In this document: one piece after another, positions 1 through 64,000 of the stretch
Layout: each line of letters opens with the position of its first letter
How positions within the stretch are numbered: position 1 is the stretch's first letter
NCBI RefSeq assembly: GCF_030036535.1
Contig: NZ_CP080387.1
Location: 1,178,001-1,242,000, forward strand
DNA length: 64,000 nucleotides
From: Agrobacterium cucumeris
GTDB taxonomy: Bacteria > Pseudomonadota > Alphaproteobacteria > Rhizobiales > Rhizobiaceae
Reading direction: 5' to 3'
The notes under the pieces: model-generated
The model's database searches: none
Told to the model about the DNA's origin: nothing
The model's input: the letters and a program-made list of their open reading frames with translations, nothing else
Position numbers and translations under genes: made by a program

Positions 1-2215
1 GACCGTCCGTCGCCGGATGGCCGGGCAGGTGAGGCGCCAGGTGCGCCTTGACGCCGATCGGGCCCATGCCTGGACCGCCGCCGCCATGCGGAATGCAGAA
101 GGTCTTGTGCAGGTTGAGATGCGAAACATCAGAACCGATATCGCCGGGACGGGCAAGGCCAACCATGGCGTTCATGTTGGCACCGTCGAGATAGACCTGA
201 CCGCCTTGGCTGTGGGTGATCTCGCAAATCTCGCGAACCGTCTCCTCGAATACGCCGTGAGTGGACGGATAGGTGATCATGCAGCACGAGAGGTTTTCCG
301 CATACTGCTCTGCTTTTGCACGGAAATCATCGACATCGATGTCACCGTTATCCCGCACCTTCACCGGCACTACCTTCATGCCGACCATCTGCGCCGAGGC
401 AGGGTTTGTGCCATGCGCCGAGGTTGGAATGAGGCAGACATCGCGATGTGTGTCGCCATTGGCAAGGTGGTAGTTGCGGATGGTCAAAAGCCCGGCATAC
501 TCGCCTTGCGCACCGGAATTCGGCTGCATGGAGAAGGCATCGTAACCGGTGACCGAGCACAGTTTTTCGGAGAGATCGTCGATCATCTCCTTGTAACCCA
601 ACGCCTGATTGGCCGGTACGAAGGGGTGGATGTCGGAAAATTCCGGCCAGGTGATCGGTAGCATTTCCGCCGTAGCGTTCAGTTTCATGGTGCAGGAACC
701 GAGCGGGATCATCGAACGGTCGAGCGCCAGATCGCGGTCCGAAAGACGGCGGATGTAACGGGTCATCTCGCTTTCAGCGCGGTTCATGTGGAAGATCGGA
801 TGCGTCATGTACTGGCTGGTGCGCAGCAGTTCCTTCGGCAGACGATAGTCCGGCTCGAAATCCGAGATCGAGAAATTGCCGCCAAAAGCACGCCAGACGG
901 CCTCAAGCGTTGCCGGGCGGGTACGCTCGTCAAGGCTCATGCCGATCTTGGTCGCGCCGACCTTGCGCAGGTTCACACCTTCCGCCACGGCCGAGCGCAG
1001 GATAACGCCCTGCATGTGGCCGACTTCGACGGTGATCGTGTCGAAGAAGGTTTCCGGCTCGATGGTGTAGCCAAGCTTTTCCAGTCCCTTGGCCATCAGC
1101 ACGGCCTTCTGGTGGGTCTGCTGGGCAATCGCCTTGATGCCTTGCGGGCCATGGAAGACGCCATACATCGAAGCCATGACGGCAAGCAGCACCTGCGCGG
1201 TGCAAATGTTCGACGTCGCCTTTTCGCGGCGGATGTGCTGTTCGCGGGTCTGTAGCGACAGGCGGTAGGCGCGGTTGCCGCGCGCATCGACGGAAACGCC
1301 GACCAGACGGCCGGGCATGGAGCGCTTATGCGCGTCCTTGACGGCCATGTAAGCCGCATGCGGACCACCATAACCGACCGGAACGCCGAAACGCTGCGAG
1401 GTGCCGATGGCGATGTCTGCGCCCATTTCGCCGGGAGATTTCAGAAGCGTCAGCGCCAGAAGATCGGCGGCGACGGCGGCAATCGCGCCTGTCTGGTGCA
1501 GACGGGAAATCAGGCCGGAGAAATCGCTGACATGACCGTGGGTGCCGGGATACTGGAAGATCGCGCCGAACACGTCGACCGGATCGAGATCGGTGAAGGG
1601 ATTGCCGATAATCACCTTCCAGCCGAGCGGGGCCGCGCGGGTCTCGATCAGCGCGATGGTCTGCGGATGGCAATTGGCGTCCACGAAGAAAGCGGTCGCC
1701 TTGGACTTGGCGACGCGCTGGCACATGGCCATGGCTTCGGCAGCGGCAGTCGCTTCATCGAGCAGTGATGCATTGGCGACATCAAGGCCGGTGAGATCGC
1801 AGACCATGGTCTGGTAGTTCAGCAGCGCCTCAAGGCGGCCTTGGCTGATTTCCGGCTGGTAGGGCGTATAGGCCGTGTACCAGGCCGGGTTTTCCAGAAT
1901 GTTGCGCTGGATGACCGGCGGCGTGATGGTGCCATAATAGCCCTGGCCGATCAGCGAGGTCAGGACCTGGTTCTTGTTGGCCGTCTCGCGAAGACGATCC
2001 AGCGCCTCGCGTTCGGTCAGCGCCGCACCCCAGGTGAGCGGCACCTTCTGGCGGATGGAGGCGGGAACGGTGGCGTCGATGAGCGCGTCGAGGCTCTTAT
2101 AGCCGACGACCTTCAACATCTCTGCCATTTCCGACGGCGACGGCCCGATGTGACGCCGGTTGGCGAAATCATAGGGCTGATAGTCGGTGAAATGGAATTC
2201 GGTGGGCGTCGTCAT
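1..2215 (-). CDS. gcvP: Glycine dehydrogenase (decarboxylating), P protein, partial
   Basis: PLP-dependent P protein of the glycine cleavage system. It decarboxylates glycine and passes the aminomethyl group to the lipoyl arm of GcvH. About 738 codons are present and the C-terminal fifth runs off the left edge (family proteins are about 950 residues). The reading frame is open from the ATG at 2215, and the PLP-lysine motif HLNLHKTF is visible with Lys at about residue 704, followed by a glycine-rich segment (PHGGGGPG). The start codon overlaps the gcvH stop (TAATG), so the two are probably translationally coupled. It is the third gene of gcvT-gcvH-gcvP behind the riboswitch at 3811-3985. Identification is very secure. 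Confidence 0.97.
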
Positions 2216-2577
2216 TACGCGATCAGCTCCTTGTAGGCTGCTTCGTCGAGCAGCGTATCGGCATCCGCCACGTTGGAAAGCTTCAGCTTGAAGAACCAGC
2301 CGGCACCCTGCGGATCGGAATTGACCAGCGAGGGATCGTCAACGATCGCCTGGTTGATTTCGACCACTTCGCCATCCAGTGGACAATAGACGTCGGAGGC
2401 AGCCTTGACGGATTCAACGGTTGCAGCATCGCCATCCTTGGCAAAGGTTGCGCCCACTTCCGGCAGTTCGACGAAGACGAGATCGCCGAGCTGTTCAGCG
2501 GCGTGGCTGGTAATGCCGACGGTGGCGATATCGCCTTCGAACTTCAGCCATTCGTGTTCTGCGGTAAATTTCAGCAT
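2215..2577 (-). CDS. gcvH: Glycine cleavage system H protein
   Basis: Lipoyl carrier protein of the glycine cleavage complex, 120 residues, a normal length. It shuttles the methylamine intermediate between GcvP, GcvT and the lipoamide dehydrogenase. The lipoylation site is Lys58 in ESVKAASD, and the N-terminus ([10 protein letters not shown]) is typical of the family. It lies 27 bp after gcvT and its stop overlaps the gcvP start. Cytoplasmic. Confidence 0.97.
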
Positions 2578-2604
2578 CGTGTTCTCTCCGGAGATGGGAT
2601 GAAA

Positions 2605-3744
2605 TTATCGTTTATAGGTGGGCTTGATGAAGGGCAGGGCAGCGACGGCAACGGGCAGGTATTTGCCACGCACTTCGGCGAAGATCGCCGTGCCGGGTGT
2701 CGCGTAGGACACGGGCACATACCCCATGGCAACAGGGCCTTCGACCGAAGGGCCAAAACCGCCAGAGGTGACTTCGCCGATCTCCGTCTTGCCTTCGGCA
2801 TCCGCGAAAAGCTTCGAATGGCCACGCACCGGCGCCTTGCCCTCGGGCTTCAGACCGACGCGGCGGCGCGAGGTGCCATCCTTGAGTTCGCCGAGAATGC
2901 GCTCCGCCCCCGGAAAACCGCCTTCGCGATCACCACCGGCGCGGCGCGCCTTCTGGATTGCCCATTCAAGCGAGGCTTCGATGGGTGACGTCGTGGTATC
3001 GATGTCGTTGCCATAAAGACAAAGGCCGGCTTCGAGACGCAGACTGTCGCGCGCGCCAAGCCCGATGGCTTCGCAATCGGGATGTTCGAGCAGGGCTTTG
3101 GCGATTTCCTCCGCCTTGCCGGCGGGTACGGAGATTTCAAAACCGTCCTCACCGGAATAGCCGGAACGGGAAACGATGCAGGGCACGTCATGCAGCGGCA
3201 CTTCCTGCACATCCATGAACTTCATTTCGGACACGCCAGCCCACAGTTCCGCCAGCACCTCTTCGGCGCGTGGTCCCTGCAGCGCGATCAGCGCCCGGTC
3301 GTCAAGAAGGGTGATATCGCAGGCGTCGGAAAGATGCGCCTTCATATGAGCAACATCGGCGTCCTTGCAGGCCGCATTGACGACGACGAAAAGATGGTCG
3401 CCGCGATTGGTGACCATCAGGTCATCGAGGATGTGGCCGTTGTCGTCGGTGAAGAAGCCATAACGCTGGCGGCCTTCCTTGAGGCCAAGAATATCGACCG
3501 GCACAAGCGTCTCAAGCGCGCGTGCGGCATCGGCATTGTCGCCGGACTTAGCCTTCACAATCACCTGTCCCATATGGGAGACGTCGAACAGACCGGCGGA
3601 GGTGCGCGTCTGAAGGTGTTCCTTCAGCACACCGGCCGGATATTGCACCGGCATGTCGTAACCGGCAAACGGCACCATGCGGGCACCGAGCGAAACATGC
3701 AGGGAATGGAGCGGCGTGGTTTTAAGCTCGGCGGTATCGTCCAA
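2605..3744 (-). CDS. gcvT: Aminomethyltransferase, T protein of glycine cleavage
   Basis: The T protein transfers the methylene group from the H-protein-bound aminomethyl to tetrahydrofolate and releases ammonia. It has 379 residues, with the conserved N-terminal substrate region (FAGYDMPVQY), the Asp-containing folate-domain motif near GYSGEDGFEISV and a C-terminal GcvT domain ending in LPFIKPTYKR. It is the first gene of gcvT-gcvH-gcvP. The ATG at 3744 lies about 65 nt past the end of a tandem glycine riboswitch, which makes glycine-responsive expression of the operon very likely. Confidence 0.97.
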   Translation of the reverse strand: MDDTAELKTTPLHSLHVSLGARMVPFAGYDMPVQYPAGVLKEHLQTRTSAGLFDVSHMGQVIVKAKSGDNADAARALETLVPVDILGLKEGRQRYGFFTDDNGHILDDLMVTNRGDHLFVVVNAACKDADVAHMKAHLSDACDITLLDDRALIALQGPRAEEVLAELWAGVSEMKFMDVQEVPLHDVPCIVSRSGYSGEDGFEISVPAGKAEEIAKALLEHPDCEAIGLGARDSLRLEAGLCLYGNDIDTTTSPIEASLEWAIQKARRAGGDREGGFPGAERILGELKDGTSRRRVGLKPEGKAPVRGHSKLFADAEGKTEIGEVTSGGFGPSVEGPVAMGYVPVSYATPGTAIFAEVRGKYLPVAVAALPFIKPTYKR

Positions 3745-3810
3745 GGACGCCTCCAGGGTTGCGCGAAATATCGCGCGGGCTCAGGTCATGGCGCAAACGC
3801 ACCGGTTCAA

Positions 3811-3985
3811 GAGCCCCCTCTGTCCTTGTCGCCTGAGATTGTTATCCCTTCGGCGAGCCGTCCTTTAGATCAAGGTGGCTTCTCTCCAGAGTTCCGTCGT
3901 CACCGCTGGTCCTTTTGCCTGAGAGTTTCCGGGGCGGTTGCTCCTTCGGCACCGCAGTGACGCGGCTTCTCCCAACGATGATGCG
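3811..3985 (-). promoter_or_regulatory. Tandem glycine riboswitch upstream of gcvTHP
   Basis: Read on the minus strand there are two consecutive glycine aptamers. The first (about 3985-3903) carries GTTGGGAGAAGCC, GCCGAAGGAGCAACC and AACTCTCAGGCAAAAGGACC. The second (about 3896-3811) carries TCTGGAGAGAAGCC, CGCCGAAGGGATAACAATC and TCAGGCGACAAGGACAGAGG. These match the conserved cores of the glycine riboswitch. The arrangement directly before gcvT is the classical one, in which glycine binding switches on its own degradation. The rest of the 364-bp interval to 4108 shows no gene and presumably holds the promoter. Confidence 0.93.
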
Positions 3986-4108
3986 ACGCTCATTATCTTC
4001 GAAGCCCCGCTGTTGGCAAGGACCAAATGACGCATCTGAACAGATTCTTGCTCCATCTGCGCCATCGGCAGCGCAAGATGCGTTCAACAGTCGGAATGTC
4101 AGGCAATA

Positions 4109-4294
4109 TTAGTCAGATTTTTTCTCCGGCAAGCCCTTGCGTTTCGTCGAGGCGAAATCCTCAAGTTCCTTTTCTGTCATGGACTTCTCCATGCTTTTTG
4201 AAGCACCTTGTAAACTGGATTTCTTGATGTCGCCGCGTTTTGCGGCCAGTGCTGCACCCGCCGCTTTCTGCTGGGCTTTCGATTTGGCTGGCAT
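4109..4294 (-). CDS. Small DUF3008-type protein
   Basis: A 61-residue, lysine- and alanine-rich protein beginning MPAKSKAQQKAAG and ending in a very polar tail (KRKGLPEKKSD). This is the signature of the DUF3008 family of small alphaproteobacterial proteins of unknown function. The ATG at 4294 is preceded by a strong ribosome binding site (AGGAGG, about 6 nt away), which selects this start over longer in-frame extensions. It is probably soluble and partly disordered. No function can be given. Confidence 0.75.
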   Translation of the reverse strand: MPAKSKAQQKAAGAALAAKRGDIKKSSLQGASKSMEKSMTEKELEDFASTKRKGLPEKKSD

Positions 4295-4459
4295 GTCTGC
4301 CTCCTCTGAAACGATTGTTCCAGCAGGGAAATGCCGCCTTGCGACGATTGTTCCCTTGCGAGACGTCAAGCATGCGGCAAAATTCCCCTTTGAAATCGAC
4401 GGGAAAGCGGGATATCGCATGAGGTCATGGATGCAAATCGAAACCGACGACTGACAGGG

Positions 4460-4849
4460 ATGGAGAGAATGCTTCGCATTTTCTGCGCGGCCTTGATGTT
4501 GTCGCTCGGTTTTGCCCACAAGCCCGTGCTGGCCGCAGCGCCGACGGTGTCTCTGGACGAGAGCTACCGGCTGCCGGACGGCACCTTTGCGGAAATCTGC
4601 CTTGGCCACGGCGATGGCGTCAACGTCTCCCATGGCAAGGACGATCCGGCCCATTCCGGCGATGCCATGCTGTTTTGCGAGGCCTGCCTGCTGGCCTCGT
4701 CCATTCTTCTGCCGATACCTGATACCGAAGGCTGGCTGAAGACCGAATTCTCCTGGCTCGACAATCGCCTGAGCGCAAATTGGAGCTTCCGCTCTGTCCT
4801 GACGATTGAGAAACCCGCAGCGCGTGGGCCTCCATCCCTGTCCGCCTGA
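4460..4849 (+). CDS. Secreted hypothetical protein upstream of copper-type gene
   Basis: About 129 residues with an N-terminal signal peptide (MLRIFCAALMLSLGF...VLAAAP) and a small mature domain containing three cysteines (EICLGHG, FCEACLL). I do not recognise the family with confidence. Its position 90 bp before a periplasmic YcnI/PCuAC fusion suggests a shared role in periplasmic copper handling, which is inference from context. Possible starts are 4427, 4460 and 4469; the last has GGAGAGA just upstream but at very short spacing, so the start is uncertain. Confidence 0.6.
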   Translation: MERMLRIFCAALMLSLGFAHKPVLAAAPTVSLDESYRLPDGTFAEICLGHGDGVNVSHGKDDPAHSGDAMLFCEACLLASSILLPIPDTEGWLKTEFSWLDNRLSANWSFRSVLTIEKPAARGPPSLSA

Positions 4850-4938
4850 TTTTTCGTTTTACGGGATCATCGCCGCCTGCTGGCGGCACGGAGCGACTGC
4901 CACGGCCCTTAAGGGATGCAGTCGAAGGGACAAAAGAC

Positions 4939-5919
4939 ATGAAGACCACCAAAATCATCACCTGCACATTGTTCGTCGCCTCGGTTTCGACCGCGCAGGC
5001 TTTCGCCCACGCCACTTTCGTTGACGGCTCGGCTGAACAGGAAAGCACCGTTGTTGCCGCGCTGCAGGTGCCGCACGGCTGTGACGGCGGACTTGCCACG
5101 ACAGAAGTGCAGATCAAGCTGCCGGAAGGCTTCATTTCCGCCAAGCCGCAGCCCAAGGCCGGCTGGGAGCTGGAAGTCATCAAGGGTGACTACCAGAAGG
5201 CCTACAAGAACCACGGCAAGGAAATCAAAAGCGGCCCGGTCGAAATCCGCTGGAAGGGGGGCAATCTGCCGGATGAATTTTACGACACCTTCGCCGTACA
5301 GGGCAAAATCTCCGGCATCGAAGCCGGACAGGACCTGCCCTTCAAGGTAACGCAGCTTTGTGGCGACAAGGGTAAGGTTTCCTGGGACGAGGTGGCGGCA
5401 GCCGGTGTCGATCCGCACTCGCTGAAAAGCCCCGCCCCAACCATTCGCGTTGCCGCAAAGGCGGCCCATGCTGCCGGCGGCCATGATCATGGCGCCATGG
5501 ATATGGATGTCGTGAAGGCCGGCAGCCTTGAGGTTTCCGGCGGTGCGACCAAGGCCATGCTGCCGGGCCAGCCAGTGGGAGGCGGCTACGTGACGATCAA
5601 GAACGCCGGCACCAGCGACGACAAGCTGATCGGCGTCGAATCCTCCACTTCCGGTCGTGCCGAAATCCACGAGATGGCTATGGTCAACGACGTCATGAAG
5701 ATGCGCAAGCTGGATGACGGCATCGTCATTCCCGCCGGCCAGACCGTGGAACTGAAACCCGGCGGCCTGCACATGATGTTCTTCGACGTGAAGAAGCCCT
5801 TTGCCGAAGGCGACAAAGTGCCGGTAACGTTGATCTTCGAAAAGGCCGGCAAGGTCGAGATCGTACTCTCCGCCGCCAGCGCGGCCAAGGGTAACGGCGG
5901 CGACCACCAGCACAATTGA
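4939..5919 (+). CDS. Periplasmic YcnI (DUF1775)-PCuAC copper chaperone fusion
   Basis: A 326-residue exported protein. Residues 1-23 form a signal peptide ending in AQAFA, so the mature chain begins with His (HATFVDG), as in YcnI/DUF1775 proteins that bind Cu(II) through the N-terminal His. A linker rich in His/Asp/Met (GGHDHGAMDMD, about 180-190) leads to a PCuAC (DUF461) domain. That domain has the Cu(I) pattern of HEMAM..., a Met about ten residues on, and a distal HMM (GGLHMMFFDV). The C-terminus is again His-rich (GGDHQHN). PCuAC proteins deliver copper to the CuA site of cytochrome oxidase. A rho-independent terminator follows directly, so this gene ends its transcription unit. Confidence 0.88.
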   Translation: MKTTKIITCTLFVASVSTAQAFAHATFVDGSAEQESTVVAALQVPHGCDGGLATTEVQIKLPEGFISAKPQPKAGWELEVIKGDYQKAYKNHGKEIKSGPVEIRWKGGNLPDEFYDTFAVQGKISGIEAGQDLPFKVTQLCGDKGKVSWDEVAAAGVDPHSLKSPAPTIRVAAKAAHAAGGHDHGAMDMDVVKAGSLEVSGGATKAMLPGQPVGGGYVTIKNAGTSDDKLIGVESSTSGRAEIHEMAMVNDVMKMRKLDDGIVIPAGQTVELKPGGLHMMFFDVKKPFAEGDKVPVTLIFEKAGKVEIVLSAASAAKGNGGDHQHN

Positions 5920-5930
5920 TCAATAAAGAA

Positions 5931-5976
5931 CGGCTACCGGAACGCGTGACAGGTCCGGTAGCCGCAAGCTTTTTTA
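5931..5976 (+). terminator. Rho-independent terminator after the YcnI/PCuAC gene
   Basis: Inverted repeat CGGCTACCGGA ... TCCGGTAGCCG with an 11-nt loop, followed by AAGCTTTTTTATT. The stem is near perfect and the T tract follows immediately. Confidence 0.85.
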
Positions 5977-6062
5977 TTATTGTATCTCGTTTCTAGCGCC
6001 GTGGCGGAAAAGGCGTGATGGCCGTCGCCTCCGTGATTTTTCCGGCATTCGGTTGAAAATAT

Positions 6063-6122
6063 TTAGAAAATCATCCTGACGCCAGCCTGAATGCCGAAGG
6101 CCTGTCGATCGCGCACCTGTAT
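6063..6122 (-). pseudogene. Possible remnant of an outer-membrane beta-barrel gene 3' end
   Basis: On the minus strand a short open stretch reads QVRDRQAFGIQAGVRMIF and then TAA. A terminal strand with alternating hydrophobic residues and a final Phe is the usual C-terminal signature of outer-membrane beta-barrel proteins such as porins and TonB receptors. A TGA lies two codons upstream, so only the tail remains. The region is AT-rich and abuts the odd Asn-rich tail of the next gene. This is suggestive only and could be chance. Confidence 0.3.
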
Positions 6123-6143
6123 TCAGACATAAAATTAAAATAT

Positions 6144-6464
6144 TCAGATATCAGTCTGATTTAAATTGTTATTTTCAGATCGAGTTTTGGTGTTGTTTTC
6201 CTCATAGGCTTCCACAGCCTGTTCGAGCGTCGCCTGCGGTTCATGGCGCTGGCTGGCGGCGGTGAGGAAATAGAGGGTGAGCGCCGGCGGCTTGATGGCG
6301 GTCATCAGGGCTCGCAGCTGGAAATCGTCGCCATGTTCGGCCTTGCGCGCCAGTTCGTGAATGGCCTCTTCGACCTCGCTCTTGCGCGGCACGCGCTGCG
6401 ATGGCTTGACGGCTTCCAGCGCATAGGCTGCCGTATTCGCAGAAACGGAAAGAACCTGTGTCAT
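6144..6464 (-). CDS. Hypothetical protein, 106 residues
   Basis: Small soluble protein of unknown family. It is helix-prone (SEVEEAIHELARKAEHGDDFQLRALM) and ends in an unusual Asn-rich tail (ENNTKTRSENNNLNQTDI) that is more AT-rich than the body, as if the original 3' end had been replaced by a deletion junction. The ATG at 6464 has a good GGAGG site about 6 nt upstream, which supports translation. No catalytic motif is seen. Confidence 0.6.
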   Translation of the reverse strand: MTQVLSVSANTAAYALEAVKPSQRVPRKSEVEEAIHELARKAEHGDDFQLRALMTAIKPPALTLYFLTAASQRHEPQATLEQAVEAYEENNTKTRSENNNLNQTDI

Positions 6465-6666
6465 TCAACCTCCGGCCATCTTCGCGACCCTTGAAAATTG
6501 GAGAATACCATCCGCGTCTTGTTGGAAGGCTAAATCACGGGGCTGCAATTTAATCGTATTTTAGTGGACGCAAGCGGCGGGCAGAGGACTTTCGCCTGCG
6601 ATTATGATGGTCTAAAACTGCGTCGGACTGCCCGGTCCGGCCATTTCCTCCGGAGACATAATCCCC

Positions 6667-7044
6667 ATGGTGAATATCGCTCTTGTCGCCGTCGGCGGCG
6701 CAATCGGTTCCGTTTTTCGTTATCTGGTCGGCGTCTGGAGCGTTCGGCTGGCGGGGGTGAATTTTCCCTGGGGAACGCTGGCGGTCAATGTGGTCGGATC
6801 GTTCCTGATCGGTCTTCTGGTCGAACTGGTGGCGCGGCGATTGAATGCCTCGATGGAAATGCGTCTGTTTCTCGTCACCGGCGTGCTTGGCGGCTTCACG
6901 ACATTTTCGTCATTCTCGCTTGATGCGGTAACACTTTTCGAACGCGGCGCGCTCGGCCTTTCGGCCGTTTACATCCTTGCAAGCCTTGTGGTTTCCATCG
7001 CTGCGGTTTTTGCCGGGCTGGCCTTGGGCCGCAGTTTGTTCTAA
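6667..7044 (+). CDS. crcB: CrcB/Fluc-type fluoride channel
   Basis: A 125-residue membrane protein with four predicted transmembrane helices and the CrcB/Fluc motifs: VAVGGAIGSVFRY near the N-terminus, GTLAVNVVGSFLIG in helix 2 and GVLGGFTTFSSFS in helix 3. Fluc proteins form dual-topology dimers that let fluoride leave the cytoplasm. CGGAGA lies about 9 nt upstream of the ATG. I looked for a fluoride riboswitch in the leader and could not see one. The RNA pseudouridine synthase gene follows 66 bp downstream on the same strand. Confidence 0.93.
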   Translation: MVNIALVAVGGAIGSVFRYLVGVWSVRLAGVNFPWGTLAVNVVGSFLIGLLVELVARRLNASMEMRLFLVTGVLGGFTTFSSFSLDAVTLFERGALGLSAVYILASLVVSIAAVFAGLALGRSLF

Positions 7045-7110
7045 AGGCTTGATCCAAACGGCGCGCCGACGAACAGAGCGCGCGATCAAGACAGAAAGAC
7101 TGGAAATTTC

Positions 7111-8100
7111 ATGGCAGGTATCGAGCATATCAAGGTCGAGGCCGACGAGGCCGGTATGCGCCTGGATCGCTGGTTCAAGATTCATTATCCGGGCCTTGGT
7201 TTCGGCCAATTGCAGAAGCTGCTGCGTTCCGGCCAGGTGCGCGTGGATGGCGGCCGGGTGAAGACGGATGCGCGGGTGCAGCCGGGGCAGATGGTGCGCG
7301 TGCCGCCGGTTGATTCCGACCTGAAGGTCAAAACCGGCCCGATTGGCTCCAGGGACCTCAAACATTCGGAAGACGCCGAACTTCTGGCGCGCATGCTGCT
7401 GCATGAAGACGACAAGGTTTTCGTTTTCAACAAGCCGGCCGGCATTGCCGTGCAGGGCGGTTCCGGCGTCAACCGTCATATTGACGGGCTTCTGGAAGCA
7501 TGGACGAGCCCGAAGGGTGAAAAGCCGCGTCTGGTGCACCGTCTGGACCGCGATACGTCAGGCGTGCTGGTGGTTGCCCGCACAAGAGGTGCGGCGCAGA
7601 AGCTGACGGCCGCCTTCCGTGAGCGCGATACCAAGAAAACTTACTGGGCGCTGGTCAAGGGCGTGCCGCGCAAACATCAGGACAAGATTTCCACCTGGCT
7701 GGTTAAAGAGCAGACGATGGATGGCGACCGCATGCGCATCGCCAAACACGGCGAGGAGGGGGCCGATCACGCCATTTCCTATTACCGTGTCATCGATACA
7801 GCCGCGCAGAACCTCGCCTGGCTGGAAATGGAACCCTATACCGGCCGTACCCACCAGCTTCGCGTTCATGCGTTGCATATGGGACATCCGATCATCGGCG
7901 ATCCCAAATATTACATCGACGATCCGAACTGGGATTTCCCGGGCGGCATCCAGAAGCGCCTGCACCTGCATGCGCGCCATATCGACATACCGCACCCTAA
8001 TGGCGGCCGCCTTCGGGTCAGCGCGCCTTTGCCGCCGCATATGGTGCAGACTTGGAACCTGCTCGGCCTCGACGTGGCCGATGGCGATAGGGAAGATTGA
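7111..8100 (+). CDS. RluC/RluD-type 23S rRNA pseudouridine synthase
   Basis: RluA-family pseudouridine synthase, 329 residues. An N-terminal S4 RNA-binding domain (about 15-70; MRLDRWFKI, GQVRVDGGRV) is followed by the catalytic domain, with HRLDRDTSG carrying the catalytic Asp at residue 146. Later motifs include EMEPYTGRTHQLRVH and GDPKY. Domain order and length fit RluC or RluD; which uridines it modifies cannot be told from sequence reading alone. It is followed 6 bp later by a HAD phosphatase, so the two are probably co-transcribed. Confidence 0.92.
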   Translation: MAGIEHIKVEADEAGMRLDRWFKIHYPGLGFGQLQKLLRSGQVRVDGGRVKTDARVQPGQMVRVPPVDSDLKVKTGPIGSRDLKHSEDAELLARMLLHEDDKVFVFNKPAGIAVQGGSGVNRHIDGLLEAWTSPKGEKPRLVHRLDRDTSGVLVVARTRGAAQKLTAAFRERDTKKTYWALVKGVPRKHQDKISTWLVKEQTMDGDRMRIAKHGEEGADHAISYYRVIDTAAQNLAWLEMEPYTGRTHQLRVHALHMGHPIIGDPKYYIDDPNWDFPGGIQKRLHLHARHIDIPHPNGGRLRVSAPLPPHMVQTWNLLGLDVADGDRED

Positions 8101-8106
8101 TATCAG

Positions 8107-8769
8107 ATGAAACTGGTTCTTTTCGATTGCGACGGCACGCTGGTGGACAGCGCCGGCCTTATCCATGCCGTGATGGCCGACACGTTTGCCGATTTCGGAA
8201 AGCCGCGTCCGGATATCTCGCAGACCAAGGCGATCATCGGCCTGACGCTCGATATCGCCATAGCCCGCATGCTCGGCAAGACGCATGTGGATGACGAGGC
8301 GCTTGCGATGACGGCGCGTTATCGTGAAATCTATCACCCGATCCGGGAGCGCCCGGGCATGATCGAACCGCTTTTCGACGGCATCGCGCCTTTGATTGAC
8401 ACGCTTTCGAAACGGGATGACGTGCTGATCGGCGCCGTCACCGGCAAGGGTCGGCGCGGGCTGACCCATATTCTCGAAACCCACGGTTTTACGGATCACT
8501 TCATCGTTTCGCGCACGGCGGATGATTGCCCGTCCAAGCCGCATCCGGCCATGGTGATGGAATGCTGCCATGAAACCGGCATGGTTCCGGCCGACACTGT
8601 CGTCATCGGCGATGCGATCTATGACATGCAGATGGCCAAAGCCGCTGGCGCAAAAGCCATCGGTGTTGCCTGGGGTTATGCCTCGGTCGACGATCTCTGG
8701 AAGGCCGGCGCCGATGCCGTCGTCAGCCACCCGCGTGAAATCCCGGCCTATGTTCCGGCCGACATTTGA
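8107..8769 (+). CDS. HAD-family hydrolase, phosphoglycolate phosphatase-like
   Basis: A 220-residue haloacid-dehalogenase-type phosphatase. Motif I is LFDCDGTLVDS (nucleophile Asp8), motif III includes a Lys in DCPSKPHPAM, and motif IV is VVIGDAIYDMQMA. A helical cap sits between motifs I and II, as in subfamily IA (Gph/PpaX). The substrate is unknown. In rhizobial genomes such genes commonly sit between an RluC-like enzyme and ATP12, as here. Confidence 0.9.
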   Translation: MKLVLFDCDGTLVDSAGLIHAVMADTFADFGKPRPDISQTKAIIGLTLDIAIARMLGKTHVDDEALAMTARYREIYHPIRERPGMIEPLFDGIAPLIDTLSKRDDVLIGAVTGKGRRGLTHILETHGFTDHFIVSRTADDCPSKPHPAMVMECCHETGMVPADTVVIGDAIYDMQMAKAAGAKAIGVAWGYASVDDLWKAGADAVVSHPREIPAYVPADI

Positions 8770-8801
8770 ATAATCTTCTACCTGACTGATGAGGACGTGC
8801 C

Positions 8802-9596
8802 ATGCGTGATCTCCTGAACGACCTTTCGGAGGGCCTGAGCCACCCCGACCCGATCCTGCGTGCGCAAATCCAGATGCAGAAGCCTTTGCCGAAGCGGTTC
8901 TACAAGGACGTGACCGTCGCTGATGTGGAGGAGGGCGGTTTCACCATCCATCTTGATGGCAAGCCGCTGCGCACGCCCGCCAAGAAGCCGCTGATCGTGC
9001 CGACGAAGGCGCTCGCAGGCCTGCTTCGCGACGAGTGGGATGCGCAGAAAGAAGTGGTGAACCCGGTGGTCATGCCGGTGTCTCGGCACGTGAACACCGC
9101 CATTGATGGCATCGCCAGCGACACCCAGGCGGTTTTCGAAGACATCCTGCGTTTCTCGTCCTCCGATCTCCTGTGTTATCGCGCCGGCGATCCCGAAGCA
9201 CTGGTTCAACGTCAGACTGACCATTGGGATCCGGTGCTCGACTGGGCCGCCAATGTGCTTGGCGCCCGCTTTATTCTCGTCGAAGGTGTCATGCACCGTG
9301 ACCAGCCGCGCGAAGCCATCGCTGCCTTCGCGGTGACGCTGCGGAAATACGATGCGCCGATCGCACTTGCTGCTCTTCACACCATGACGTCATTGACCGG
9401 CTCCGCCATTCTGGCCCTTGCACTGGCGGAAGGCGAGCTGACTCTTGAGGAGACCTGGGCGCTTGCCCATCTCGACGAGGACTGGACCGCCGAACAATGG
9501 GGTGAGGATGAGGAGGCGCTGGAACGCCGCGCCGTCAGGCTCATCGATATGCGCGCGGCACTCCATGTTCTGGAGTCGCTGAAGAGCGCCTCTTAA
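8802..9596 (+). CDS. ATP12-family F1-ATPase assembly chaperone
   Basis: A 264-residue member of the ATP12 (ATPAF2) family, which binds the F1 alpha subunit before assembly in mitochondria and alphaproteobacteria. It has the characteristic opening KRFYKDVTVADVEEGGF, the HLDGKPLRTPAKKPL block, DEWDAQKEVVNPVVMP, and a helical C-terminal part with LAHLDEDWTAEQWGEDEEA. Length and motifs are normal. It is the last gene of the crcB-rlu-HAD-ATP12 run; the following gene has its own 60-bp leader. Confidence 0.93.
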   Translation: MRDLLNDLSEGLSHPDPILRAQIQMQKPLPKRFYKDVTVADVEEGGFTIHLDGKPLRTPAKKPLIVPTKALAGLLRDEWDAQKEVVNPVVMPVSRHVNTAIDGIASDTQAVFEDILRFSSSDLLCYRAGDPEALVQRQTDHWDPVLDWAANVLGARFILVEGVMHRDQPREAIAAFAVTLRKYDAPIALAALHTMTSLTGSAILALALAEGELTLEETWALAHLDEDWTAEQWGEDEEALERRAVRLIDMRAALHVLESLKSAS

Positions 9597-9656
9597 CGGT
9601 TTTCTAACCCTGATGATCGAATATGCGGTTACCTCACGTTAGGGGAGCCGCTGATC

Positions 9657-10145
9657 ATGAACACCACGCTGAAACGCCTTGGCATTGTTTTGCTGGCGTG
9701 TTTCACGCTCATGTCTTTCAGGCTGGAACCGGAAGCGACCAATGCCGACCGGTTGCTTTACGATGTGCGCGGCGCATTCGTCGCCGCACGCCCGGATGTC
9801 GCACCGGCGCTGATGCAATCCATCCATGCTCAGGTACAGAGTGCTATCAGGACGACGGCGCGTGGCGAGACCAGACCACGCGTTGTGCTGACCATCCGTC
9901 TCACATCCGTCACGCGCGCGCCGTTCCTGTTCGGGGAGCGCGCCTCGGCCAAGGTGATCGTCCGCGCTGCGGCCGTGGCAACCGGCGAGGTGATCGCCGA
10001 GGCCAAATTCACCGCCACCGTTGTCAGCTTCGACAATCAGTCCATCGAGCAGGAACTTGCCTATGGCGTCGCTGAACGGGTGATCCGCGAATTCCGGCTG
10101 AACCGATCCGGCCCGACGACACTGGCGACGGCGCTTTTTCCATAA
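9657..10145 (+). CDS. Hypothetical exported or lipid-anchored protein
   Basis: 162 residues starting MNTTLKRLGIVLLACFTLMSF. The LLAC sequence could be a lipobox (Cys15); otherwise it is a cleavable signal peptide. The mature part is compact and beta-rich, with a repeated Val/Ala/Thr pattern and no known catalytic motif. A ribosome binding site (AGGGGAG) lies about 9 nt upstream. Family and function are unknown to me. Confidence 0.65.
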   Translation: MNTTLKRLGIVLLACFTLMSFRLEPEATNADRLLYDVRGAFVAARPDVAPALMQSIHAQVQSAIRTTARGETRPRVVLTIRLTSVTRAPFLFGERASAKVIVRAAAVATGEVIAEAKFTATVVSFDNQSIEQELAYGVAERVIREFRLNRSGPTTLATALFP

Positions 10146-10235
10146 ACAGGACGCGAGGTGGGCATACGAAAGCCATTCGTCCCTTTGCTGTGGATCCACT
10201 GCTTCAAAAAATGAGCCTCAGCGTTCTTAGCTTCA

Positions 10236-10299
10236 CATACGTTGCGTATCTTAATTGACATACGTTGCGTACGTCACTATCTCGCATACGTAACGTATG
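10236..10299. promoter_or_regulatory. Three-copy palindromic operator cluster before a RidA-family gene
   Basis: Three 15-bp sites of consensus CATACGTWRCGTAYG lie at 10236-10250, 10259-10273 and 10285-10299. The third, CATACGT-A-ACGTATG, is a perfect palindrome around one central base. Spacing is 23 and 26 bp start to start, roughly two to two and a half helical turns. The array sits 74-137 bp before the RidA start, where a regulator would cover the promoter. No regulator gene is adjacent. Confidence 0.7.
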
Positions 10300-10372
10300 T
10301 GAAGTGACGTTCGAAGCTTTGAAAACAATGCTTCGCCGTCCATTGCCACTCAACCCAAAAGAGAGAAGCAAA

Positions 10373-10762
10373 ATGACCGAACGCGAAGCGATTTTCCCTG
10401 CCAACAGGCACGCGCTTTACGAGGAACATGGCTATTCCGCAGCCATTCGCTCCGGTGACCTTCTGTTCGTTTCCGGGCAGGTTGGCAGCCGTGCCGACGG
10501 AACGCCTGAACCGGACTTTGAACAGCAGGTCCGGCTCGCCTTCGAGAACCTGAAAGCCACGCTTGAGGCGGCAGGCTGCACCTTTGACGACATAGTCGAC
10601 GTGACGACGTTCCACACGGACCCGGAAAACCAGTTTGGAACCATCATGAAGGTCAAACAGGAGATTTTCAGCAAATCGCCTTACCCGAACTGGACTGCCG
10701 TCGGTGTCAACTGGCTCGCCGGTTTCGATTTCGAGATCAAGGTTATTGCCCGCATCCCATGA
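10373..10762 (+). CDS. RidA/YjgF-family protein
   Basis: 129 residues with the Rid fold signature: SAAIRSGDLLFVSGQVG near the N-terminus, FENLKATLEAAGCTFDDIVDVTTFHTD in the middle and PNWTAVGVNWLAG...EIKVIARIP at the end. Classical RidA deaminates 2-aminoacrylate using an Arg in the motif before the last strand; here that position lies in a VNWLAG context without the Arg, so it belongs to another Rid subfamily and may not have imine deaminase activity. I chose the ATG at 10373 because GAGAAG lies just upstream and family homology begins there; the longer ORF from 10265 would run through the operator sites. Confidence 0.85.
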   Translation: MTEREAIFPANRHALYEEHGYSAAIRSGDLLFVSGQVGSRADGTPEPDFEQQVRLAFENLKATLEAAGCTFDDIVDVTTFHTDPENQFGTIMKVKQEIFSKSPYPNWTAVGVNWLAGFDFEIKVIARIP

Positions 10763-10781
10763 TGTCCGGCCGGGCCTGAAA

Positions 10782-10806
10782 TGGCGGCGCTCTCAGGGCG
10801 CCGCCA
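10782..10806. terminator. GC-rich hairpin between convergent genes
   Basis: TGGCGGCGC-TCTCAGG-GCGCCGCCA, a perfect 9-bp stem with a 7-nt loop between the RidA gene and the convergent fghA. No strong T run follows on either side, so termination efficiency is uncertain. Confidence 0.5.
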
Positions 10807-10821
10807 GCCCTGTCTTCATCC

Positions 10822-11655
10822 TTATTTCAGCCGCTCGGCGTGCCACTTCAGGTGGTCGTCCATGAAGGTGGAGATGAAATAATAGGAATGGTCATAGCGA
10901 TCGTGCATGCGCAATGTCAGGCCGATATCCGTGCCCTTGATCGCCTCTTCGAACAACCATGGGCGCAGGCCGTTTTCGAGGAAGCTATCGGCCTTGCCCT
11001 GGTCGATCAGGAACTCGGGAAAGCGGGCGCCATCTTCAACCAGTAAGCAGGCGTCATATTGACGCCAGGCGGCCCGATCCGCACCGAGATATTTTTCCAG
11101 CGCCGGTTCGGACCAGTCGGCGGAGGAGGGCGCCACGATCGGTGCAAAGGCGGAGCAGCTCTTGAACCGCTCGGGGTTCTTGAGCGCGATGGTCATCGCA
11201 CCATGGCCGCCCATCGAATGGCCGAATATGCCCTGGCGGCTCATATCCGCGCGGAAATGCTGGCCGATGAGGGCCGGCAGCTCTTCCGTCACGTAGCTGT
11301 ACATATGGTAGTGCTCAGACCACGGTGCCTCGGTGGCATCGAGGTAAAAGCCGGCACCCTTGCCCATCTGCCAGTTGGTCAGCTCATCCGGCACGTCATT
11401 GCCGCGCGGGCTGGTATCGGGGCAGACGATGATCAGGCCCAGTTCGGAAGCCATGCGGCGATATTCGCCTTTTTCCATGACATTGGCATGGGTGCAGGTG
11501 AGGCCGGAGAGATACCAGACAACCGGGCAGGGCTCATGGACCGCTTTCGGCGGCACATAGACCGCAAAGGTCATCTCGGACTTCAGGGTTTCGGATGTGT
11601 GCGAAAATACGCCCTGCATGCCGTCAAAAGCCGTATTTTGCGAAATGATGTTCAT
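10822..11655 (-). CDS. fghA: S-formylglutathione hydrolase
   Basis: A 277-residue esterase-D-type serine hydrolase that hydrolyses S-formylglutathione to formate and glutathione, the last step of glutathione-dependent formaldehyde detoxification. The nucleophile motif GHSMGG has Ser147, with the family blocks WYLSGLTCTH, DTSPRG and a C-terminal DRYDHSYYFI carrying the catalytic His. I chose the ATG at 11655, which has AAAGGAA upstream; the track-length extension to 11712 is not family-like. No formaldehyde dehydrogenase gene is nearby. Confidence 0.93.
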   Translation of the reverse strand: MNIISQNTAFDGMQGVFSHTSETLKSEMTFAVYVPPKAVHEPCPVVWYLSGLTCTHANVMEKGEYRRMASELGLIIVCPDTSPRGNDVPDELTNWQMGKGAGFYLDATEAPWSEHYHMYSYVTEELPALIGQHFRADMSRQGIFGHSMGGHGAMTIALKNPERFKSCSAFAPIVAPSSADWSEPALEKYLGADRAAWRQYDACLLVEDGARFPEFLIDQGKADSFLENGLRPWLFEEAIKGTDIGLTLRMHDRYDHSYYFISTFMDDHLKWHAERLK

Positions 11656-11686
11656 GAAGCCATTCCTTTGAGAAAAGTTTTCCGGT

Positions 11687-12364
11687 TCAGCCCGCAAGCG
11701 AGACAGCGGCATTCACCGCCGCCGCCACCAGAACCGTGTTGAAAAAGAAAGAAACGATGGAGTGAAGCAGCGTGACCTTGCGCATGGCGGTCGTTGTCAC
11801 CCCCACATCCGATGTCTGCGCCGTCATGCCGATCACCACGGCAAAATAGAGGAAGTCGTAACCGCAGGGTTCCTTCGTCGCCGGAAAATCCATGCCGCCG
11901 CGATGCTGGCGCTTGCCATCCACCATGGCCGGCCGCCAGTATAAATGCGCATAGTGCAGGGCCGTCATGGTGTGGATCGTCAGCCAGCCGAAAATCACCG
12001 AGGCGAAGGCGATGAGCAGGGTCCATACGGTTTCGCCCGTATGATTGAGCGCCTGAAACAATGAGACAACGGCAACCGCCACCGCAAGCAGCGTGACGGC
12101 GATGATGGCGATTGCCGGCAGATCGTCGCTATCGGCATGGGCCTTCAGATGCTGCGCCGTCAATCCCGGCAGACGAAAGGCAACCAGCGTCAGATAGGTC
12201 AGGAAAAAAAGAACGGCTGCGATTTCTATGGCAAGCGATGGCGCCAAGGCCAATGCCAGACCAAGACCAAGAGCACCGGCGAAAAAAGCGAAGACGAAAG
12301 GCTGATGTCGGCGAAAGGCATTGCTGCCGGTCGTCGCGGAGCTTTTTGGTTTGGCCGTGGTCAT
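11687..12364 (-). CDS. DUF1345-family membrane protein
   Basis: About 225 residues with four to five predicted transmembrane helices. The conserved core of DUF1345 is visible: TIHTMTALHYAHLYW, then GGMDFP and DFLYFAVVIGMTAQTSDV. Function is unknown; the family occurs widely in proteobacteria. The ATG at 12364 has AAAGGTG upstream and fits the family N-terminus better than the extended ORF to 12556, which overlaps the next gene. Confidence 0.85.
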   Translation of the reverse strand: MTTAKPKSSATTGSNAFRRHQPFVFAFFAGALGLGLALALAPSLAIEIAAVLFFLTYLTLVAFRLPGLTAQHLKAHADSDDLPAIAIIAVTLLAVAVAVVSLFQALNHTGETVWTLLIAFASVIFGWLTIHTMTALHYAHLYWRPAMVDGKRQHRGGMDFPATKEPCGYDFLYFAVVIGMTAQTSDVGVTTTAMRKVTLLHSIVSFFFNTVLVAAAVNAAVSLAG

Positions 12365-12389
12365 GGGCGGCACCTTTCTGTTTGCAGCC

Positions 12390-12851
12390 TCATTTTTTGA
12401 CACGGCGGCAGAAGCGGTCAAGCGTCTCCAGAAAAGCGGAGCGGTCGCGCGGCGAAAAAGCTGCGTTATATCCCTTGCTCTCACCGGTTTCACGCAGATG
12501 CGCGCCAAGATCACGCATTGCCGTGGCCATGCCGATATTGGCCTGGTCAAAAACACGGCCCGTCGGTCCCGTCACCAGCGCGCCCTTGGCAACACAGCGC
12601 CCGGCCAGCGGCACATCGGCGGTGATGACGATATCGTTTTCGCTGGCATGTTCAGCAATCCAGTCGTCAGCCGCATCGAAACCGGCCGATACGATGACGT
12701 TCTTCACCATCGGATCCCGCGAGGGGCGCAGGCCGGAATTGGCGACGAAGGTCACCTCCAACCCATGTCGCTCGGCCACCTTGAGGATCTCCGGTTTCAC
12801 CGGGCAGGCATCGGCATCGACATAGATTTGCGGGTTTTTCGACATGGGCAC
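12390..12851 (-). CDS. UPF0178 (YaiI/YqxD-type) protein
   Basis: 153 residues with the family signature IYVDADACPVKPEI at the N-terminus, VVTADVPLA-like DIVITADVPLAGRC, and DQANIGMATAMRDL. UPF0178 proteins have a PIN-like fold and unknown function. It lies 25 bp before the DUF1345 gene on the same strand. Confidence 0.9.
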   Translation of the reverse strand: MPMSKNPQIYVDADACPVKPEILKVAERHGLEVTFVANSGLRPSRDPMVKNVIVSAGFDAADDWIAEHASENDIVITADVPLAGRCVAKGALVTGPTGRVFDQANIGMATAMRDLGAHLRETGESKGYNAAFSPRDRSAFLETLDRFCRRVKK

Positions 12852-13010
12852 TCTTCGCAGATAATTCTTGCGACGCTTTTACGGGCAAATGCAGCGATTA
12901 CCAAGCCCGTCGTCGCCGAAATGCTGGCTTGACAAGGCACGGGAATGGGCTTGCGACAACGCCGAGACTTCCGTATGTTCTCTTTATGTTCTATTGTTTG
13001 GAGATGTCGG

Positions 13011-13463
13011 ATGCTGGAAGAATTCATCGTTCAGGCCAAGTCTGCCACCTATGTCGGCGGCGGCGATAAATCCGCGATTTCTACCCGAAAGGGATCGCAT
13101 GATCTCACCTATCGGCAAGGCGACTGGCACTATATCGACAGCTACTTCGGCGGAACCGATTTCATCGGGCAGGAGGTGGTCTGGCATCAGGGCGTCGCGC
13201 TATGGGCGATGAATTATTATGGTCGTATCCTGAGACCGGATATGATCGACGCCGGGATGGCGGGCAGGGTCATCCAGCACTCCCTCTCAAGGCTTTATAA
13301 GGAAGGGCGGTTTCTCGGTGGTTTCACCCATCAGCTTGAGGAGCTGATTTATGTGGACGCGAATGAAGGCGAATTCCGATCTTTTACCGGGGTGGAGAGG
13401 ATTTATCGCGAGGATATCGAGGTTTATCGGCTCGACTATCATGGTGGAACGATAAAGCCCTAG
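13011..13463 (+). CDS. DUF5680-type protein
   Basis: 150 residues, soluble, beginning MLEEFIVQAKSATYVGGGDK and containing the blocks GSHDLTYRQGDWHYIDSYFGG, FIGQEVVW and WAMNYYGR, which are those of the DUF5680 family (function unknown, often next to MerR or XRE regulators). The ATG at 13011 follows GGAGATG by about 7 nt and matches the family start. The gene stands alone and converges on the peroxiredoxin gene. Confidence 0.8.
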   Translation: MLEEFIVQAKSATYVGGGDKSAISTRKGSHDLTYRQGDWHYIDSYFGGTDFIGQEVVWHQGVALWAMNYYGRILRPDMIDAGMAGRVIQHSLSRLYKEGRFLGGFTHQLEELIYVDANEGEFRSFTGVERIYREDIEVYRLDYHGGTIKP

Positions 13464-13493
13464 GGTTGGCAGAGGTCGCCGCTGCGAGGGGCT

Positions 13494-13525
13494 GAAAAAG
13501 AGAGGCGATGAAGGTTCATCGCCTC
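13494..13525 (-). terminator. Rho-independent terminator for the peroxiredoxin gene
   Basis: A perfect 11-bp inverted repeat, GAGGCGATGAA-GG-TTCATCGCCTC. Read on the minus strand it is followed by TCTTTTTC, so it terminates the peroxiredoxin transcript and may also stop the convergent DUF5680 transcript. Confidence 0.85.
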
Positions 13526-13540
13526 CATTGATATTTCAAA

Positions 13541-14197
13541 TCAGCCGGGCTGCTTCGTCTTGCGAAGATAGGGAAGAACCGTGTCGTAGGAGCCGAAACG
13601 GGCAATCGCATCTTCGTTGGAGACGGCGGCGGTAATAATGACATCCTCGCCCTGTTTCCAGTTGGCGGGCGTTGCCACCTGGTGCTTGGACGTCAGCTGG
13701 ATGGAATCGATCGCGCGAAGAATTTCCTCGAAGTTGCGGCCGGTGGTCATCGGGTAGGTGAGGACCAGCTTGATCTTCTTGTCGGGGCCGATGACGAAAA
13801 CAGAACGCACGGTGGCGTTGTCAGCCGGGGTGCGGCCTTCGGAGCTGTCGCCGGCACCGGCCGGCAGCATGTCATAGAGCTTGGCGACCTTCAGGTCCTT
13901 GTCGCCGATCAGCGGATAATCGACATTGAAACCTGTCGCGGTGCGGATGTCGTTTTTCCACTTCTCATGGCTTTCGACCGGATCGACCGAAATGCCGATG
14001 ATCTTGACGCCGCGTTTTTCAAATTCCGGCTGCAGGCCGCCCATCGCGCCAAGTTCCGTGGTGCAAACCGGCGTGAAATTCTTCGGATGCGAAAACAGCA
14101 CCGCCCAGCCGTCGCCGATCCAGTCGTGAAAGCTTACCGGCCCATGGGTGGTCTCGGCGGTGAAATCAGGTGCTATGTCGTTGATACGCAGGCTCAT
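13541..14197 (-). CDS. 1-Cys peroxiredoxin (Prx6 subfamily)
   Basis: 218 residues. The peroxidatic Cys45 lies in NFTPVCTTELG, with Pro and Thr of the PxxxT/SxxC motif. A long C-terminal dimerisation arm (TPANWKQGEDVII, VLPYLRKTKQPG) is typical of the Prx6 group, and no resolving Cys is seen in the rest of the chain. It reduces hydrogen and alkyl peroxides in the cytoplasm. A strong terminator follows it. Confidence 0.95.
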   Translation of the reverse strand: MSLRINDIAPDFTAETTHGPVSFHDWIGDGWAVLFSHPKNFTPVCTTELGAMGGLQPEFEKRGVKIIGISVDPVESHEKWKNDIRTATGFNVDYPLIGDKDLKVAKLYDMLPAGAGDSSEGRTPADNATVRSVFVIGPDKKIKLVLTYPMTTGRNFEEILRAIDSIQLTSKHQVATPANWKQGEDVIITAAVSNEDAIARFGSYDTVLPYLRKTKQPG

Positions 14198-14563
14198 CTG
14201 ATAGTTTCTCCCTAATGATTTGAACTGAAATTCTGATGATTTTCGGCAATCCGTATCCGGCGCCGAAGCTTAGTGTGTCTGCGCGAAATGGCCAGCCTTT
14301 TCATCGCGCCGCGGTGACGTTGCCAAGCAGCAAAAGTTTGCGAAGTTCCCGCAAAAGCTTGATGACGTTCCATGGCGGTTATGGCCAGTCCGACAATTTC
14401 TGACACGCGTGATACGGACAAGAGAATCTGCTGAATTTGCGGCAAGCTTATGCGACCTTTGGCCACGCCGCCAAAAGCGCCGGGCGGGTTGTCGCTACTA
14501 GAGGAACGGGCGGGGAGGCGCCATCGGTCGTTTTTTCACACTGATATAGGTCAGGAGAGCCGA
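14198..14563. other. Non-coding stretch without a supported gene
   Basis: 366 bp between the peroxiredoxin start and a small ORF. An 84-codon minus-strand frame (14212-14466) has no recognisable family and a basic, low-complexity composition, so I do not call it. The interval must contain the peroxiredoxin promoter and that of the rightward MFS unit. I see no clear hairpin or repeat. Confidence 0.5.
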
Positions 14564-14680
14564 ATGCCGATGACGTTCCATCCCCTAAGGCGGCGGCAGG
14601 AGAGCGAAAATCATTGGCGAGACCGGTTGAATGTCGCAGGTGCCGCCATTATTCCAGAGTGGATCGGGGGCCATTCATGA
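14564..14680 (+). CDS. 38-residue small ORF coupled to the MFS gene
   Basis: Short ORF beginning MPMTFHPLRRRQESENHW and ending WIGGHS. It has a good ribosome binding site (AGGAGAG, about 5 nt before the ATG), and its stop overlaps the start of the MFS gene as ATGA. This arrangement suggests a leader peptide or coupling ORF. The peptide is basic and matches nothing I know. It could be incidental. Confidence 0.45.
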   Translation: MPMTFHPLRRRQESENHWRDRLNVAGAAIIPEWIGGHS

Positions 14681-15890
14681 CAACATCCTCTGCGCCGGTT
14701 TCAGCGGCCGTTCGGGCGCGCATACCGCCCACAGTCTGGGTCCTTGGTTTCGTCAGCCTGCTGATGGATATCTCCTCGGAGATGGTACAGACGCTGTTGC
14801 CCTATTATCTCGTCTCGGGCCTTGGCGCTTCTGCCGTCACCGTCGGTTTCATCGAGGGCCTGTCGGTTGCCATCGCGACCACCACCAAGCTATTTTCCGG
14901 GATTATCGCGGACTGGACGCGGCGACGGAAGATGCTTGCGGTGATCGGATATGGTCTTGGGGCGATCTCCAACTCGCTTTTCCCTTCGCCACCTCGCTAG
15001 GCTGCATTGTCGCCGCCAAGGCGGTGGATCGCGTCGGCAAGGGCATTCGCGGAACACCGCGTGACGCGCTGATTGCCGATGTGACGCCCACCGAAATCCG
15101 GGGAGCGGCATTCGGGCTCAGAAAGTCGCTTGATACGGTCGGCGGTTTCATCGGGCCGCTGGCGGCGATCGCGCTGATGTTTGCACTGAGCGAAAATGTT
15201 CTCGCCATTTTCTGGATCGCGGTCATTCCCGCATTCCTTGCCGTTTTCATCCTCATGATCGGCGTGAAAGAGCCGGATGCGCCGGCGAAAACGAAATCGG
15301 ACAAGCCGTTCCGGATCGCCGATTTTGCAAAGCTCAATCCTGCGGTCTGGGTGGTGATCCTTGGGGCGTCGCTTTTGACCTTTGCGCGGTTTAGCGAGGC
15401 ATTCCTGTTGCTGAAATCGGAGGAGGCGGGGTTCAGGCCGGCCTGGATACCGATCACCATGGTCATCATGCATGCCGTTTACGGCCTGACGGCCTATCCA
15501 GCCGGCCGGCTTTCAGACCGCATCGGCCGGTCGGGCATTCTCGCTTCAAGCGTGGTGGTGCTGGCAGCCTCCTATCTCGTGCTCGCTTATGCCAACTCCA
15601 TTCCGCTGTTCCTGATCGGCATTCTTCTCTGGGGCCTGCATATGGGCCTGTCGCAGGGTCTGTTCGCCACCCTCATCGCAGAAACGGCGCCGTCAAATCT
15701 CAAGGGCACCGCCTTCGGCGTCTTTAACCTGATGATGGGTGTGGCGGTGCTCCTCGGCAATGTCATCGCCGGATTGGTGTGGGATATCCACGGATCGTTC
15801 GGCACCTTCATCCTGGGCGCAGCGCTGTCTTGCGCGGCATTGCCGGTGTTGATCTGGATATCCCGCCGGGGAAGCGCCTTAGCCCGATAA
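14677..15890 (+). pseudogene. MFS transporter interrupted by a frameshift
   Basis: A 12-helix major facilitator protein split over two frames. The first frame runs from the ATG at 14677 (VLGFVSLLMDISSEMVQTLLPYY, then DWTRRRKML) to a TAG near 15000. The second continues the same protein (LGCIVAAKAVDRVGKGIRGTPRDALI to the end at 15890). The frames join around 14985-14990 in CGCTTTTCCCTTCGCC, where one base appears to be missing; restoring it gives a continuous SLFPFATSLG. This is either a genuine recent inactivation or a sequencing error in a short homopolymer region. The intact protein would be a drug- or metabolite-type MFS exporter of about 404 residues. Confidence 0.85.
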
Positions 15891-15981
15891 GGCGCGAAAA
15901 GATTGTTTTCACTATTTGAAACGCCTATTCTGGCGCGGCATCACCACGCCGTCTCCAAACCCGATGTGATGGAGAATACCG

Positions 15982-16632
15982 ATGACGATCACGATTACCG
16001 CCTTTGAACGCTCACCCGATGGCGGCAAGGGTCTCGCCCGTGACATGCGTGTTCGCTGGGCACTGGAAGAAGTGGGCCAGCCCTATGATGTGCGCCTTCT
16101 CTCCTTCAAGGCGATGAAGGAACCGGAACATCTCATGCTTCAGCCCTTCGGACAGATTCCGACCTATGAAGAAGGCGGCCTCGTCCTGTTCGAATCCGGC
16201 GCCATCATCTTTCATATAGCCGAGAGCCATGCCGGCTTGCTGCCAGAAGAAGCGGGAGCCCGGGCGCGGGCGATAAGCTGGATGTTTGCGGCCCTCAACA
16301 CCATGGAGCCGCCAATCGTCGAGCACTTTGTCACCGGCTTTCTCGAAAGGGACAAAAGCTGGCATGATGAACGCCTTCGAATGGTGAATGAACGCATTCG
16401 CAGGCGGCTCGGTGAATTGTCCCGCCGCCTCAGCGCCGCCGACTGGCTCGATGGTGCGTTCAGCGCCGGCGATCTGCTGATGGTGTCGGTCCTGCAAAGG
16501 ATCATAAGTTCAGGCATTCTCGACGAATATCCGAACCTTTCAGCTTATGTGGCCAGAGGTGAAGCGCGTCCCGCCTATAGGCGGGCTTTCGCCGATCAAC
16601 TGGCGGTTTTCAAAGCGGCGCAGAATGCTTGA
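15982..16632 (+). CDS. Glutathione S-transferase family protein
   Basis: 216 residues. The thioredoxin-like N-terminal domain carries MRVRWALEEVGQPYDVRLL and the cis-Pro block FGQIPTYEEGGLVLFESGAI, and an all-helical C-terminal domain contains FSAGDLLMVSVLQR. It is likely a cytosolic GST; the substrate is unknown. Its stop is 5 bp from the convergent acetyltransferase gene. Confidence 0.92.
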   Translation: MTITITAFERSPDGGKGLARDMRVRWALEEVGQPYDVRLLSFKAMKEPEHLMLQPFGQIPTYEEGGLVLFESGAIIFHIAESHAGLLPEEAGARARAISWMFAALNTMEPPIVEHFVTGFLERDKSWHDERLRMVNERIRRRLGELSRRLSAADWLDGAFSAGDLLMVSVLQRIISSGILDEYPNLSAYVARGEARPAYRRAFADQLAVFKAAQNA

Positions 16633-16637
16633 CCGTC

Positions 16638-17069
16638 TCACTCCGATACATTGACGCGATATGCCATTCCAAGCGACCGGGGCGCGGTCTCCTTGAAGCC
16701 GAATTTTTCATATAATTTATTAGCCGGCACATCGGCGATCAGGCTGACATAGGCTGATGCGGGAAACTCGCTCTTCACATGCTCCATCAGCGCATTCATG
16801 ATCGCCTTGCCCAGCCCGCGGCCCTGATGTTCGGGCTTGACGGCGATGTCCACCACCTGAAAAAAGCAGCCGCCGTCACCGATAATCCTGCCCATGCCGA
16901 TGGCGGAATCCTCGTGCAGAACCAGCACGGAAAAAACGGTGCCCCGCAAGCCTTTCTCTGCCGCCTCCCGCGAGAACGGGCTAAGCCCTGCCACGGCGCG
17001 CAGATGCAGATACTCCTCGACGGAAGGGGTTCTTGCCACGACTGAATAGGCGGGGTGGTTCATCGACAT
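16638..17069 (-). CDS. GNAT-family N-acetyltransferase
   Basis: 143 residues with the acetyl-CoA binding motif A as DIAVKPEHQGRGLGKAIMNALMEH (Q/RxxGxG/A at EHQGRGLGKA) and a C-terminal LYEKFGFKETAP typical of GNAT enzymes. The substrate is unknown. Cytoplasmic single gene, convergent with the GST. Confidence 0.92.
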   Translation of the reverse strand: MSMNHPAYSVVARTPSVEEYLHLRAVAGLSPFSREAAEKGLRGTVFSVLVLHEDSAIGMGRIIGDGGCFFQVVDIAVKPEHQGRGLGKAIMNALMEHVKSEFPASAYVSLIADVPANKLYEKFGFKETAPRSLGMAYRVNVSE

Positions 17070-17254
17070 CTCCTCATCGTCGCGCCACGACAGTGTCGTC
17101 TGGCGCCCGAGAGTGGTTCTACATCCATATGTGTCGATTCTGAACCGGACTTATCCAGGGTATCCGGGCGACCACCATCCTGCCGGGCGAGACCGATACG
17201 CCAATCATGAACAATCGCGCGCGTCCACCCCTGAAGGAAGAACGCACTCGCTCC

Positions 17255-17893
17255 TCAACGAGGATCTTTCGTGTAGACGAATGTCGGCACACACCAGTTG
17301 AAGCGTATTGCAAGGAGCCGGAGCATCAAGCCGAGGGCCATTGCAACGAGCGAGGATATCGCGTGGGAGACACCCACAAGGGGCACGATCAAGTAGATCA
17401 GGCCCGTAAAGACTGAGACGGTTGCATAGAGTTCCGAACGAAACAAGAGCGGTACTTCGTTGCACAGGATATCCCGAAGTACGCCGCCCAGACATCCGGT
17501 CAGCACGCCAGCCGCCACCACGACAATCAGCGGCAGGTTGAGGCTTGACGCAATCTGGCAGCCGATGACGGTGAAGACGACCAGTCCTATCGCGTCGAGA
17601 AAAAGGAACATCTTGCGCAGGTGATACATATATCGGGCGATCGGGATCGTCGCCAGAGCCGATAATCCCGTCACGAGGAGATAGCTGGGATTTTCGACCC
17701 ACGACAGCGGATAGTGGTTCAGAAAAACATCGCGCACGGTTCCACCGCCGAGGGCGGTAATACATCCAAGCAGAAATACGCCGATCCAATCCATTTCGCG
17801 ACGGCCGGCGGCGAGGGCGGCTGTCATGGCTTCTGCGACAATCGCAACGAAATAGAGGATATGGATAATGTCGCTCGTCGGGGGAAAGATCAT
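17255..17893 (-). CDS. TRIC/UPF0126-type membrane protein
   Basis: 212 residues with seven hydrophobic helices arranged as two repeats, each with the family's glycine motif: GGGTVRDVFL (about 49-58) and GGVLRDILCNEVP (about 135-147). Prokaryotic TRIC proteins form trimeric monovalent-cation channels. It lies 50 bp downstream of the FtsI-like gene on the same strand, so co-transcription is possible, though no functional link is known. Confidence 0.9.
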   Translation of the reverse strand: MIFPPTSDIIHILYFVAIVAEAMTAALAAGRREMDWIGVFLLGCITALGGGTVRDVFLNHYPLSWVENPSYLLVTGLSALATIPIARYMYHLRKMFLFLDAIGLVVFTVIGCQIASSLNLPLIVVVAAGVLTGCLGGVLRDILCNEVPLLFRSELYATVSVFTGLIYLIVPLVGVSHAISSLVAMALGLMLRLLAIRFNWCVPTFVYTKDPR

Positions 17894-17944
17894 CGAATAA
17901 CCTGAAAACTCAGTATCTGCGAATGACGTGGGTTCATCGTCTAT

Positions 17945-19681
17945 TCAGTAGTTCATCAAAGGAGATGCCTGCGGGTTCCCGAATGACGGCCGAACCCCGA
18001 GAAGCGGTGCGGCGCGCTCGATGATATCGCGCACCATCGGCGCGGCATTGAAGGCCGCCAGGCGCCCGCCGCGCTCACCGGAAAGCGGGGCGTCAATGAT
18101 CGACAGCACCAAATAACGGGGGCGGTGCATGGGGAATGCCGCGAGGAATGTATTGAAGTTCAGGTTCTTCGCGTATTTGCCATTGATAACCTTTTCCGCT
18201 GTCCCGGTTTTCCCGCCTACATCAAAACCGACCACCTGGGCGTTTCGGCCCGAACCTTGGGTGCCGTTGTACCAGAACAGCTCGCGGACCTTTGCGCTGG
18301 TCGAGGCCTGCAGGACACGCCTGCCGGTGATTTGGTGACGCCTCCCACTGTCGGCAATGAAAGTCGGGTGCCGGAACATGCCGCCGTTGACAAGGGCCGC
18401 CGCAGCCGCAGCCGTCTGTAGCGGTGTCGTGGCCAGGCCGTGACCGAAGGAAATCGTTGCGGAATTGATCTTTTTCCAGTTCCTTGGCGCCGTGGGCGAA
18501 GCTATTTCCGGCAACTCCGTCTGCATCTTTGACAACAGGCCCAGTCTGAAGAGAAACTGCTGGTGATTTTCCAGGCCAACGAGATCAGCGACCTTTGCCG
18601 TGCCGATATTTGATGAGTAGCGAAAGACTTCCCGGATTGTCAGCGGCCTTCCTCGGCCGTGGAAATCCCGGATGGTGAAACCACCCATTTTCAGGGGACG
18701 GGAGGCATCCACGACCGAGTTCAGAGTGACGACGCCCGCATCAATCCCCATGGCAAGGGTAAACGCCTTGAAGGTCGAGCCCATTTCAACCGCTGAATTG
18801 CTCATGCGGTTGAACCATCCCTTTTCGTAGTCCCTGTCGATCGTGCCGTCGGCAAGGCGGCGCGAAGGTTCATTCGGGTCATAATCGGGGACGGATGTCA
18901 TCGCGAGAACCTCGCCTGTGTCGACATCGATTATGACGGCACCTGCGGCTTCCGCCTGATAGTTCCTCACGGCATCGCCAACGACGTTATGCACGATGCT
19001 CTGAACACGCAAATCGATGGACAGCCGGACCGGTTCAAGCTGGGTGGGATCTGTAAGGCCGACGCCACGCAGGTCTGCCAGACCTTGCCTGTCGAGATAG
19101 CGCTCAATGCCCGCCAGCCCCTGATTGTCGATATTGACATGCCCGACAATGTGGGACGCCACCGGGCCGCCTGGATAAAAACGCCGCTTTTCCGGTCTGA
19201 ATCCGATGCCCGGAATGCCAAGGCGCATGATCTCAGCCTCCTGGCGGGGCGTAAGCTGTCTCCTGATCCACTGAAAACCGGAGTCAGACGTTAGTTTTCT
19301 GTGCAGATCAGCCCAGTCCAGATCGGGAACAACAGAGGCGAGCTTTTCGATGGCCTCATTTGCATCAACAACGCGACGAGGCTCCGCATAAAGCGAGATG
19401 AGATTGATATCCGTTGCGATAAGCTGGCCGTTGCGGTCCAGAATGTCGGGGCGGGAGGCGATTATATTGGGTGATCGCGGAATGCTCGCCGTCGCTTCGT
19501 TCTCGGAAAAATAGCCATATTGCAAAAGGCGGACTGCGATCGCGGCATAACCGATCGCGAATGCCACGATGAGCAGGCCCACCCGCTGACGATTTCGAGT
19601 GGAAGACTTTACGCTGCGTTTTTTCGCAGGAAGAACAAGGTATCCAATGGTACCTTTCCTGTAACGAGCAATCAAAGACAT
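17945..19681 (-). CDS. FtsI/PBP2-like peptidoglycan transpeptidase
   Basis: Class B penicillin-binding protein, 578 residues. A short cytoplasmic tail is followed by one transmembrane helix (about 33-55), a pedestal/dimerisation region (RPDILDRNGQLIAT at 77-90) and the transpeptidase domain, with catalytic STFK (Ser302, Lys305), SSN (356-358) and KTG (491-493) all intact. It crosslinks septal peptidoglycan. It is not in a division cluster (no mraW, ftsL or murE nearby), so it is probably an FtsI paralogue; some rhizobia carry more than one. Its neighbours are a TRIC protein and, 2 kb away, an L,D-transpeptidase. Confidence 0.93.
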   Translation of the reverse strand: MSLIARYRKGTIGYLVLPAKKRSVKSSTRNRQRVGLLIVAFAIGYAAIAVRLLQYGYFSENEATASIPRSPNIIASRPDILDRNGQLIATDINLISLYAEPRRVVDANEAIEKLASVVPDLDWADLHRKLTSDSGFQWIRRQLTPRQEAEIMRLGIPGIGFRPEKRRFYPGGPVASHIVGHVNIDNQGLAGIERYLDRQGLADLRGVGLTDPTQLEPVRLSIDLRVQSIVHNVVGDAVRNYQAEAAGAVIIDVDTGEVLAMTSVPDYDPNEPSRRLADGTIDRDYEKGWFNRMSNSAVEMGSTFKAFTLAMGIDAGVVTLNSVVDASRPLKMGGFTIRDFHGRGRPLTIREVFRYSSNIGTAKVADLVGLENHQQFLFRLGLLSKMQTELPEIASPTAPRNWKKINSATISFGHGLATTPLQTAAAAAALVNGGMFRHPTFIADSGRRHQITGRRVLQASTSAKVRELFWYNGTQGSGRNAQVVGFDVGGKTGTAEKVINGKYAKNLNFNTFLAAFPMHRPRYLVLSIIDAPLSGERGGRLAAFNAAPMVRDIIERAAPLLGVRPSFGNPQASPLMNY

Positions 19682-19838
19682 GAAAATACTCCACGCTCAC
19701 GCGTCGGGAATAGGGTGGGAAGGCGGGCGGGTCCAACCGGTCACTGCACGCGTGCAGGACAGACCCTGTCACGCGGCATTTTACACCGCGCCAAATCCCG
19801 GAAAATTCGGCAATGGCGCAGGCTCGATCTGCGCATAA

Positions 19839-20690
19839 TCAGGAACGCCACAAGGGCTTGAGGCTTTCACTTATGAAGTCCATGGCAACACGTATGCGTG
19901 GCGTGTCGCGCACGTCTTCGTGGATCACCAGCCATACGTCGATCCTGATGCCTGGATCGAGTGGATCGAATCTCACAAGACCATGTTCGGCGGCGAGGTA
20001 GGCGGGCAGCAGTGCCACTCCACACCCGCCCGCGGCGGCGGCAGCCTGTATGCGCAGATCGTTGCTGCACATGAAAACCTCGTCGGCCGAAAGCCTGTCA
20101 TCAAGCCAGCGATAGTGATCCGACTCCCGCATGGTATCGTCGTAACTGATGTAAAGAGGGGGGCCATTTCTCGTCGGGTAGGCAGGATCGGCATAGAGGA
20201 AATAGGACAATTGTCCAAGGCGGCGCGCAACCAGTGTGGCTTCGCTCGGCCGCTTGAGGCTGATGGCAATATCCGCTTCTCCCTTGGAGAGGGACATGGC
20301 CTCCATGGTGCCGACAAGACGGAGCCTTACGTCAGGATGCTGAGATTGCAGCGTGGAGATTTGCGGTGCAATGAAGCTGTAGAGCAGCGATGGCGGGGCG
20401 GATACCACGATATCACCTTCGATACCGTTCTGGCCGGAACCAGCGCAACGGCTCAGAGCAAATGCAGACCTGCTCATTTCCTCGGCGAAGTTCGCGACGT
20501 CGCGGCCCATATCGGTCAGTACATATGATCGTGGCCTGCGATCCACGAGCTTCACCGAAAGCGAGGTTTCCAGCGATGTGATGCGCCGACTGACAGTCGT
20601 ATGATCGACGCGTAGCGCCTTGGCGGTTGCCGTGATGGAGCCGTGGTGAGCGAAGGCGGAGAAAAATCGCAAATCTTCCCAATCGACCAT
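19839..20690 (-). CDS. LysR-family transcriptional regulator
   Basis: 283 residues: an N-terminal winged helix (WEDLRFFSAFAHHGSITATAKALRVDHTT...) and a LysR substrate-binding domain with PPSLLYSFIAPQISTLQ at the hinge. It resembles the subgroup with DW-DLRFF starts. No divergent target gene sits next to it; upstream on the same strand are the 63-residue ORF and the second glycine riboswitch. The effector is unknown. Confidence 0.92.
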   Translation of the reverse strand: MVDWEDLRFFSAFAHHGSITATAKALRVDHTTVSRRITSLETSLSVKLVDRRPRSYVLTDMGRDVANFAEEMSRSAFALSRCAGSGQNGIEGDIVVSAPPSLLYSFIAPQISTLQSQHPDVRLRLVGTMEAMSLSKGEADIAISLKRPSEATLVARRLGQLSYFLYADPAYPTRNGPPLYISYDDTMRESDHYRWLDDRLSADEVFMCSNDLRIQAAAAAGGCGVALLPAYLAAEHGLVRFDPLDPGIRIDVWLVIHEDVRDTPRIRVAMDFISESLKPLWRS

Positions 20691-20820
20691 TTTAAATTTC
20701 CTGAATTAGGTAGTGTTCGTACGAGAACCGCATAGCGGTCTCACCGCGAGAAGGCAGGTCGCGAGGTGTTTGCACCACACCTGTCGAGCGCCGTTGCCCG
20801 GTAAAACCGCGTGGAGCTGT

Positions 20821-21012
20821 TCAAATTTTGAAGGGGACCGGGGTGAAATGCCTCAGCTGAAGCCGGCTGACACGAGCGACGGCGCGCCGGAATGCGCCAC
20901 GCCTGTCAAGGCCGTATGCAGCAAATGCAATTGCCGTCATCGACACTGAAAATGATCTTGAAACTGCGTCAACGCAATCGACTGTCGATAGGGAAGGGTG
21001 ACTTCCAGCCAT
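20821..21012 (-). CDS. 63-residue ORF behind an orphan glycine riboswitch
   Basis: Begins MAGSHPSLSTVDCVDAV and ends in a basic tail (VARVSRLQLRHFTPVPFKI). The ATG at 21012 is preceded by a strong ribosome binding site, AAGGAG, six bases away, and lies about 33 nt after the last conserved part of the riboswitch. That is exactly where the regulated gene should start. The sequence matches no family I know. It may be a genuine small protein or the remnant of a larger glycine-controlled gene. The downstream interval to the LysR gene has a small hairpin (GAGAACCGC-ATA-GCGGTCTC at about 20723-20742) but no further ORF. Confidence 0.5.
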   Translation of the reverse strand: MAGSHPSLSTVDCVDAVSRSFSVSMTAIAFAAYGLDRRGAFRRAVARVSRLQLRHFTPVPFKI

Positions 21013-21044
21013 AGGTGCTCCTTGCCCTTTTCCTGGGCTTTTGG

Positions 21045-21230
21045 CACCCCCTCTGTCATTGGCCTGAGAGATTCGCTCACCTTGTTTCGGCGAACTTACA
21101 CCATCGGCGCGAGCATCAGCTCGCTTTTCAGAGTTTGTATGATCTTGCAGCGGTCCTTTTGCCTGAGAGTTTCCGGGGTGGTTGCTCCGTCGGCGCCGAT
21201 GTCGGGAGATATCGGTCTCTCCCGCTGCTC
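21045..21230 (-). promoter_or_regulatory. Second tandem glycine riboswitch, orphan
   Basis: On the minus strand the first aptamer is well conserved: CAGCGGGAGAGACC, GCCGACGGAGCAACC and GGAAACTCTCAGGCAAAAGGACCGCTG. The second is weaker: its 5' part reads CTCTGAAAAGCGAGC where GGAGAG is expected, but its 3' part, TTCGCCGAAACAAGG, GAATCTCTCAGGCC and GACAGAGGGGG, is canonical. No glycine catabolism or transport gene follows; only the 63-residue ORF does. The rest of 21231-21405 shows no gene. Confidence 0.85.
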
Positions 21231-21405
21231 GATATGTGTTGCCCCATGCCTCTGTCGCGAGGTTTGGAGCGCTGTGATCTGGCGTTTCCAAGACCGAAAG
21301 GCCCTAGATCCGCTAAACCGAACGACGCGAAATATGGTGCCGTTTATGGCGTAAATTTGACCCGCAGCGGTTATTCTTAGTCACTGCGCGCTCAAATTGA
21401 CGCTA

Positions 21406-22428
21406 TCAGATGACCAAAAGCGGCGTTTTTCCCTTCACTCGGTCATAAAGATCGATCGCATCCTGCATCAGCATCCTGACGCAACCCGAGGACGAATTTT
21501 TACCTATGGTTCTCCAGCTCGGTGATCCATGAATACGATAGAGCGTATCCTTGCCGTTCTGGAAAATGTACATGGCGCGCGCACCCAGAGGATTCCGGGG
21601 GCCGGGGGCCATTCCGCCTGCTTCAACACCGTATGGCTTGAGTTCAGGATTACGGGCGATCATATCCTCCGGCGCCTTCCATCTTGGCCATTTCTGCTTC
21701 CATTGAACGACAGCGCGCCCTTTCCATGATCGGCCCTGAGTTCCAAGCCCTACGCCGTAACGTATGGCTCGGCCACGGGGGAGAACCCAGTAGAGGAACC
21801 TCTCATTTGTATCTACGACAATTGAATAGGCGGGCTCTGCGGTGATGTATTCAACCTCCTGTCGGAGATATTGTGGGTCGATGGCGCGGTAATTGACAGC
21901 TGGAACGTCAAAGCCACCATCCGTAAGCGCAGCATAAATCTCGTCGTAAGCAAAACCGGTACCCGCAGGCTTTGGCCCGTTGTCCTTCGATGTTTTTGCG
22001 GCTGTCGTCGTCTCATTTTTATGTTCGGGCAGGGTAGCCGCGGTGACTTCGAGTTTCGTCTTGGGAACCTGCTCGCAACCTGCAGCCAGAAATGAACTGA
22101 TGGCCAGGGTGAGCAGCGATCTGCGAGACAAGTGAGAATTGATTTTCTGTTCCAAGGCTGTTCTGCTGTCGAATTCTAGGGGCTGTGCCGGGATCGGGGC
22201 GGACAACCGGCGAAGCGCCAAGGCCCGGATGTCTGCGGCGCGACAGAAACCATGAAATCTGCCCATTCGATACTGCACAAATACGCAGATTGGCCCTGCG
22301 ACATTCCCGGTAAAACCGGCTTTGATATGTATTGGGACCGATCCTGCAAACACAACCTTTTGCCGTCTTGCGATAATTTCTGGATCGGTCATAAAATCCG
22401 TCCGGCAACCGGACTTGCGTACCGGCAA
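21406..22428 (-). CDS. L,D-transpeptidase (ErfK/YbiS/YcfS/YnhG family)
   Basis: The C-terminal catalytic domain has the motifs of YkuD-type enzymes: YRIHGSPSWRTIGKNSSSGCVRM, with the nucleophile Cys and upstream His, and VDTNERFLYWVLPRG. These enzymes crosslink peptidoglycan (3-3) or attach proteins to it; they are numerous in Rhizobiaceae. A lipoprotein-like signal is present (RRSLLTLAISSFLAAGC), so the protein is probably exported and lipid-anchored. The start is uncertain: the ATG at 22428 leaves a long N-terminal extension before the signal, and TTG codons just before SHLSRRS are more plausible. Confidence 0.85.
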   Translation of the reverse strand: MPVRKSGCRTDFMTDPEIIARRQKVVFAGSVPIHIKAGFTGNVAGPICVFVQYRMGRFHGFCRAADIRALALRRLSAPIPAQPLEFDSRTALEQKINSHLSRRSLLTLAISSFLAAGCEQVPKTKLEVTAATLPEHKNETTTAAKTSKDNGPKPAGTGFAYDEIYAALTDGGFDVPAVNYRAIDPQYLRQEVEYITAEPAYSIVVDTNERFLYWVLPRGRAIRYGVGLGTQGRSWKGRAVVQWKQKWPRWKAPEDMIARNPELKPYGVEAGGMAPGPRNPLGARAMYIFQNGKDTLYRIHGSPSWRTIGKNSSSGCVRMLMQDAIDLYDRVKGKTPLLVI

Positions 22429-22600
22429 GTTCCAACGTTGATATTAACCAGCGTCGTGCAAGGAGAGGGCCGGATTTCAGCGGCCCAAGGCATCGCATCT
22501 ACAAGATGACCGCCGCATGCGATGATCGCATAAGATAGATTATGGAACTAAATTGCGGTTGAGACGGCGGTCCGGACCAGAAAACGCCTTCGCGACAACG

Positions 22601-23374
22601 TCACGGACGTTGGCAGGTCAGGATAAAGCGTCGATAAACGAAGGTGCGCAGCCGGTTGCGCAGGTCGGCTTTTTTACGCTGCGCTTTGGCGATTGGGTCG
22701 TGGGAATGGAGTTTTATCTCCGCGAAGCCAGCGCCAGTCAGCAACGGCATCAACATGTGAGGCCGCAGCCCTTCACCGAATGGAAGTCCCTTCATGATGG
22801 CGGCGTGGCGGCTGCCCAGAGCGCCGTCATAATGACTGTCTTCGCCCACGACACGATCGATGAGCGCAATAAGCAGTCTCGCAATGCGTCCGGTCGGTTT
22901 CGGCGTCGCCCAATCGCCGTCGAAAAACAGAAGCCGGCCGCCCGGACGGAGAAGCCTGAACCATTCGTGGAACGTCTGTTCGGGTTGCGTCAAAGTCCAG
23001 ACCAGATGCCTGCAGATGATTGCGTCATAGGATGCGTCGGGCTCCATGGTGTTTTCGGCATCCGCCATGATGAAACGCAGCCTCGGTTTACCGGCATGTT
23101 TGGCGCGTGCCACAGCCAGCATCGCCTCTGAAAAATCGAGCGCCGTAACATCGTGGCCGAGATCATGGATCAGCCGCGTCACCTCGCCGGTGCCGCAGGC
23201 CAGTTCAAGGACCCGTTTCGGTTCCGCGCCGATCAGCTCGCGGATCGGTTTCTGCCATGCCTCGGCTTCCGGACCGGCTGAGATTTTATGTCCGAAAGCA
23301 AGATCGAAGGTCTCAGATCTTTTGGACCAATAGTCGCGGATTTCCTCCTTGAGATCGAAATTGCCGCCATCCAT
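22601..23374 (-). CDS. Class I SAM-dependent methyltransferase
   Basis: About 257 residues with the SAM-binding motif VLELACGTGEVT (motif I), the acidic end of strand 2 (VTALDFSEAML) and a post-motif block LRPGGRLLFFDGDW. It resembles the UbiE/methyltransferase-11 group. The ATG at 23374 has AAAGGA seven bases upstream, better than the ATG at 23398. It is the last gene behind the cobalamin riboswitch, 46 bp after the permease, so it is probably in that operon. A role in modifying a metal ligand or corrinoid is possible but not shown. Confidence 0.88.
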   Translation of the reverse strand: MDGGNFDLKEEIRDYWSKRSETFDLAFGHKISAGPEAEAWQKPIRELIGAEPKRVLELACGTGEVTRLIHDLGHDVTALDFSEAMLAVARAKHAGKPRLRFIMADAENTMEPDASYDAIICRHLVWTLTQPEQTFHEWFRLLRPGGRLLFFDGDWATPKPTGRIARLLIALIDRVVGEDSHYDGALGSRHAAIMKGLPFGEGLRPHMLMPLLTGAGFAEIKLHSHDPIAKAQRKKADLRNRLRTFVYRRFILTCQRP

Positions 23375-23419
23375 CGTGTCGTCCTTTGTGTGTTGCATCT
23401 GCGAGTTCCGGCAAAATGA

Positions 23420-24181
23420 TCAGTCGGATGTGTCGAATACGGTATTGAGCGTCGCAACCGTGATGGCGATTGCGATGCCGGGCCAGATCATCAGGCTTGG
23501 ATGATCGAAGATGAAAACGCGATACTCGAACAACATCGAGCCCCAGTCCGGTTTGGAAGGGTCCGCGCCAAGCCCGATAAAGGCCAGCGAGGCATAGGCG
23601 GTGACGGCAAAACCCACCTGATTTCCGGTATGGGTTATCATCAGCGGCAGGATATTCGGCAGAAGATGGCGCAGGACCATCCGCAAGGGCGGAACGCCCA
23701 GCGCCTGTGCGGCATGGACAAAGGGTTGCCCAAGCACGCGCCGGCTGAGGGAATGGGCAAGCAGAGCCGTCGGACCAATGCCGGCAAGACCAAGCGCCAG
23801 CCCGGCCGTCATCGGTGTAAGCCCAAAAATCGCCGCCGCCGTCAGGGCGATGATGAGCGTCGGAACGGTGATGAAGAATTCGCAACAGCGCAGCACCACC
23901 CTCTCCTGCCAGCCACCCAGCACCGCAGCGCCGGCGCCGAGCAAGGTGCCGCCGGTAAAGGCGATGGTGCCGACCGATAACAGCACAAGCGCGGTGCGCC
24001 ATCCGCCCGCCATGAGGCGCGAAAGAAGATCGCGGCCGAGATGATCGGTACCCAGCAGGTGCTGCGCCGTCATACCGGAATGGCGGGCCAGGATATCCAC
24101 GGCGTCAGGATCATATGGCTGCCAGATGGCGCTCAGAAGCAGGAAAAGGGCCAGAACGGCAAGTGCGAAATACCGGAGCAT
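23420..24181 (-). CDS. ABC transporter permease, NikC/DppC type
   Basis: 253 residues, five to six transmembrane helices, with the BPD permease loop motif (HAAQALGVPPLRMVLRHLLPNILP) that contacts an ATPase. N-terminal features LLGTDHLGRDLLSRLM are typical of DppC/NikC. Its ATG overlaps the stop of the partner permease (TGATG). The longer ORF to 24376 would run inside the neighbour, so I use the ATG at 24181. Confidence 0.92.
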   Translation of the reverse strand: MLRYFALAVLALFLLLSAIWQPYDPDAVDILARHSGMTAQHLLGTDHLGRDLLSRLMAGGWRTALVLLSVGTIAFTGGTLLGAGAAVLGGWQERVVLRCCEFFITVPTLIIALTAAAIFGLTPMTAGLALGLAGIGPTALLAHSLSRRVLGQPFVHAAQALGVPPLRMVLRHLLPNILPLMITHTGNQVGFAVTAYASLAFIGLGADPSKPDWGSMLFEYRVFIFDHPSLMIWPGIAIAITVATLNTVFDTSD

Positions 24182-25095
24182 CAGGCGAGCCGTGGATCCA
24201 GAAGACGTTGAAACAGCTGCACGATCAGGTTCATGAAGAGCAGCCAAAGCGCGATGACCATCACATAGGCCTGCAGCACCATCTGGTCGCGCACCGCGAT
24301 GCTTTGCACGAGAAACTGGCTGATGCCGGGAAGATTGAAGAGGATTTCCATGGTCGCCGTCGAACCGATCACCCACCCCGCCTCCGAGCGCACCGCCGAA
24401 AGCAGGGCATAAAACGCGCCACGATGCGCGTGACGCCAGAGCGCCTGCCGGTGCGAAAGCCCCTTGGCGAGAGCGGTGCGAAAATACGGCTGTCGGGTGG
24501 TCTCGATCATGTCGCGGCGGTAGATGCGAGCAAAGACGGCGGCCGAATGGCAGGCGATCAGGATGACGGGCAGAACGATTGCCGTTATGTCGGTTCCGAA
24601 CGGACGGATCCAGCGCAGCTGGACGCCGAGAACCCAGAGCAGGACAAGCCCCAGCCAGAAACCGGGAACAGCCTGCACAAACACCGAAAATGCCCGGCTG
24701 GCACGATCAGCAATGCCGCCTGGCCGCGCCGCAGCGCTGAAACCGAGCGGTACGGCGACGGCAATGGCGAGGAGAAGGCCGGAAATACCGAGCATGAGCG
24801 AGAGAGGCAGACGTTCGATAAATTCCGCAAAGACGGATTCGCCGGTGCGGAAGGATCGTCCCCAGTCGCCGGTCACGAAATCCACGAGCCAGTGCAGATA
24901 ACGCAGGATGAGCGGGCGATCGAGCCCCCACCCTTCCCGCAGCGCTGCAACGGTTTCACTCGTGGCCGTCAGGTTCCACACCCGAATGGCAATCTGCACC
25001 GGATCGGCGGGCATCCATGCGATGAGCGTGAAGGATGCGAATGAAAGCGCAACCATTCCCACCACGGAATATATGCCGAACCGGAGCAATTGCAT
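24181..25095 (-). CDS. ABC transporter permease, NikB/DppB type
   Basis: 304 residues with an N-terminal helix, the conserved GLDRPLILRYLHWLVDFVTGDWGRSF region and the loop FRTALAKGLSHRQALWRHAHRGA. It pairs with the NikC-like permease and starts 6 bp after the binding-protein gene. No ATP-binding protein is encoded in this operon. Confidence 0.92.
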   Translation of the reverse strand: MQLLRFGIYSVVGMVALSFASFTLIAWMPADPVQIAIRVWNLTATSETVAALREGWGLDRPLILRYLHWLVDFVTGDWGRSFRTGESVFAEFIERLPLSLMLGISGLLLAIAVAVPLGFSAAARPGGIADRASRAFSVFVQAVPGFWLGLVLLWVLGVQLRWIRPFGTDITAIVLPVILIACHSAAVFARIYRRDMIETTRQPYFRTALAKGLSHRQALWRHAHRGAFYALLSAVRSEAGWVIGSTATMEILFNLPGISQFLVQSIAVRDQMVLQAYVMVIALWLLFMNLIVQLFQRLLDPRLA

Positions 25096-25101
25096 CTGAC
25101 C

Positions 25102-26598
25102 TTACCGCGCTTCGCCTATATCGCCGCGCAGGACATAATAGTCGGAACCCCAGGGCTCGTAGTTCTGCAGCCGCTTCGAAACGCCGACATACCAGACCGG
25201 CGAAACCAGGAAGGATGCAGGAACGTCGGTAAACAGCTTTGCCTGCGCATCAAGCGCGATCGTTGCACGTTCGCTGGCCTCGCCAGCCGTCGCGAAACGA
25301 TCGAGAATGACATCGAATTCAGGCGAGGCGTATTTCGCATAATTGAGCGAGGCACCGCTGCGCAGCATCGAATTGAGGAAGAAGGCCGGGTCTCCGTTCG
25401 GTGCGGTATGCTGCGCCCAGAGCGCGATGTCGAATTCACCGGCAGCAGCCACGTCCTGGATATTTTCAACGACCTTCGTGTCGAGTTCGATACCTATTCT
25501 GGCAAGCTGCGCCTTCACCACCGGCAGCATGGTGACGAGGTCCGGGCGCTGCGGATAGGTAATGGCGAGAAGGCGCAGCGGCGTGCCGTCCTTCTCACGC
25601 TTCCCTGCCCCGTTCTTCGTCCAGCCGGCTTCGTCGAGAAGCGCTTCGGCCTTCACAAGATCGGTCTGTCGCTGCTCTTTCCCGGCAAAGGGGAAATAGG
25701 CGGCATAAGCGCCGGTCGCGGGTTCACCACCATTGATGGCGGCGGCCAGTTCCCTGCGGTCGAAGCCGAGATCGAGCGCCTGGCGTACCTTGATATCGGC
25801 GGTAACCGGCCTCGTTGTGTTCAGGAAAGCGAGATATTGATAACCGACAGGGAAAGACTTGATCGTCAGATCCGGATTGGTTTTCAGACGGCTTACGACT
25901 TCCGAAGGCAATCCGAAAGCAAGGTCCAGTTCACCCGCCTCCAGCGCCAGTGTCATGCTTTGCGCATCGCCGAACCTGCGAAAATCAACCGGGGAACGGG
26001 CATCCGCATCGGCAAAATGGGTGTTCGGCGTAAGCGTCAGTAACGTATCCGCCTTGAAATCCGCAATCTGATACGGCCCGGTGAACAGCGCCTTACCGTC
26101 GGTTGCAGGCTTGTAGGCGATCAGCGGCCATTCGGCGAAAAGCGCCTGAAGAAAAGCCACCGGCTTCTCCGTGGTAATCGTCAGTGTCAGGTCATCGGCC
26201 GCCTCGAAATCCAGTTTTCCACCCGTTGCCAGCGCCGCCTTGTTAGTCGCAAATGTGTGGTCGAAACCGGCGGCAAGCGCAGCCGCCGTCACAGGGGAAC
26301 CATCGGAAAAGGCGCGGCCCGGTTTCAGCGTCACTTTCCAGCTGAGATCGCCGGTGCGTTCCGCTTTTTCGGCGAGACCGGGCACAAGCCGCCCTTCCCG
26401 ATCGACGGTGAAGAGGTTTTCACCCACGCCATGGCTGACAAGCGCCCAGCCGTTCGATCCCTTTGCCGGGTCGAGACCGCTCGTGATGTAGGTGGCGCCA
26501 ACGCGCAACGGCTCGGTGGCGAGAGCGCTGGCGCCCACACCCGTGATCAAGGCCGCAAGCGCGGCCGCGGCCAGACGTGAAAAGCTCTTTGCCGACAT
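25102..26598 (-). CDS. ABC transporter substrate-binding protein, NikA/DppA type
   Basis: 498 residues of the SBP_bac_5 family. A signal peptide (MSAKSFSRLAAAALAALITGVGASALA) precedes the mature domain, with family blocks GVGENLFTVDREGRLVPGLAEKAE, KVTLKPGRAFSDGSPVTA and QALDLGFDRRELAAAINGG. Members bind peptides, nickel or metal-ligand complexes. The cobalamin riboswitch and the adjacent CbiX-like gene point to a cobalt, nickel or corrin-related substrate, which is inference. The ATG at 26598 has AGAGGAA upstream and gives a correct signal peptide. Confidence 0.92.
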   Translation of the reverse strand: MSAKSFSRLAAAALAALITGVGASALATEPLRVGATYITSGLDPAKGSNGWALVSHGVGENLFTVDREGRLVPGLAEKAERTGDLSWKVTLKPGRAFSDGSPVTAAALAAGFDHTFATNKAALATGGKLDFEAADDLTLTITTEKPVAFLQALFAEWPLIAYKPATDGKALFTGPYQIADFKADTLLTLTPNTHFADADARSPVDFRRFGDAQSMTLALEAGELDLAFGLPSEVVSRLKTNPDLTIKSFPVGYQYLAFLNTTRPVTADIKVRQALDLGFDRRELAAAINGGEPATGAYAAYFPFAGKEQRQTDLVKAEALLDEAGWTKNGAGKREKDGTPLRLLAITYPQRPDLVTMLPVVKAQLARIGIELDTKVVENIQDVAAAGEFDIALWAQHTAPNGDPAFFLNSMLRSGASLNYAKYASPEFDVILDRFATAGEASERATIALDAQAKLFTDVPASFLVSPVWYVGVSKRLQNYEPWGSDYYVLRGDIGEAR

Positions 26599-26614
26599 TC
26601 TATTTCCTCTCATG

Positions 26615-27406
26615 CTATTCGGACAGATTACGAAGCCGCTGTTTGCGGCCGGTCGGGTGGTAGGCGAAATCGTCAACGACGCGGCCACCCAGCAGATGTT
26701 CGGCAACGATGCGATCGACTGCCTCTTCCGTGACGCCGCCATAATAGGTGCCCTCGGGAAAGACCTGCAGGACAGGCGCAAGGTTGCAGGGGCCAAGACA
26801 GGTGGACTTGGCGGTCATGGTCCCCTCTCCCGTTACCCGAAGTTTCTGCCGTTCCTGCTGGTTGCGCAGATGACCCCAGATCACATCCGCACCCGCCGAG
26901 TTGCATGGCGCCCCCTGGCAGACGAGCACACGACGCTTCTGCGCCGGGACCAGCGATCCTTCACCTGCCGGGCGAACAGGCCCTGAAAGGTCAAGCGCCT
27001 GCGCCGTTTCGGCCAGATCTTCGAGCAGGCGCGCCATCAGGCTGCTCGATGTGGGACTTGCTGTTATGGAAAGGGACGGCCATGGCCGGAGGTCGCCTGC
27101 CCGCCATCGTTTCAATGTCTTGGTCATCCAGTTGTGAAAACTGGGCTCGAGCGGCAGCATCAGCGGAACGATCAGGACATGGCCGACATCCTCATCGATC
27201 AGCTCGAACAGCGCTTCATGGAGTGACGGTGTTCCCTGCTCCGTGAAGGCGATGCGAACGGTCTGAGCGCCGCAAAGCCCTTCGGCCTGCATTGCCAGCC
27301 GCTGCATGTCCTGATGAGGCGCGGCGGCAAAGGCCGACTTGGCGACAAGCAGCACCGCGTCCGGCACGGAAGGCTCGCGATGGGTGGGATGGGTACTATC
27401 TGTCAC
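26615..27406 (-). CDS. CbiX-like domain fused to a [2Fe-2S] thioredoxin-like ferredoxin
   Basis: 263 residues in two parts. Residues about 15-135 resemble one CbiX/sirohydrochlorin chelatase domain: the strand AVLLVAKSA sits where the family has VGHGS, so the usual first His is missing, while VLIVPLMLPLEPSFHNW keeps the second His. Residues about 155-250 form a thioredoxin-fold ferredoxin with Cys163, Cys168, Cys203 and Cys207 (LVCQGAPC ... TCLGPCNLAP). It starts with GTG at 27406 (GAGG upstream). It is the first gene after the cobalamin riboswitch. Possible roles are cobalt insertion or a redox step coupled to cobalt. Confidence 0.85.
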   Translation of the reverse strand: MTDSTHPTHREPSVPDAVLLVAKSAFAAAPHQDMQRLAMQAEGLCGAQTVRIAFTEQGTPSLHEALFELIDEDVGHVLIVPLMLPLEPSFHNWMTKTLKRWRAGDLRPWPSLSITASPTSSSLMARLLEDLAETAQALDLSGPVRPAGEGSLVPAQKRRVLVCQGAPCNSAGADVIWGHLRNQQERQKLRVTGEGTMTAKSTCLGPCNLAPVLQVFPEGTYYGGVTEEAVDRIVAEHLLGGRVVDDFAYHPTGRKQRLRNLSE

Positions 27407-27505
27407 ATTGCCTCATTCACGAGGCGGCGTCGAAAATGACGGGTCTCCGGCAGAAGACCGGAAACAGCCATCATTCCCATGGCACCCCCCGACCACGGAA
27501 TTACA

Positions 27506-27712
27506 TGATGTCAGGCAGGTCTCCTGGCTTGCGGGTCGAGGCCGTCTCACCTGTCTTCCCGGCATCGCTGCCAGTGACATCGTGGGCGATCGGCTCACCG
27601 CTTACAGTTGCGGGACAGCTCCGGAATTTAACCGGATTCCCTCTTAGCTTCCGCCGGGCGGCGAAAGAACCATGACGGAGCGACCCTACACTGCCGCCGG
27701 TCACTGTCAACC
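27506..27712 (-). promoter_or_regulatory. Cobalamin (B12) riboswitch
   Basis: The minus strand carries the hallmarks of the AdoCbl aptamer: GGGAATCCGGTTAAATTCCGGAGCTGTCCCGCAAC with TGTAAGCGG, GAAGACAGGTGAGACGG and the B12 box GCCAGGAGACCTGCCTGACA. It ends about 100 nt before the GTG start of the CbiX-ferredoxin gene. B12 is expected to repress this operon. Motif quality is high. Confidence 0.95.
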
Positions 27713-27762
27713 GCCTGCACGGGTAGTCTGATTTCCACGCAACAAAGCTTTATAATCATGTT

Positions 27763-27779
27763 ACGTTATAAAGTAACGT
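27763..27779. promoter_or_regulatory. Inverted repeat near the promoter of the B12-riboswitch operon
   Basis: ACGTTA-TAAAG-TAACGT, a perfect 6-bp dyad about 50 bp upstream of the riboswitch. The core GTTATAAAGTAAC resembles metal-responsive Fur/Zur-type boxes but is not a clear match. The remainder of the 27407-27898 interval outside the riboswitch has no gene. Confidence 0.45.
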
Positions 27780-27898
27780 TAAGCATGACAGATACCTGGC
27801 CGTCAAGGCTCTCCTCTAAGGAATTGGCTGAGAGACTGGCGGGACGCGAAACCACAATGTTTGATGTCTGTGGGTCAAATCGCCGAAAGACAGGCGAC

Positions 27899-28786
27899 CT
27901 AGCCTTTCAACGCCGTCAGATAATGGACCACGGCGCGGGCATGTACGGGAAGTCCCGCAAAACTTCGAGCACAGATAAGCAGATGACGGCGCGCCCAGAC
28001 ATCGGAGATCGAGACTGTCCTGAAGGGCAATTCGGCCTGGTACCTCAAGGCATAAACCTCCGGCACGATGGCAAGCCCGACACCGCTGCTGACCATGGCG
28101 CAGATATCTTCGAAACTATCCAGACGGATACGCAGTTTGAACGGCCGGCCCTCGCGCGCCGCATGGGTTGCCAGATGCCCCTGAAGCGCACTTTCCGTCG
28201 GAAGGCCGACAAAGGGTTCGTCGAGAAGCTCCGCGAACGTCACCATATCCCGGTCCGCGAGTGGATGGCTGGCAGGTGTGATCAGAACAAGCCTGTCGAT
28301 CTCGAAAGGCCGTGTTTCCAGCGTTCCCGTATCGGTCGTGTCCGCCGCAATGCCGAGATCCGCTTGCCCGGCGGCAACGGCTGCAACCACATCGGGACTC
28401 TGGCGCTCTTCGAGGTCTATGTCGATGGTCGGGTGATCCACGAGATATCGGCGAAGGGCGCCGGGAAGATGCGCCATTGCCGCCCGCCCCGAAAATATCC
28501 GGACCTGCCCCCGCAGACCCCGCGCATAAAGCTGCAGATCACCCCTCATCTGCTCCATCTGCCCGAGCACGATACGGGCATGATGGGCCAGAGCATCCCC
28601 CGCCGGCGTCGCTTTGACCCCGCGGGCGCCACGATCGAGAAGCGATACGCCGCTCATTTCTTCCATGCCGCGAATACGCGCGCTCGCCGATGGCAAGGCC
28701 ATACCCGTGCGGTCTGCTCCCTGCGTAATACTTTCCGCCTCGACCACGTGAAGAAACAGGCGGAGGTCGGTCAAATCGAAGCGCAT
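27899..28786 (-). CDS. LysR-family transcriptional regulator
   Basis: 295 residues: a winged-helix domain (LTDLRLFLHVVEAESITQGADRTGMALPSAS...) and a LysR effector domain. The ATG at 28786 has GGAGGGG just upstream and matches the family start; the in-frame ATG at 28864 does not. It lies between the B12-riboswitch operon and the biosynthetic cluster and could regulate either; nothing in the sequence decides this. The effector is unknown. Confidence 0.9.
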   Translation of the reverse strand: MRFDLTDLRLFLHVVEAESITQGADRTGMALPSASARIRGMEEMSGVSLLDRGARGVKATPAGDALAHHARIVLGQMEQMRGDLQLYARGLRGQVRIFSGRAAMAHLPGALRRYLVDHPTIDIDLEERQSPDVVAAVAAGQADLGIAADTTDTGTLETRPFEIDRLVLITPASHPLADRDMVTFAELLDEPFVGLPTESALQGHLATHAAREGRPFKLRIRLDSFEDICAMVSSGVGLAIVPEVYALRYQAELPFRTVSISDVWARRHLLICARSFAGLPVHARAVVHYLTALKG

Positions 28787-28905
28787 TTGCCCCTCCGGTC
28801 CAGACCCTTCGGATAATCCGAAGGGTTTCCTTGTATCTTCCGCATTGTGCGAAGTCACGGACAACGATCATTGTCGCCGTAGTTTATTGATCCGGAACGA
28901 CATAC

Positions 28906-29100
28906 ATGGACGCCTCAGAAGCCCTCCTCCGCGCCATCGCCTTCAGACTGGCGCTGCTCGTCCTTGCTGTGTTCGCTGCAAGGACGCTCCCCGACAACAG
29001 GCCGGCAATCGACGCAACAGTTACCGCATCCGTCGCCTACGGATCACCGCATTCGGACAAGGACAGCGCCCTCATGCGCGACATGGCTTTGCATGACTAG
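28906..29100 (+). CDS. Possible 64-residue hypothetical protein
   Basis: Plus-strand ORF with a hydrophobic N-terminal helix (LLRAIAFRLALLVLAVFAART) and a polar tail. It is divergent from the LysR gene and convergent with the cluster's last gene. The ribosome binding site is weak and the family is unknown, so it may not be real. Confidence 0.3.
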   Translation: MDASEALLRAIAFRLALLVLAVFAARTLPDNRPAIDATVTASVAYGSPHSDKDSALMRDMALHD

Positions 29101-29138
29101 GGAGCCGGGCACCCGATACGGCACGGAAGCACTCGCAT

Positions 29139-30368
29139 CTAAACCAGCTTCGCGTCGTAAAGCCGCTCCATGAAACCGCGCGGCGCAACCGTCCTCGAAA
29201 TTTCCGCCAGTGGAAAGCCACTTCCGGCCAGCGGCAGGAAACCTTTTTCGAAGGCGTAATCGAGATAACGCATCATCAGCATCACATCGCATTCGTGGCA
29301 GTTGATTCCGGTTCCGGCGAGCGCCTGCCGGGCTTTGCCAGTGTCGTATCTGGCGCTGTCACGCACGTAATCGGCATTGCCCAGCATCGACAGAAGATCG
29401 GTGAAGACCGAGCTATAGGCTTTACCCTCTCGCAGCATCCGGCCCTGATTGAGCGCATCGAAATAATTGTCGCGTGACAATTCGCGCACCACATAGCCGC
29501 AATCGCGCACCTGTTCCACCAGCGTGTTCCAGTCGATCGGTTTTGGATTGACGAGATTGAAGGTGCGGCGGTTGTGAGCGCGCCAGTTCATGGCGAGATG
29601 CAGGCTCGCCCGTGCCACGTAATCGACCGGCGTGATATCGAAATCTTCATCCGATGCGAAAGTGAAGCCGGTTTCCACAATGGCGCGCACCGCTTCGTAA
29701 TAGATACCCTTCACCTTGGTCTGCGTCAGCGGATAACGACCGGTACGGCTGTCGCCCCAGATGTTGCCCGGGCGTACGATGATGAAATCGAGACCCTTTT
29801 GCCCGGCGGCGTGCATCAGCTTTTCCGACTCGAACTTGGAACGTTCATAATCCATGTCCGGAAAACGCTGGCCGACGTCGAGCGCATCCTCATAGAGCGT
29901 AAACTCCTCGTATAGCTTGTCGCCGATGACGCTGAAGCTCGATGTATGCATCAACGGGATTTTACCCTCGAGGCAAAACTCCACCATATTGGCCGAACCG
30001 CCAACGTTGACCGGCGCGATCTTGCTGTAGGATGCGATGAGATTGACATTGGCCGCGCAATGCAGCGCAAGATCGATCCTTTCGGCAAGGTCACGCCATG
30101 CATGCCTTTGCAGTCCGAGATGCGATCTGGAAACATCGCCGAGAACAGGCACGATGCGGGCGGCGGCCTCCCCCTTGAGGCTGCGTTCCTCGTCATAGCA
30201 GAAGAGGATGCTCTCGATCTTGCCCATCGCCTCCGCCATGTCGGCGGCACGCACCAGGCAATAGACCGTGGCTTTTGTTGTGGTGAGCAGTTCCTGCAGC
30301 AGGCGTCCGCCCATGACGCCGGTGGCGCCGGTCAGCAGAATATTGTCCACGCCGTTATCGTAAGTCAT
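29139..30368 (-). CDS. Free-standing thioester reductase (extended SDR type)
   Basis: 408 residues of the thioester-reductase group found at the ends of NRPS/PKS lines and in Lys2/carboxylic acid reductases. NAD(P)H binding is at LLTGATGVMGG (11-21), a Thr/Ser-containing catalytic block at HTSSFSV (141-147), and YxxxK at YERSK (Tyr174, Lys178). Such domains release an acyl chain from an acyl carrier protein by reduction to an aldehyde or alcohol. The ATG at 30368 has CGGAG upstream. It is the last gene of the biosynthetic operon, 13 bp after the SDR. I infer reductive off-loading of the product of the megasynthase. Confidence 0.88.
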   Translation of the reverse strand: MTYDNGVDNILLTGATGVMGGRLLQELLTTTKATVYCLVRAADMAEAMGKIESILFCYDEERSLKGEAAARIVPVLGDVSRSHLGLQRHAWRDLAERIDLALHCAANVNLIASYSKIAPVNVGGSANMVEFCLEGKIPLMHTSSFSVIGDKLYEEFTLYEDALDVGQRFPDMDYERSKFESEKLMHAAGQKGLDFIIVRPGNIWGDSRTGRYPLTQTKVKGIYYEAVRAIVETGFTFASDEDFDITPVDYVARASLHLAMNWRAHNRRTFNLVNPKPIDWNTLVEQVRDCGYVVRELSRDNYFDALNQGRMLREGKAYSSVFTDLLSMLGNADYVRDSARYDTGKARQALAGTGINCHECDVMLMMRYLDYAFEKGFLPLAGSGFPLAEISRTVAPRGFMERLYDAKLV

Positions 30369-30381
30369 TGCCGATCTCCGT

Positions 30382-31149
30382 TTAGAGCGTTCCGACCCGC
30401 ATGCCGCCATCCATCGGGATCACTGCGGCATTGAGGTAATTGGTTTTGCAGGTGGCCAGAAACGTCACCACTTCCGCCACATCATCAGGCGTGCCCCAGC
30501 GTCCGACCGGGACGATCGAGCGCACCAGACGTTCATCGGCCACCGTGTCGTTGATGCCTTCCTGTTCGAAGGGTTTGGACATGTTGGTCTTGCAGATGCC
30601 CGGCGCAATCGCCGTGACGCTGATGTTGAACTGTCCGAGTTCCTGCGCCCAGGATTCCGAGGCCTTGATGAGACCGGCCTTGGAGGCGGCATAAGCTGCC
30701 CCACCCCCTGCCCCCCAGATGCCGGCAATCGAGGCGATGTTGATGACCCGCCCGTAACGCTGGCGCACCATCGAGCGCGTAAAGACGCCCGTGCAGTTGA
30801 ACGCGCCCGCAAGGTTGACGTCGATGACCTTGCGGGACTGCGTCTGGCTGCGGTCGTTGACGCAATAGGTGCGATCGAGAATGCCGGCATTGTTGACGAG
30901 TACGGTCACCGGCAATCCCATTTTCTCGGCAATGGCACCCGATGCCTGCTCGACGCTGCCATGATCGGTGACATCCATGGCGAAAACGCCAAGGTGCCCG
31001 GGTTTTCCGATCTCCTGTTCAAGGCGTTGCAGCGCGGTAACGTCGATATCAACAGCCGCTACCGCATAACCAACATCGAGCAACGCAAGGGTAATGGCGG
31101 CGCCGAAGCCGCCTGAAGCACCGGTCACGACCGCGATTTGCTGGCTCAC
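30382..31149 (-). CDS. FabG-like short-chain dehydrogenase/reductase
   Basis: 255 residues, classical SDR: TGASGGFG cofactor loop (9-16), NNAG (86-89), Ser140, Tyr153 and Lys157 (YAASK). It is likely NAD(P)H-dependent. GTG start at 31149, overlapping the aminotransferase stop by four bases (GTGA). In this operon it could reduce a beta-keto or keto intermediate, or oxidise a hydroxyl to the ketone used by the aminotransferase. The direction cannot be read from sequence. Confidence 0.9.
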   Translation of the reverse strand: MSQQIAVVTGASGGFGAAITLALLDVGYAVAAVDIDVTALQRLEQEIGKPGHLGVFAMDVTDHGSVEQASGAIAEKMGLPVTVLVNNAGILDRTYCVNDRSQTQSRKVIDVNLAGAFNCTGVFTRSMVRQRYGRVINIASIAGIWGAGGGAAYAASKAGLIKASESWAQELGQFNISVTAIAPGICKTNMSKPFEQEGINDTVADERLVRSIVPVGRWGTPDDVAEVVTFLATCKTNYLNAAVIPMDGGMRVGTL

Positions 31150-32510
31150 GCGACTTCCTCGTCCTTGAAGGCGATTTCCATGACCTTGCGGGCATTGACG
31201 AGCGCATCGGAGATGCGTTCCTCGAAGAAATGCACGTCGTCCTGGTTCATCAAGAGGTTGGAATAGATGCGCGACAGCGGTGAGAACTGGATGCCGTGGC
31301 GCTTGCTCACCTCGCGGATGATGATGTCGCAGAATTTCACCTTGTGCGAATAGCCCTCGGAGCGATCCACCGGCTCTTCCTGCGAATGGTAGACCAGCGC
31401 CGTCGGCATGCCCTGAATGACGAGCGGCATTCCGGCAGCCTTCGCCGCCTTGGTGAAGACGCCCGAAATCTGTTCGGTGTAGCGACGCATCCGGTCATAG
31501 CAACCCGGATCCTTCTCGACGATATCGAAGGTCGCCTTGATGGCGGCGAGACCCAGCGGGTAACCGTTAAAAGTGCCCGCATGGATGACTTTGCCGCGCG
31601 TATAGAGATCCATGATGTCGCGCCGGCCGGCAATGGCGGAAATCGGCATCGATCCGCCGCCCAGCGCCTTGCCGAAGGTGGCGAGATGCGGCGTGACGCC
31701 GAGAATATCCTGCGCGCCGCCGAGCCCCAGACGCACGCCGGTGATGATCTCGTCGAAGATCAGCACGATATTGTGCTCTTCGCACAGTTCCTTGGTGCGC
31801 TCCAGATAGCCTTCGACCGGGAAGATGCCGCCGCCATTGATGCAGATCGGCTCCATCAGCACGGCCGCGATTTCGTTGCCGTAGCGGCGGATGGTGGCTT
31901 CCAGCGCGTTGATGTCGTTCCACGGCAGCATGAAGCTCTGGCTTTCCAGCACGCCCTCGGCGCGGCCGAGCGTATCGAGCATGTCACCCTGGTATTTTTC
32001 CGGCACGGGGAAATCGAGATTGTCCTTCTTGCGGAAGCCCATGACGTTGTCGGCATTGCCGTGATAATGGCCATGGAAGCGGATGAAGCGGTTCTTGCCG
32101 GTAAAGCCGCGCGCCAGCCGCAGCGCATTCTGCACCGCCTCGGTACCGCTCAGGCAAAACCGCACCATCTCGGCGCAGGGAATATGCTTGATCATCAGTT
32201 CCGCCACCTCGATCTCCAGATCGCAGGTATCGACGGAAGTGACCTTCTCCATGTAGCGGATCAGCGCTTCATTATAGGCCTCATTGTGATGGCCGACGAA
32301 AAGTGCGCCGAATTTGCAGAAGAGATCCAGATGTTCATTGCCGTCGAGATCCCATACCCGGGAATTGCGGCCCTTGTTGAAGGGCACCACGAAGGCGCGC
32401 TCGGCGTCGCCGAAATTATAGTGGGTGCCGCCCGGCATCAGTTCCCAGAGCCGTTTGTAGAAATCGCGCGAAATCTTCAGCGTCAGCTTGCTGTCCGTAT
32501 CTGTGATCAT
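31146..32510 (-). CDS. Class III PLP-dependent aminotransferase, glutamate-1-semialdehyde mutase-like
   Basis: 454 residues. The PLP Lys281 lies in ATFGKALGGG, the Asp that contacts the pyridine nitrogen is Asp253 in IFDEIITGVR, and the N-terminal LSGTEAVQNALRLAR is the phosphate-binding block. It is closest to the HemL/omega-aminotransferase branch but sits between a PfaD-like reductase (four-base ATGA overlap) and an SDR. This implies a biosynthetic transaminase acting on a carbonyl of a carrier-bound or released long chain. In zeamine- and fabclavine-type pathways an aminotransferase works with a PUFA-like synthase in the same way. Confidence 0.9.
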   Translation of the reverse strand: MITDTDSKLTLKISRDFYKRLWELMPGGTHYNFGDAERAFVVPFNKGRNSRVWDLDGNEHLDLFCKFGALFVGHHNEAYNEALIRYMEKVTSVDTCDLEIEVAELMIKHIPCAEMVRFCLSGTEAVQNALRLARGFTGKNRFIRFHGHYHGNADNVMGFRKKDNLDFPVPEKYQGDMLDTLGRAEGVLESQSFMLPWNDINALEATIRRYGNEIAAVLMEPICINGGGIFPVEGYLERTKELCEEHNIVLIFDEIITGVRLGLGGAQDILGVTPHLATFGKALGGGSMPISAIAGRRDIMDLYTRGKVIHAGTFNGYPLGLAAIKATFDIVEKDPGCYDRMRRYTEQISGVFTKAAKAAGMPLVIQGMPTALVYHSQEEPVDRSEGYSHKVKFCDIIIREVSKRHGIQFSPLSRIYSNLLMNQDDVHFFEERISDALVNARKVMEIAFKDEEVA

Positions 32511-34204
32511 GGCTGTGCGTTCTCCAGTTTGGCCGGCGATGCTGCCGGGGCGGTTCCGATTGACGGGGATGGATGCCGTGTCGGCGGCGTTGAAGGATCG
32601 AACGGATTTTCCGTCCAGGGCCGGTAGCGGTAGAGTGCGTCTGGCACCGGTAGGCCAGCGTTTTTCAGCGCTTCGAGCCTTGCAAGATAGGCCGCGTTGC
32701 GCATCAGAAGATCGGCGATAACGACGACGGAGCGGTGCTCGACCGGCTCGTAAGGGCTGCCACGCAACCATTCATTGATCGCACCCATGGCCGGGCCGCA
32801 CCAGATCTGGTAGTCGACCGCGCGGGATTTCTCTCCGGCAATCGCCCAGCGGGAGGATTGGCCGAGATACCACTGGAAGACCAGCGCCATGCGCTTTTTC
32901 GGATGCGTCTCCGCCGCCTCGATAATTCTGGGGTTGCCGCGCGCCTGAAAGAACTGCCGGGTCTCTTCCCAGACCTGCGGCAAGGAGCGCTGGAAAAATC
33001 CGCTTTCCAGGCTGGCAATTTCCGCTGCCGTAATGTCTTCGAGGCCGTCATATTGCTTGTAGAGATTGTAAAGCTTCTGGGCGCGCATGGCATACATGGT
33101 GCCGCCCTTCAGCACCTGCACCTTGGAGCCGATCTCGAACATGTCGGCGGATGGCGCCATCGCCATGTCGTCCATCTTCGCCCGCCCCAGCAGGGTCTTC
33201 ACCTGCGGCGACGTGCCGGCCTCGATGCAGGCCTGATTGATCGACCCCGTGCAGACATAGGCCGCGCCCATGGCGAAAGCCGCATAGACCGCCTGCGGAT
33301 TGCCGATGCCGCCAGCTGCGCCGATGCGGATGCGGAATGCCTCGCCCCTGAGATCGGCTATTTCGTCTTTTAGCGCCGCAACGGAAGGAAAGGCGCAATT
33401 CAGCACGCCATTATCGGTATGGCCACCGGAATTGGCCTCGACGGTGATGTCGTCAGCCATCGGCACCTCGCCCGCCATCGCCGCCTGTTCGGCGGAAATC
33501 AGACCGTCCTCGACCAGCCTTGAAAGGATTTTTTCCGGGGCCGGATTGATGAAATGCTGCGCCACTTCGCGGCGCGAAACCTTGGCGATGATGCGATGGC
33601 GCGGTTCGATAGCCCCCTGCCCGTTACGAACGAGCCCGGCCGCACGCCAATAAACGATGGCCGGCGAAAGGTTCATATAGGCAGAAGCCTCAACCACCTT
33701 CACGCCATGGCGGATGCACAGACGTACCACATCCATTTCCCATTCGGCATCGCCGGGATTATGCAGCAGATTGACGCCGCAAGGCCCGTGCGGCAGGGCG
33801 GCGCTTATGCGCGCCAGCGCCGAGGCGACACGCTCCCTGCCAAGCCCACCCGCACCGAAAAAACCCAGAAGCCGCTCCTTGCCAAGTGCGATCACCATGT
33901 CTTCGGAGTGAATGCCATTGGCCATCGCCCCGGCATAATAGGCCATGCGCACGCCGTAATCGCGCAGGAAACCCGGATCGCCGAGTTGGCTGGGTGTCAG
34001 CACGGGTACAATTCCCCGGCATTTTTCCACGTCGGTACAGGAAGCTTCGAGCGACCGCTGGCCACCAAATTCGAGTACATAGAGGCGTTTATCGAGATCA
34101 GCGAGAAGCCCACCCATTGCCTCGATGGTAGTGGGGTCAATACCCGCCTGTTTTTTCCATGTCCGGAAAAGCGGTGTGGAATTGATGTGCGGATTTTCAT
34201 TCAT
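32507..34204 (-). CDS. PfaD-like enoyl reductase of a PUFA-type synthase
   Basis: 565 residues, the usual length of PfaD. It is an FMN-binding TIM barrel of the nitronate monooxygenase group, with GFFGAGGLGRERV near the N-terminus and the flavin-phosphate region RIGAAGGIGNPQAVYAAFAMGAAYVCTGS. PfaD-like proteins supply the trans-acting enoyl-ACP reductase for PUFA synthases. ATG at 34204 overlaps the preceding stop (ATGA). A proline- and alanine-rich tail ends the protein. It acts with the two megasynthase subunits upstream. Confidence 0.93.
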   Translation of the reverse strand: MNENPHINSTPLFRTWKKQAGIDPTTIEAMGGLLADLDKRLYVLEFGGQRSLEASCTDVEKCRGIVPVLTPSQLGDPGFLRDYGVRMAYYAGAMANGIHSEDMVIALGKERLLGFFGAGGLGRERVASALARISAALPHGPCGVNLLHNPGDAEWEMDVVRLCIRHGVKVVEASAYMNLSPAIVYWRAAGLVRNGQGAIEPRHRIIAKVSRREVAQHFINPAPEKILSRLVEDGLISAEQAAMAGEVPMADDITVEANSGGHTDNGVLNCAFPSVAALKDEIADLRGEAFRIRIGAAGGIGNPQAVYAAFAMGAAYVCTGSINQACIEAGTSPQVKTLLGRAKMDDMAMAPSADMFEIGSKVQVLKGGTMYAMRAQKLYNLYKQYDGLEDITAAEIASLESGFFQRSLPQVWEETRQFFQARGNPRIIEAAETHPKKRMALVFQWYLGQSSRWAIAGEKSRAVDYQIWCGPAMGAINEWLRGSPYEPVEHRSVVVIADLLMRNAAYLARLEALKNAGLPVPDALYRYRPWTENPFDPSTPPTRHPSPSIGTAPAASPAKLENAQP

Positions 34205-37200
34205 GCTGCGGCCACCCATGATGATTGGTCGGTGCGGCGACGGGCAAAACCGGCGCCGAGATTGTCGCAAATGCCGATGACATTGCCTTTGTGGATGATC
34301 TCGGCGACGAAGACGAAGGATGCGGTCTCCAGCGTCACACCGTCCTCGCCATAAGCGAGGTCGATCGACTTGCAGGTCAGGCGATACCTCAGCGTATCGC
34401 GCTGTGGTTTCACCTCCCCCCGGAACTTGGCGCTGTATTGATGGTCGGTCAGCGTATGTCCGCTCAGGTGAGGCACCGAATAAAGCCCGAGATAGGCCAG
34501 GTAGAATTTCAAAAGCTGTTCGCAGCCTTCCACCAGCAATGTTCCCGGCACACAGGGGTCGTTCTTGAAATGCGCCTTGAAAGCCCAGTGATCTGGATCG
34601 ATGTCGCGCTCGCCGACCACCACGCCGAGGCCGAACGCGCCGCCTTTGGGGTCGACATCCACCACCCGGTCGAGCATTCTGGCCATCGGTGTCCACAGCT
34701 TTGGCGCGGCAGTTTCGGTTCTGTAGTCAGGACCAAAGCAGCTTGCCGGATCACCGTTGCCCAGCGCCTCGATATCATCTTCGGTGAAACGATCCTTCGT
34801 GCAGTTCAGCAGCGGTGTGAAGGGTTGCCGCACAGCGCCGTCATTTTTCAGGAAGGGAGCCGGATCGACACCCTTTGAGCGTTCCAGATCGCGCGGCAGG
34901 AAAAAGCCGGAATTCGCCTCCAGCCGGAAAACGGGCCGCTCATCGGCAAGGCACCAATATTCGTAGGAAACCAGAATATTACGGCCGACCTTGAGGAAGG
35001 ATTTGATATCCACCCGACCGCGCAGCAATTCGCCGGCGCGCGGCATTTCGCCATAAACGAAGGTGCGGCTGTCCACCGCCCGATAGCGCAATTCACCCCG
35101 GAACAATTGATCGCAGCCGATAAGCGTGAAGGCGACGATCATCGCATGTGAAGATTCCAGCGCCACGAAAGCCGGAACCTTGTCCTCGCACATGAACCAG
35201 GCATCGGCGGGCAGATCGAGTTCCCATTCGATGCGGCAGGGCTCCAGCGCACCGGCCTTGGCCGTCGTGCTGGTAATGCGCGAGGCGAACATATAGGGCG
35301 GCGATGGCATGCGCGTGCGCACCGCATAGGTATCGGCCAGCGCATAATCCGGCCCGAGCACGCGGCTGACCGCACCATCCGTCAGCTCGATCAACTGCGC
35401 TTCATCGAACAATGCGGCACGCGCTGGACTAACCGTCTCACCGGACATCATATGGCTCAAGCGACGATAGAACGCCTGCTCGGTCTGCATGAAGCGCAGG
35501 TTCGTCTGCGCGTTCCGGATCGCCTGCCGCTGCTGCCAGGTCAGCGGCAGGCGTGGGAAGCAGCCGGAGACCGGGCCATCGAAAGCTTCGGTCACCACTG
35601 CCGGGGACATCTGTGGCCGCATTGCAGGTGGAGATTTTTCAAACAGGGCAAAATTGGTGGGATCGAGAATGATCTCGGCCATGGTCCGCTCTCGCCCGGT
35701 AAAGACCCTTACGAGCAAAGGATCGGTCGCCGAAACACCCGCGGGAGCGCTGATCGCCTGAGGCCGCGCCACTGTCGGGCTTTCCAGCAATATATGCGTA
35801 TAGGCCCGATCGACCCCCATACCACTGATTGCCGCCAGTTGCGGCCCCGTCGCGCGCTGCCGTGACAGGCCGTAATGCAGGACCAGCGCGGTATGGATGA
35901 GGCTCAGCATGCCGGAAGCCGCGCCAAGATGGCCGTAGTGACGCTTTGAACTGTCCGCAGCAACGGTGGCGCCATAGACCCTGGCAAGCCCCTCCGCCTC
36001 GATGCGGGCTTCCACATCATCCGCCATGCTGTAGCGTTCGAGATAACTTATCTCTTGCGGCGCAACGCCTGTTTTTTGCAGGCAGGCCTCCGCCACATTG
36101 GCCACGGCATCCGCCGATGGCTGGAAGGTGGTGCCCGGCGCTGTGTCATGGCGGATTTCAAGGCCACGAAGGCGGGCATAGGCGCGTCCGGCCGGTCCGC
36201 CATCCGCTCTTTCGAGCATAATCACGCCGCAGCCTTCCCCCACGGGCTGGCTGCGATTTGGGTTGGCATAGATCATGTTTTCCAGCCCGCCATCACAGGC
36301 GCTGCTGGCCAGAATGACCGCATCGACCATATTTTCGGAAAGCATGTAGCGCGCCAGTTGCAGCCCCTTGAAAGCCGAGCTTTCATGCGCACACAGGGCA
36401 AAGGCCGGTCCGTCCAGCCGCAGATGCGCGGCCACACGGCTTGCGGCGATATTGCCCACCCCACCGGTAATGCCTTCGGCGAAGGGTTCGGGAAACAGAC
36501 TTTCCTTGACGATTCCTTGCAGACCGGCGAGCTGCTCTGCCGAAAGTTCTATGCCCGACCTCTCGAGGCTGTCGCGCAATTGCCAGCCGATCTCGTTGCG
36601 CGCCTGATAACGCAGGCAGCTATGATCGACATCCCGTGCGACGATGACCGCGATGTTACGCCTCTGCCCGTCCAGCGCATAACCCGCATCTAGAAATGCC
36701 CGCTCGGCCACCGGCAGCAGAAAGGCGTGGGCCAGAAGGTGATTGCCGATGACTTTCGGTGGCAGCTTGAAATGGCGGCAATCGAAATCGAAACTCTCGA
36801 TATAGCCGCCGGCCGGCGCTTCTCCGATCCCACCCAGCGCCAGAATATCGGCGCGCTTTTCGAGACCCAGCCAGCGCGTGCGTGGCAATGGCTGAAACCA
36901 TTGACGTCCGGTCGTTATCGTCTCGCGAAACGTCTCGACATTATCGGTTCCCGGCAGGGCCATGGCGATGCCGACAATATCAATTCCGGCCGGAGTGGTG
37001 GTAGGTGGGGTTGTAATCGTCGGCACCATCGCGCCCGCAACATGCTCGCGCAGCACCATGTGGCCGTTGACGCCACCGAAACCGAAGGCATTGATGCCGG
37101 CACGGCGCGGTTTTTCACCCCTCGCCCAGGGTTTGTTTTCGCGAACGATATGATCGCGCTTCACAAGCCCTTTGGGCGTCGTCACAAGGTTTTCTATTTG

Positions 37201-38364
37201 CAGCGTCGCCGGTATCAGGTCGTGCTGCATCGCCAGCAGCACCTTCAGCAGGCTTGCCATGCCCGATGCGGTGAGGCTGTGGCCGTTATTGGCCTTGTTG
37301 GCGCCAAGAAGCGGTATCGACGTTTCGCCAAAGAAGCGCTCGATGGTCGAAAGCTCCACCTGATCGCCCGCCGGTGTGCCCGTCGCATGGCATTCCAGAT
37401 AATCGATATCAGGCGAAATGCTGGCATAGGCGCGTTGCAGCGCCAGCATCTGCCCGTGCGGATCGGGTAGCAGCATGTGCTTGGCGCCGCCATCATTGGA
37501 AACACCGATCGCCTCGATGACACCGTAAATCCGGTCGCCGTCGCGCAGTGCGTCTTCGTAACGTTTCAGCGCCACGATGCCGGCGCCTTCCCCGGCCTTC
37601 AACCCCTGCGAGGACCGGTCGAAGGGGACCGAGCGGCCATCGGTCGGAAAAGCCTGCAGAACGTTGAAACCATGGTCGAGATAGATATGGTCCGCATGGC
37701 AGACCGCGCCCGCCAGCATCATGTCGGCGCTGCCGTCGAGAAGATAGGAACTGGCCACGCGGATGGCGTAAAGCGCCGAAGAGCAGGCGGCATCGATGGC
37801 GTAAGTCGGCCCTGAAAGACCAAGCGCCAGCGCCGCGATCGTGGCATTATGGCTACCGGTCATGAGATTGAGCCCGGACAGGCCGCTGGTATCCCAATAG
37901 GCGGGGAAGGAAAAGTCCGGCCGGTCCAGCAGTTCCCGCAGATAGGGCTCGAGAATCCGATGATAAAAGCCCGACATCAGGCGTTTGCCGGAATGAGTCG
38001 GCATGCCGATATTGCCGGCGATCAGGCCGCAACGCTGTGGAGATGCGCCGCTGTCTTCAAGCGCCTGGCGCGCCGCATGCATGGTCCACTGAAACAGCGG
38101 GTCGAGTGTGGCAAGGTCCTTCGCCGGCAGACGATAACCTTCGGCCTCGAAACGGAAGTCACGCACGTGGCCATTCCGGTTGTAGCAGATATGATCGGCC
38201 GTACCCGGCTCGGGATGATAATAAAGCGCTGAATCGACACCCAGTTCAGCAACGGAGAGCGGCGACGTGCTGTCCCTGCCCTCGACCAGATTGCGCCAGT
38301 AACGATCCGGGGTATCCGCGCCCGGAAAGACGCATCCGAGCCCCGTAATTGCTATCTGTCCCAT
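34201..38364 (-). CDS. PfaC-like megasynthase subunit: KS, chain-length-factor, dehydratase
   Basis: 1387 residues. An active ketosynthase covers about 5-445 (Cys194 in DAACSSA; His in ECHATGTP and NNGHSLTASG). A second KS-like domain (about 460-900) has Glu661 where the active-site Cys should be (ALCAHESSAF), marking it as a chain-length factor. The C-terminal third holds hot-dog dehydratase repeats: a degenerate one near 1030-1090 and a FabA-like one at about 1262 (AHFKNDPCVPG). This is the order of PfaC. The ATG at 38364 has AAGGA upstream and begins at IAITGLGCVFPG. The gene lies 132 bp after the large subunit. Confidence 0.92.
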   Translation of the reverse strand: MGQIAITGLGCVFPGADTPDRYWRNLVEGRDSTSPLSVAELGVDSALYYHPEPGTADHICYNRNGHVRDFRFEAEGYRLPAKDLATLDPLFQWTMHAARQALEDSGASPQRCGLIAGNIGMPTHSGKRLMSGFYHRILEPYLRELLDRPDFSFPAYWDTSGLSGLNLMTGSHNATIAALALGLSGPTYAIDAACSSALYAIRVASSYLLDGSADMMLAGAVCHADHIYLDHGFNVLQAFPTDGRSVPFDRSSQGLKAGEGAGIVALKRYEDALRDGDRIYGVIEAIGVSNDGGAKHMLLPDPHGQMLALQRAYASISPDIDYLECHATGTPAGDQVELSTIERFFGETSIPLLGANKANNGHSLTASGMASLLKVLLAMQHDLIPATLQIENLVTTPKGLVKRDHIVRENKPWARGEKPRRAGINAFGFGGVNGHMVLREHVAGAMVPTITTPPTTTPAGIDIVGIAMALPGTDNVETFRETITTGRQWFQPLPRTRWLGLEKRADILALGGIGEAPAGGYIESFDFDCRHFKLPPKVIGNHLLAHAFLLPVAERAFLDAGYALDGQRRNIAVIVARDVDHSCLRYQARNEIGWQLRDSLERSGIELSAEQLAGLQGIVKESLFPEPFAEGITGGVGNIAASRVAAHLRLDGPAFALCAHESSAFKGLQLARYMLSENMVDAVILASSACDGGLENMIYANPNRSQPVGEGCGVIMLERADGGPAGRAYARLRGLEIRHDTAPGTTFQPSADAVANVAEACLQKTGVAPQEISYLERYSMADDVEARIEAEGLARVYGATVAADSSKRHYGHLGAASGMLSLIHTALVLHYGLSRQRATGPQLAAISGMGVDRAYTHILLESPTVARPQAISAPAGVSATDPLLVRVFTGRERTMAEIILDPTNFALFEKSPPAMRPQMSPAVVTEAFDGPVSGCFPRLPLTWQQRQAIRNAQTNLRFMQTEQAFYRRLSHMMSGETVSPARAALFDEAQLIELTDGAVSRVLGPDYALADTYAVRTRMPSPPYMFASRITSTTAKAGALEPCRIEWELDLPADAWFMCEDKVPAFVALESSHAMIVAFTLIGCDQLFRGELRYRAVDSRTFVYGEMPRAGELLRGRVDIKSFLKVGRNILVSYEYWCLADERPVFRLEANSGFFLPRDLERSKGVDPAPFLKNDGAVRQPFTPLLNCTKDRFTEDDIEALGNGDPASCFGPDYRTETAAPKLWTPMARMLDRVVDVDPKGGAFGLGVVVGERDIDPDHWAFKAHFKNDPCVPGTLLVEGCEQLLKFYLAYLGLYSVPHLSGHTLTDHQYSAKFRGEVKPQRDTLRYRLTCKSIDLAYGEDGVTLETASFVFVAEIIHKGNVIGICDNLGAGFARRRTDQSSWVAAA

Positions 38365-38496
38365 CGCGATCATCCTTCAAATGGCGCGCAGAGGGAGAGC
38401 GTCTCCGGCCTGAACCGGAACACGGAAACGCTTCTCACTGCCTGTCGTTACGAGTTTATGGAAAGCCTTCGCTTTTCCGGGCCTTGATCGGGGCGG

Positions 38497-41400
38497 CTAT
38501 TCTGCCGCCTCGACCTTGTCTTCGCGCCCGACCAGCCGCTCTCGCAGCTGCCTGGAAACGGTGAACTGGACATCCGAGAGCCGGAAATAAAGTTGTCCCG
38601 CCTCGTCATGCACGGCGATATCCACCAGAAGGCTCGCCTGCGTCAGGGATTTTATCGTCATGGAGAGGAAGAACGGCTGGCCGAAACCGAGCGCTGCAAA
38701 CTGGTCGACGCGGCCGATGGCGGAAGGAAGCCCGGCATAATCGCTGCCGAGGATCAGCCACAACCACGGCGCCTGCATGAAGACATCGCCGAGATAGGCA
38801 TTAAACGAGGTGGTGCGAAACTGCCCTTGCATTTCCTCTTTCACCGGCGTCAGCTCGCAAGCGAGTGTGAGACCGTGATCGCCACCGTTCAGCACCTCCC
38901 GCAGCCCCCGGAAGCTCGGGCCATGGAACAGAAGCGGACCTTCCTGCGGCATGCCGTAAAGCGGGTAACCCAGCGGCTCGTCATCCTTACCCAGATCAAA
39001 GGCCCCGAGACGTGGGCGAAGGCTCAGCTCGCGGCTCAACACCACGGTGCCCATATAGCGGTTCTGACGCTCGGAGCCCGTCCGGCTATAGACCGAGATC
39101 GTCAGGGCATACCTGTCACCGGCCATTGGGCCTGACACATCCGCCGCCGGTTCTATCTGCGCTTCCAGCAGGCAGGATTCTTCCGCCTCCAGCGTGACAC
39201 CCTTCAGAACCTTGAAACCGAGCAGGGTTTCAAAACGGTAGCCAGGCAGCATATCTTCCGCCAGCTTGACCAGCCAGCTGGCCGCGGCCGTGGCAGGCAG
39301 GACGTAACGTCCGTCGACCACATGGTCGGCCAGGAAGGGCGCAGTAGTGAGATCGACCCTGCGCTCCACGACACGCGGTGCTACCTTCGTCTTGACCGTT
39401 TTTGCGACCCTGTAGCTGTCGCCGCCGACGAGAATTTGTGGACCATGACCGGAACCGAATTCTTCAGCGAAGAACCGTATCCCGGTTTCCACCGGAATGA
39501 TCGCCAGCCCGCGTTCACCATAGGCCTTCTTGAGCACGTCATTGACCATGCCGCTGTCCCAGGGACCCCAGCCTATGCTGCGCACAAAGGCATCCGGATA
39601 ATGCGCCTTGAACATATGCGCGAACTTGTTCAGCACCTCGTTCGCCATCGCATAGTCGGTCTGTCCAGCATTGCCGAAGAAGCCCGATACGGATGAAAAG
39701 AGCATAAGCTGCCTGATGGTATCCGGCTGCATTGCCTGCATCAGATTTTGCAGACCCCGCACCTTGGTGTGGAAGACCGCGCGGAAATCCTCCGCTGTCT
39801 TTTTCTCGATCCGCTTGTCCGCAAGCAGGCCCGCACCGTGAATGATGCCGGTTATCTTGCCAAAGGTCTCCTCCACCGCAGTCACGGTGCGTTCGACATC
39901 CTTCGCGTCGGCGATATCGCAGGCGAAATAGGCCGCCTTGCCGCCAAGCTCTTCGATCTTCGCCAGCGTCTGCCGAATTTGCACCGCATGGCGTACACCA
40001 TTCAGCATTTTTTCGACCTTCACCGGCGTAGGCTGTTCACCTTCGGCCTGCATCGCCGCAATCGCGGCTGTCTTCAGCGCTTCATCTCCCTCGATGCCTT
40101 CTGCCCAGTCGGGCAATGGCGCGTCGACATCGGTTCGTCCGAGGAGAGCGAAACGAACGGGATGGCGCTCCGCAAGAGCGATCACGCAATCGGCGGTAAT
40201 GCCGCGCGCGCCGCCACTGACGAGAAGCACGCTATCCGCATCGAGCACGGTTTCCGGCTGGTCGATCACCCGTTCGGCCTGGTTCGTCAGTGTCATGCGG
40301 GACCCGTCAGGACCACGTCCCACCTCCGCCAGTGCGGTTTGCGGGTCTTCCAGCTCTTCGATCAGGATGCCGGCCGCTTCCTCGTCAGGCAGTGCCGGAT
40401 CGATATCTACAAAGCGGCAGAAAACATCGTCCCACTCAACGGCGAGTGATTTAGACAATCCGCCGAAACTTGCGCCGATGGCGTTGAACAATCCCCTGCC
40501 CGATGTTCCAAGAGCACCGTCGCATCGGCTGGCGATGAAGAAGGAACTGCGTGCTCCCGTCCCCGTCAGGCGTGGCTGAAGCACTCCAGCCAGCGTGAAG
40601 AGTATTTCAGCCGCCTCGTAACCCGTTTCCGCAAATACCTCGCCGATCGATGCCGCAGCCGTTGGTGGCTGCAGATGGATGAAGCCGCCAATCGGGCCTT
40701 CCGCCTGTTCGATTTCAGCGATCATGGCCTCTATAGACACCCTGCCGCGATCCTGGAGACCGTAATCCCGCACACCTTCCATCGCCGGCATGGAGGATGA
40801 CTGTTTTGCGGTTCTCTTGCCCTTTGCCGGTTTGGCCGGCGCGGATATCTGAAGGCGTGCGACCTTCTCGCCCAGGGTAACGAGGCGGGAGGCCACCGCC
40901 TCACTCAGTCCCTTGCCATCATCAACAAGCAGCCAGATCCGTCCGGCCCCAAGGGCCAGCGATGTCCGGTCGGGCCGGGCAAGGTCCTGAGGAACCACTC
41001 GCTGACGATAGACGGAAGGGGCGGCATTGAGCGGCTGAGCAGGAAGCGCAGATGCATCCCGCTCAGCCGAAGCTTTTTTTGGCTGTGATATCTCCCCATC
41101 GCCGATGTCCGACAGTTTCGTTGATGTCACCACGCCGAGACGTTGCAGGGTCACAACGGAGGCGCCGGTTGAAGCCGGGGCGCTGGCGGGTGCAGTCGAC
41201 GCCGCGGTTTTGGCGACGGCCGCAGCCATTGGAGTGGCCCCTTTGATATCGGCCAGCAACTCACCGATAGTGCGCAGGAAGAACTGCGTCATCTTGTGAA
41301 TATTGCTCATGGTTTCGATATCGAAATTCTCGTCGTTGCGGTTCTTGTCCGCATCTTCAAGAAGCCGGGTGCCGTTCGACAGGCGATCGAACATTGCCCC

Positions 41401-44400
41401 GAAAATCTCCAGCCGCTTGATGGAGTCGATGCCGAGATCGGCCTCGAGATCCATCTGATCGCCGATCATGTCGACCGGATAACCCGTGCGCTCGCTGACG
41501 ATGTCAGTCAGTTCGCGGATCAGCCGCTCCTCGGTGATCCCTTCAAGCGCCGCGATTCTTGCCTGATCCTCGGCGCTGAGTGCCGGGGCCGAGATAACCG
41601 GCGCTGGGGCAGCAGCAACGGCTGAGCTGCCTTTCACGGCCACAAGCAACTCATCGACCGTACGCAGGAAGAATTGCGTCATCTTGCGGATATTGCTCAT
41701 GGTTTCGATGTCGAAATTCTCGTCGTTGCGGTTCTTGTCCGCATCTTCAAGAAGCCGGGTGCCGTTCGACAGCCGGTCGAACATTGCCCCGAAAATCTCC
41801 AGCCGCTTGATGGAGTCGATGCCGAGATCGGCCTCAAGGTCCATCTGGTCGCCAATCATATCGACCGGATAACCCGTGCGCTCGCTGACGATATCCGTCA
41901 ACTCGCGGATCAGCCGCTCTTCGGTGATACCTTCGAGAACGGCGATCCTCGCCTGGTCCTCGTCGCTGAGAGCAGGAGCCGGTGCGGCGGGTGCCGGCGT
42001 TTGAGGCACGGTTATCTGCGGCGCAGCCATCACCGGCATCACCGGTTTCGGCGCGGCTATGGAGGTGATCGGTGCAGAAACCGCCCTATCGGCAGCCCGG
42101 GGTGCAGCCAATGGCGCCGGCGCGAAACTCTCCTGCCGCGTTACCGTAACCGGATGCGCCGGTTTCGGCATGTCCAGCATATTGGGAATATAGGCGGGGG
42201 AATGCGGCAGGCTACGAACCACCTCGCCGCTGATCAGGGACATCTGGTTGTCGAAATAGCGCTCGTGATTGAGGTGGTAGAGTTCCTGATTGCGCTCCAG
42301 CAATTGCAGGCTGCGCGCAAGGCTCGCGGTCATGCTTTCCATCTGCGGATGACCGTGGAATTTTTCCAGAAGGTTATGCTGCTTGCTGACCAGAGATCCC
42401 AGCATATTGATATATTCGCTCTGGTTGGTCTGAAACTGCTGGTGAAGCTGGCTGAGCAGATTCTGGCTTTCGATCTGCCTGTCCATCTGGTCCGGCTTCG
42501 ACATATTTTCGGATTGGCTGGTCATCGCTATCTCGATCCTGTCAGTGTCATGGGAGGGCTGAATGGAGGAGGACAAACGGGGAAAGGAAGGAAGAGTTTT
42601 CGCAATCGGCGTAAAAGCCGCAGCCACCTCAACAGGTTGAGGTGCGGCCTGAACGACCGGAGAAGCGGCCGGTTCAGGCGAGCCTGCGGCACGCTCGGCG
42701 ATAAACTTCTCCACGACGGCCGTATCATGCCGCAGCGCATGTTCGCGCCGCGCGCGGTTTTTGTCGGTCAGATAAAAGCCGCCCTGAAGCCTGAAACTGG
42801 TTGCCGGCTTCACCGATCGATCCTCCGGCGGGCGCGGGCGGGCATAGGGGTCGGCTTCGGCAAGAGCCACACCTTCCACCACCAGTTTTGCCAGTGCCCG
42901 GCGGAATTGCAATGCTTCCTCGCCATTGGCGCTCGGGTTGAGCGAAACCACCGCATGCGGTTTGCCCTTCAGTATGTCACCGGTCAGTTTACCGAGAATG
43001 CCTTTCGGCCCGATCTCGACGAACAGATAACCGCCATCGGCGTGCAGTCGCTCGATCATGTCCCGGAACCGCACGGGCTGCACCAGTTGCTGGACAAGCG
43101 CATCACCATAAAGCGCGGGGTCGCTGCCGTAGGGCTCCGCCGTCGCGCTTGAATAAAGCGCGCAGCTTGGCTGCGAGAATTCAATTCCGGCAATTCCATC
43201 CCGGAACGGATCCGCCGCATGTCTGACGTAAGATGTGTGAAAGGCCGTCGAAACCGGAAGCGTCTGGCAACGGCGGCCCCGTTCGGTTAGCCAGGCCTGG
43301 GCGCGGGCAATCGCCTCGGTGGCGCCGCCGAATACCAGCTGCTCCGGCGCATTATCATTGGCGATTACGATATCCGGCACGGCCGCCAGCAATTCCGCCG
43401 CTTCCTCCCGGCGCATCTGTGCCGCAAGCATCGCACCGGGATCGTCAAGCCCGCTCGGAGTTTCGACAGCCTGACCACGCGCAAGCGAGGCCCGGTGAAA
43501 ATCCCCATCCGAAAGCACGCCTGCCGCCCAGAGGGCTGTAAGCTCGCCATAGCTGTGTCCGGCAACAAAATCCGGAGTGAAACCAAGCCGTTTCAGTAGC
43601 TGGAAATAACCGGCGCTTACCGCCCCGATAGCCGGCTGCGCATTGGCGGTGCGGGTAAGTTCACGGGCCTGCCGCATGGTCTCTTCGTCGGAAAAGGCCG
43701 GCGGCGGATAGATCACACCCGAAAGGGCTGGCAGGCCTGCCTCTACAGCCACGGCATCCGCGGCTTCCACGGCATGGCGCACCTCCGGGTAATCGACCGC
43801 GACCCCAGACCCCATATTGACATATTGCGCGCCCTGCCCGGGGAAAAGTGCGACGATACGGCCTGCCACTGGGGCGGCCTCAGGCTTGTAGTAAATTCCG
43901 GCCGGATGATCGAAACCCTGATCGGGACTGGATTGCAACAGCGCCAGAGCTTCCGCCAGCAACGCGCGCGCCTGTTCGGGCGTCGCGGCCGCAAAACCGA
44001 GGCGAGCGGATGCCGCAGGTGGAGAAAGCCTGCCGCCATCGGCCAGATGTGCGTCGAAGAACGCCGCCCTGCCCTCGCCGGAAAGCTGCGAAAGCGCATC
44101 ACGGCAGGTCGCCTCCAGCAGAGCCGGGTTTGCCGCATGAAACACGAAGACCTCAGCGGCGCGGTTCAGCCGGTATGTCTGTTCCCGCGTTTCCGGTTCG
44201 TATTCCTCGAGAATGACGTGAAAATTGGTGCCGCCGAAACCGAAGGCGCTCAGGGCGCCGCGCCGCAGCTCGCCGCCGGCCGGGCGCATCCATGGCCGTG
44301 CGAGGCTGTTGACGTAAAAGGGTTTTGCGAGAACATCGGTGGGGTCTTCCACATTGATGGTCGGCGGCAGGACCTTGTGATAGAGGCCAAGCGCCACTTT

Positions 44401-45618
44401 CATCATTGCCACCGCACCTGCCGCGCAGCGCGTATGCCCGATCTGCGATTTGATGCTGCCAATCGCAATGGCATGACCCGCATCGATGCCCTGTTCCTCG
44501 GATAGTCTGATAAGGCTTTTAATCTCGGTCTCGTCACCGGATTCCGTGCCGGTGCCATGCGCTTCGATCAGCTGAATATCGGCAAGCGTCAGCCCGGCCT
44601 GGCTATAGGCGCGCTTCAAAGCCTTCACCTGCCCCTCGGAACGGGGCGCAAAGATGCTTTTGGCACGACCGTCGCTGGACGCGCCAAGTGCGCGGATCAC
44701 CGCATAAATGCGGTCGCCATCACGCTCGGCATCCGCAAGCCGCTTCAGCACCAGATAACCGACGCCATCACCCAGCATCATGCCGTCCGACTGCTTGTCG
44801 AATGGCCGCGAACGGTTGCTTTTCGACAAAGCCGGCGTCTTGCTAAAGCACAGGAACGAGAAAATCGAGTTTTCGAGATTGACACCACCGGTCAGAACAG
44901 CGTCGCAGCTGCCATCCGTCAGTTCACCAATGGCAGCCTTGATGGCGGCGAGACTGCTCGCGCAGGCGGCATCCACCATATAGGACGTGCCGCCGAGATC
45001 GAAGTAACTGGCGATACGGCCACAGGCCACGTTACCGAGAAAGCCAGGAAAACTATCCTCATTCCATTCCAGCGACAGCCCCTGCAGGCGTTCAATCGTT
45101 TCTTCCGCCACTTCGGCTGACAGCCCGCTATTTACAAGAATCTGGCGCAGGAACGGAACCTGCTGCCGCACGGCGAGCGAGAACGCCGTATTGCCGTTGC
45201 CGGAGCCGCCCAGAATGACACCGATGCGGTCACGGTCGGTCTTTTCAGCGCCCGCGCCGAGCAGACCGGCATCCGCCATCGCCTGTTTTGCAACATGCAG
45301 CGCGAAAAGCTGCGCCGTACTGATTGATTGAAGCATCAGCGGCGGCAGCTTGAAACCGACGGGATCGAAATCGATCGGCGGCACAAAGCCGGCCTTGCGG
45401 CCATAGACCTTGTCAGCGGCGCGCGGATCGGGATCGTAGAAGTCCTCCGGCCGCCAATATTCCACGGGATCGACCGTGCCTATGTCGCGGATCGCATCAT
45501 GACCGTTCACGATATTAGACCAGAAATCATAGAGATCGGCCGCATCGGGAAAATGGCTGGCCATGCCGACAATGGCGATATCGAGAGGTGGCGGTGCGGA
45601 ATTACGGTTTTGCAGCAT
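38497..45618 (-). CDS. PfaA-like PUFA-type megasynthase: KS-AT-ACP-ACP-KR-DH
   Basis: 2373 residues. Domains in order: ketosynthase (Cys at about 214 in DAACASSL; HGTGT; GHTRCAAG), acyltransferase with FPGQGAQ at about 593 and Ser in GHSYGE at about 688, and a Gln/Met-rich helical linker at about 1020-1130. Next come two ACPs of the PUFA type with LGIDSIKRLEIF (phosphopantetheine Ser1269 and Ser1399), a ketoreductase with SGGARGIT at about 1801 and Tyr at about 1989, and a C-terminal hot-dog dehydratase (DHVVDGRYVLPA at about 2098). PUFA PfaA proteins have the same order, usually with more ACPs. ATG at 45618 is preceded by AAGGAC. It starts the biosynthetic operon. Confidence 0.94.
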   Translation of the reverse strand: MLQNRNSAPPPLDIAIVGMASHFPDAADLYDFWSNIVNGHDAIRDIGTVDPVEYWRPEDFYDPDPRAADKVYGRKAGFVPPIDFDPVGFKLPPLMLQSISTAQLFALHVAKQAMADAGLLGAGAEKTDRDRIGVILGGSGNGNTAFSLAVRQQVPFLRQILVNSGLSAEVAEETIERLQGLSLEWNEDSFPGFLGNVACGRIASYFDLGGTSYMVDAACASSLAAIKAAIGELTDGSCDAVLTGGVNLENSIFSFLCFSKTPALSKSNRSRPFDKQSDGMMLGDGVGYLVLKRLADAERDGDRIYAVIRALGASSDGRAKSIFAPRSEGQVKALKRAYSQAGLTLADIQLIEAHGTGTESGDETEIKSLIRLSEEQGIDAGHAIAIGSIKSQIGHTRCAAGAVAMMKVALGLYHKVLPPTINVEDPTDVLAKPFYVNSLARPWMRPAGGELRRGALSAFGFGGTNFHVILEEYEPETREQTYRLNRAAEVFVFHAANPALLEATCRDALSQLSGEGRAAFFDAHLADGGRLSPPAASARLGFAAATPEQARALLAEALALLQSSPDQGFDHPAGIYYKPEAAPVAGRIVALFPGQGAQYVNMGSGVAVDYPEVRHAVEAADAVAVEAGLPALSGVIYPPPAFSDEETMRQARELTRTANAQPAIGAVSAGYFQLLKRLGFTPDFVAGHSYGELTALWAAGVLSDGDFHRASLARGQAVETPSGLDDPGAMLAAQMRREEAAELLAAVPDIVIANDNAPEQLVFGGATEAIARAQAWLTERGRRCQTLPVSTAFHTSYVRHAADPFRDGIAGIEFSQPSCALYSSATAEPYGSDPALYGDALVQQLVQPVRFRDMIERLHADGGYLFVEIGPKGILGKLTGDILKGKPHAVVSLNPSANGEEALQFRRALAKLVVEGVALAEADPYARPRPPEDRSVKPATSFRLQGGFYLTDKNRARREHALRHDTAVVEKFIAERAAGSPEPAASPVVQAAPQPVEVAAAFTPIAKTLPSFPRLSSSIQPSHDTDRIEIAMTSQSENMSKPDQMDRQIESQNLLSQLHQQFQTNQSEYINMLGSLVSKQHNLLEKFHGHPQMESMTASLARSLQLLERNQELYHLNHERYFDNQMSLISGEVVRSLPHSPAYIPNMLDMPKPAHPVTVTRQESFAPAPLAAPRAADRAVSAPITSIAAPKPVMPVMAAPQITVPQTPAPAAPAPALSDEDQARIAVLEGITEERLIRELTDIVSERTGYPVDMIGDQMDLEADLGIDSIKRLEIFGAMFDRLSNGTRLLEDADKNRNDENFDIETMSNIRKMTQFFLRTVDELLVAVKGSSAVAAAPAPVISAPALSAEDQARIAALEGITEERLIRELTDIVSERTGYPVDMIGDQMDLEADLGIDSIKRLEIFGAMFDRLSNGTRLLEDADKNRNDENFDIETMSNIHKMTQFFLRTIGELLADIKGATPMAAAVAKTAASTAPASAPASTGASVVTLQRLGVVTSTKLSDIGDGEISQPKKASAERDASALPAQPLNAAPSVYRQRVVPQDLARPDRTSLALGAGRIWLLVDDGKGLSEAVASRLVTLGEKVARLQISAPAKPAKGKRTAKQSSSMPAMEGVRDYGLQDRGRVSIEAMIAEIEQAEGPIGGFIHLQPPTAAASIGEVFAETGYEAAEILFTLAGVLQPRLTGTGARSSFFIASRCDGALGTSGRGLFNAIGASFGGLSKSLAVEWDDVFCRFVDIDPALPDEEAAGILIEELEDPQTALAEVGRGPDGSRMTLTNQAERVIDQPETVLDADSVLLVSGGARGITADCVIALAERHPVRFALLGRTDVDAPLPDWAEGIEGDEALKTAAIAAMQAEGEQPTPVKVEKMLNGVRHAVQIRQTLAKIEELGGKAAYFACDIADAKDVERTVTAVEETFGKITGIIHGAGLLADKRIEKKTAEDFRAVFHTKVRGLQNLMQAMQPDTIRQLMLFSSVSGFFGNAGQTDYAMANEVLNKFAHMFKAHYPDAFVRSIGWGPWDSGMVNDVLKKAYGERGLAIIPVETGIRFFAEEFGSGHGPQILVGGDSYRVAKTVKTKVAPRVVERRVDLTTAPFLADHVVDGRYVLPATAAASWLVKLAEDMLPGYRFETLLGFKVLKGVTLEAEESCLLEAQIEPAADVSGPMAGDRYALTISVYSRTGSERQNRYMGTVVLSRELSLRPRLGAFDLGKDDEPLGYPLYGMPQEGPLLFHGPSFRGLREVLNGGDHGLTLACELTPVKEEMQGQFRTTSFNAYLGDVFMQAPWLWLILGSDYAGLPSAIGRVDQFAALGFGQPFFLSMTIKSLTQASLLVDIAVHDEAGQLYFRLSDVQFTVSRQLRERLVGREDKVEAAE
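41267..41960 (-). repeat. Near-identical tandem ACP repeat, 390-bp period
   Basis: The two ACP coding segments are almost identical over about 300 bp, 390 bp (130 codons) apart. The block from SNI-KMTQFFLRT back through DMIGDQMDLEADLGIDSIKR is the same in both, with mostly silent differences. The Ala/Pro-rich linkers between them differ. Confidence 0.9.
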
Positions 45619-45724
45619 CACAGGAATAGTCCTTCCCTGGGGACGAGAAGCAACGCTCCCGTCAGAGACAAGAAAAATTACGATGTAATTCAGAAATGGA
45701 GGCCGTATCGCATGCAAAAAATAT

Positions 45725-45754
45725 TATTAATACTCCGAGTTCGGAATATTAATA
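45725..45754. promoter_or_regulatory. 30-bp inverted repeat upstream of the megasynthase operon
   Basis: TATTAATACTCCGA-GT-TCGGAATATTAATA, two 14-bp arms with a single mismatch, 107-136 bp upstream of the PfaA-like start. It is AT-rich with a GC centre, unlike a terminator because no T tract follows, so an operator for a dimeric regulator is likely. Confidence 0.7.
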
Positions 45755-46030
45755 TGAGAGTTTTCTCAGCTCATTTCGCCTTTATGCGTCTGAGGCTGTA
45801 TAAAACATACATTCATTCATTTGAAAAGCATTAATATACTTTGCGTTGAAATTTTCATAAATCCGACATCTTCAGTTGAATTAATGAAAACTGACTGTCA
45901 AAAGCCCCGCTTTAAATCTCGGATTTTCTCGTAAATATCCGCGAACCCGGAGCCGCCTGTCAGCGACTGCCGGAAGCAAAGGAACAGAAAACCGCGGACC
46001 GGTTTTCCCTGGGCATTCCCTGCAGGCCTA
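45755..46030. other. AT-rich promoter region between tetR and the megasynthase operon
   Basis: No gene. AT-rich in its first 150 bp. A sequence AACTGACTGTC at about 45889-45899 is weakly like half of the TetR operator described for 46702-46730. The last 130 bp flank the TetR stop codon. The megasynthase promoter probably lies here. Confidence 0.5.
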
Positions 46031-46687
46031 TCAACCAGCCGTTGCCGGCGTCGGATTTTGCCCGATCTCAGCCATTTCACCGGCAGATTGTCTTGCAGCC
46101 AGAAAGCGGCCGATAATCAGATGCATCATGTCGGCTTCTTCGAGTGGCCGGAAATCGGGATCGACCGCCAGGCGTGAGAAAACGCCGTCTATCAGCGCCG
46201 CGATCCATGTCGCAGCACGCTCGGCGTCGAGATTGGCGTCGATCTGGCCACGCTCCATTCCCTTGCGCAAAAGATCGGTGATCCCTGCCCGGATTTCCTG
46301 ATCGGCTGCCCTGACAAGCGCATGAATAGCCGGGTTGCGGATCGCTTCTGAGGCGATCTCCAGCACCAGCCGGGCATAGGTGGGGTCGGTGGCAAGTTCC
46401 AGCGATGCATCGACAAAGCCCAGAACCGCACCGAACTGATCGTCCGCCGCGCCAAGTTCGGCAAAATAGGCGGCGGTTTCCCGCCGCTCTTCGGCAACGA
46501 TCGTTTCGATGATCGCTTCCTTGCTGGCGAAATAATGGAAAAGATTGCCGGAGCTCATGCCGACCGCCGCGCATATCTGCGCTGTGGTGGTCTGGTGAAA
46601 CCCGTTTTGTGCAAAGCAGCTTATGGCAGCTTCAAGTATCTGCTGCCGCTTGGCTTCATGCTTTGCCGGATCGAGCTTGCGGGCCAT
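46031..46687 (-). CDS. TetR-family transcriptional repressor
   Basis: About 218 residues: an N-terminal helix-turn-helix (RQQILEAAISCFAQNGFHQTTTAQICAAVGMSSGNLFHYFASKEAI) and an AcrR-type ligand domain. The ATG at 46687 has GGGAGCA just upstream. It lies between the exporter operon and the megasynthase operon and is oriented the same way. A palindrome 15 bp before its start suggests autorepression, and a related site stands before the MFS gene. It is the likely local regulator; the ligand may be the product. Confidence 0.93.
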   Translation of the reverse strand: MARKLDPAKHEAKRQQILEAAISCFAQNGFHQTTTAQICAAVGMSSGNLFHYFASKEAIIETIVAEERRETAAYFAELGAADDQFGAVLGFVDASLELATDPTYARLVLEIASEAIRNPAIHALVRAADQEIRAGITDLLRKGMERGQIDANLDAERAATWIAALIDGVFSRLAVDPDFRPLEEADMMHLIIGRFLAARQSAGEMAEIGQNPTPATAG

Positions 46688-46701
46688 GATTGCTCCCATA
46701 A

Positions 46702-46730
46702 ATTAACTGAGCGCTTAGTCCATTAATTAT
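46702..46730. promoter_or_regulatory. TetR-type operator before the tetR gene
   Basis: ACTGAGCGCTTAGT at 46706-46719, an imperfect palindrome, flanked by ATTA and CATTAATTAT. The site is 15 bp upstream of the ATG, well placed for autorepression. A 29-bp window matches 21 positions of a site at 54218-54246. Confidence 0.7.
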
Positions 46731-46782
46731 ATCGAGGCGGACTGTCAACCCGCCCCGACTGGTCCTGCGCGCCGATTACACC

Positions 46783-47562
46783 TTAAACGGTCAATTCAAA
46801 CTGCTCGCATTCACGCAGGAACGGCAATTTCGCCCTTGTATCGTCGAGCATCTGGCGCGAAAGCTGCTGTTGGTGCACGACAGCATTCACATTGGCGTGA
46901 AAACATATGTCTCCCAGGGGATCGATGACCATGCTGTCGCCGTCATAAGCAAGGTCGTTGCCGTCAATGCCGACGCGGTTCACCCCTATGACATAGGCCT
47001 GGTTCTCAATGGCGCGTGCCGGCAGCAGGCTTTTCCAATGCGCAGCCCGGCGGGCGGGCCAGCTCGCAATATAAAGCGCTACGTCATATTGACCGCGATT
47101 GCGCGACCAGACCGGAAATCTGAGATCAAAGCAGATGAAGGGCGCGATGTTCCAGCCCTTCAAATGCACCACCTGTTGCGCCTGCCCCGGCGTATAGTGC
47201 TCATGCTCCCCGGCATAGGTGAAGAGATGCCGTTTGTCATAATGAATGAGCGCACCGTCCGGGCGGGCCCAGAGCAGCCGATTGAAATAACGGCCGTCCT
47301 CTCTAATCGCCACACTCCCGACGATGTCGGCATCGTGCTGACGGGCAGTCTCCCGCATCCATTCCACCGCTGGCCCGTCCATGGGTTCCGCGACAGCCTG
47401 TGGATTCATGCTGAAGCCGGTTGTGAACATTTCCGGTAAAACGATCAGGTCCGTCGCGCCGATCTCATCCAGATGACGGTCGAATTGCTGCAGGTTCTGC
47501 CCGGCATTTTCCCAGGCCAGATCGGCTTGCACCAGCGTTATGCGAAGATCCCTGTCACTCAT
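46783..47562 (-). CDS. Carbon-nitrogen hydrolase, omega-amidase (YafV)-like
   Basis: 259 residues of the nitrilase superfamily with its catalytic triad: Glu44 in LPEMFTTGF, Lys110 in HYDKRHLF and Cys144 in FICFDLRFPVW. The FDLRFPVWSRN context is that of YafV/Nit2-type omega-amidases, which hydrolyse 2-oxoglutaramate, the product of glutamine transamination. It lies 24 bp after the PPTase gene in the exporter operon. It may remove such a by-product from the cluster's aminotransferase, or act on an amide of the final product; both are inference. Confidence 0.88.
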   Translation of the reverse strand: MSDRDLRITLVQADLAWENAGQNLQQFDRHLDEIGATDLIVLPEMFTTGFSMNPQAVAEPMDGPAVEWMRETARQHDADIVGSVAIREDGRYFNRLLWARPDGALIHYDKRHLFTYAGEHEHYTPGQAQQVVHLKGWNIAPFICFDLRFPVWSRNRGQYDVALYIASWPARRAAHWKSLLPARAIENQAYVIGVNRVGIDGNDLAYDGDSMVIDPLGDICFHANVNAVVHQQQLSRQMLDDTRAKLPFLRECEQFELTV

Positions 47563-47586
47563 GAATATCTCCTTGAAAACATGGTT

Positions 47587-48354
47587 TTAACGACAAATCA
47601 GCCAGGTGCGGACGAAACTGCCTGTCACTGAAAAACGAATATGGAAACGGCTGCCGGCCGGAAGCGACCGATGCAGCGGGCGTGTCAGCTCCAGCCGCAA
47701 TTCGTCACGGTCGGGCCTCTCGAAAAGACGTGCGGCATGGAAATCGAAGTGACGTCCAACGATCGGATAAAGTGCTTTGAACAGCGTCTCCTTGGCGGAA
47801 AACACCAGAAAAGGCAGCACGCGACCGTCGCATTGTTCCCGATCGGCAATCAGCTCTCGCTCCAGCGTGTCGAGGGCGCGTTTCAGGATGATCTCGGTAA
47901 CCGCGCCAGGTTCTATTTTCTCGATGTCAACGCCAACCATCGCCTCACCGTCCAGCGTCGCCATGCTGACGCATATGCCGTGGGAATGGCTGATGGAACC
48001 GGATATGCCCGGCGGCCACACTGGCTCGCGCTTGTTGCCGATGCCGATCGGAACGGAAGGCCTGCCCAGAAGCTTCAGCGCCGCCTGCCCCAGAAAACGC
48101 CCTGCGAGAAACTCGGCCTGCCGTTTGGGAACAGCCTCGGCAAGCAGCGTTGGCATCACCACCTCCAGCCTGTCGAACAGCGCCGGCCGATAACAGGGCA
48201 GATGATATTGCGCTTCGAGCGCGACGACATTTTCCGAGCCGGTATCGAGAAAAACCGGGCCGGACAGGAAACCGTCCGAACGGCAAACAGCGGCGGCAAT
48301 ATCGTCTCGCATGACGGGTGCGTTGGTGCCTGAAATCTGGTGGCCGGGCATCAT
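47587..48354 (-). CDS. 4'-phosphopantetheinyl transferase, EntD-like
   Basis: 255 residues. Mg-binding Asp143 and Glu145 in VGVDIEKIEP, and Glu189 and Lys193 in FSAKETLFKALYP, are the EntD-type PPTase motifs; RFLGQAALKLLG and ISHSHG are also present. It would transfer phosphopantetheine from CoA to the two ACP serines of the PfaA-like protein. Its ATG overlaps the stop of the RND gene (ATGATG). Having a dedicated PPTase in the cluster fits a self-contained pathway. Confidence 0.92.
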   Translation of the reverse strand: MMPGHQISGTNAPVMRDDIAAAVCRSDGFLSGPVFLDTGSENVVALEAQYHLPCYRPALFDRLEVVMPTLLAEAVPKRQAEFLAGRFLGQAALKLLGRPSVPIGIGNKREPVWPPGISGSISHSHGICVSMATLDGEAMVGVDIEKIEPGAVTEIILKRALDTLERELIADREQCDGRVLPFLVFSAKETLFKALYPIVGRHFDFHAARLFERPDRDELRLELTRPLHRSLPAGSRFHIRFSVTGSFVRTWLICR

Positions 48355-51300
48355 CCCTGCCCCCGCAACGTTTCAGCCCCGCCGGTCATCAGCTGTTCCG
48401 CCCCTGCCCGGTCAGCGGCCGTGACGGAAGTGAGGCGCTGCAATCTGCAGCCCAGCCAGCCGCGCAGGTCGTCCATATAGGTGAAGACGACAGGCACGAA
48501 AACGAGGCTCAACAGGGTGGAGGTGATAAGGCCACCAATGACGGCAATCGCCATCGGCGCGCGAAAACCGGCATCCGCCCCCACGCCCAGCGCCGCCGGC
48601 ATCATGCCGGCAACCATGGCAAGCGTGGTCATGATGATCGGCCGGGCGCGTTCAACCCCGGATTCAACCAGCGCTCGATGGCGGTCAAGGCCGTTGTTTC
48701 GCTTCTCGATGGCGAATTCCACCAGCAGGATGGAGTTCTTGGTAACGATGCCCATCAGCATTAACAGGCCAATGACGGCCGGCAGATCGAGGGCGCCGCC
48801 GTAGAGCATGAGGCCGACGATCGCTCCCCCCACCGAAAGCGGCAGCGCCACGAGAATGGTGATCGGCTGGAGAAAGTCCTTGAACAGAACGACCAGTACG
48901 GCGAGCACCATAAGCAGGCCGAACAGCATGGCCGCGCTAAAACTCTGGAACATCTCGCCAATATATTCCGCATCGCCATATTGCACCTCCCGCACCCCGG
49001 CTGGAAGCGACGCCATGGCAGGCAAGGCGTGAATGCGCTCCAGCGCCACGCCCAGCGGAATGCCGGCAAGATCGGCACTGATTGTCACGCGGCGCTGACG
49101 GTCAAAGCGGTTGAGTTGTCCCGGCCCTTCCGAAACCGAAAGATCGGCGATGGACATCAGCGGCACGCTGCCATTTGCTCCCGACACCCTGAGCATGCCG
49201 AGCGTATCGAGATTGCTCTGCGCATCCCTGTCGATCATCACGCGGATCGGCACCTGCCGGTCGCCAATGTTGAACTTGGCGGAGTTGGCGTCGGTATCAC
49301 CCGTGGTTGCAATACGCATGACGGCGGCGATGGACTGCGTGGAAATGCCAAGCCGGGCCGCTTCATCGAAACGTGGTCTTATCTGCAATTCGGCGCGTGG
49401 CAGGGGTTCGATGGTCTGCACATTGGCGATGCCGGCAAGGCCGCGCATTCCTGTTTCGACGGCAAGCGCCGCGGCCGCGAGCTTCTCCGGCGCATCGCCG
49501 ACGAGAATGATGGAAATGTCGCGCGCCGCATTTTCGTTCTGGAATGCAAAGCGAATATTCGGCGTGCGGGCTATGACGCTTGCGGCAGCCAGTTCAAACT
49601 GGCGCTGGGAAAGCGTCCGCTCCGACGAAGGCACCAGATTGACTAGCAGCGAAGCGCGGGCAACATCCGGCCCGTCATCAGTACGGCCGACAGAGGCGAA
49701 GATGCTTTTGACCTCCGGCATTTGCCGGAGCGTCGCCGTTACCGACTGCACGGCATCATCCGTATCGCGCAATGTCGATTCCGGCGGCAGTTCGATCTGG
49801 ATTCGCGACAGGCTGCGGTCGTCGCTCGGCAGGAAACCCGATGGCAGCAGTGGAACGAGAAGGAAGGAACCCACCAGCACCAGAACGCCAATGCCACAGG
49901 TTTTCAACCGGTGGCGCAGCGCAAGCTCGAGAAGCGCGACATAAGCCCGGCCAAGGCGTGATTTCGGCGCTTCATGCTCCTCCACTTTCACCGCCTTCGG
50001 CGCCAGAAGATAGGCAGCCATCAGCGGGGTGACGAGACGCGCAACCAGCATGCTGGCAAGGACTGCAACCGAAACCGTAAGCCCGAACTGCTTGAAATAT
50101 TGCCCGATCACCCCACCGATGAAGCTGACCGGCAGAAACACTGCAACAATGGTGGCGGTAATTGCCAGAACCGCAAAACCGATCTGGTCCGCCGCATCGA
50201 TCGACGCCTGAAACGGCCGCTTGCCCATATGCAGGTGGCGGTCGATATTTTCCACCTCAACGATGGCGTCATCAACGAGAATGCCGATCACCAGCGTCAG
50301 CGCCAGAAGGGTGATGCTGTTGAGGGTGAAATCAAGCCACAGCATCACCGCAAATGTAGGCAGTATCGATAACGGCATGGCAACGGCGGCGATCAGCGTC
50401 GCACGCCAGTCACGCAGGAAGAAAAACACCACCACGACCGTCAGCACCGCGCCCTCGATCAGGGTTTCCATGGCGACTTCGTAGCTCGCCCTCGTATAAT
50501 CGACCGTCGAAAGCACCCGATCAATCTCAACGCCCGGATAAGTGTCGGTCAGCCGTGCGATGGTGGCGTTCACGCCATTTTCGACGGCCGTATCGCTCGA
50601 ACCCTTGGCCCGGAACACCGAAAAGCCGACCACCGGGTCACCATCAAGGCGCGACAACTCGCGCGGTTCGGCCGATCCATCCGTTACCTTGCCAAGCGTG
50701 GCGAGCGTCGTCCATTGGCCGTTAGGAAGGCTGATCGGCCGTTCCGCAAGCTCGCCGGCGGTAATCGCTCCGCCAACCGCGCGGATCGACTGTTCCTTTT
50801 CATTGAGCCGGCTTCTGCCGCCGGGCACATTGGTGTTGAACGCCTGAACCTGATTGTTGATATCCTCGGCGGTAATGCCGAAGGCAATGAGCTGGTCGGG
50901 GTCAAGCTGCACCGTGATTTCGCGGCTGACGCCGCCAAGCCTTTGCACGCGCTGCACGCCCTTGGTTGTCAGGAGTTCCCGCGCAATCGTCTCGTCAACG
51001 AACCATGAGAGATCGACAGGCGACATCTGCGGTGCACGAACGGCGAAATAGAGGATCGCCCCACCCTCGACATCCAGGCTGGCAATGATCGGCTCCTCGA
51101 TATCACGCGGCATTTCGGTGCGGATTTGCAAGACCGCCTGGCGCACATCATTGGTGGCGCGGGCGGTGTCGATACCGAGCTGGAACTCCACCGTCGTGGT
51201 CGACAGGCCGTCACCGATGGTCGACTGGATATGCCGGATGCCGGCAAGGCCGGAGATCGCGCCTTCGACACGCCGGGTCACCTGTGTTTCCAGTTCGGCC

Positions 51301-51470
51301 GGGGCAGCACCGGCCTGGGCGATGGACACAGTAACGATCGGAAAATCGACGCGGGGATTGGCGTTGACCGGCAATTTTAAAAAGGACTGGATGCCGACGA
51401 TCGTCAACAGCAGGAAGAGAACGAGAGTAGGGATCGGACGGCGGATGGCCCAGGACGAAATATTGGTCAT
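48351..51470 (-). CDS. RND-family efflux pump, inner-membrane permease
   Basis: 1039 residues of the HAE1 RND family, 12 transmembrane helices with two large periplasmic loops. N-terminal RRPIPTLVLFLLLTIVG is typical, and the proton-relay acids are seen in TM4 (ILVDDAIVEVENIDRH). With the adaptor encoded upstream it forms an exporter; the outer-membrane channel is not encoded here. The ATG at 51470 overlaps the adaptor stop (TGATG). Confidence 0.94.
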   Translation of the reverse strand: MTNISSWAIRRPIPTLVLFLLLTIVGIQSFLKLPVNANPRVDFPIVTVSIAQAGAAPAELETQVTRRVEGAISGLAGIRHIQSTIGDGLSTTTVEFQLGIDTARATNDVRQAVLQIRTEMPRDIEEPIIASLDVEGGAILYFAVRAPQMSPVDLSWFVDETIARELLTTKGVQRVQRLGGVSREITVQLDPDQLIAFGITAEDINNQVQAFNTNVPGGRSRLNEKEQSIRAVGGAITAGELAERPISLPNGQWTTLATLGKVTDGSAEPRELSRLDGDPVVGFSVFRAKGSSDTAVENGVNATIARLTDTYPGVEIDRVLSTVDYTRASYEVAMETLIEGAVLTVVVVFFFLRDWRATLIAAVAMPLSILPTFAVMLWLDFTLNSITLLALTLVIGILVDDAIVEVENIDRHLHMGKRPFQASIDAADQIGFAVLAITATIVAVFLPVSFIGGVIGQYFKQFGLTVSVAVLASMLVARLVTPLMAAYLLAPKAVKVEEHEAPKSRLGRAYVALLELALRHRLKTCGIGVLVLVGSFLLVPLLPSGFLPSDDRSLSRIQIELPPESTLRDTDDAVQSVTATLRQMPEVKSIFASVGRTDDGPDVARASLLVNLVPSSERTLSQRQFELAAASVIARTPNIRFAFQNENAARDISIILVGDAPEKLAAAALAVETGMRGLAGIANVQTIEPLPRAELQIRPRFDEAARLGISTQSIAAVMRIATTGDTDANSAKFNIGDRQVPIRVMIDRDAQSNLDTLGMLRVSGANGSVPLMSIADLSVSEGPGQLNRFDRQRRVTISADLAGIPLGVALERIHALPAMASLPAGVREVQYGDAEYIGEMFQSFSAAMLFGLLMVLAVLVVLFKDFLQPITILVALPLSVGGAIVGLMLYGGALDLPAVIGLLMLMGIVTKNSILLVEFAIEKRNNGLDRHRALVESGVERARPIIMTTLAMVAGMMPAALGVGADAGFRAPMAIAVIGGLITSTLLSLVFVPVVFTYMDDLRGWLGCRLQRLTSVTAADRAGAEQLMTGGAETLRGQG

Positions 51471-52780
51471 CAACGACCCTCCCCTTTCTGCGCCATCTCA
51501 TCCACGCCGACGATCTGGTCGCCGTCACGCAGAAAAGCACTGGCGCTTTTAACGACGCGTTCGGCCGGTTCCAGCCCCTCAAGGATTTCGATGATGCCGT
51601 TCTGCGCCTGCCCCAGGCGAACGGTGCGTCGCGCCACCCTGTCATTGTGATCGACCACGACGAGCTGTGCGGTGCCTTCACGGCGCAGCCGCAGGGCCGC
51701 CTCCGGCACGGCGACACGGAACCGGCGCTCACCAAGATCGACCTTGCCACGGGCAAACGCACCGGTGCGCAGATCTGCGAACGGAGGAACGGCGATCCGC
51801 ACGATACCGAGGCGGCTCTGGGTGTTGACCGCCGGCTCGACGACACGGATGGTGCCCTGAATGGGCCGGCTGACGCCGTTGACGGTGATCGTCACGGACT
51901 GGCCGGTCTGCAGCGACGGCAGCACCCGTTCCGGCGCTTCGGCCAGAAACTCCAACTCTCCATCCTGCAACAGACGAAACAACGGTTCGGTGCTATCGGG
52001 CATCGCGCCGATGCGGGCGTGGCGCTGGGTGATGACGCCGGGTTTGGGCGACAGGATTTCAGTGCGTTCCAGTTCAAGACGGTTCTGGGTAAGCTGCGCC
52101 TGCGTGCCGGCAAGTTCCGCCCGCGCGCCTTCGATTTTCGCCGCCGCCATGGCCGCCGCGGCGCGACGCTGGCCAAGCTGCTCCTTGCTGACGCTGGAGC
52201 CGGAAAGCCCTTCGGCGCGACGCAGATTTTCGCTTGCCTCGATCTCGGCGGCCTCGGCTTCCGCAAGCGCAGCACGCGAACGGGCAACATTGGCCTCGGT
52301 CTGCTGGACCTGTGCGGCGAGCGTCTTGCTCTCCAGCCGCGCCAGCAGCTGCCCGGCGGCGACGGCATCGCCGACATCAACAGAAACCTCGACAATACGT
52401 TGACCGGTCACGGCCGTTCCAATCGAGATATCATTGCGGGCGGCCAGAAGACCGGCAACATCCTGGCTCGCGTTAAAGTCATAGGACGCTGCCGCAACGA
52501 CGGACACATGCGGCAACACTTTGGCGGCCTGCGCATTCTGCGCCGCTGCCGGTGTTTCTTCGCCAGCCAGCATCAGCCACACAGTGACACCCAAAAAAGC
52601 GGCAGCTGCTGCCCCCCACCAGAACAGTCTGGTGGCGGAACCCCTTCTGCGTTTTTCGGCAGATGTGGGCTCGGTATATCCGGTGGAGTTTTCAGCGATA
52701 GAGTTCGGTTCGGTCATGATGGAAGCGGTCCGGATGGGAAATTGAAGGAGATGGGAAGATTGCGACGGCTCTCCGATCAT
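51470..52780 (-). CDS. RND efflux periplasmic adaptor (membrane fusion protein)
   Basis: About 436 residues. One N-terminal membrane anchor (RLFWWGAAAAAFLGVTVWLML) precedes a lipoyl/barrel-sandwich half (VSVDVGDAVAAGQLLARLES), a long Ala/Glu-rich coiled hairpin (EANVARSRAALAEAEAAEIEASENL) and a beta-barrel domain. This is the HlyD/AcrA architecture. I choose the ATG at 52780 because it overlaps the MFS stop (ATGA); the ATG at 52717 is an alternative. It couples the RND pump to an outer-membrane channel. Confidence 0.9.
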   Translation of the reverse strand: MIGEPSQSSHLLQFPIRTASIMTEPNSIAENSTGYTEPTSAEKRRRGSATRLFWWGAAAAAFLGVTVWLMLAGEETPAAAQNAQAAKVLPHVSVVAAASYDFNASQDVAGLLAARNDISIGTAVTGQRIVEVSVDVGDAVAAGQLLARLESKTLAAQVQQTEANVARSRAALAEAEAAEIEASENLRRAEGLSGSSVSKEQLGQRRAAAAMAAAKIEGARAELAGTQAQLTQNRLELERTEILSPKPGVITQRHARIGAMPDSTEPLFRLLQDGELEFLAEAPERVLPSLQTGQSVTITVNGVSRPIQGTIRVVEPAVNTQSRLGIVRIAVPPFADLRTGAFARGKVDLGERRFRVAVPEAALRLRREGTAQLVVVDHNDRVARRTVRLGQAQNGIIEILEGLEPAERVVKSASAFLRDGDQIVGVDEMAQKGEGR

Positions 52781-54078
52781 GGCGGCGATTTGCCGAGCAT
52801 CCGCGCCGCCCGGCTGAGGAGCACCCAGAGCACCAGCAAACAGAGGGTTGCCGTCAGCCCCCACAGGAACAATGCGGAACCGACAGCCTCCATGCCGAAA
52901 CCGGCGATCAGCACGGCGAGCGGCGTCGCCATCATGGCAATTGCCGCGGTCGTCCCAAGCACGCTGCCCCGGATCGAGGCCGGTGCGCGTTTCAGGAACA
53001 TCGCATTGGCGAGCGGGCCAAGCGCCCCGGTCGACAGGCCGATCAAGGCAGCCGCGAAAAATAGATATGGACCGGTCTCAATGAAGGCTATCAGGCCGAT
53101 CGCAAGCGTGGCGCCGGATATGCCCGCCAGAAGCACAAAGCGTCCGTTCCAGCCATGGCCCCATATGGCAAAGGTGACAGCCGAGAAGGCCGCCCCTGCC
53201 CCGGAAACCGCGAGGAACAGGCCGAGGTCGAGAACATCCGCCCCGCTTGCCTTGAACAGGACCGGTAGAACAACAGCGTTGAGCGCCCCGAAAACCGCCA
53301 GCATTACCATGGCGACAACAAGCATGAGACGCAGCAGCGGTTCGGTCAGCAGGAAGCGCAGGCCCGCAAGCGCCGCACCGCCTTTGTCCGGATCGGTGAT
53401 CCTGCGGCGATGACGCGGCAGGCAGATCGCGCCGATGACGGCGGCAAGCAGCGAGCAACCGGCCGTGATCAGCAGGGCATATTCAATGTCGAAAGCGGCG
53501 ATTGCGATGCCGGCGACCGGCGGGCCGAAGATCAGCGCAGTGTTTTCCAGCAATTCATCAATCGACGTCATCCGCTCGATCGGCATGCGTGCAACACGGG
53601 CGAGTTCCGGCACCCTTGCATCATGGGCGATCATGCCCGGCCCATCGAGAAGCGCGCCGATCACGATCAGGCCGATCAGCAGGCCGATATCCAGCTGTCC
53701 GGTCATCATCAGCAACGGAATGGCTGCAACGCTCAATGCGCTGGCAAGATCGGCAGTAACGGCAACGACACGCGAACCGAAACGGTCAACGATCGGCCCG
53801 CCGAAAAAAGCGCCGATCACCAGCGGCATCATGCCGGCCGCCGCCGAAATCCCGGTCCATGCGGCATTGCCTGTCAGGGAAAGCACGATCCATGGCAGCA
53901 CGACGCCGGCCACCGCATTGCCGAAAAGCGACAGGGCGCCGGCAAGGATGATGCCATAGAGCGGAATGCGGCTGTGCGGAAGACCAAGTCCGCGAGGCCC
54001 CGCCTCGGAGCCGGCGTCGAGATCAGCATATGCCGCCGCAAGGCGCATCGTCTCGGCAGGGCTGCTGTCTGAAGGCAT
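52777..54078 (-). CDS. MFS transporter, drug-efflux type
   Basis: About 433 residues with twelve predicted helices and the central loop. N-terminal features SLFGNAVAGVVLPWIVLSLTGNAAWTGI and GGPIVDRFGSR are characteristic of MFS exporters of the EntS/multidrug kind. The ATG at 54078 has GGAGATCG upstream and is used instead of the ATG at 54090. First gene of the exporter operon and target of the putative TetR operator at 54218-54246. A role in export or self-resistance is inferred. Confidence 0.9.
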   Translation of the reverse strand: MPSDSSPAETMRLAAAYADLDAGSEAGPRGLGLPHSRIPLYGIILAGALSLFGNAVAGVVLPWIVLSLTGNAAWTGISAAAGMMPLVIGAFFGGPIVDRFGSRVVAVTADLASALSVAAIPLLMMTGQLDIGLLIGLIVIGALLDGPGMIAHDARVPELARVARMPIERMTSIDELLENTALIFGPPVAGIAIAAFDIEYALLITAGCSLLAAVIGAICLPRHRRRITDPDKGGAALAGLRFLLTEPLLRLMLVVAMVMLAVFGALNAVVLPVLFKASGADVLDLGLFLAVSGAGAAFSAVTFAIWGHGWNGRFVLLAGISGATLAIGLIAFIETGPYLFFAAALIGLSTGALGPLANAMFLKRAPASIRGSVLGTTAAIAMMATPLAVLIAGFGMEAVGSALFLWGLTATLCLLVLWVLLSRAARMLGKSPP

Positions 54079-54217
54079 TACGATCTCCAAATTTCACCGA
54101 ACCAGTGCTGCGGGCGATGATGACGGCGGCAAATGACTTGAGCGCACGGCTGCGCCAAGGCGCGCGACAGGTCACGTCAGCAACCCCGCTCGCCCACTCA
54201 CAAGCATCAAATGTTTC

Positions 54218-54246
54218 ATTAATTAAGTAGTCAGTCTATTTATTAT
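54218..54246. promoter_or_regulatory. Putative TetR operator before the exporter operon
   Basis: ATTAATTAAGTAGTCAGTCT followed by ATTTATTAT, 140 bp upstream of the MFS start. Twenty-one of 29 positions match the site before tetR, including the AGTC core and both AT-rich flanks. The palindrome is weaker (ATTAA/TCAGT). Confidence 0.55.
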
Positions 54247-54502
54247 GGAGAAGTCTTTTTTGTCAAGCTGGCACGAGAAAAATCAGGAAGGCAGCGAGAA
54301 CGCCGTGCGGGCTAGCGCGCTCCAGACATTGGACCGTGCATGAATGCAGGACGTTGAGATGGCTTGAAGGTCAGGGCGTCACAGGTTCGACACTTGCGCT
54401 TGCATGGTTTTCACGCGTGAACATATCAAGCCGTGCTAATTTCCGTATTCGTAAAGAAATGCGAATTATATCAATATATAAAAAGAATTTTCTAATCCAA
54501 AT
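54247..54502. other. AT-rich gene-free region at the right edge of the cluster
   Basis: No ORF, tRNA or IS. The last 80 bp are very AT-rich, with an ATATCAATATATAAAAAG-like run before the end of the ClC gene. It marks the boundary of the biosynthetic cluster with housekeeping genes. No direct repeats or attachment site were seen. Confidence 0.5.
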
Positions 54503-56284
54503 TTATAGCTCTCCGGATGCCTCCCGGCGTCTCAGTTCCAGCTCTTCGCTGTAGCGCCTGAGCGTATGGCTCTCGGTAAGCAGACCAACCGGGCGGTTCT
54601 CTATCTTGTCGTTAACGACAACCAGCGCTTCGCTTTCCGTGGCATCAAAGGCGGCTGCTGCCTGACGCGCATTCATGGTCGGCAACAGCACGTCGTTCTT
54701 ATATTGCAGATAGGTCTCAAGGCTGATCTTGCTTGGATCACGATCCATCGGGTCGGCGTAAATTTCCGGCACGAGGACGATGCCGGCATAACGCCCGTCA
54801 TCATGGGTCATGATCACCCGCTGCGTCGAACCGAGCGGGAACTTCTCCTTGAAGGCCGGGAGCCCCATGCTGACATTGGCCTTGCGGATATCGGCACGCA
54901 TCATCTTGCCGACCGTCAGGTCGCGGATCCAGCCAATATCATGGGCGCTGCGAATACTCTCTCCGCGCAGGTGAAAACGCCACGTGGCGAAGGAATAACC
55001 GAAGGTCGTGCGCACCACCAGCGACGTTGTGATGACGGCGGCGAGCACCAGAGCCGTGATCTGGAAGTCACCCGTCAGTTCCAGCGCCAGGAACGTCATC
55101 GTCAAAGGGCCACCGATGATGGCGGCGGCAAAGGCGCTCATACCGATCACCGCATAAACGATGGGCGCTGTCGAGCCATAGCCGATATAGGGGGCGCAGA
55201 GCGCAAAAACTTTACCCAGAAGCGACCCCATGAACAGCGAGGCGAAAAACAGGCCGCCGCGAAAATTGGAACCGATGGAAATGGCGCTGGCCGCCGCTTT
55301 CAGCAGGAAGAGCCCGACCAGCCCGTAAATCGTCAGTTCGGCATCAATATTGAGATGCAGCGCGCCGTGGCCGCTCGACAGGACCTGCGGTGAAATCAGC
55401 GCAAGAGCGCCGACCGCCATGCCGCCAATCGCCGGACGCAGCCAGCCGGGAATGGCGCTTTTGCGGGCCGTCTCCTCAATGAAGGAAACCGTCTGCATCA
55501 GCACGATACCGATCGCCGCGCACACGACTCCCAGAAAGATGGCGGGCACATAATCTGCAGGCGTCACGCGGCTGGCATCGACAATATCGATCGACAGGCC
55601 ATGACCGCCGATAATCCCGATAACGGTGGTGGCCACCAGCGCCGACACAATGAGCGGCGCAAGCGTCACGACGGTGTAGGTGCCGATAATGAGTTCGATG
55701 GCGTAAAACGCCCCCGTCAGAGGCGCATTGAAGGCCGCCGCAATCGCACCTGCAGCACCACAGCCGACGAGGATGCGCATATCCCCTCGCCGCAGTTTCA
55801 GCTTGATGCCGATCTTCGAGGCCACACCGCTGGCGATCTGCGTATAACCGGCTTCAAGCCCGACCGACGCGCCGAAACCGTTGGAGACGATGTTCTGCAC
55901 GCAAACGATGATGCTGTCCGTCAGCGACAGGCGGCCGCCATGCAGGGCATTTGCCTCGATCGGGTCGACCATCGGTTTCTTGCGGGTCTTTGAAAGAATG
56001 AAGATAATCACGCCAAGCACGATGCCGCCGACGATCGGTCCGGCAAGCACGACAGGGCCAGAGAGGTCGCTGCTGCTCAGCCGCTCGGTACCGAAGACCA
56101 GCACATGCAGCGCCGTGCTCAACGCGCCGATCAGCGCTACCAGAAGGCCCGCTGCAATGCCGATGAGAGCGGCAAGAGCCACCAGCCCCAGTTCGCCGCG
56201 ACGGAACATTGCCCGCAACCGGCTGGCGCGCAGATTGTCGAAAAAGCTCGCCATACTGGGTGCACGGAAAGGCCGGGTCGACAT
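54503..56284 (-). CDS. ClC-family chloride channel or transporter with C-terminal CBS domains
   Basis: 593 residues. The ClC membrane core contains LEAGYTQIASGVASK, where classical ClCs have GKEGP, and SNFRGGLFFASLFMG, the GxFxP region. A C-terminal CBS pair follows (about 450-585; TQRVIMTHDDGRYAGIVLV, ESEALVVVNDK). Whether it is a channel or a Cl/H antiporter cannot be told. The gene is independent of the cluster and its 3' end adjoins the AT-rich boundary. Confidence 0.9.
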   Translation of the reverse strand: MSTRPFRAPSMASFFDNLRASRLRAMFRRGELGLVALAALIGIAAGLLVALIGALSTALHVLVFGTERLSSSDLSGPVVLAGPIVGGIVLGVIIFILSKTRKKPMVDPIEANALHGGRLSLTDSIIVCVQNIVSNGFGASVGLEAGYTQIASGVASKIGIKLKLRRGDMRILVGCGAAGAIAAAFNAPLTGAFYAIELIIGTYTVVTLAPLIVSALVATTVIGIIGGHGLSIDIVDASRVTPADYVPAIFLGVVCAAIGIVLMQTVSFIEETARKSAIPGWLRPAIGGMAVGALALISPQVLSSGHGALHLNIDAELTIYGLVGLFLLKAAASAISIGSNFRGGLFFASLFMGSLLGKVFALCAPYIGYGSTAPIVYAVIGMSAFAAAIIGGPLTMTFLALELTGDFQITALVLAAVITTSLVVRTTFGYSFATWRFHLRGESIRSAHDIGWIRDLTVGKMMRADIRKANVSMGLPAFKEKFPLGSTQRVIMTHDDGRYAGIVLVPEIYADPMDRDPSKISLETYLQYKNDVLLPTMNARQAAAAFDATESEALVVVNDKIENRPVGLLTESHTLRRYSEELELRRREASGEL

Positions 56285-56384
56285 GCTGTTCCTTCTCAGG
56301 CAACGTCAAAGCGCGACGCGCCTGTACTAGTGTTTCAAAGCACGTCTCTGTTCCAGAACCGGCAACCGGTTTTGAGAGACTTGC

Positions 56385-57209
56385 TCAGGGCGCTTCGAAC
56401 TCCACTTCAAAACGCATCTGGTCGTAAGCCGGTTCGACGTGATCGGGCGTTTCACGCATTACCGTCTCATAATCGAGCGGAATATGCATATGGGTCAAGA
56501 TCGCCCGTTTGGGTGCGAATCTTTCGATCCAGCCAAGCGCCTGTTCCAGCGAAAGATGGCTGGGGTGGTAACGGTGCTGCAGCGCGTCGATGACGAGAAT
56601 ATCAAGGCCGGCAAGCTTGGGCAGGCTTTCAGCCGGAAAATCGCTGACGTCAGTGCAATAGGCAACGTCACCGATGCGGAAGCCGAGCGAATGTACATCA
56701 CCATGCTGCTGCATATGCACATTGAAAGCTATCGGCCCACCTGCCCCGTTAATAGTCACCGGCGCGTTGATGTCGGCGATGATCCGCGGTTCAACGATTG
56801 GCGGATAACTGCTGCCCGGCGGGGTCTCCAGGCAATAGGCAAAACCATCCCATATGCGCGCCATGGTGACAGGATCGGCATAGATCGGAATGCGATTTTG
56901 CTGGATGGCGAAATAGATGCGCAGATCGTCGATGCCATGCAGGTGATCGGCATGGGCGTGGGTGTAAAGCACCGCATCGACGGCCTCCACCTTGGCCGCA
57001 ATCATCTGTTCGCGAAAATCCGGGCCAGTATCGATGACGACTGTGGTCCTGCCACCATCCGGGCCGATCTGCTCCACCATGAAGGCCGTGCGCGTGCGCC
57101 GGTTCTTCGGATTTTCGGGATCGCAGGCACCCCAGTCGCCGTTGATGCGCGGCACACCGGGCGAAGACGCGCAGCCGAGAACCGTGAAGCGACGACGGTA
57201 GATTGCCAC
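56385..57209 (-). CDS. MBL-fold metallo-hydrolase, PhnP-like
   Basis: 274 residues, metallo-beta-lactamase fold: THAHADHLHGIDD is the HxHxDH metal motif, followed by DVSDFPAE and a late THMHI. The N-terminus (FTVLGCASSPGVPRINGDWGACD) is that of PhnP-like phosphodiesterases. It starts 1 bp after the TatD gene ends, so it belongs to the tatD-metG transcription unit. The substrate is unknown. Confidence 0.92.
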   Translation of the reverse strand: MAIYRRRFTVLGCASSPGVPRINGDWGACDPENPKNRRTRTAFMVEQIGPDGGRTTVVIDTGPDFREQMIAAKVEAVDAVLYTHAHADHLHGIDDLRIYFAIQQNRIPIYADPVTMARIWDGFAYCLETPPGSSYPPIVEPRIIADINAPVTINGAGGPIAFNVHMQQHGDVHSLGFRIGDVAYCTDVSDFPAESLPKLAGLDILVIDALQHRYHPSHLSLEQALGWIERFAPKRAILTHMHIPLDYETVMRETPDHVEPAYDQMRFEVEFEAP

Positions 57210-57210
57210 G

Positions 57211-57993
57211 CTACACCCTTGTCATCTTCGAAAAGCAGCGGAAGGCGTTCTCGGTGGTGATTTCGGCCATGCGCTCGAAAGAAACACCATGCACCTCGGC
57301 CAGAACTTCTGCCGTATTGACCACGTAGGAAGGCTCGTTGCGTTTTCCCCGCCAGCGCTTGGGGGCAAGATAAGGCGCGTCGGTTTCGACAAGCAGCCGG
57401 TCAAGCGGCACGGTGGCGGCGATATCGCGGATATCCTGCGATTTCGGGAATGTGAGAATGCCCGAAAAGGAAACATAACCGCCAAGCTCGACACCGGTTT
57501 TCGCCAGTTCAGGACCCGCCGAGAAGCAGTGCAAGATGAAGGGGAATGCTCCCTTTTCGCTTTCCGCGCGCAAAATAGCGGCCATGTCGTCATCGGCGCT
57601 GCGGCTGTGAATGACGAGCGGCAGCTTCGTCCGTCTTGCCGCCTCGATATGGCGAATGAGACCGGTCTTCTGGTCTTCCGGCTTCTGCGTATCGTAGAAA
57701 TAATCCAGTCCCGCCTCGCCGATCGCCACGATCTTGTCGTGGCTTTCGGCCAGCCGCACCAGATCGTCAGCCGAGATATCCAGTTCCTCGGCTGCGCTGT
57801 TGGGATGTGTGCCGACCGAGCAGAACACCGACGGGTATTTTTCCGCGATCTTCAACAGCTCCGGCAGACGACGCACCCGGGTCGAGATCGTCACCATCTG
57901 GGCGACGCCGGAGGCATGGGCGCGGGCTATGATATCGTCGCGCTCAGCATCGAAGTCAGGAAAATCCAGATGGCAATGGGTATCGATCAGCAT
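57211..57993 (-). CDS. TatD-family metal-dependent hydrolase (DNase)
   Basis: About 260 residues. MLIDTHCHLDFPDF carries the HxH metal ligands; GEAGLDYFYD, VIHSRSADDD and LLVETDAPYLAP complete the TatD motifs. TatD proteins are Mg-dependent nucleases. The ATG at 57993 has GCGAGG upstream; a GTG at 58008 overlapping the metG stop (GTGA) is an alternative. Order metG-tatD-MBL is common in alphaproteobacteria. Confidence 0.94.
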   Translation of the reverse strand: MLIDTHCHLDFPDFDAERDDIIARAHASGVAQMVTISTRVRRLPELLKIAEKYPSVFCSVGTHPNSAAEELDISADDLVRLAESHDKIVAIGEAGLDYFYDTQKPEDQKTGLIRHIEAARRTKLPLVIHSRSADDDMAAILRAESEKGAFPFILHCFSAGPELAKTGVELGGYVSFSGILTFPKSQDIRDIAATVPLDRLLVETDAPYLAPKRWRGKRNEPSYVVNTAEVLAEVHGVSFERMAEITTENAFRCFSKMTRV

Positions 57994-58004
57994 CGGCCTC
58001 GCCT

Positions 58005-59555
58005 TCACGCTTCCGGTGCAACGTAACGCGGGAAGACCGGCTTCGGTGCTTCGAGCGGCGTGCCCGGAACCAGACGACCGGCCTCGCCGAGCGCTGCGAA
58101 ATCGCGTTTGTCAGCGGCCGCGGCCACGAGATCAAGCAGCTTGTCGCAGGATTCCGGCATGAAGGGCTGCAGAAGGATGCCGATCTGGCGCACCACTTCC
58201 GCCGTCACGTATAGCACGGTGCCCATGCGCTCCGGATCGGTCTTCTTCAGAGCCCAAGGCTCCTGCGATGCGAAATAACGGTCGGTTTCCGAAACGACGG
58301 CGATGATGGCAGCGAGTGCGCGGTGGATGAGCTGCTTGCCCATTTCCTCACGGCAGACCGCCAGCAGGCCGTCGGCCGAAGCGAGCATCGCCCTGTCTTC
58401 GTCGGTGAACACGCCGGGTGCCGGGATCTGGCCATCGCAATTCTTGACGATCATCGACAGCGAACGGCTGGCGAGATTGCCGATGCCGTTGGCAAGATCG
58501 GCATTGATGCGGGTGGCGATGCCTTCTTCGCTGTAGCTACCGTCCTGGCCGAAGGAAACTTCACGCAGGAAGAAATACCGTACCTGATCAAGGCCGAAGT
58601 GAGCAACCAGATTGGCGGGATCAACGACATTGCCGAGCGATTTCGACATCTTCTCGCCCTTGTTGAGCAGGAAGCCATGCGCATAAACGCGCTTGGGAAG
58701 CGGCAGCTTGGCGCTCATCAGGAAGGCGGGCCAATAGACCGCGTGGAAGCGGATGATGTCCTTGCCGATGATGTGCACATCGGCCGGCCAATATTTCGCG
58801 CGCGGGCCGTTCCTGTCTTCGATGTAACCCGTGGCGGTGATGTAGTTGGTCAGCGCATCGACCCAGACATACATGACATGCTTGGGATCATTCGGAACCT
58901 TGATGCCCCAGTCGAAGGTGGTGCGGGAAATCGACAGGTCCTTCAGGCCGGATTTGACGAAGGAGATGATCTCGTTGCGCCGTTCGGCCGGGCCGATGAA
59001 TTCAGGGTTTTCCTCGTAGAGCTTCAGCAGCCTGTCCTGGTATTCGGAGAGCTTGAAGAAGTAGCTTTCCTCTTCCACCCATTCCACCGGTGTGCCCTGC
59101 GGCCCATAGCGGACGCCGTCAGCGCGCACTTCCGTTTCGTCTTCGCCGTAATAGGCTTCGTCACGCACGGAATACCAGCCGGCGTAGCTGTCCTTGTAGA
59201 TGTCACCGCTATCGGCCATCAGGTTCCAGATATTGCGCGAGGTCTCGTGGTGACGCTCTTCCGTGGTGCGGATGAAATCGTCATTCGAGGCGTTGAGCAG
59301 CTTGCCCATCGCGCGGAATTGGTCGGAATTGCGCTGCGCCAGCTCTTCCGGCGAAATGCCTTCCGCCCGCGCCGTCTGCTGCATCTTCTGGCCGTGTTCA
59401 TCGGTGCCCGTCAGGAAGAAAACATCCATTCCATCCAGGCGCTGGAAACGTGCCATGGCGTCCGTCGCAATCAACTCATAGGCATGGCCGATATGCGGCT
59501 TGCCGTTGGGATAGGAGATCGCGGTGGTGATGTAGAATGGTGTCTTGTCTGTCAT
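58005..59555 (-). CDS. metG: Methionyl-tRNA synthetase
   Basis: 516 residues of class I MetRS. The HIGH motif is at residues 21-24 (KPHIGHAYE) and KMSKS at about 302-306. It has the SYPNG start and an anticodon-binding helical domain, without the C-terminal tRNA-binding extension found in the longer enterobacterial form. It charges initiator and elongator tRNA-Met. In this window it is separated from holB by an inserted P63C gene. Confidence 0.97.
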
Positions 59556-59650
59556 GACGGTCTATCGACTTTACAGGCTGTTTTTTGGATAGACCGCTCT
59601 TAAACCATTGTTCGCAGCAGCGAAACACTTACGTTCGCCGAACACTAGCT

Positions 59651-60622
59651 TCACTCCAAGATTTTGTTCATTTCATCGAAAAGATATGGCGCTACAGAGA
59701 TGTTCTTTTGCTTTTTCGCCGCGTTCTTAAAATAGTCGATATCGTTGCACATTTCCATGAGACCGTGGACGCGCCCAATCTGGTGGATAAGCATGCTACG
59801 CCCCTCGTCCGCTAGCCATTGATGGAATTTTGCCCGTCTTTTTCCTTTTTCATCAATATTAAGTCGATTAAGCTCTGCTTTCACATATCCATTTTCTATC
59901 GGATCATAGACGTAACGATTGATAAAATGTCCATAGTATTGCGGTCTACTGTGAGCAGATGTCGGCGCGTTGTCATAAAGACGATCGAGTTCAGCAAAGA
60001 AGCTATCCGGAAATGTTTTTATCCATTTCTGTAGACCTTCTGCAATGTACTTAGATAATAGCAGCCTCAAGGCATCATGACCGCGCTGCTTCTGGTATCC
60101 AGTAGCTTCATCTACAAGCGCAACGATACCAACTTTGGCGAAGGCTTCCATCAAAATTTCGGCTTGCAACGCCATTTGCTCTTGAGATGGGTGAAGTCGT
60201 CCTTCTCGTCTCGCACGTAAATAGACACCGCAAATCTCCGGCAGCATCTCGGCCCTTATTCCGTTCGCAGCCGTACCACCAGCCGATGCGGTATAAGAAA
60301 TTGGTGTGGTAAGAGCTTTCTCTAGATCGTCATTTATGAATGGAGATAAATTAGTCGCAGATATAAAAGATGGTAAGCTTACACTATCAGGATTGGCCTT
60401 GACTCTCCGCCAATGCGAACCTCCACGTTTACTTCCGAACGCCCTGTGAACCGCGCGCTCGGATAGGACTCGAGTACCATCCTCAAGAACAGCACAATCA
60501 ATTTCAATGTCTCCAATCGGGAGCGATCCACTGTAAATAGCTACCTTTAATTTATCAGATGCATCTACGCTCTTCTCTGATAGCAAACTGTCCATCCTCG
60601 TAACAACAGATTTTTCGCTCAC
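59651..60622 (-). CDS. P63C-domain protein of phage type
   Basis: 323 residues. The central and C-terminal parts match the P63C domain: GGTAANGIRAEMLPEICGVYLRARREGRL, QAEILMEAFAKVGIVALVDEATGYQ and a C-terminal PQYYGHFINRYVYD. P63C proteins are carried by phages and by mobile or isolated bacterial loci; the function is unknown. The gene and its flanks are visibly lower in G+C than neighbours and sit alone between holB and metG, which are otherwise adjacent in such series. It looks like a single-gene acquisition. Confidence 0.85.
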   Translation of the reverse strand: MSEKSVVTRMDSLLSEKSVDASDKLKVAIYSGSLPIGDIEIDCAVLEDGTRVLSERAVHRAFGSKRGGSHWRRVKANPDSVSLPSFISATNLSPFINDDLEKALTTPISYTASAGGTAANGIRAEMLPEICGVYLRARREGRLHPSQEQMALQAEILMEAFAKVGIVALVDEATGYQKQRGHDALRLLLSKYIAEGLQKWIKTFPDSFFAELDRLYDNAPTSAHSRPQYYGHFINRYVYDPIENGYVKAELNRLNIDEKGKRRAKFHQWLADEGRSMLIHQIGRVHGLMEMCNDIDYFKNAAKKQKNISVAPYLFDEMNKILE

Positions 60623-60706
60623 GACTTTTCCTTGCTATTTCAGCTCATGGACATTTCTCTAACTGAGTAAAATAGAAAAAGATGTGATTCGCAACTTAAA
60701 GTGTAT

Positions 60707-61732
60707 TTAGTGCCCGCGAACATCTTCCAGAATGGAAAGCACCATCTGCTTCTTGTCGAGATTATAGGCCTGCGCCACGCTGATGCGCTCCGCAAGCATC
60801 GAGGATAGCCGCGCATGTCTTTCCGCCGCCGCGATGTCGCCCGCCATGGCGGCCGCCCGGGCCCGCTCCATCAGCTCTTCCGTCACATGCTCCATGAAGA
60901 AGCCGAGGACGATGTCGCCATCCTTCTGCGCCAGAACTTCGGCCAACTTGTGCATCTTTTTGCGTGCGCCCGGCCCTTCCGCAGACATCACCTCGGCAAA
61001 GGCCTCGACAATGTCGGAACCGCCGTAATTCATCAGCTTGAGCGCCTGCGCCACGCTGCCCTTCGAGGCAGCAATCAGGGCATCGCGCTTTTCGCCGGCG
61101 GAGCCGATGCCGAGATGATCGAGTGATTGCACCATGGCCGCATCGGAAAGCGGTAGCAGACGAAGCGGCATGCAGCGCGAGCGGATGGTCGGCAGCAACT
61201 TGCCCGGCGCGTGCGACAGGACGAGGAACATCGCCCGCTTCGGCGGCTCCTCCAGTATTTTCAGGATCGCATTCGCGGCATTGCGGTTGAGATCATCGGC
61301 CGGATCGATGATGACGATGCGCCAGTTGCCGGTGCCCGAAGTTTGCGAGAAAAAATGCCCGGCCCGCCGCACCTCATCCACGGTGATGGCGGATTTCACG
61401 CGGCCGGTCTTTTCATCCACCGGACGTGTCAGATGCAACAGGTTGTGCGACGCCCCGGCCGTGATCTGCCGGCTGACAAGCGATTGCGGATCGGGATCGG
61501 CAAGGACATCCGGCGCCGAAGACGGATCGGGATGGTTAAGGACATGATTGGCGAAACGGAAGGCGAGCGTTGCCTTGCCAATCCCTTCCGGCCCCTCGAT
61601 GAGAATGGCATGATGGCCCTTGCCGGAGCGATAGGATTGGGCGAGGAACGCTTCGACTTCCTCATGCCCGAAAAGCTTCGTGTTCTGCTGCGGCGCAATC
61701 GCGCCGTCGAGAACGCCCTGAACCTCACTCAT
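60707..61732 (-). CDS. holB: DNA polymerase III delta' subunit
   Basis: About 341 residues, AAA+ clamp-loader fold. The Walker A region is [39 protein letters not shown] is the typical HolB block, and no zinc module is seen. The ATG at 61732 overlaps the end of tmk by eight bases. It is part of the clamp loader. Order tmk-holB is conserved in rhizobia. Confidence 0.94.
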
Positions 61733-62405
61733 GCGCCGCGCCCGCTGCAGTTCCCAGTTGTCCGAGCAAGGGCTCGACAAAGGACCTTACATCCTCCGCC
61801 ACCTTCTCCTCCGGCTGGTCGGCATTGACGATACGGCAGCGACGCGGCTCGGCAAGCGCTATATCGAGATAGGCTTCCCTCCGCTTCTCGTGGGTTTCGA
61901 TTTCCTCTTTTTCGAACCGGTCAGGCGCAGCCCCCTCATCCGCCCGTTTTCTGGCGCGGGCGAGCCCCTTTTCGGCGGCAATGTCGAAGATCAGCGTCAG
62001 TTCCGGTACCACACCATCGATGGCAATGCGTTGCAGCGTCTCGATGAAATCCGGCTCCAGATTGCCGGTCGTGCCCTGATAGACACGGGAGGAATCAAGG
62101 AACCGGTCGCAGAGCACGATCTCGCCACGCGCCAGCGCCGGGCGAATGACCTCTTCGACATGGTCGTTGCGCGCCGCCGCAAACAGGATTGCTTCCATGC
62201 GCACACCGAAGGATTCCGCCGCACCGGACAAAATCACATGCCGCACGGCCTCCGCACCCGGCGAGCCGCCTGGCTCACGCGTCACGACCACCTCGAAGCC
62301 CCGACCACGAAGCGCCTCGGCAAGCGTGCGAATCTGCGTGGACTTGCCGGCGCCCTCGCCGCCTTCGAAGCTGATGAACAATCCAGTCTTTTCGGCCAAT
62401 GTCAC
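61725..62405 (-). CDS. tmk: Thymidylate kinase
   Basis: 226 residues. The P-loop is GGEGAGKST (15-23), the TREPGGS block binds dTMP, and the LID region carries RxxxR-type basic residues. It phosphorylates dTMP to dTDP. It lies between dacA and holB on the same strand. Confidence 0.96.
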
Positions 62406-62535
62406 GTCCTGCGAGGAATTCCCGGAAATATTGAAATGCCTGTTTACAGCATCGAACCAAAAAGTGTGAAGCGCTTTTCAGAAAATCCGGTGCCTGAACA
62501 AAAGCATAGAGGAAAGTAGCGCAAAGCGCGGATTT

Positions 62536-63702
62536 TCAGAGCCAGAACAGCAGCAGTTCTTTCAACGCACCCGCCGCATTCTGCGTCAGCGAGCCCTTGC
62601 CGACCGAACCCTTGGTATAAAGCGGCACTTCGCGCAGCAGCCGCTCACCGGAAAAGACCTTGAGCGTTCCCGCATTGGCGCCCACGTCCAGCGGCGCGCT
62701 CAATGGCCAGCGATAAACAATCCGTCCGGAAATTCGCTCCGGATTGTTGACCGGCACCAGCACGCTGACATCTTCCTTCGGCGAGAGATCGACATAGGAC
62801 GCATCACCGCCATAGACGCTGACCGACCCCACCACTTCATCCTTGCTGAAAAGATGGCGCTTTTCGAAAGCTGTGAGGCCCCACTCGACCACACGGCGGG
62901 CTTCTTCCTGCCGCGTCTTGTCGTCTGTTATGCCTGACAGCGCCAGATAGACCCGCCGACCCTCCCGCTCAGCCGAAACCACGGCCGCAAAGCCGCTGCC
63001 TTCCGCAAAGCCAAGCCCGAGCCCATCTATGCCGCTTCCAAGCAGTGTGTTCTTGTTGCGCTGGAATATCCGGTTCCATTCGAAATCCGGCTTGATGAAA
63101 AGCCCATAACGATCCGGATAGGTATCGTGCAGATGCTGGGCAAGACGCACCATATCCCTGGCCGTCGTCTGGTTGCCCGGATCAGGAAGCCCCGTGGAAT
63201 TGGTGAACCTGCTGCGGTTCATGCCGAGTTCACCCGCCCGCGCGGTCATGCGCTTGGCAAATGCCGGGTCCGACCCCGCCATGCCTTCGGCGATGATGAT
63301 GCAGCCATCATTGGCGTTCTGCACGATGATGCCGGTCAGGAGATCGTTGATGCTGACGGAAGATTTCAGCGCCGCGAACATGGTCGAGGTTCGTGACGGC
63401 GCACCGCCCGTGCGCCAGGCATATTCAGAGACGGGATAAGCGGTCTCCGGTGTCACCTGCGCCTTGGAAAGCGCATCCAGCACCACCTCCACCGTCATCA
63501 GCTTGGCAAGCGAAGCCGGTGGAAACGACTGATCCTCATTTTGCGAGAGAAGCACGGTGCCGGTTTCGGCATCGATCATATAGGCCTGTTCGGCCTTGGC
63601 GATGAAGGGTGCAGTCTGCGATTGCGCCGCACCCGCACTGAAAAACGCCAGTCCGGCCGCGACGACGACCGAACAATAGGAGCGATAAATGGCCTTGCGC
63701 AT
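62536..63702 (-). CDS. dacA: DacA-type D-alanyl-D-alanine carboxypeptidase homologue
   Basis: 388 residues, peptidase S11 family, with a signal peptide (CSVVVAAGLAFFSAGAAQSQ). SLAK (Ser64, Lys67) is intact, but the usual SxN is NAN (129-131) and KTG is GLG (229-231, DGLGLGFAEGSG). PBP5-type enzymes normally keep all three motifs, so activity may be altered. A C-terminal PBP5-like domain and a hydrophobic end (LKELLLFWL) follow. Start at 63702 chosen from the signal peptide. It precedes tmk. Confidence 0.9.
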   Translation of the reverse strand: MRKAIYRSYCSVVVAAGLAFFSAGAAQSQTAPFIAKAEQAYMIDAETGTVLLSQNEDQSFPPASLAKLMTVEVVLDALSKAQVTPETAYPVSEYAWRTGGAPSRTSTMFAALKSSVSINDLLTGIIVQNANDGCIIIAEGMAGSDPAFAKRMTARAGELGMNRSRFTNSTGLPDPGNQTTARDMVRLAQHLHDTYPDRYGLFIKPDFEWNRIFQRNKNTLLGSGIDGLGLGFAEGSGFAAVVSAEREGRRVYLALSGITDDKTRQEEARRVVEWGLTAFEKRHLFSKDEVVGSVSVYGGDASYVDLSPKEDVSVLVPVNNPERISGRIVYRWPLSAPLDVGANAGTLKVFSGERLLREVPLYTKGSVGKGSLTQNAAGALKELLLFWL

Positions 63703-63774
63703 GAAACCGCCCAGTCCTGCCTGCCGCAACCGGCCGCCCGAAATGAAACGGATGCAGCCCTACCCTTCAATCCG

Positions 63775-64000
63775 TCAGCGAGACTTCGCCTGCTGACGCT
63801 TCACATGGGCGAGTATCGATTGCTCGTTGAGCGCGCCACGATCGACCAGCACGCTGTCGAAGGCACGTGCGGTCCGGGAAACCGTAGCAGATTCTTCCGA
63901 ATAAGCCGCCGCATATTTGGACGATGGTGTCGGCACGCGCAGATAATTGCCGCCGGGTGCTGCCGGCTCACGCATGAAGTTTCCTTCGGGACGCTCGGCC
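63775..64000 (-). CDS. C-terminal part of an unidentified protein, cut by the window edge
   Basis: The minus-strand frame is open to position 64000 with no start needed inside the window. The visible tail reads NYLRVPTPSSKYAAAYSEE...SILAHVKRQQAKSR. It lies just upstream of dacA, where rhizobia often have an RlpA-like septal lytic transglycosylase; the fragment shows no diagnostic motif, so this is context only. Confidence 0.5.
   Translation of the reverse strand, partial: AERPEGNFMREPAAPGGNYLRVPTPSSKYAAAYSEESATVSRTARAFDSVLVDRGALNEQSILAHVKRQQAKSR

Follow-up and report, generated by a model that had tools for sequence, protein, structure and literature searches.

A genomic island of Agrobacterium cucumeris with a probable stand-alone polyamine assembly line of the zeamine/fabclavine type

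Polyamine synthesis by a PUFA-type synthase working with an aminotransferase and a thioester reductase is described for the zeamine and fabclavine systems. The genes fclCDEFGH yielded polyamine in E. coli, and the fcl cluster of X. bovienii, which is peptide-free, makes both polyamine and deoxy-polyamine (PMC9113149). A recent survey of zeamine-like clusters (PMC13291983) looked for NRPS, PKS and PUFA-type genes lying no more than 20 kb apart, a co-occurrence design that leaves out peptide-free clusters. A search of titles and abstract openings found, among the matches listed, no description of the Agrobacterium cluster treated here. Such clusters have nevertheless been touched in passing in print: PMC9113149 lists, among the organisms in which the PKS-type dehydratase (DH) has a homologue, Agrobacterium tumefaciens and the cyanobacterium Fischerella thermalis. 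The genes of Agrobacterium vitis, as given in a passage of PMC3098273, are of a different type, in which pfaA is split and pfaBC is fused.

The stretch analysed here, called the window, covers 64,000 nucleotides of the A. cucumeris contig NZ_CP080387.1 (positions 1,178,001 to 1,242,000), and it matches the zmn10-15 gene table of PMC3547906 gene for gene. Its features are as follows.

29139..30410, minus strand: free thioester reductase (TR), FclG/Zmn14-type; TIGR01746, 233 bits against a cut-off of 213
30382..31149, minus strand: SDR 3-oxoacyl-ACP reductase, FclF/Zmn13-type; PF00106, TIGR01830 below its cut-off
31146..32510, minus strand: class III PLP aminotransferase (AMT), a separate gene; PF00202, matched on a longer frame
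32507..34204, minus strand: PfaD enoyl reductase; TIGR02814, 608 bits against 449
34201..38373, minus strand: PfaC-like KS-CLF-FabA dehydratase; domain matches, motif reading and KS-CLF tree
38497..45717, minus strand: PfaA-like KS-AT-ACP-ACP-KR-PKS-type DH; TIGR02813, 1636 bits against 1010
45725..45754, no strand: inverted repeat, candidate operator, near-perfect 14 + 14 nt with a 2-nt spacer, between the TetR gene and PfaA
46031..46699, minus strand: TetR-family regulator; PF00440
46783..47562, minus strand: YafV-type nitrilase-fold amidase, FclH/Zmn15 counterpart; NF007757/PRK10438, 305.5 bits against 249
47587..48354, minus strand: EntD-like phosphopantetheinyl transferase (PPTase); PF17837 and PF01648, NF007604 (EntD) below its cut-off
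48351..51473, minus strand: RND efflux permease; PF00873, 743 bits, NCBIfam models below their cut-offs
51470..52864, minus strand: RND periplasmic adaptor (HlyD/RND_mfp); TIGR01730 over its cut-off
52777..54090, minus strand: MFS exporter; PF07690, TIGR00900 below its cut-off
29101..54467, no strand: island missing from the congener G034; alignment breaks and empty site

Twelve genes with open frames and clear domain matches thus occupy positions 29139-54090, all on the minus strand. An earlier note, made from the letters of this DNA, had listed such a one-strand set; every gene that it named is present and in place, except that the MFS frame begins at 54090 and not at 54078. The set includes PfaA (KS-AT-ACP-KR), PfaC (KS-CLF-FabA DH) and PfaD, the free ketoreductase and thioester reductase of the FclF and FclG type, and the nitrilase of the FclH/Zmn15 type, which passes the PRK10438 (YafV amidase) cut-off; all of these mark a polyamine synthase of the zeamine/fabclavine type. 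In a profile search the best TIGR02813 stretch on PfaA spans residues 46-1530, and two ACP motifs lie near residues 1298 and 1428; the true start of PfaA is probably nearer 45618 than the listed 45717, and that of the RND adaptor probably lies downstream of the first codon of its frame. In the second KS of PfaC (CLF), Glu replaces Cys (AHESS). Read by eye, the catalytic motifs of KS, AT, KR, both DH domains, TR, SDR, AMT and nitrilase appear intact.

The flanking genes are only 404 bp apart in the same-genus genome G034, where 129 other bases stand in place of the island, and the alignment of the window with G034 breaks at window positions 29100 and 54468, giving an island of ~25.4 kb with clean borders. 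The empty site and the alignment breaks therefore make these genes one unit, beyond chance. With a probability of roughly 0.8, we read the island, on comparison of sequences, as a stand-alone zeamine/fabclavine-type polyamine assembly line with a long-chain product predicted to be exported and probably deoxy.

The class of the synthase is indicated by two trees. In the KS-CLF tree (49 rows, midpoint root) the window nests in the proteobacterial zeamine/fabclavine clade on a 100/100 branch; the window is one of several rows that carry a flag for unusual letter composition, and two members of the clade sit on long branches. Another 100/100 branch parts the window from the Psychromonas/Colwellia rows, which we take to be EPA/DHA synthases, and from the large Nostoc group, presumably heterocyst-glycolipid synthases; within these 49 rows the window KS-CLF is placed with neither. 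The AMT tree (27 rows) agrees and puts the window inside the same clade. The order PfaA-PfaC-PfaD-AMT-SDR-TR is found in all 18 proteobacterial loci with TR among those compared, and in the 16 of these from outside Agrobacterium TR is 48-61% (L025 being partial) and SDR 58-67% identical to the window's. A PUFA-type or glycolipid-type synthase (EPA/DHA, heterocyst-glycolipid) with the aminotransferase as a bystander is thus hardly credible: PfaA, PfaC and PfaD are indeed homologous to PUFA synthase proteins, but the KS-CLF placement, the two ACPs, the single FabA-type DH, the lack of a separate PfaB-like gene among the twelve and the continued adjacency of AMT, SDR and TR in related loci all speak against it. 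The zeamine/fabclavine logic proposed in the earlier note therefore holds on the KS-CLF tree and AMT identity, and the grouping with EPA/DHA or heterocyst-glycolipid synthases, which it had named as contrary evidence, did not appear. The cluster is the zmn10-15/fclCDEFGH set, nearer a known kind than that note held.

The aminotransferase is of the Zmn12/FclE kind, being nested in the AMT tree and 69-83% identical to the 21 fused PfaD-AMT proteins of other proteobacterial zeamine-type loci. The possibility of a HemL orthologue, raised earlier as a check, was rejected on this identity and on the TIGR00713 score of 273.8 bits against a cut-off of 527.3. PfaD and AMT are fused in 21 of the 27 loci compared and separate in the window, L014 and L015; in the window the ATG of AMT overlaps the stop of PfaD (ATGA). 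Since the nesting of AMT points to it, the split in Agrobacterium is best read as a secondary fission, and fusion is taken as usual, not defining. A sequencing frameshift was rejected as the cause, because the PfaD frame is also short in G019 (651 aa), G032 (622 aa) and the L014 genome (694 aa), against ~1000-1250 aa in fused loci; the different PfaD-AMT spacing of A. salinitolerans L015 likewise counts against it. As to the separate reductase and aminotransferase, presented earlier as differences from the known systems, a separate reductase is the rule (zmn14, fclG), while a separate AMT is indeed unusual among Proteobacteria. A long-chain mono- or diamine lipid, in which AMT would act only on the released aldehyde and give one amination at the reductive end, seems unlikely. 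As a separate protein, AMT need not sit on the synthase, and an aldehyde aminotransferase acting after reductive release is known for myxochelin B (PMC3547906); however, AMT is as close to the zeamine/fabclavine-type domains as given above and nests among fused ones, and KS-CLF nests with the same type.

NRPS/PKS genes with condensation domains, as found in zeamine and fabclavine clusters proper, are lacking in this cluster: the window's contig (C1) has no condensation domain, and all 13 matches of its genome (G000) lie on C2. The absence of an NRPS, asserted in the earlier note, thus stands for the contig, yet it is not unique, X. bovienii being a peptide-free precedent. It is very unlikely that the polyamine is coupled in trans with an NRPS/PKS product from C2, as in a split fabclavine-like hybrid. 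G000 does have a large NRPS/PKS region at 86-125 kb of C2, and the L014 genome, inferred to be of the same species, also has 13 condensation matches; but the carriers G019 and G032 have 5 each, and G006, G012, G025 and G027 have the C2-like KS pair without the polyamine cluster, so that the region and the cluster do not travel together. As a separate observation, the NRPS of Bowmanella lies upstream of its locus, and a check of the downstream side only is misleading there.

The cluster is patchily distributed, being present in 4 of 39 genus genomes, which would suit a silent or decaying cluster without a product. Such a state seems very unlikely, since the frames are open in the window and, over the parts available, in L014 and L015, and proteins are conserved while 4-fold sites diverge. 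For the nine genes compared, protein identity is 92-99% to G019 and 79-99% to G032, and the differences at 4-fold sites amount to 15-22% and 24-45%, respectively; this suggests purifying selection on these genes. AMT is the most conserved of the nine proteins (100% to the same-species genome, 99.3% to G019, 98.7% to G032).

From these genes we infer a polyamine product, possibly with an antimicrobial role, and a pathway is proposed in which the chemical steps, deoxy state, amine donor, nitrilase role, export and activity are likewise predictions. PfaA and PfaC would build up a malonyl-derived chain in repeated rounds, most of which would end with complete reduction of the beta-keto group by KR, the FabA-type DH and PfaD; in selected rounds AMT would exchange that group for an amine. 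The thioester reductase would free the chain as an aldehyde, which AMT would turn into a terminal amine, and the PKS-type DH of PfaA would take off the last hydroxyl. Because the cluster is without an NRPS, no peptide would be added. The RND and MFS pumps would export the cationic product and shield the producer, as the RND pump DesABC confers zeamine resistance in Dickeya (PMC6538784). The flanks read around other clusters also hold RND proteins, but orthology with the window's is not supported at 24-29% identity.

A deoxy-polyamine, perhaps alongside the hydroxy form, is expected because PfaA keeps an intact second, PKS-type DH, as in X. bovienii. The motif HxxxGxxxxP/DxxxQ is intact in the window, G019, L014, L015 and X. 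bovienii, while the S. plymuthica and D. oryzae rows have Asp for Gly in a DH domain that is kept; this tie of motif to product has three reference points, with sequences from producer species or close kin and not in all cases from the published strains. The motif is also intact in X. lircayensis, Bowmanella, Chromobacterium, Aquabacterium A7-Y and Pseudoalteromonas, for which we know of no product.

For the nitrilase we propose an omega-amidase role that would render transamination from glutamine irreversible: it would hydrolyse the alpha-ketoglutaramate left after AMT draws nitrogen from glutamine, and this removal would pull the repeated transaminations forward. YafV is entered as an omega-amidase in PMC3223725, a "ketoglutaramate ratchet" by omega-amidases has been published for methionine salvage (PMC6302742), and deletion of fclH in X. 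szentirmaii lowers polyamine by >70% (PMC9113149). A YafV-type nitrilase over the PRK10438 cut-off occurs in 4 of the 39 genus genomes, the four cluster carriers, and a nitrilase in 17 of 23 proteobacterial loci; of the six without one, five are from Photorhabdus and the sixth is on a contig that stops within TR. Two of 14 control genomes pass the cut-off irrespective of a polyamine cluster. A YafV-type nitrilase passing the cut-off is absent from one Photorhabdus genome that carries AMT and from three cyanobacterial genomes that carry AMT along with SDR and TR. An obligatory omega-amidase step is therefore excluded, and the idea that AMT is strictly tied to this nitrilase was rejected.

With an intact cluster that brings its own regulator and exporters, in a genus that is easily worked with, three questions would become testable: are free polyamines end products in themselves, what function does the conserved nitrilase serve, and can the deoxy form be predicted from an intact second dehydratase? 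If the polyamine is membrane-active, it would also bear on how these plant-associated bacteria compete with their neighbours.

Among known systems, fclCDEFGH of X. bovienii shares with the window the same enzymes, the same core order, the PKS-type DH in PfaA/FclC and the lack of a working NRPS (PMC9113149). There, according to a passage of PMC7214866, the NRPS half was seemingly lost, leaving a cryptic fclJ homologue; on the window's contig no condensation domain was found. PfaD-AMT is one protein in X. bovienii and two genes in the window, which differs further in the two ACPs of its PfaA, in the position of the nitrilase upstream of PfaA, and in an island that includes the TetR gene and the RND and MFS exporters. 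The zmn/zms clusters of Serratia plymuthica and Dickeya (PMC3547906, PMC6538784) have all of zmn10-15 represented in the window, but not zmn16-19, and their PfaA DH carries the Gly to Asp change noted above. An RND pump adjoins the Dickeya cluster as it does in the window (PMC6538784); an RND protein encoded ~35 kb beyond the D. oryzae PfaD gene, on its downstream side, shares 27% identity with that of the window. The nearest relatives in the trees, the Chromobacterium and Aquabacterium loci (L016, L030, L026), are also without an adjacent NRPS, no NRPS motif occurring over ~20 kb on the downstream side; condensation matches are absent from the two Chromobacterium contigs, and one lies 43 kb away in Aquabacterium. 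Unlike the window, these loci have a fused PfaD-AMT, one ACP motif and the nitrilase downstream of TR. The cyanobacterial PfaD-AMT-SDR-TR-PfaA-PfaC clusters (L034, L035, L040) resemble the window in the separate AMT beside PfaD, in SDR, TR and KS-CLF-DH, and in having no NRPS motif in the stretches read; they differ in a PfaA spread over three frames, other neighbour genes and the lack of a YafV-type nitrilase over the cut-off. Tentatively, and as a possibility rather than an expectation, these loci of Agrobacterium, Chromobacterium, Aquabacterium and heterocystous cyanobacteria may form a largely unreported class of peptide-free long-chain polyamine clusters, in which the free line would be the older one, the NRPS half being a later gain of the zeamine and fabclavine producers, and in which the proteobacterial omega-amidase would drive glutamine-dependent multiple transamination on one growing chain.

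The window lies in a 5.7-Mb genome (G000), at G000:C1:1178001-1242000, and the island and cluster in it are bounded as follows:

29101-54467, island
29139-54090, minus strand, cluster of twelve genes

Read along the minus strand, the cluster is composed of MFS, RND adaptor, RND pump, PPTase, nitrilase, TetR, PfaA, PfaC, PfaD, class III aminotransferase (AMT), ketoreductase (SDR) and thioester reductase (TR), and all 12 frames are open, in agreement with the one-strand set claimed by the earlier note. The domain order of PfaA is KS-AT-ACP-ACP-KR-DH, with 130 residues separating the two ACP motifs, and PfaC contains KS, CLF (a second KS, with Glu replacing the active-site Cys) and a single FabA-type DH, thus both architectures proposed previously were borne out by the domain and motif reading. 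The Cys to Glu change was also reported for Zmn11 (PMC3547906). PfaC is 95% identical to 'beta-ketoacyl synthase [Agrobacterium genomosp. 3]' and 98% identical to its counterpart on contig L014, whose title is Rhizobium rhizogenes GBBC3284. L014 probably belongs to G121, a genome classed with the window's as the same species, since their nitrilase coordinates agree. Among PfaA frames from 25 sources, two ACP motifs were counted in all four from Agrobacterium, one in the frames found in 20, and none in L037, where PfaA is cut off by the contig end. The two ACPs of one genome share 85-90% DNA identity over 360 bases, compared with 84-86% for the same ACP in the window and A. salinitolerans (L015), which argues that the duplication is not very recent. 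Between the TetR gene and PfaA (45725-45754) there is a near-perfect inverted repeat, TATTAATACTCCGA/TCGGAATATTAATA, a candidate TetR operator.

In the zeamine system, Zmn10-14 are listed as PfaA, PfaC, PfaD-AMT, 3-oxoacyl-ACP reductase and thioester reductase, and Zmn15 as carbon-nitrogen hydrolase (table in PMC3547906), while fabclavine polyamine formation in X. szentirmaii needs fclCDEFG and is lowered by more than 70% upon fclH deletion (PMC9113149). Every one of Zmn10-15 and of fclCDEFGH has a counterpart in the window; this Agrobacterium cluster is a variant of the zeamine/fabclavine polyamine system, well-formed and peptide-free. A profile search of genome contigs with a 31-row PfaC alignment gave at least 592 stretches, and the best 80 of 585 relatives yielded 76 loci, of which 27 were scored for gene content (23 proteobacterial zeamine-type and four cyanobacterial); L031 was excluded for its short length, and the others as EPA-like or Nostoc-type, judged by organism and score. 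Within this sample, drawn from the best 80 of 585 relatives, TR is present in 18 and nitrilase in 17 of the 23 proteobacterial loci. No TR, nitrilase or close SDR was found in about 7 kb downstream of five Photorhabdus loci (L019-L022, L029), nor in a further 20 kb read at one of them, which fits the reduced cluster described for P. temperata in PMC7214866. PfaA, PfaC and PfaD-AMT are kept in all five.

KS-CLF parts were taken from the 76 loci plus the window (77 rows); 28 of these rows, from L054-L089 and mostly Nostoc-type, were dropped, and a tree was built with the remaining 49. The window, L014 and A. salinitolerans stand together (100/100), and this Agrobacterium group then joins Aquabacterium, Janthinobacterium and Chromobacterium, weakly (88/73). 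The synthase phylogeny, suggested as a check by the earlier note, places the window within the zeamine/fabclavine clade of Proteobacteria (100/100); under midpoint rooting, three cyanobacterial loci (100/100) form the neighbouring group. A 100/100 branch divides this side of the tree from Psychromonas, Colwellia and large Nostoc groups. Caution is needed because the window and other rows have an unusual letter make-up and because L028 and L032 sit on long branches. A 27-row AMT tree agrees with this result, with the Agrobacterium-beta group at 80/92.

A single PfaD-AMT frame occurs in 21 of the 27 loci (window counted); the remaining six, with two separate genes, are the window, L014, L015 and three loci of cyanobacteria. 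The window's AMT is indeed a gene of its own, as had been claimed, its start overlapping the PfaD stop in ATGA, and a short PfaD frame was also found in two other carriers, G019 and G032. Since the AMTs of Agrobacterium fall within the fused ones in the tree (97/98 branch), secondary fission is the best reading of their split. The split sits at the domain border, as in L016 of Chromobacterium the PfaD match ends at residue 577 and the AMT match starts at 582. For the cyanobacteria, separate genes may represent the older state. In Calothrix, Komarekiella and Nostoc MG11 (L034, L035, L040, L118-L123), PfaD, separate AMT, SDR (one or two), TR, PfaA (spread over three frames) and KS-CLF-DH stand in a row, with AMT 56-58% identical to that of the window and no NRPS motif within the stretches read. 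Judged by its genes, this row is a cyanobacterial zeamine-like polyamine cluster. Downstream of L034 and L040, both Pfam-tested, there are glycosyltransferase genes, plus ABC transporter and amine oxidase or amidase genes.

All 13 condensation matches of G000 are located on contig C2 and none on C1, which carries the window, consistent with the reported lack of NRPS. A separate NRPS/PKS region with condensation and KS matches lies at C2:86033-124779 (a KS pair with similar frame lengths is also present in G006, G012, G025 and G027), and a second group of condensation matches at C2:1749682-1758581. No condensation match was found on two Chromobacterium cluster contigs (G102:C44, 338 kb; G120:C12, 251 kb), nor, though the test is weak here, on those of P. 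aurantia (46 kb) and an Aquabacterium bin (20 kb). Aquabacterium A7-Y (G108:C17) has one match 43 kb from the cluster, and matches lie close by in Bowmanella (upstream) and Janthinobacterium fluminis (downstream), thus both forms exist in the group. Chromobacterium L016 and L030 and Aquabacterium L026 carry the full polyamine set and nitrilase, apparently with no adjoining NRPS.

The LysR-to-ClC gene distance is 404 bp in the empty-site genome G034, whereas it is 25,638 bp in the window; their alignment ends at 29100 and restarts at 54468, with 129 bp of G034 between. G015 is a second empty site, in which most of the LysR gene is gone. Among 101 genomes, a full-length PfaC match (86-100%) was found in three, all of them among the 38 genomes of the genus and one being that of the window, the best matches in the remaining ones being partial and of KS type; with the genome of L014 added, carriers amount to 4 of 39 genus genomes. 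The cluster adjoins ClC in G019 and G032 too. Against G019, divergence at four-fold sites is 15-22% over nine cluster genes and 14-17% in the flank; against G032, the two figures are 24-45% and 29-35%. These values are close to expectation for common descent at the same place; loss elsewhere and recombinational exchange are both possible. Compared with A. salinitolerans, 24% of four-fold sites differ in the AMT gene (31146-32510, minus strand), 30% in SDR and 36-45% in the other compared genes, and either stronger constraint or local recombination may underlie the low AMT value. Outside the island, about 1.1 kb (59626-60713) with a P63C-domain gene (59651-60622) has no match at this position in either G034 or G015.

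In X. bovienii, the PKS-type DH of FclC makes the deoxy form (PMC9113149), and zeamines retain a hydroxyl (PMC13291983). Three of 23 aligned rows, all from Xenorhabdus, lack this PKS-type DH. The HxxxGxxxxP motif is intact in X. bovienii T228 and all four Agrobacterium rows, as well as in X. lircayensis, three Chromobacterium, Aquabacterium A7-Y, Bowmanella and Pseudoalteromonas. Asp replaces the Gly in S. plymuthica NBRC 102599, D. oryzae ZYY5 and the Aquabacterium bin, Ala replaces it in Janthinobacterium, and His is changed to Tyr in both Photorhabdus rows. A tie between motif state and deoxy product is offered as a prediction from only three reference points.

The nitrilase scores above the PRK10438 cut-off, which in the genus is passed in 4 of 39 genomes, namely the cluster carriers (G000, G121, G019, G032). 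Chromobacterium G102, Aquabacterium G108 and Pseudoalteromonas G110 each have a single copy over the cut-off, which lies on the contig of the cluster. Of 14 control genomes, 2 pass as well, thus the family also occurs outside such clusters. The zeamine AMT was likened to that of MycA, whose nitrogen source is glutamine (PMC3547906), glutamine transamination gives α-ketoglutaramate, whose hydrolysis by ω-amidase renders the transamination irreversible (PMC6302742), and YafV is among the ω-amidases in PMC3223725. For these reasons it is proposed that FclH, Zmn15 and the window nitrilase would be ω-amidases acting on α-ketoglutaramate from glutamine transamination; among the matches listed, no publication joining this role with the zeamine/fabclavine nitrilase was found. 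The window AMT scores 134-136 bits with MycA chains (6kfm, 6kfr, 6kfu), well under HemL chains (up to 221). No nitrilase over the cut-off was found in any of the three cyanobacterial genomes that carry the AMT cluster or in the one Photorhabdus genome, which counts against the proposed role.

The RND adaptor, RND pump and MFS genes, all within the island, are retained in G019 and also, apart from small unaligned gaps, in G032. An RND pump confers zeamine resistance in Dickeya (PMC6538784). RND proteins from the flanks examined at four other clusters show 24-29% identity to that of the window, which implies likeness in role and not close descent. X. bovienii fclCDEFGH gave polyamine and deoxy-polyamine in E. 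coli, and A. tumefaciens and F. thermalis are mentioned in passing in the same paper (PMC9113149); because of this precedent and mention, the Agrobacterium cluster is not categorically new.
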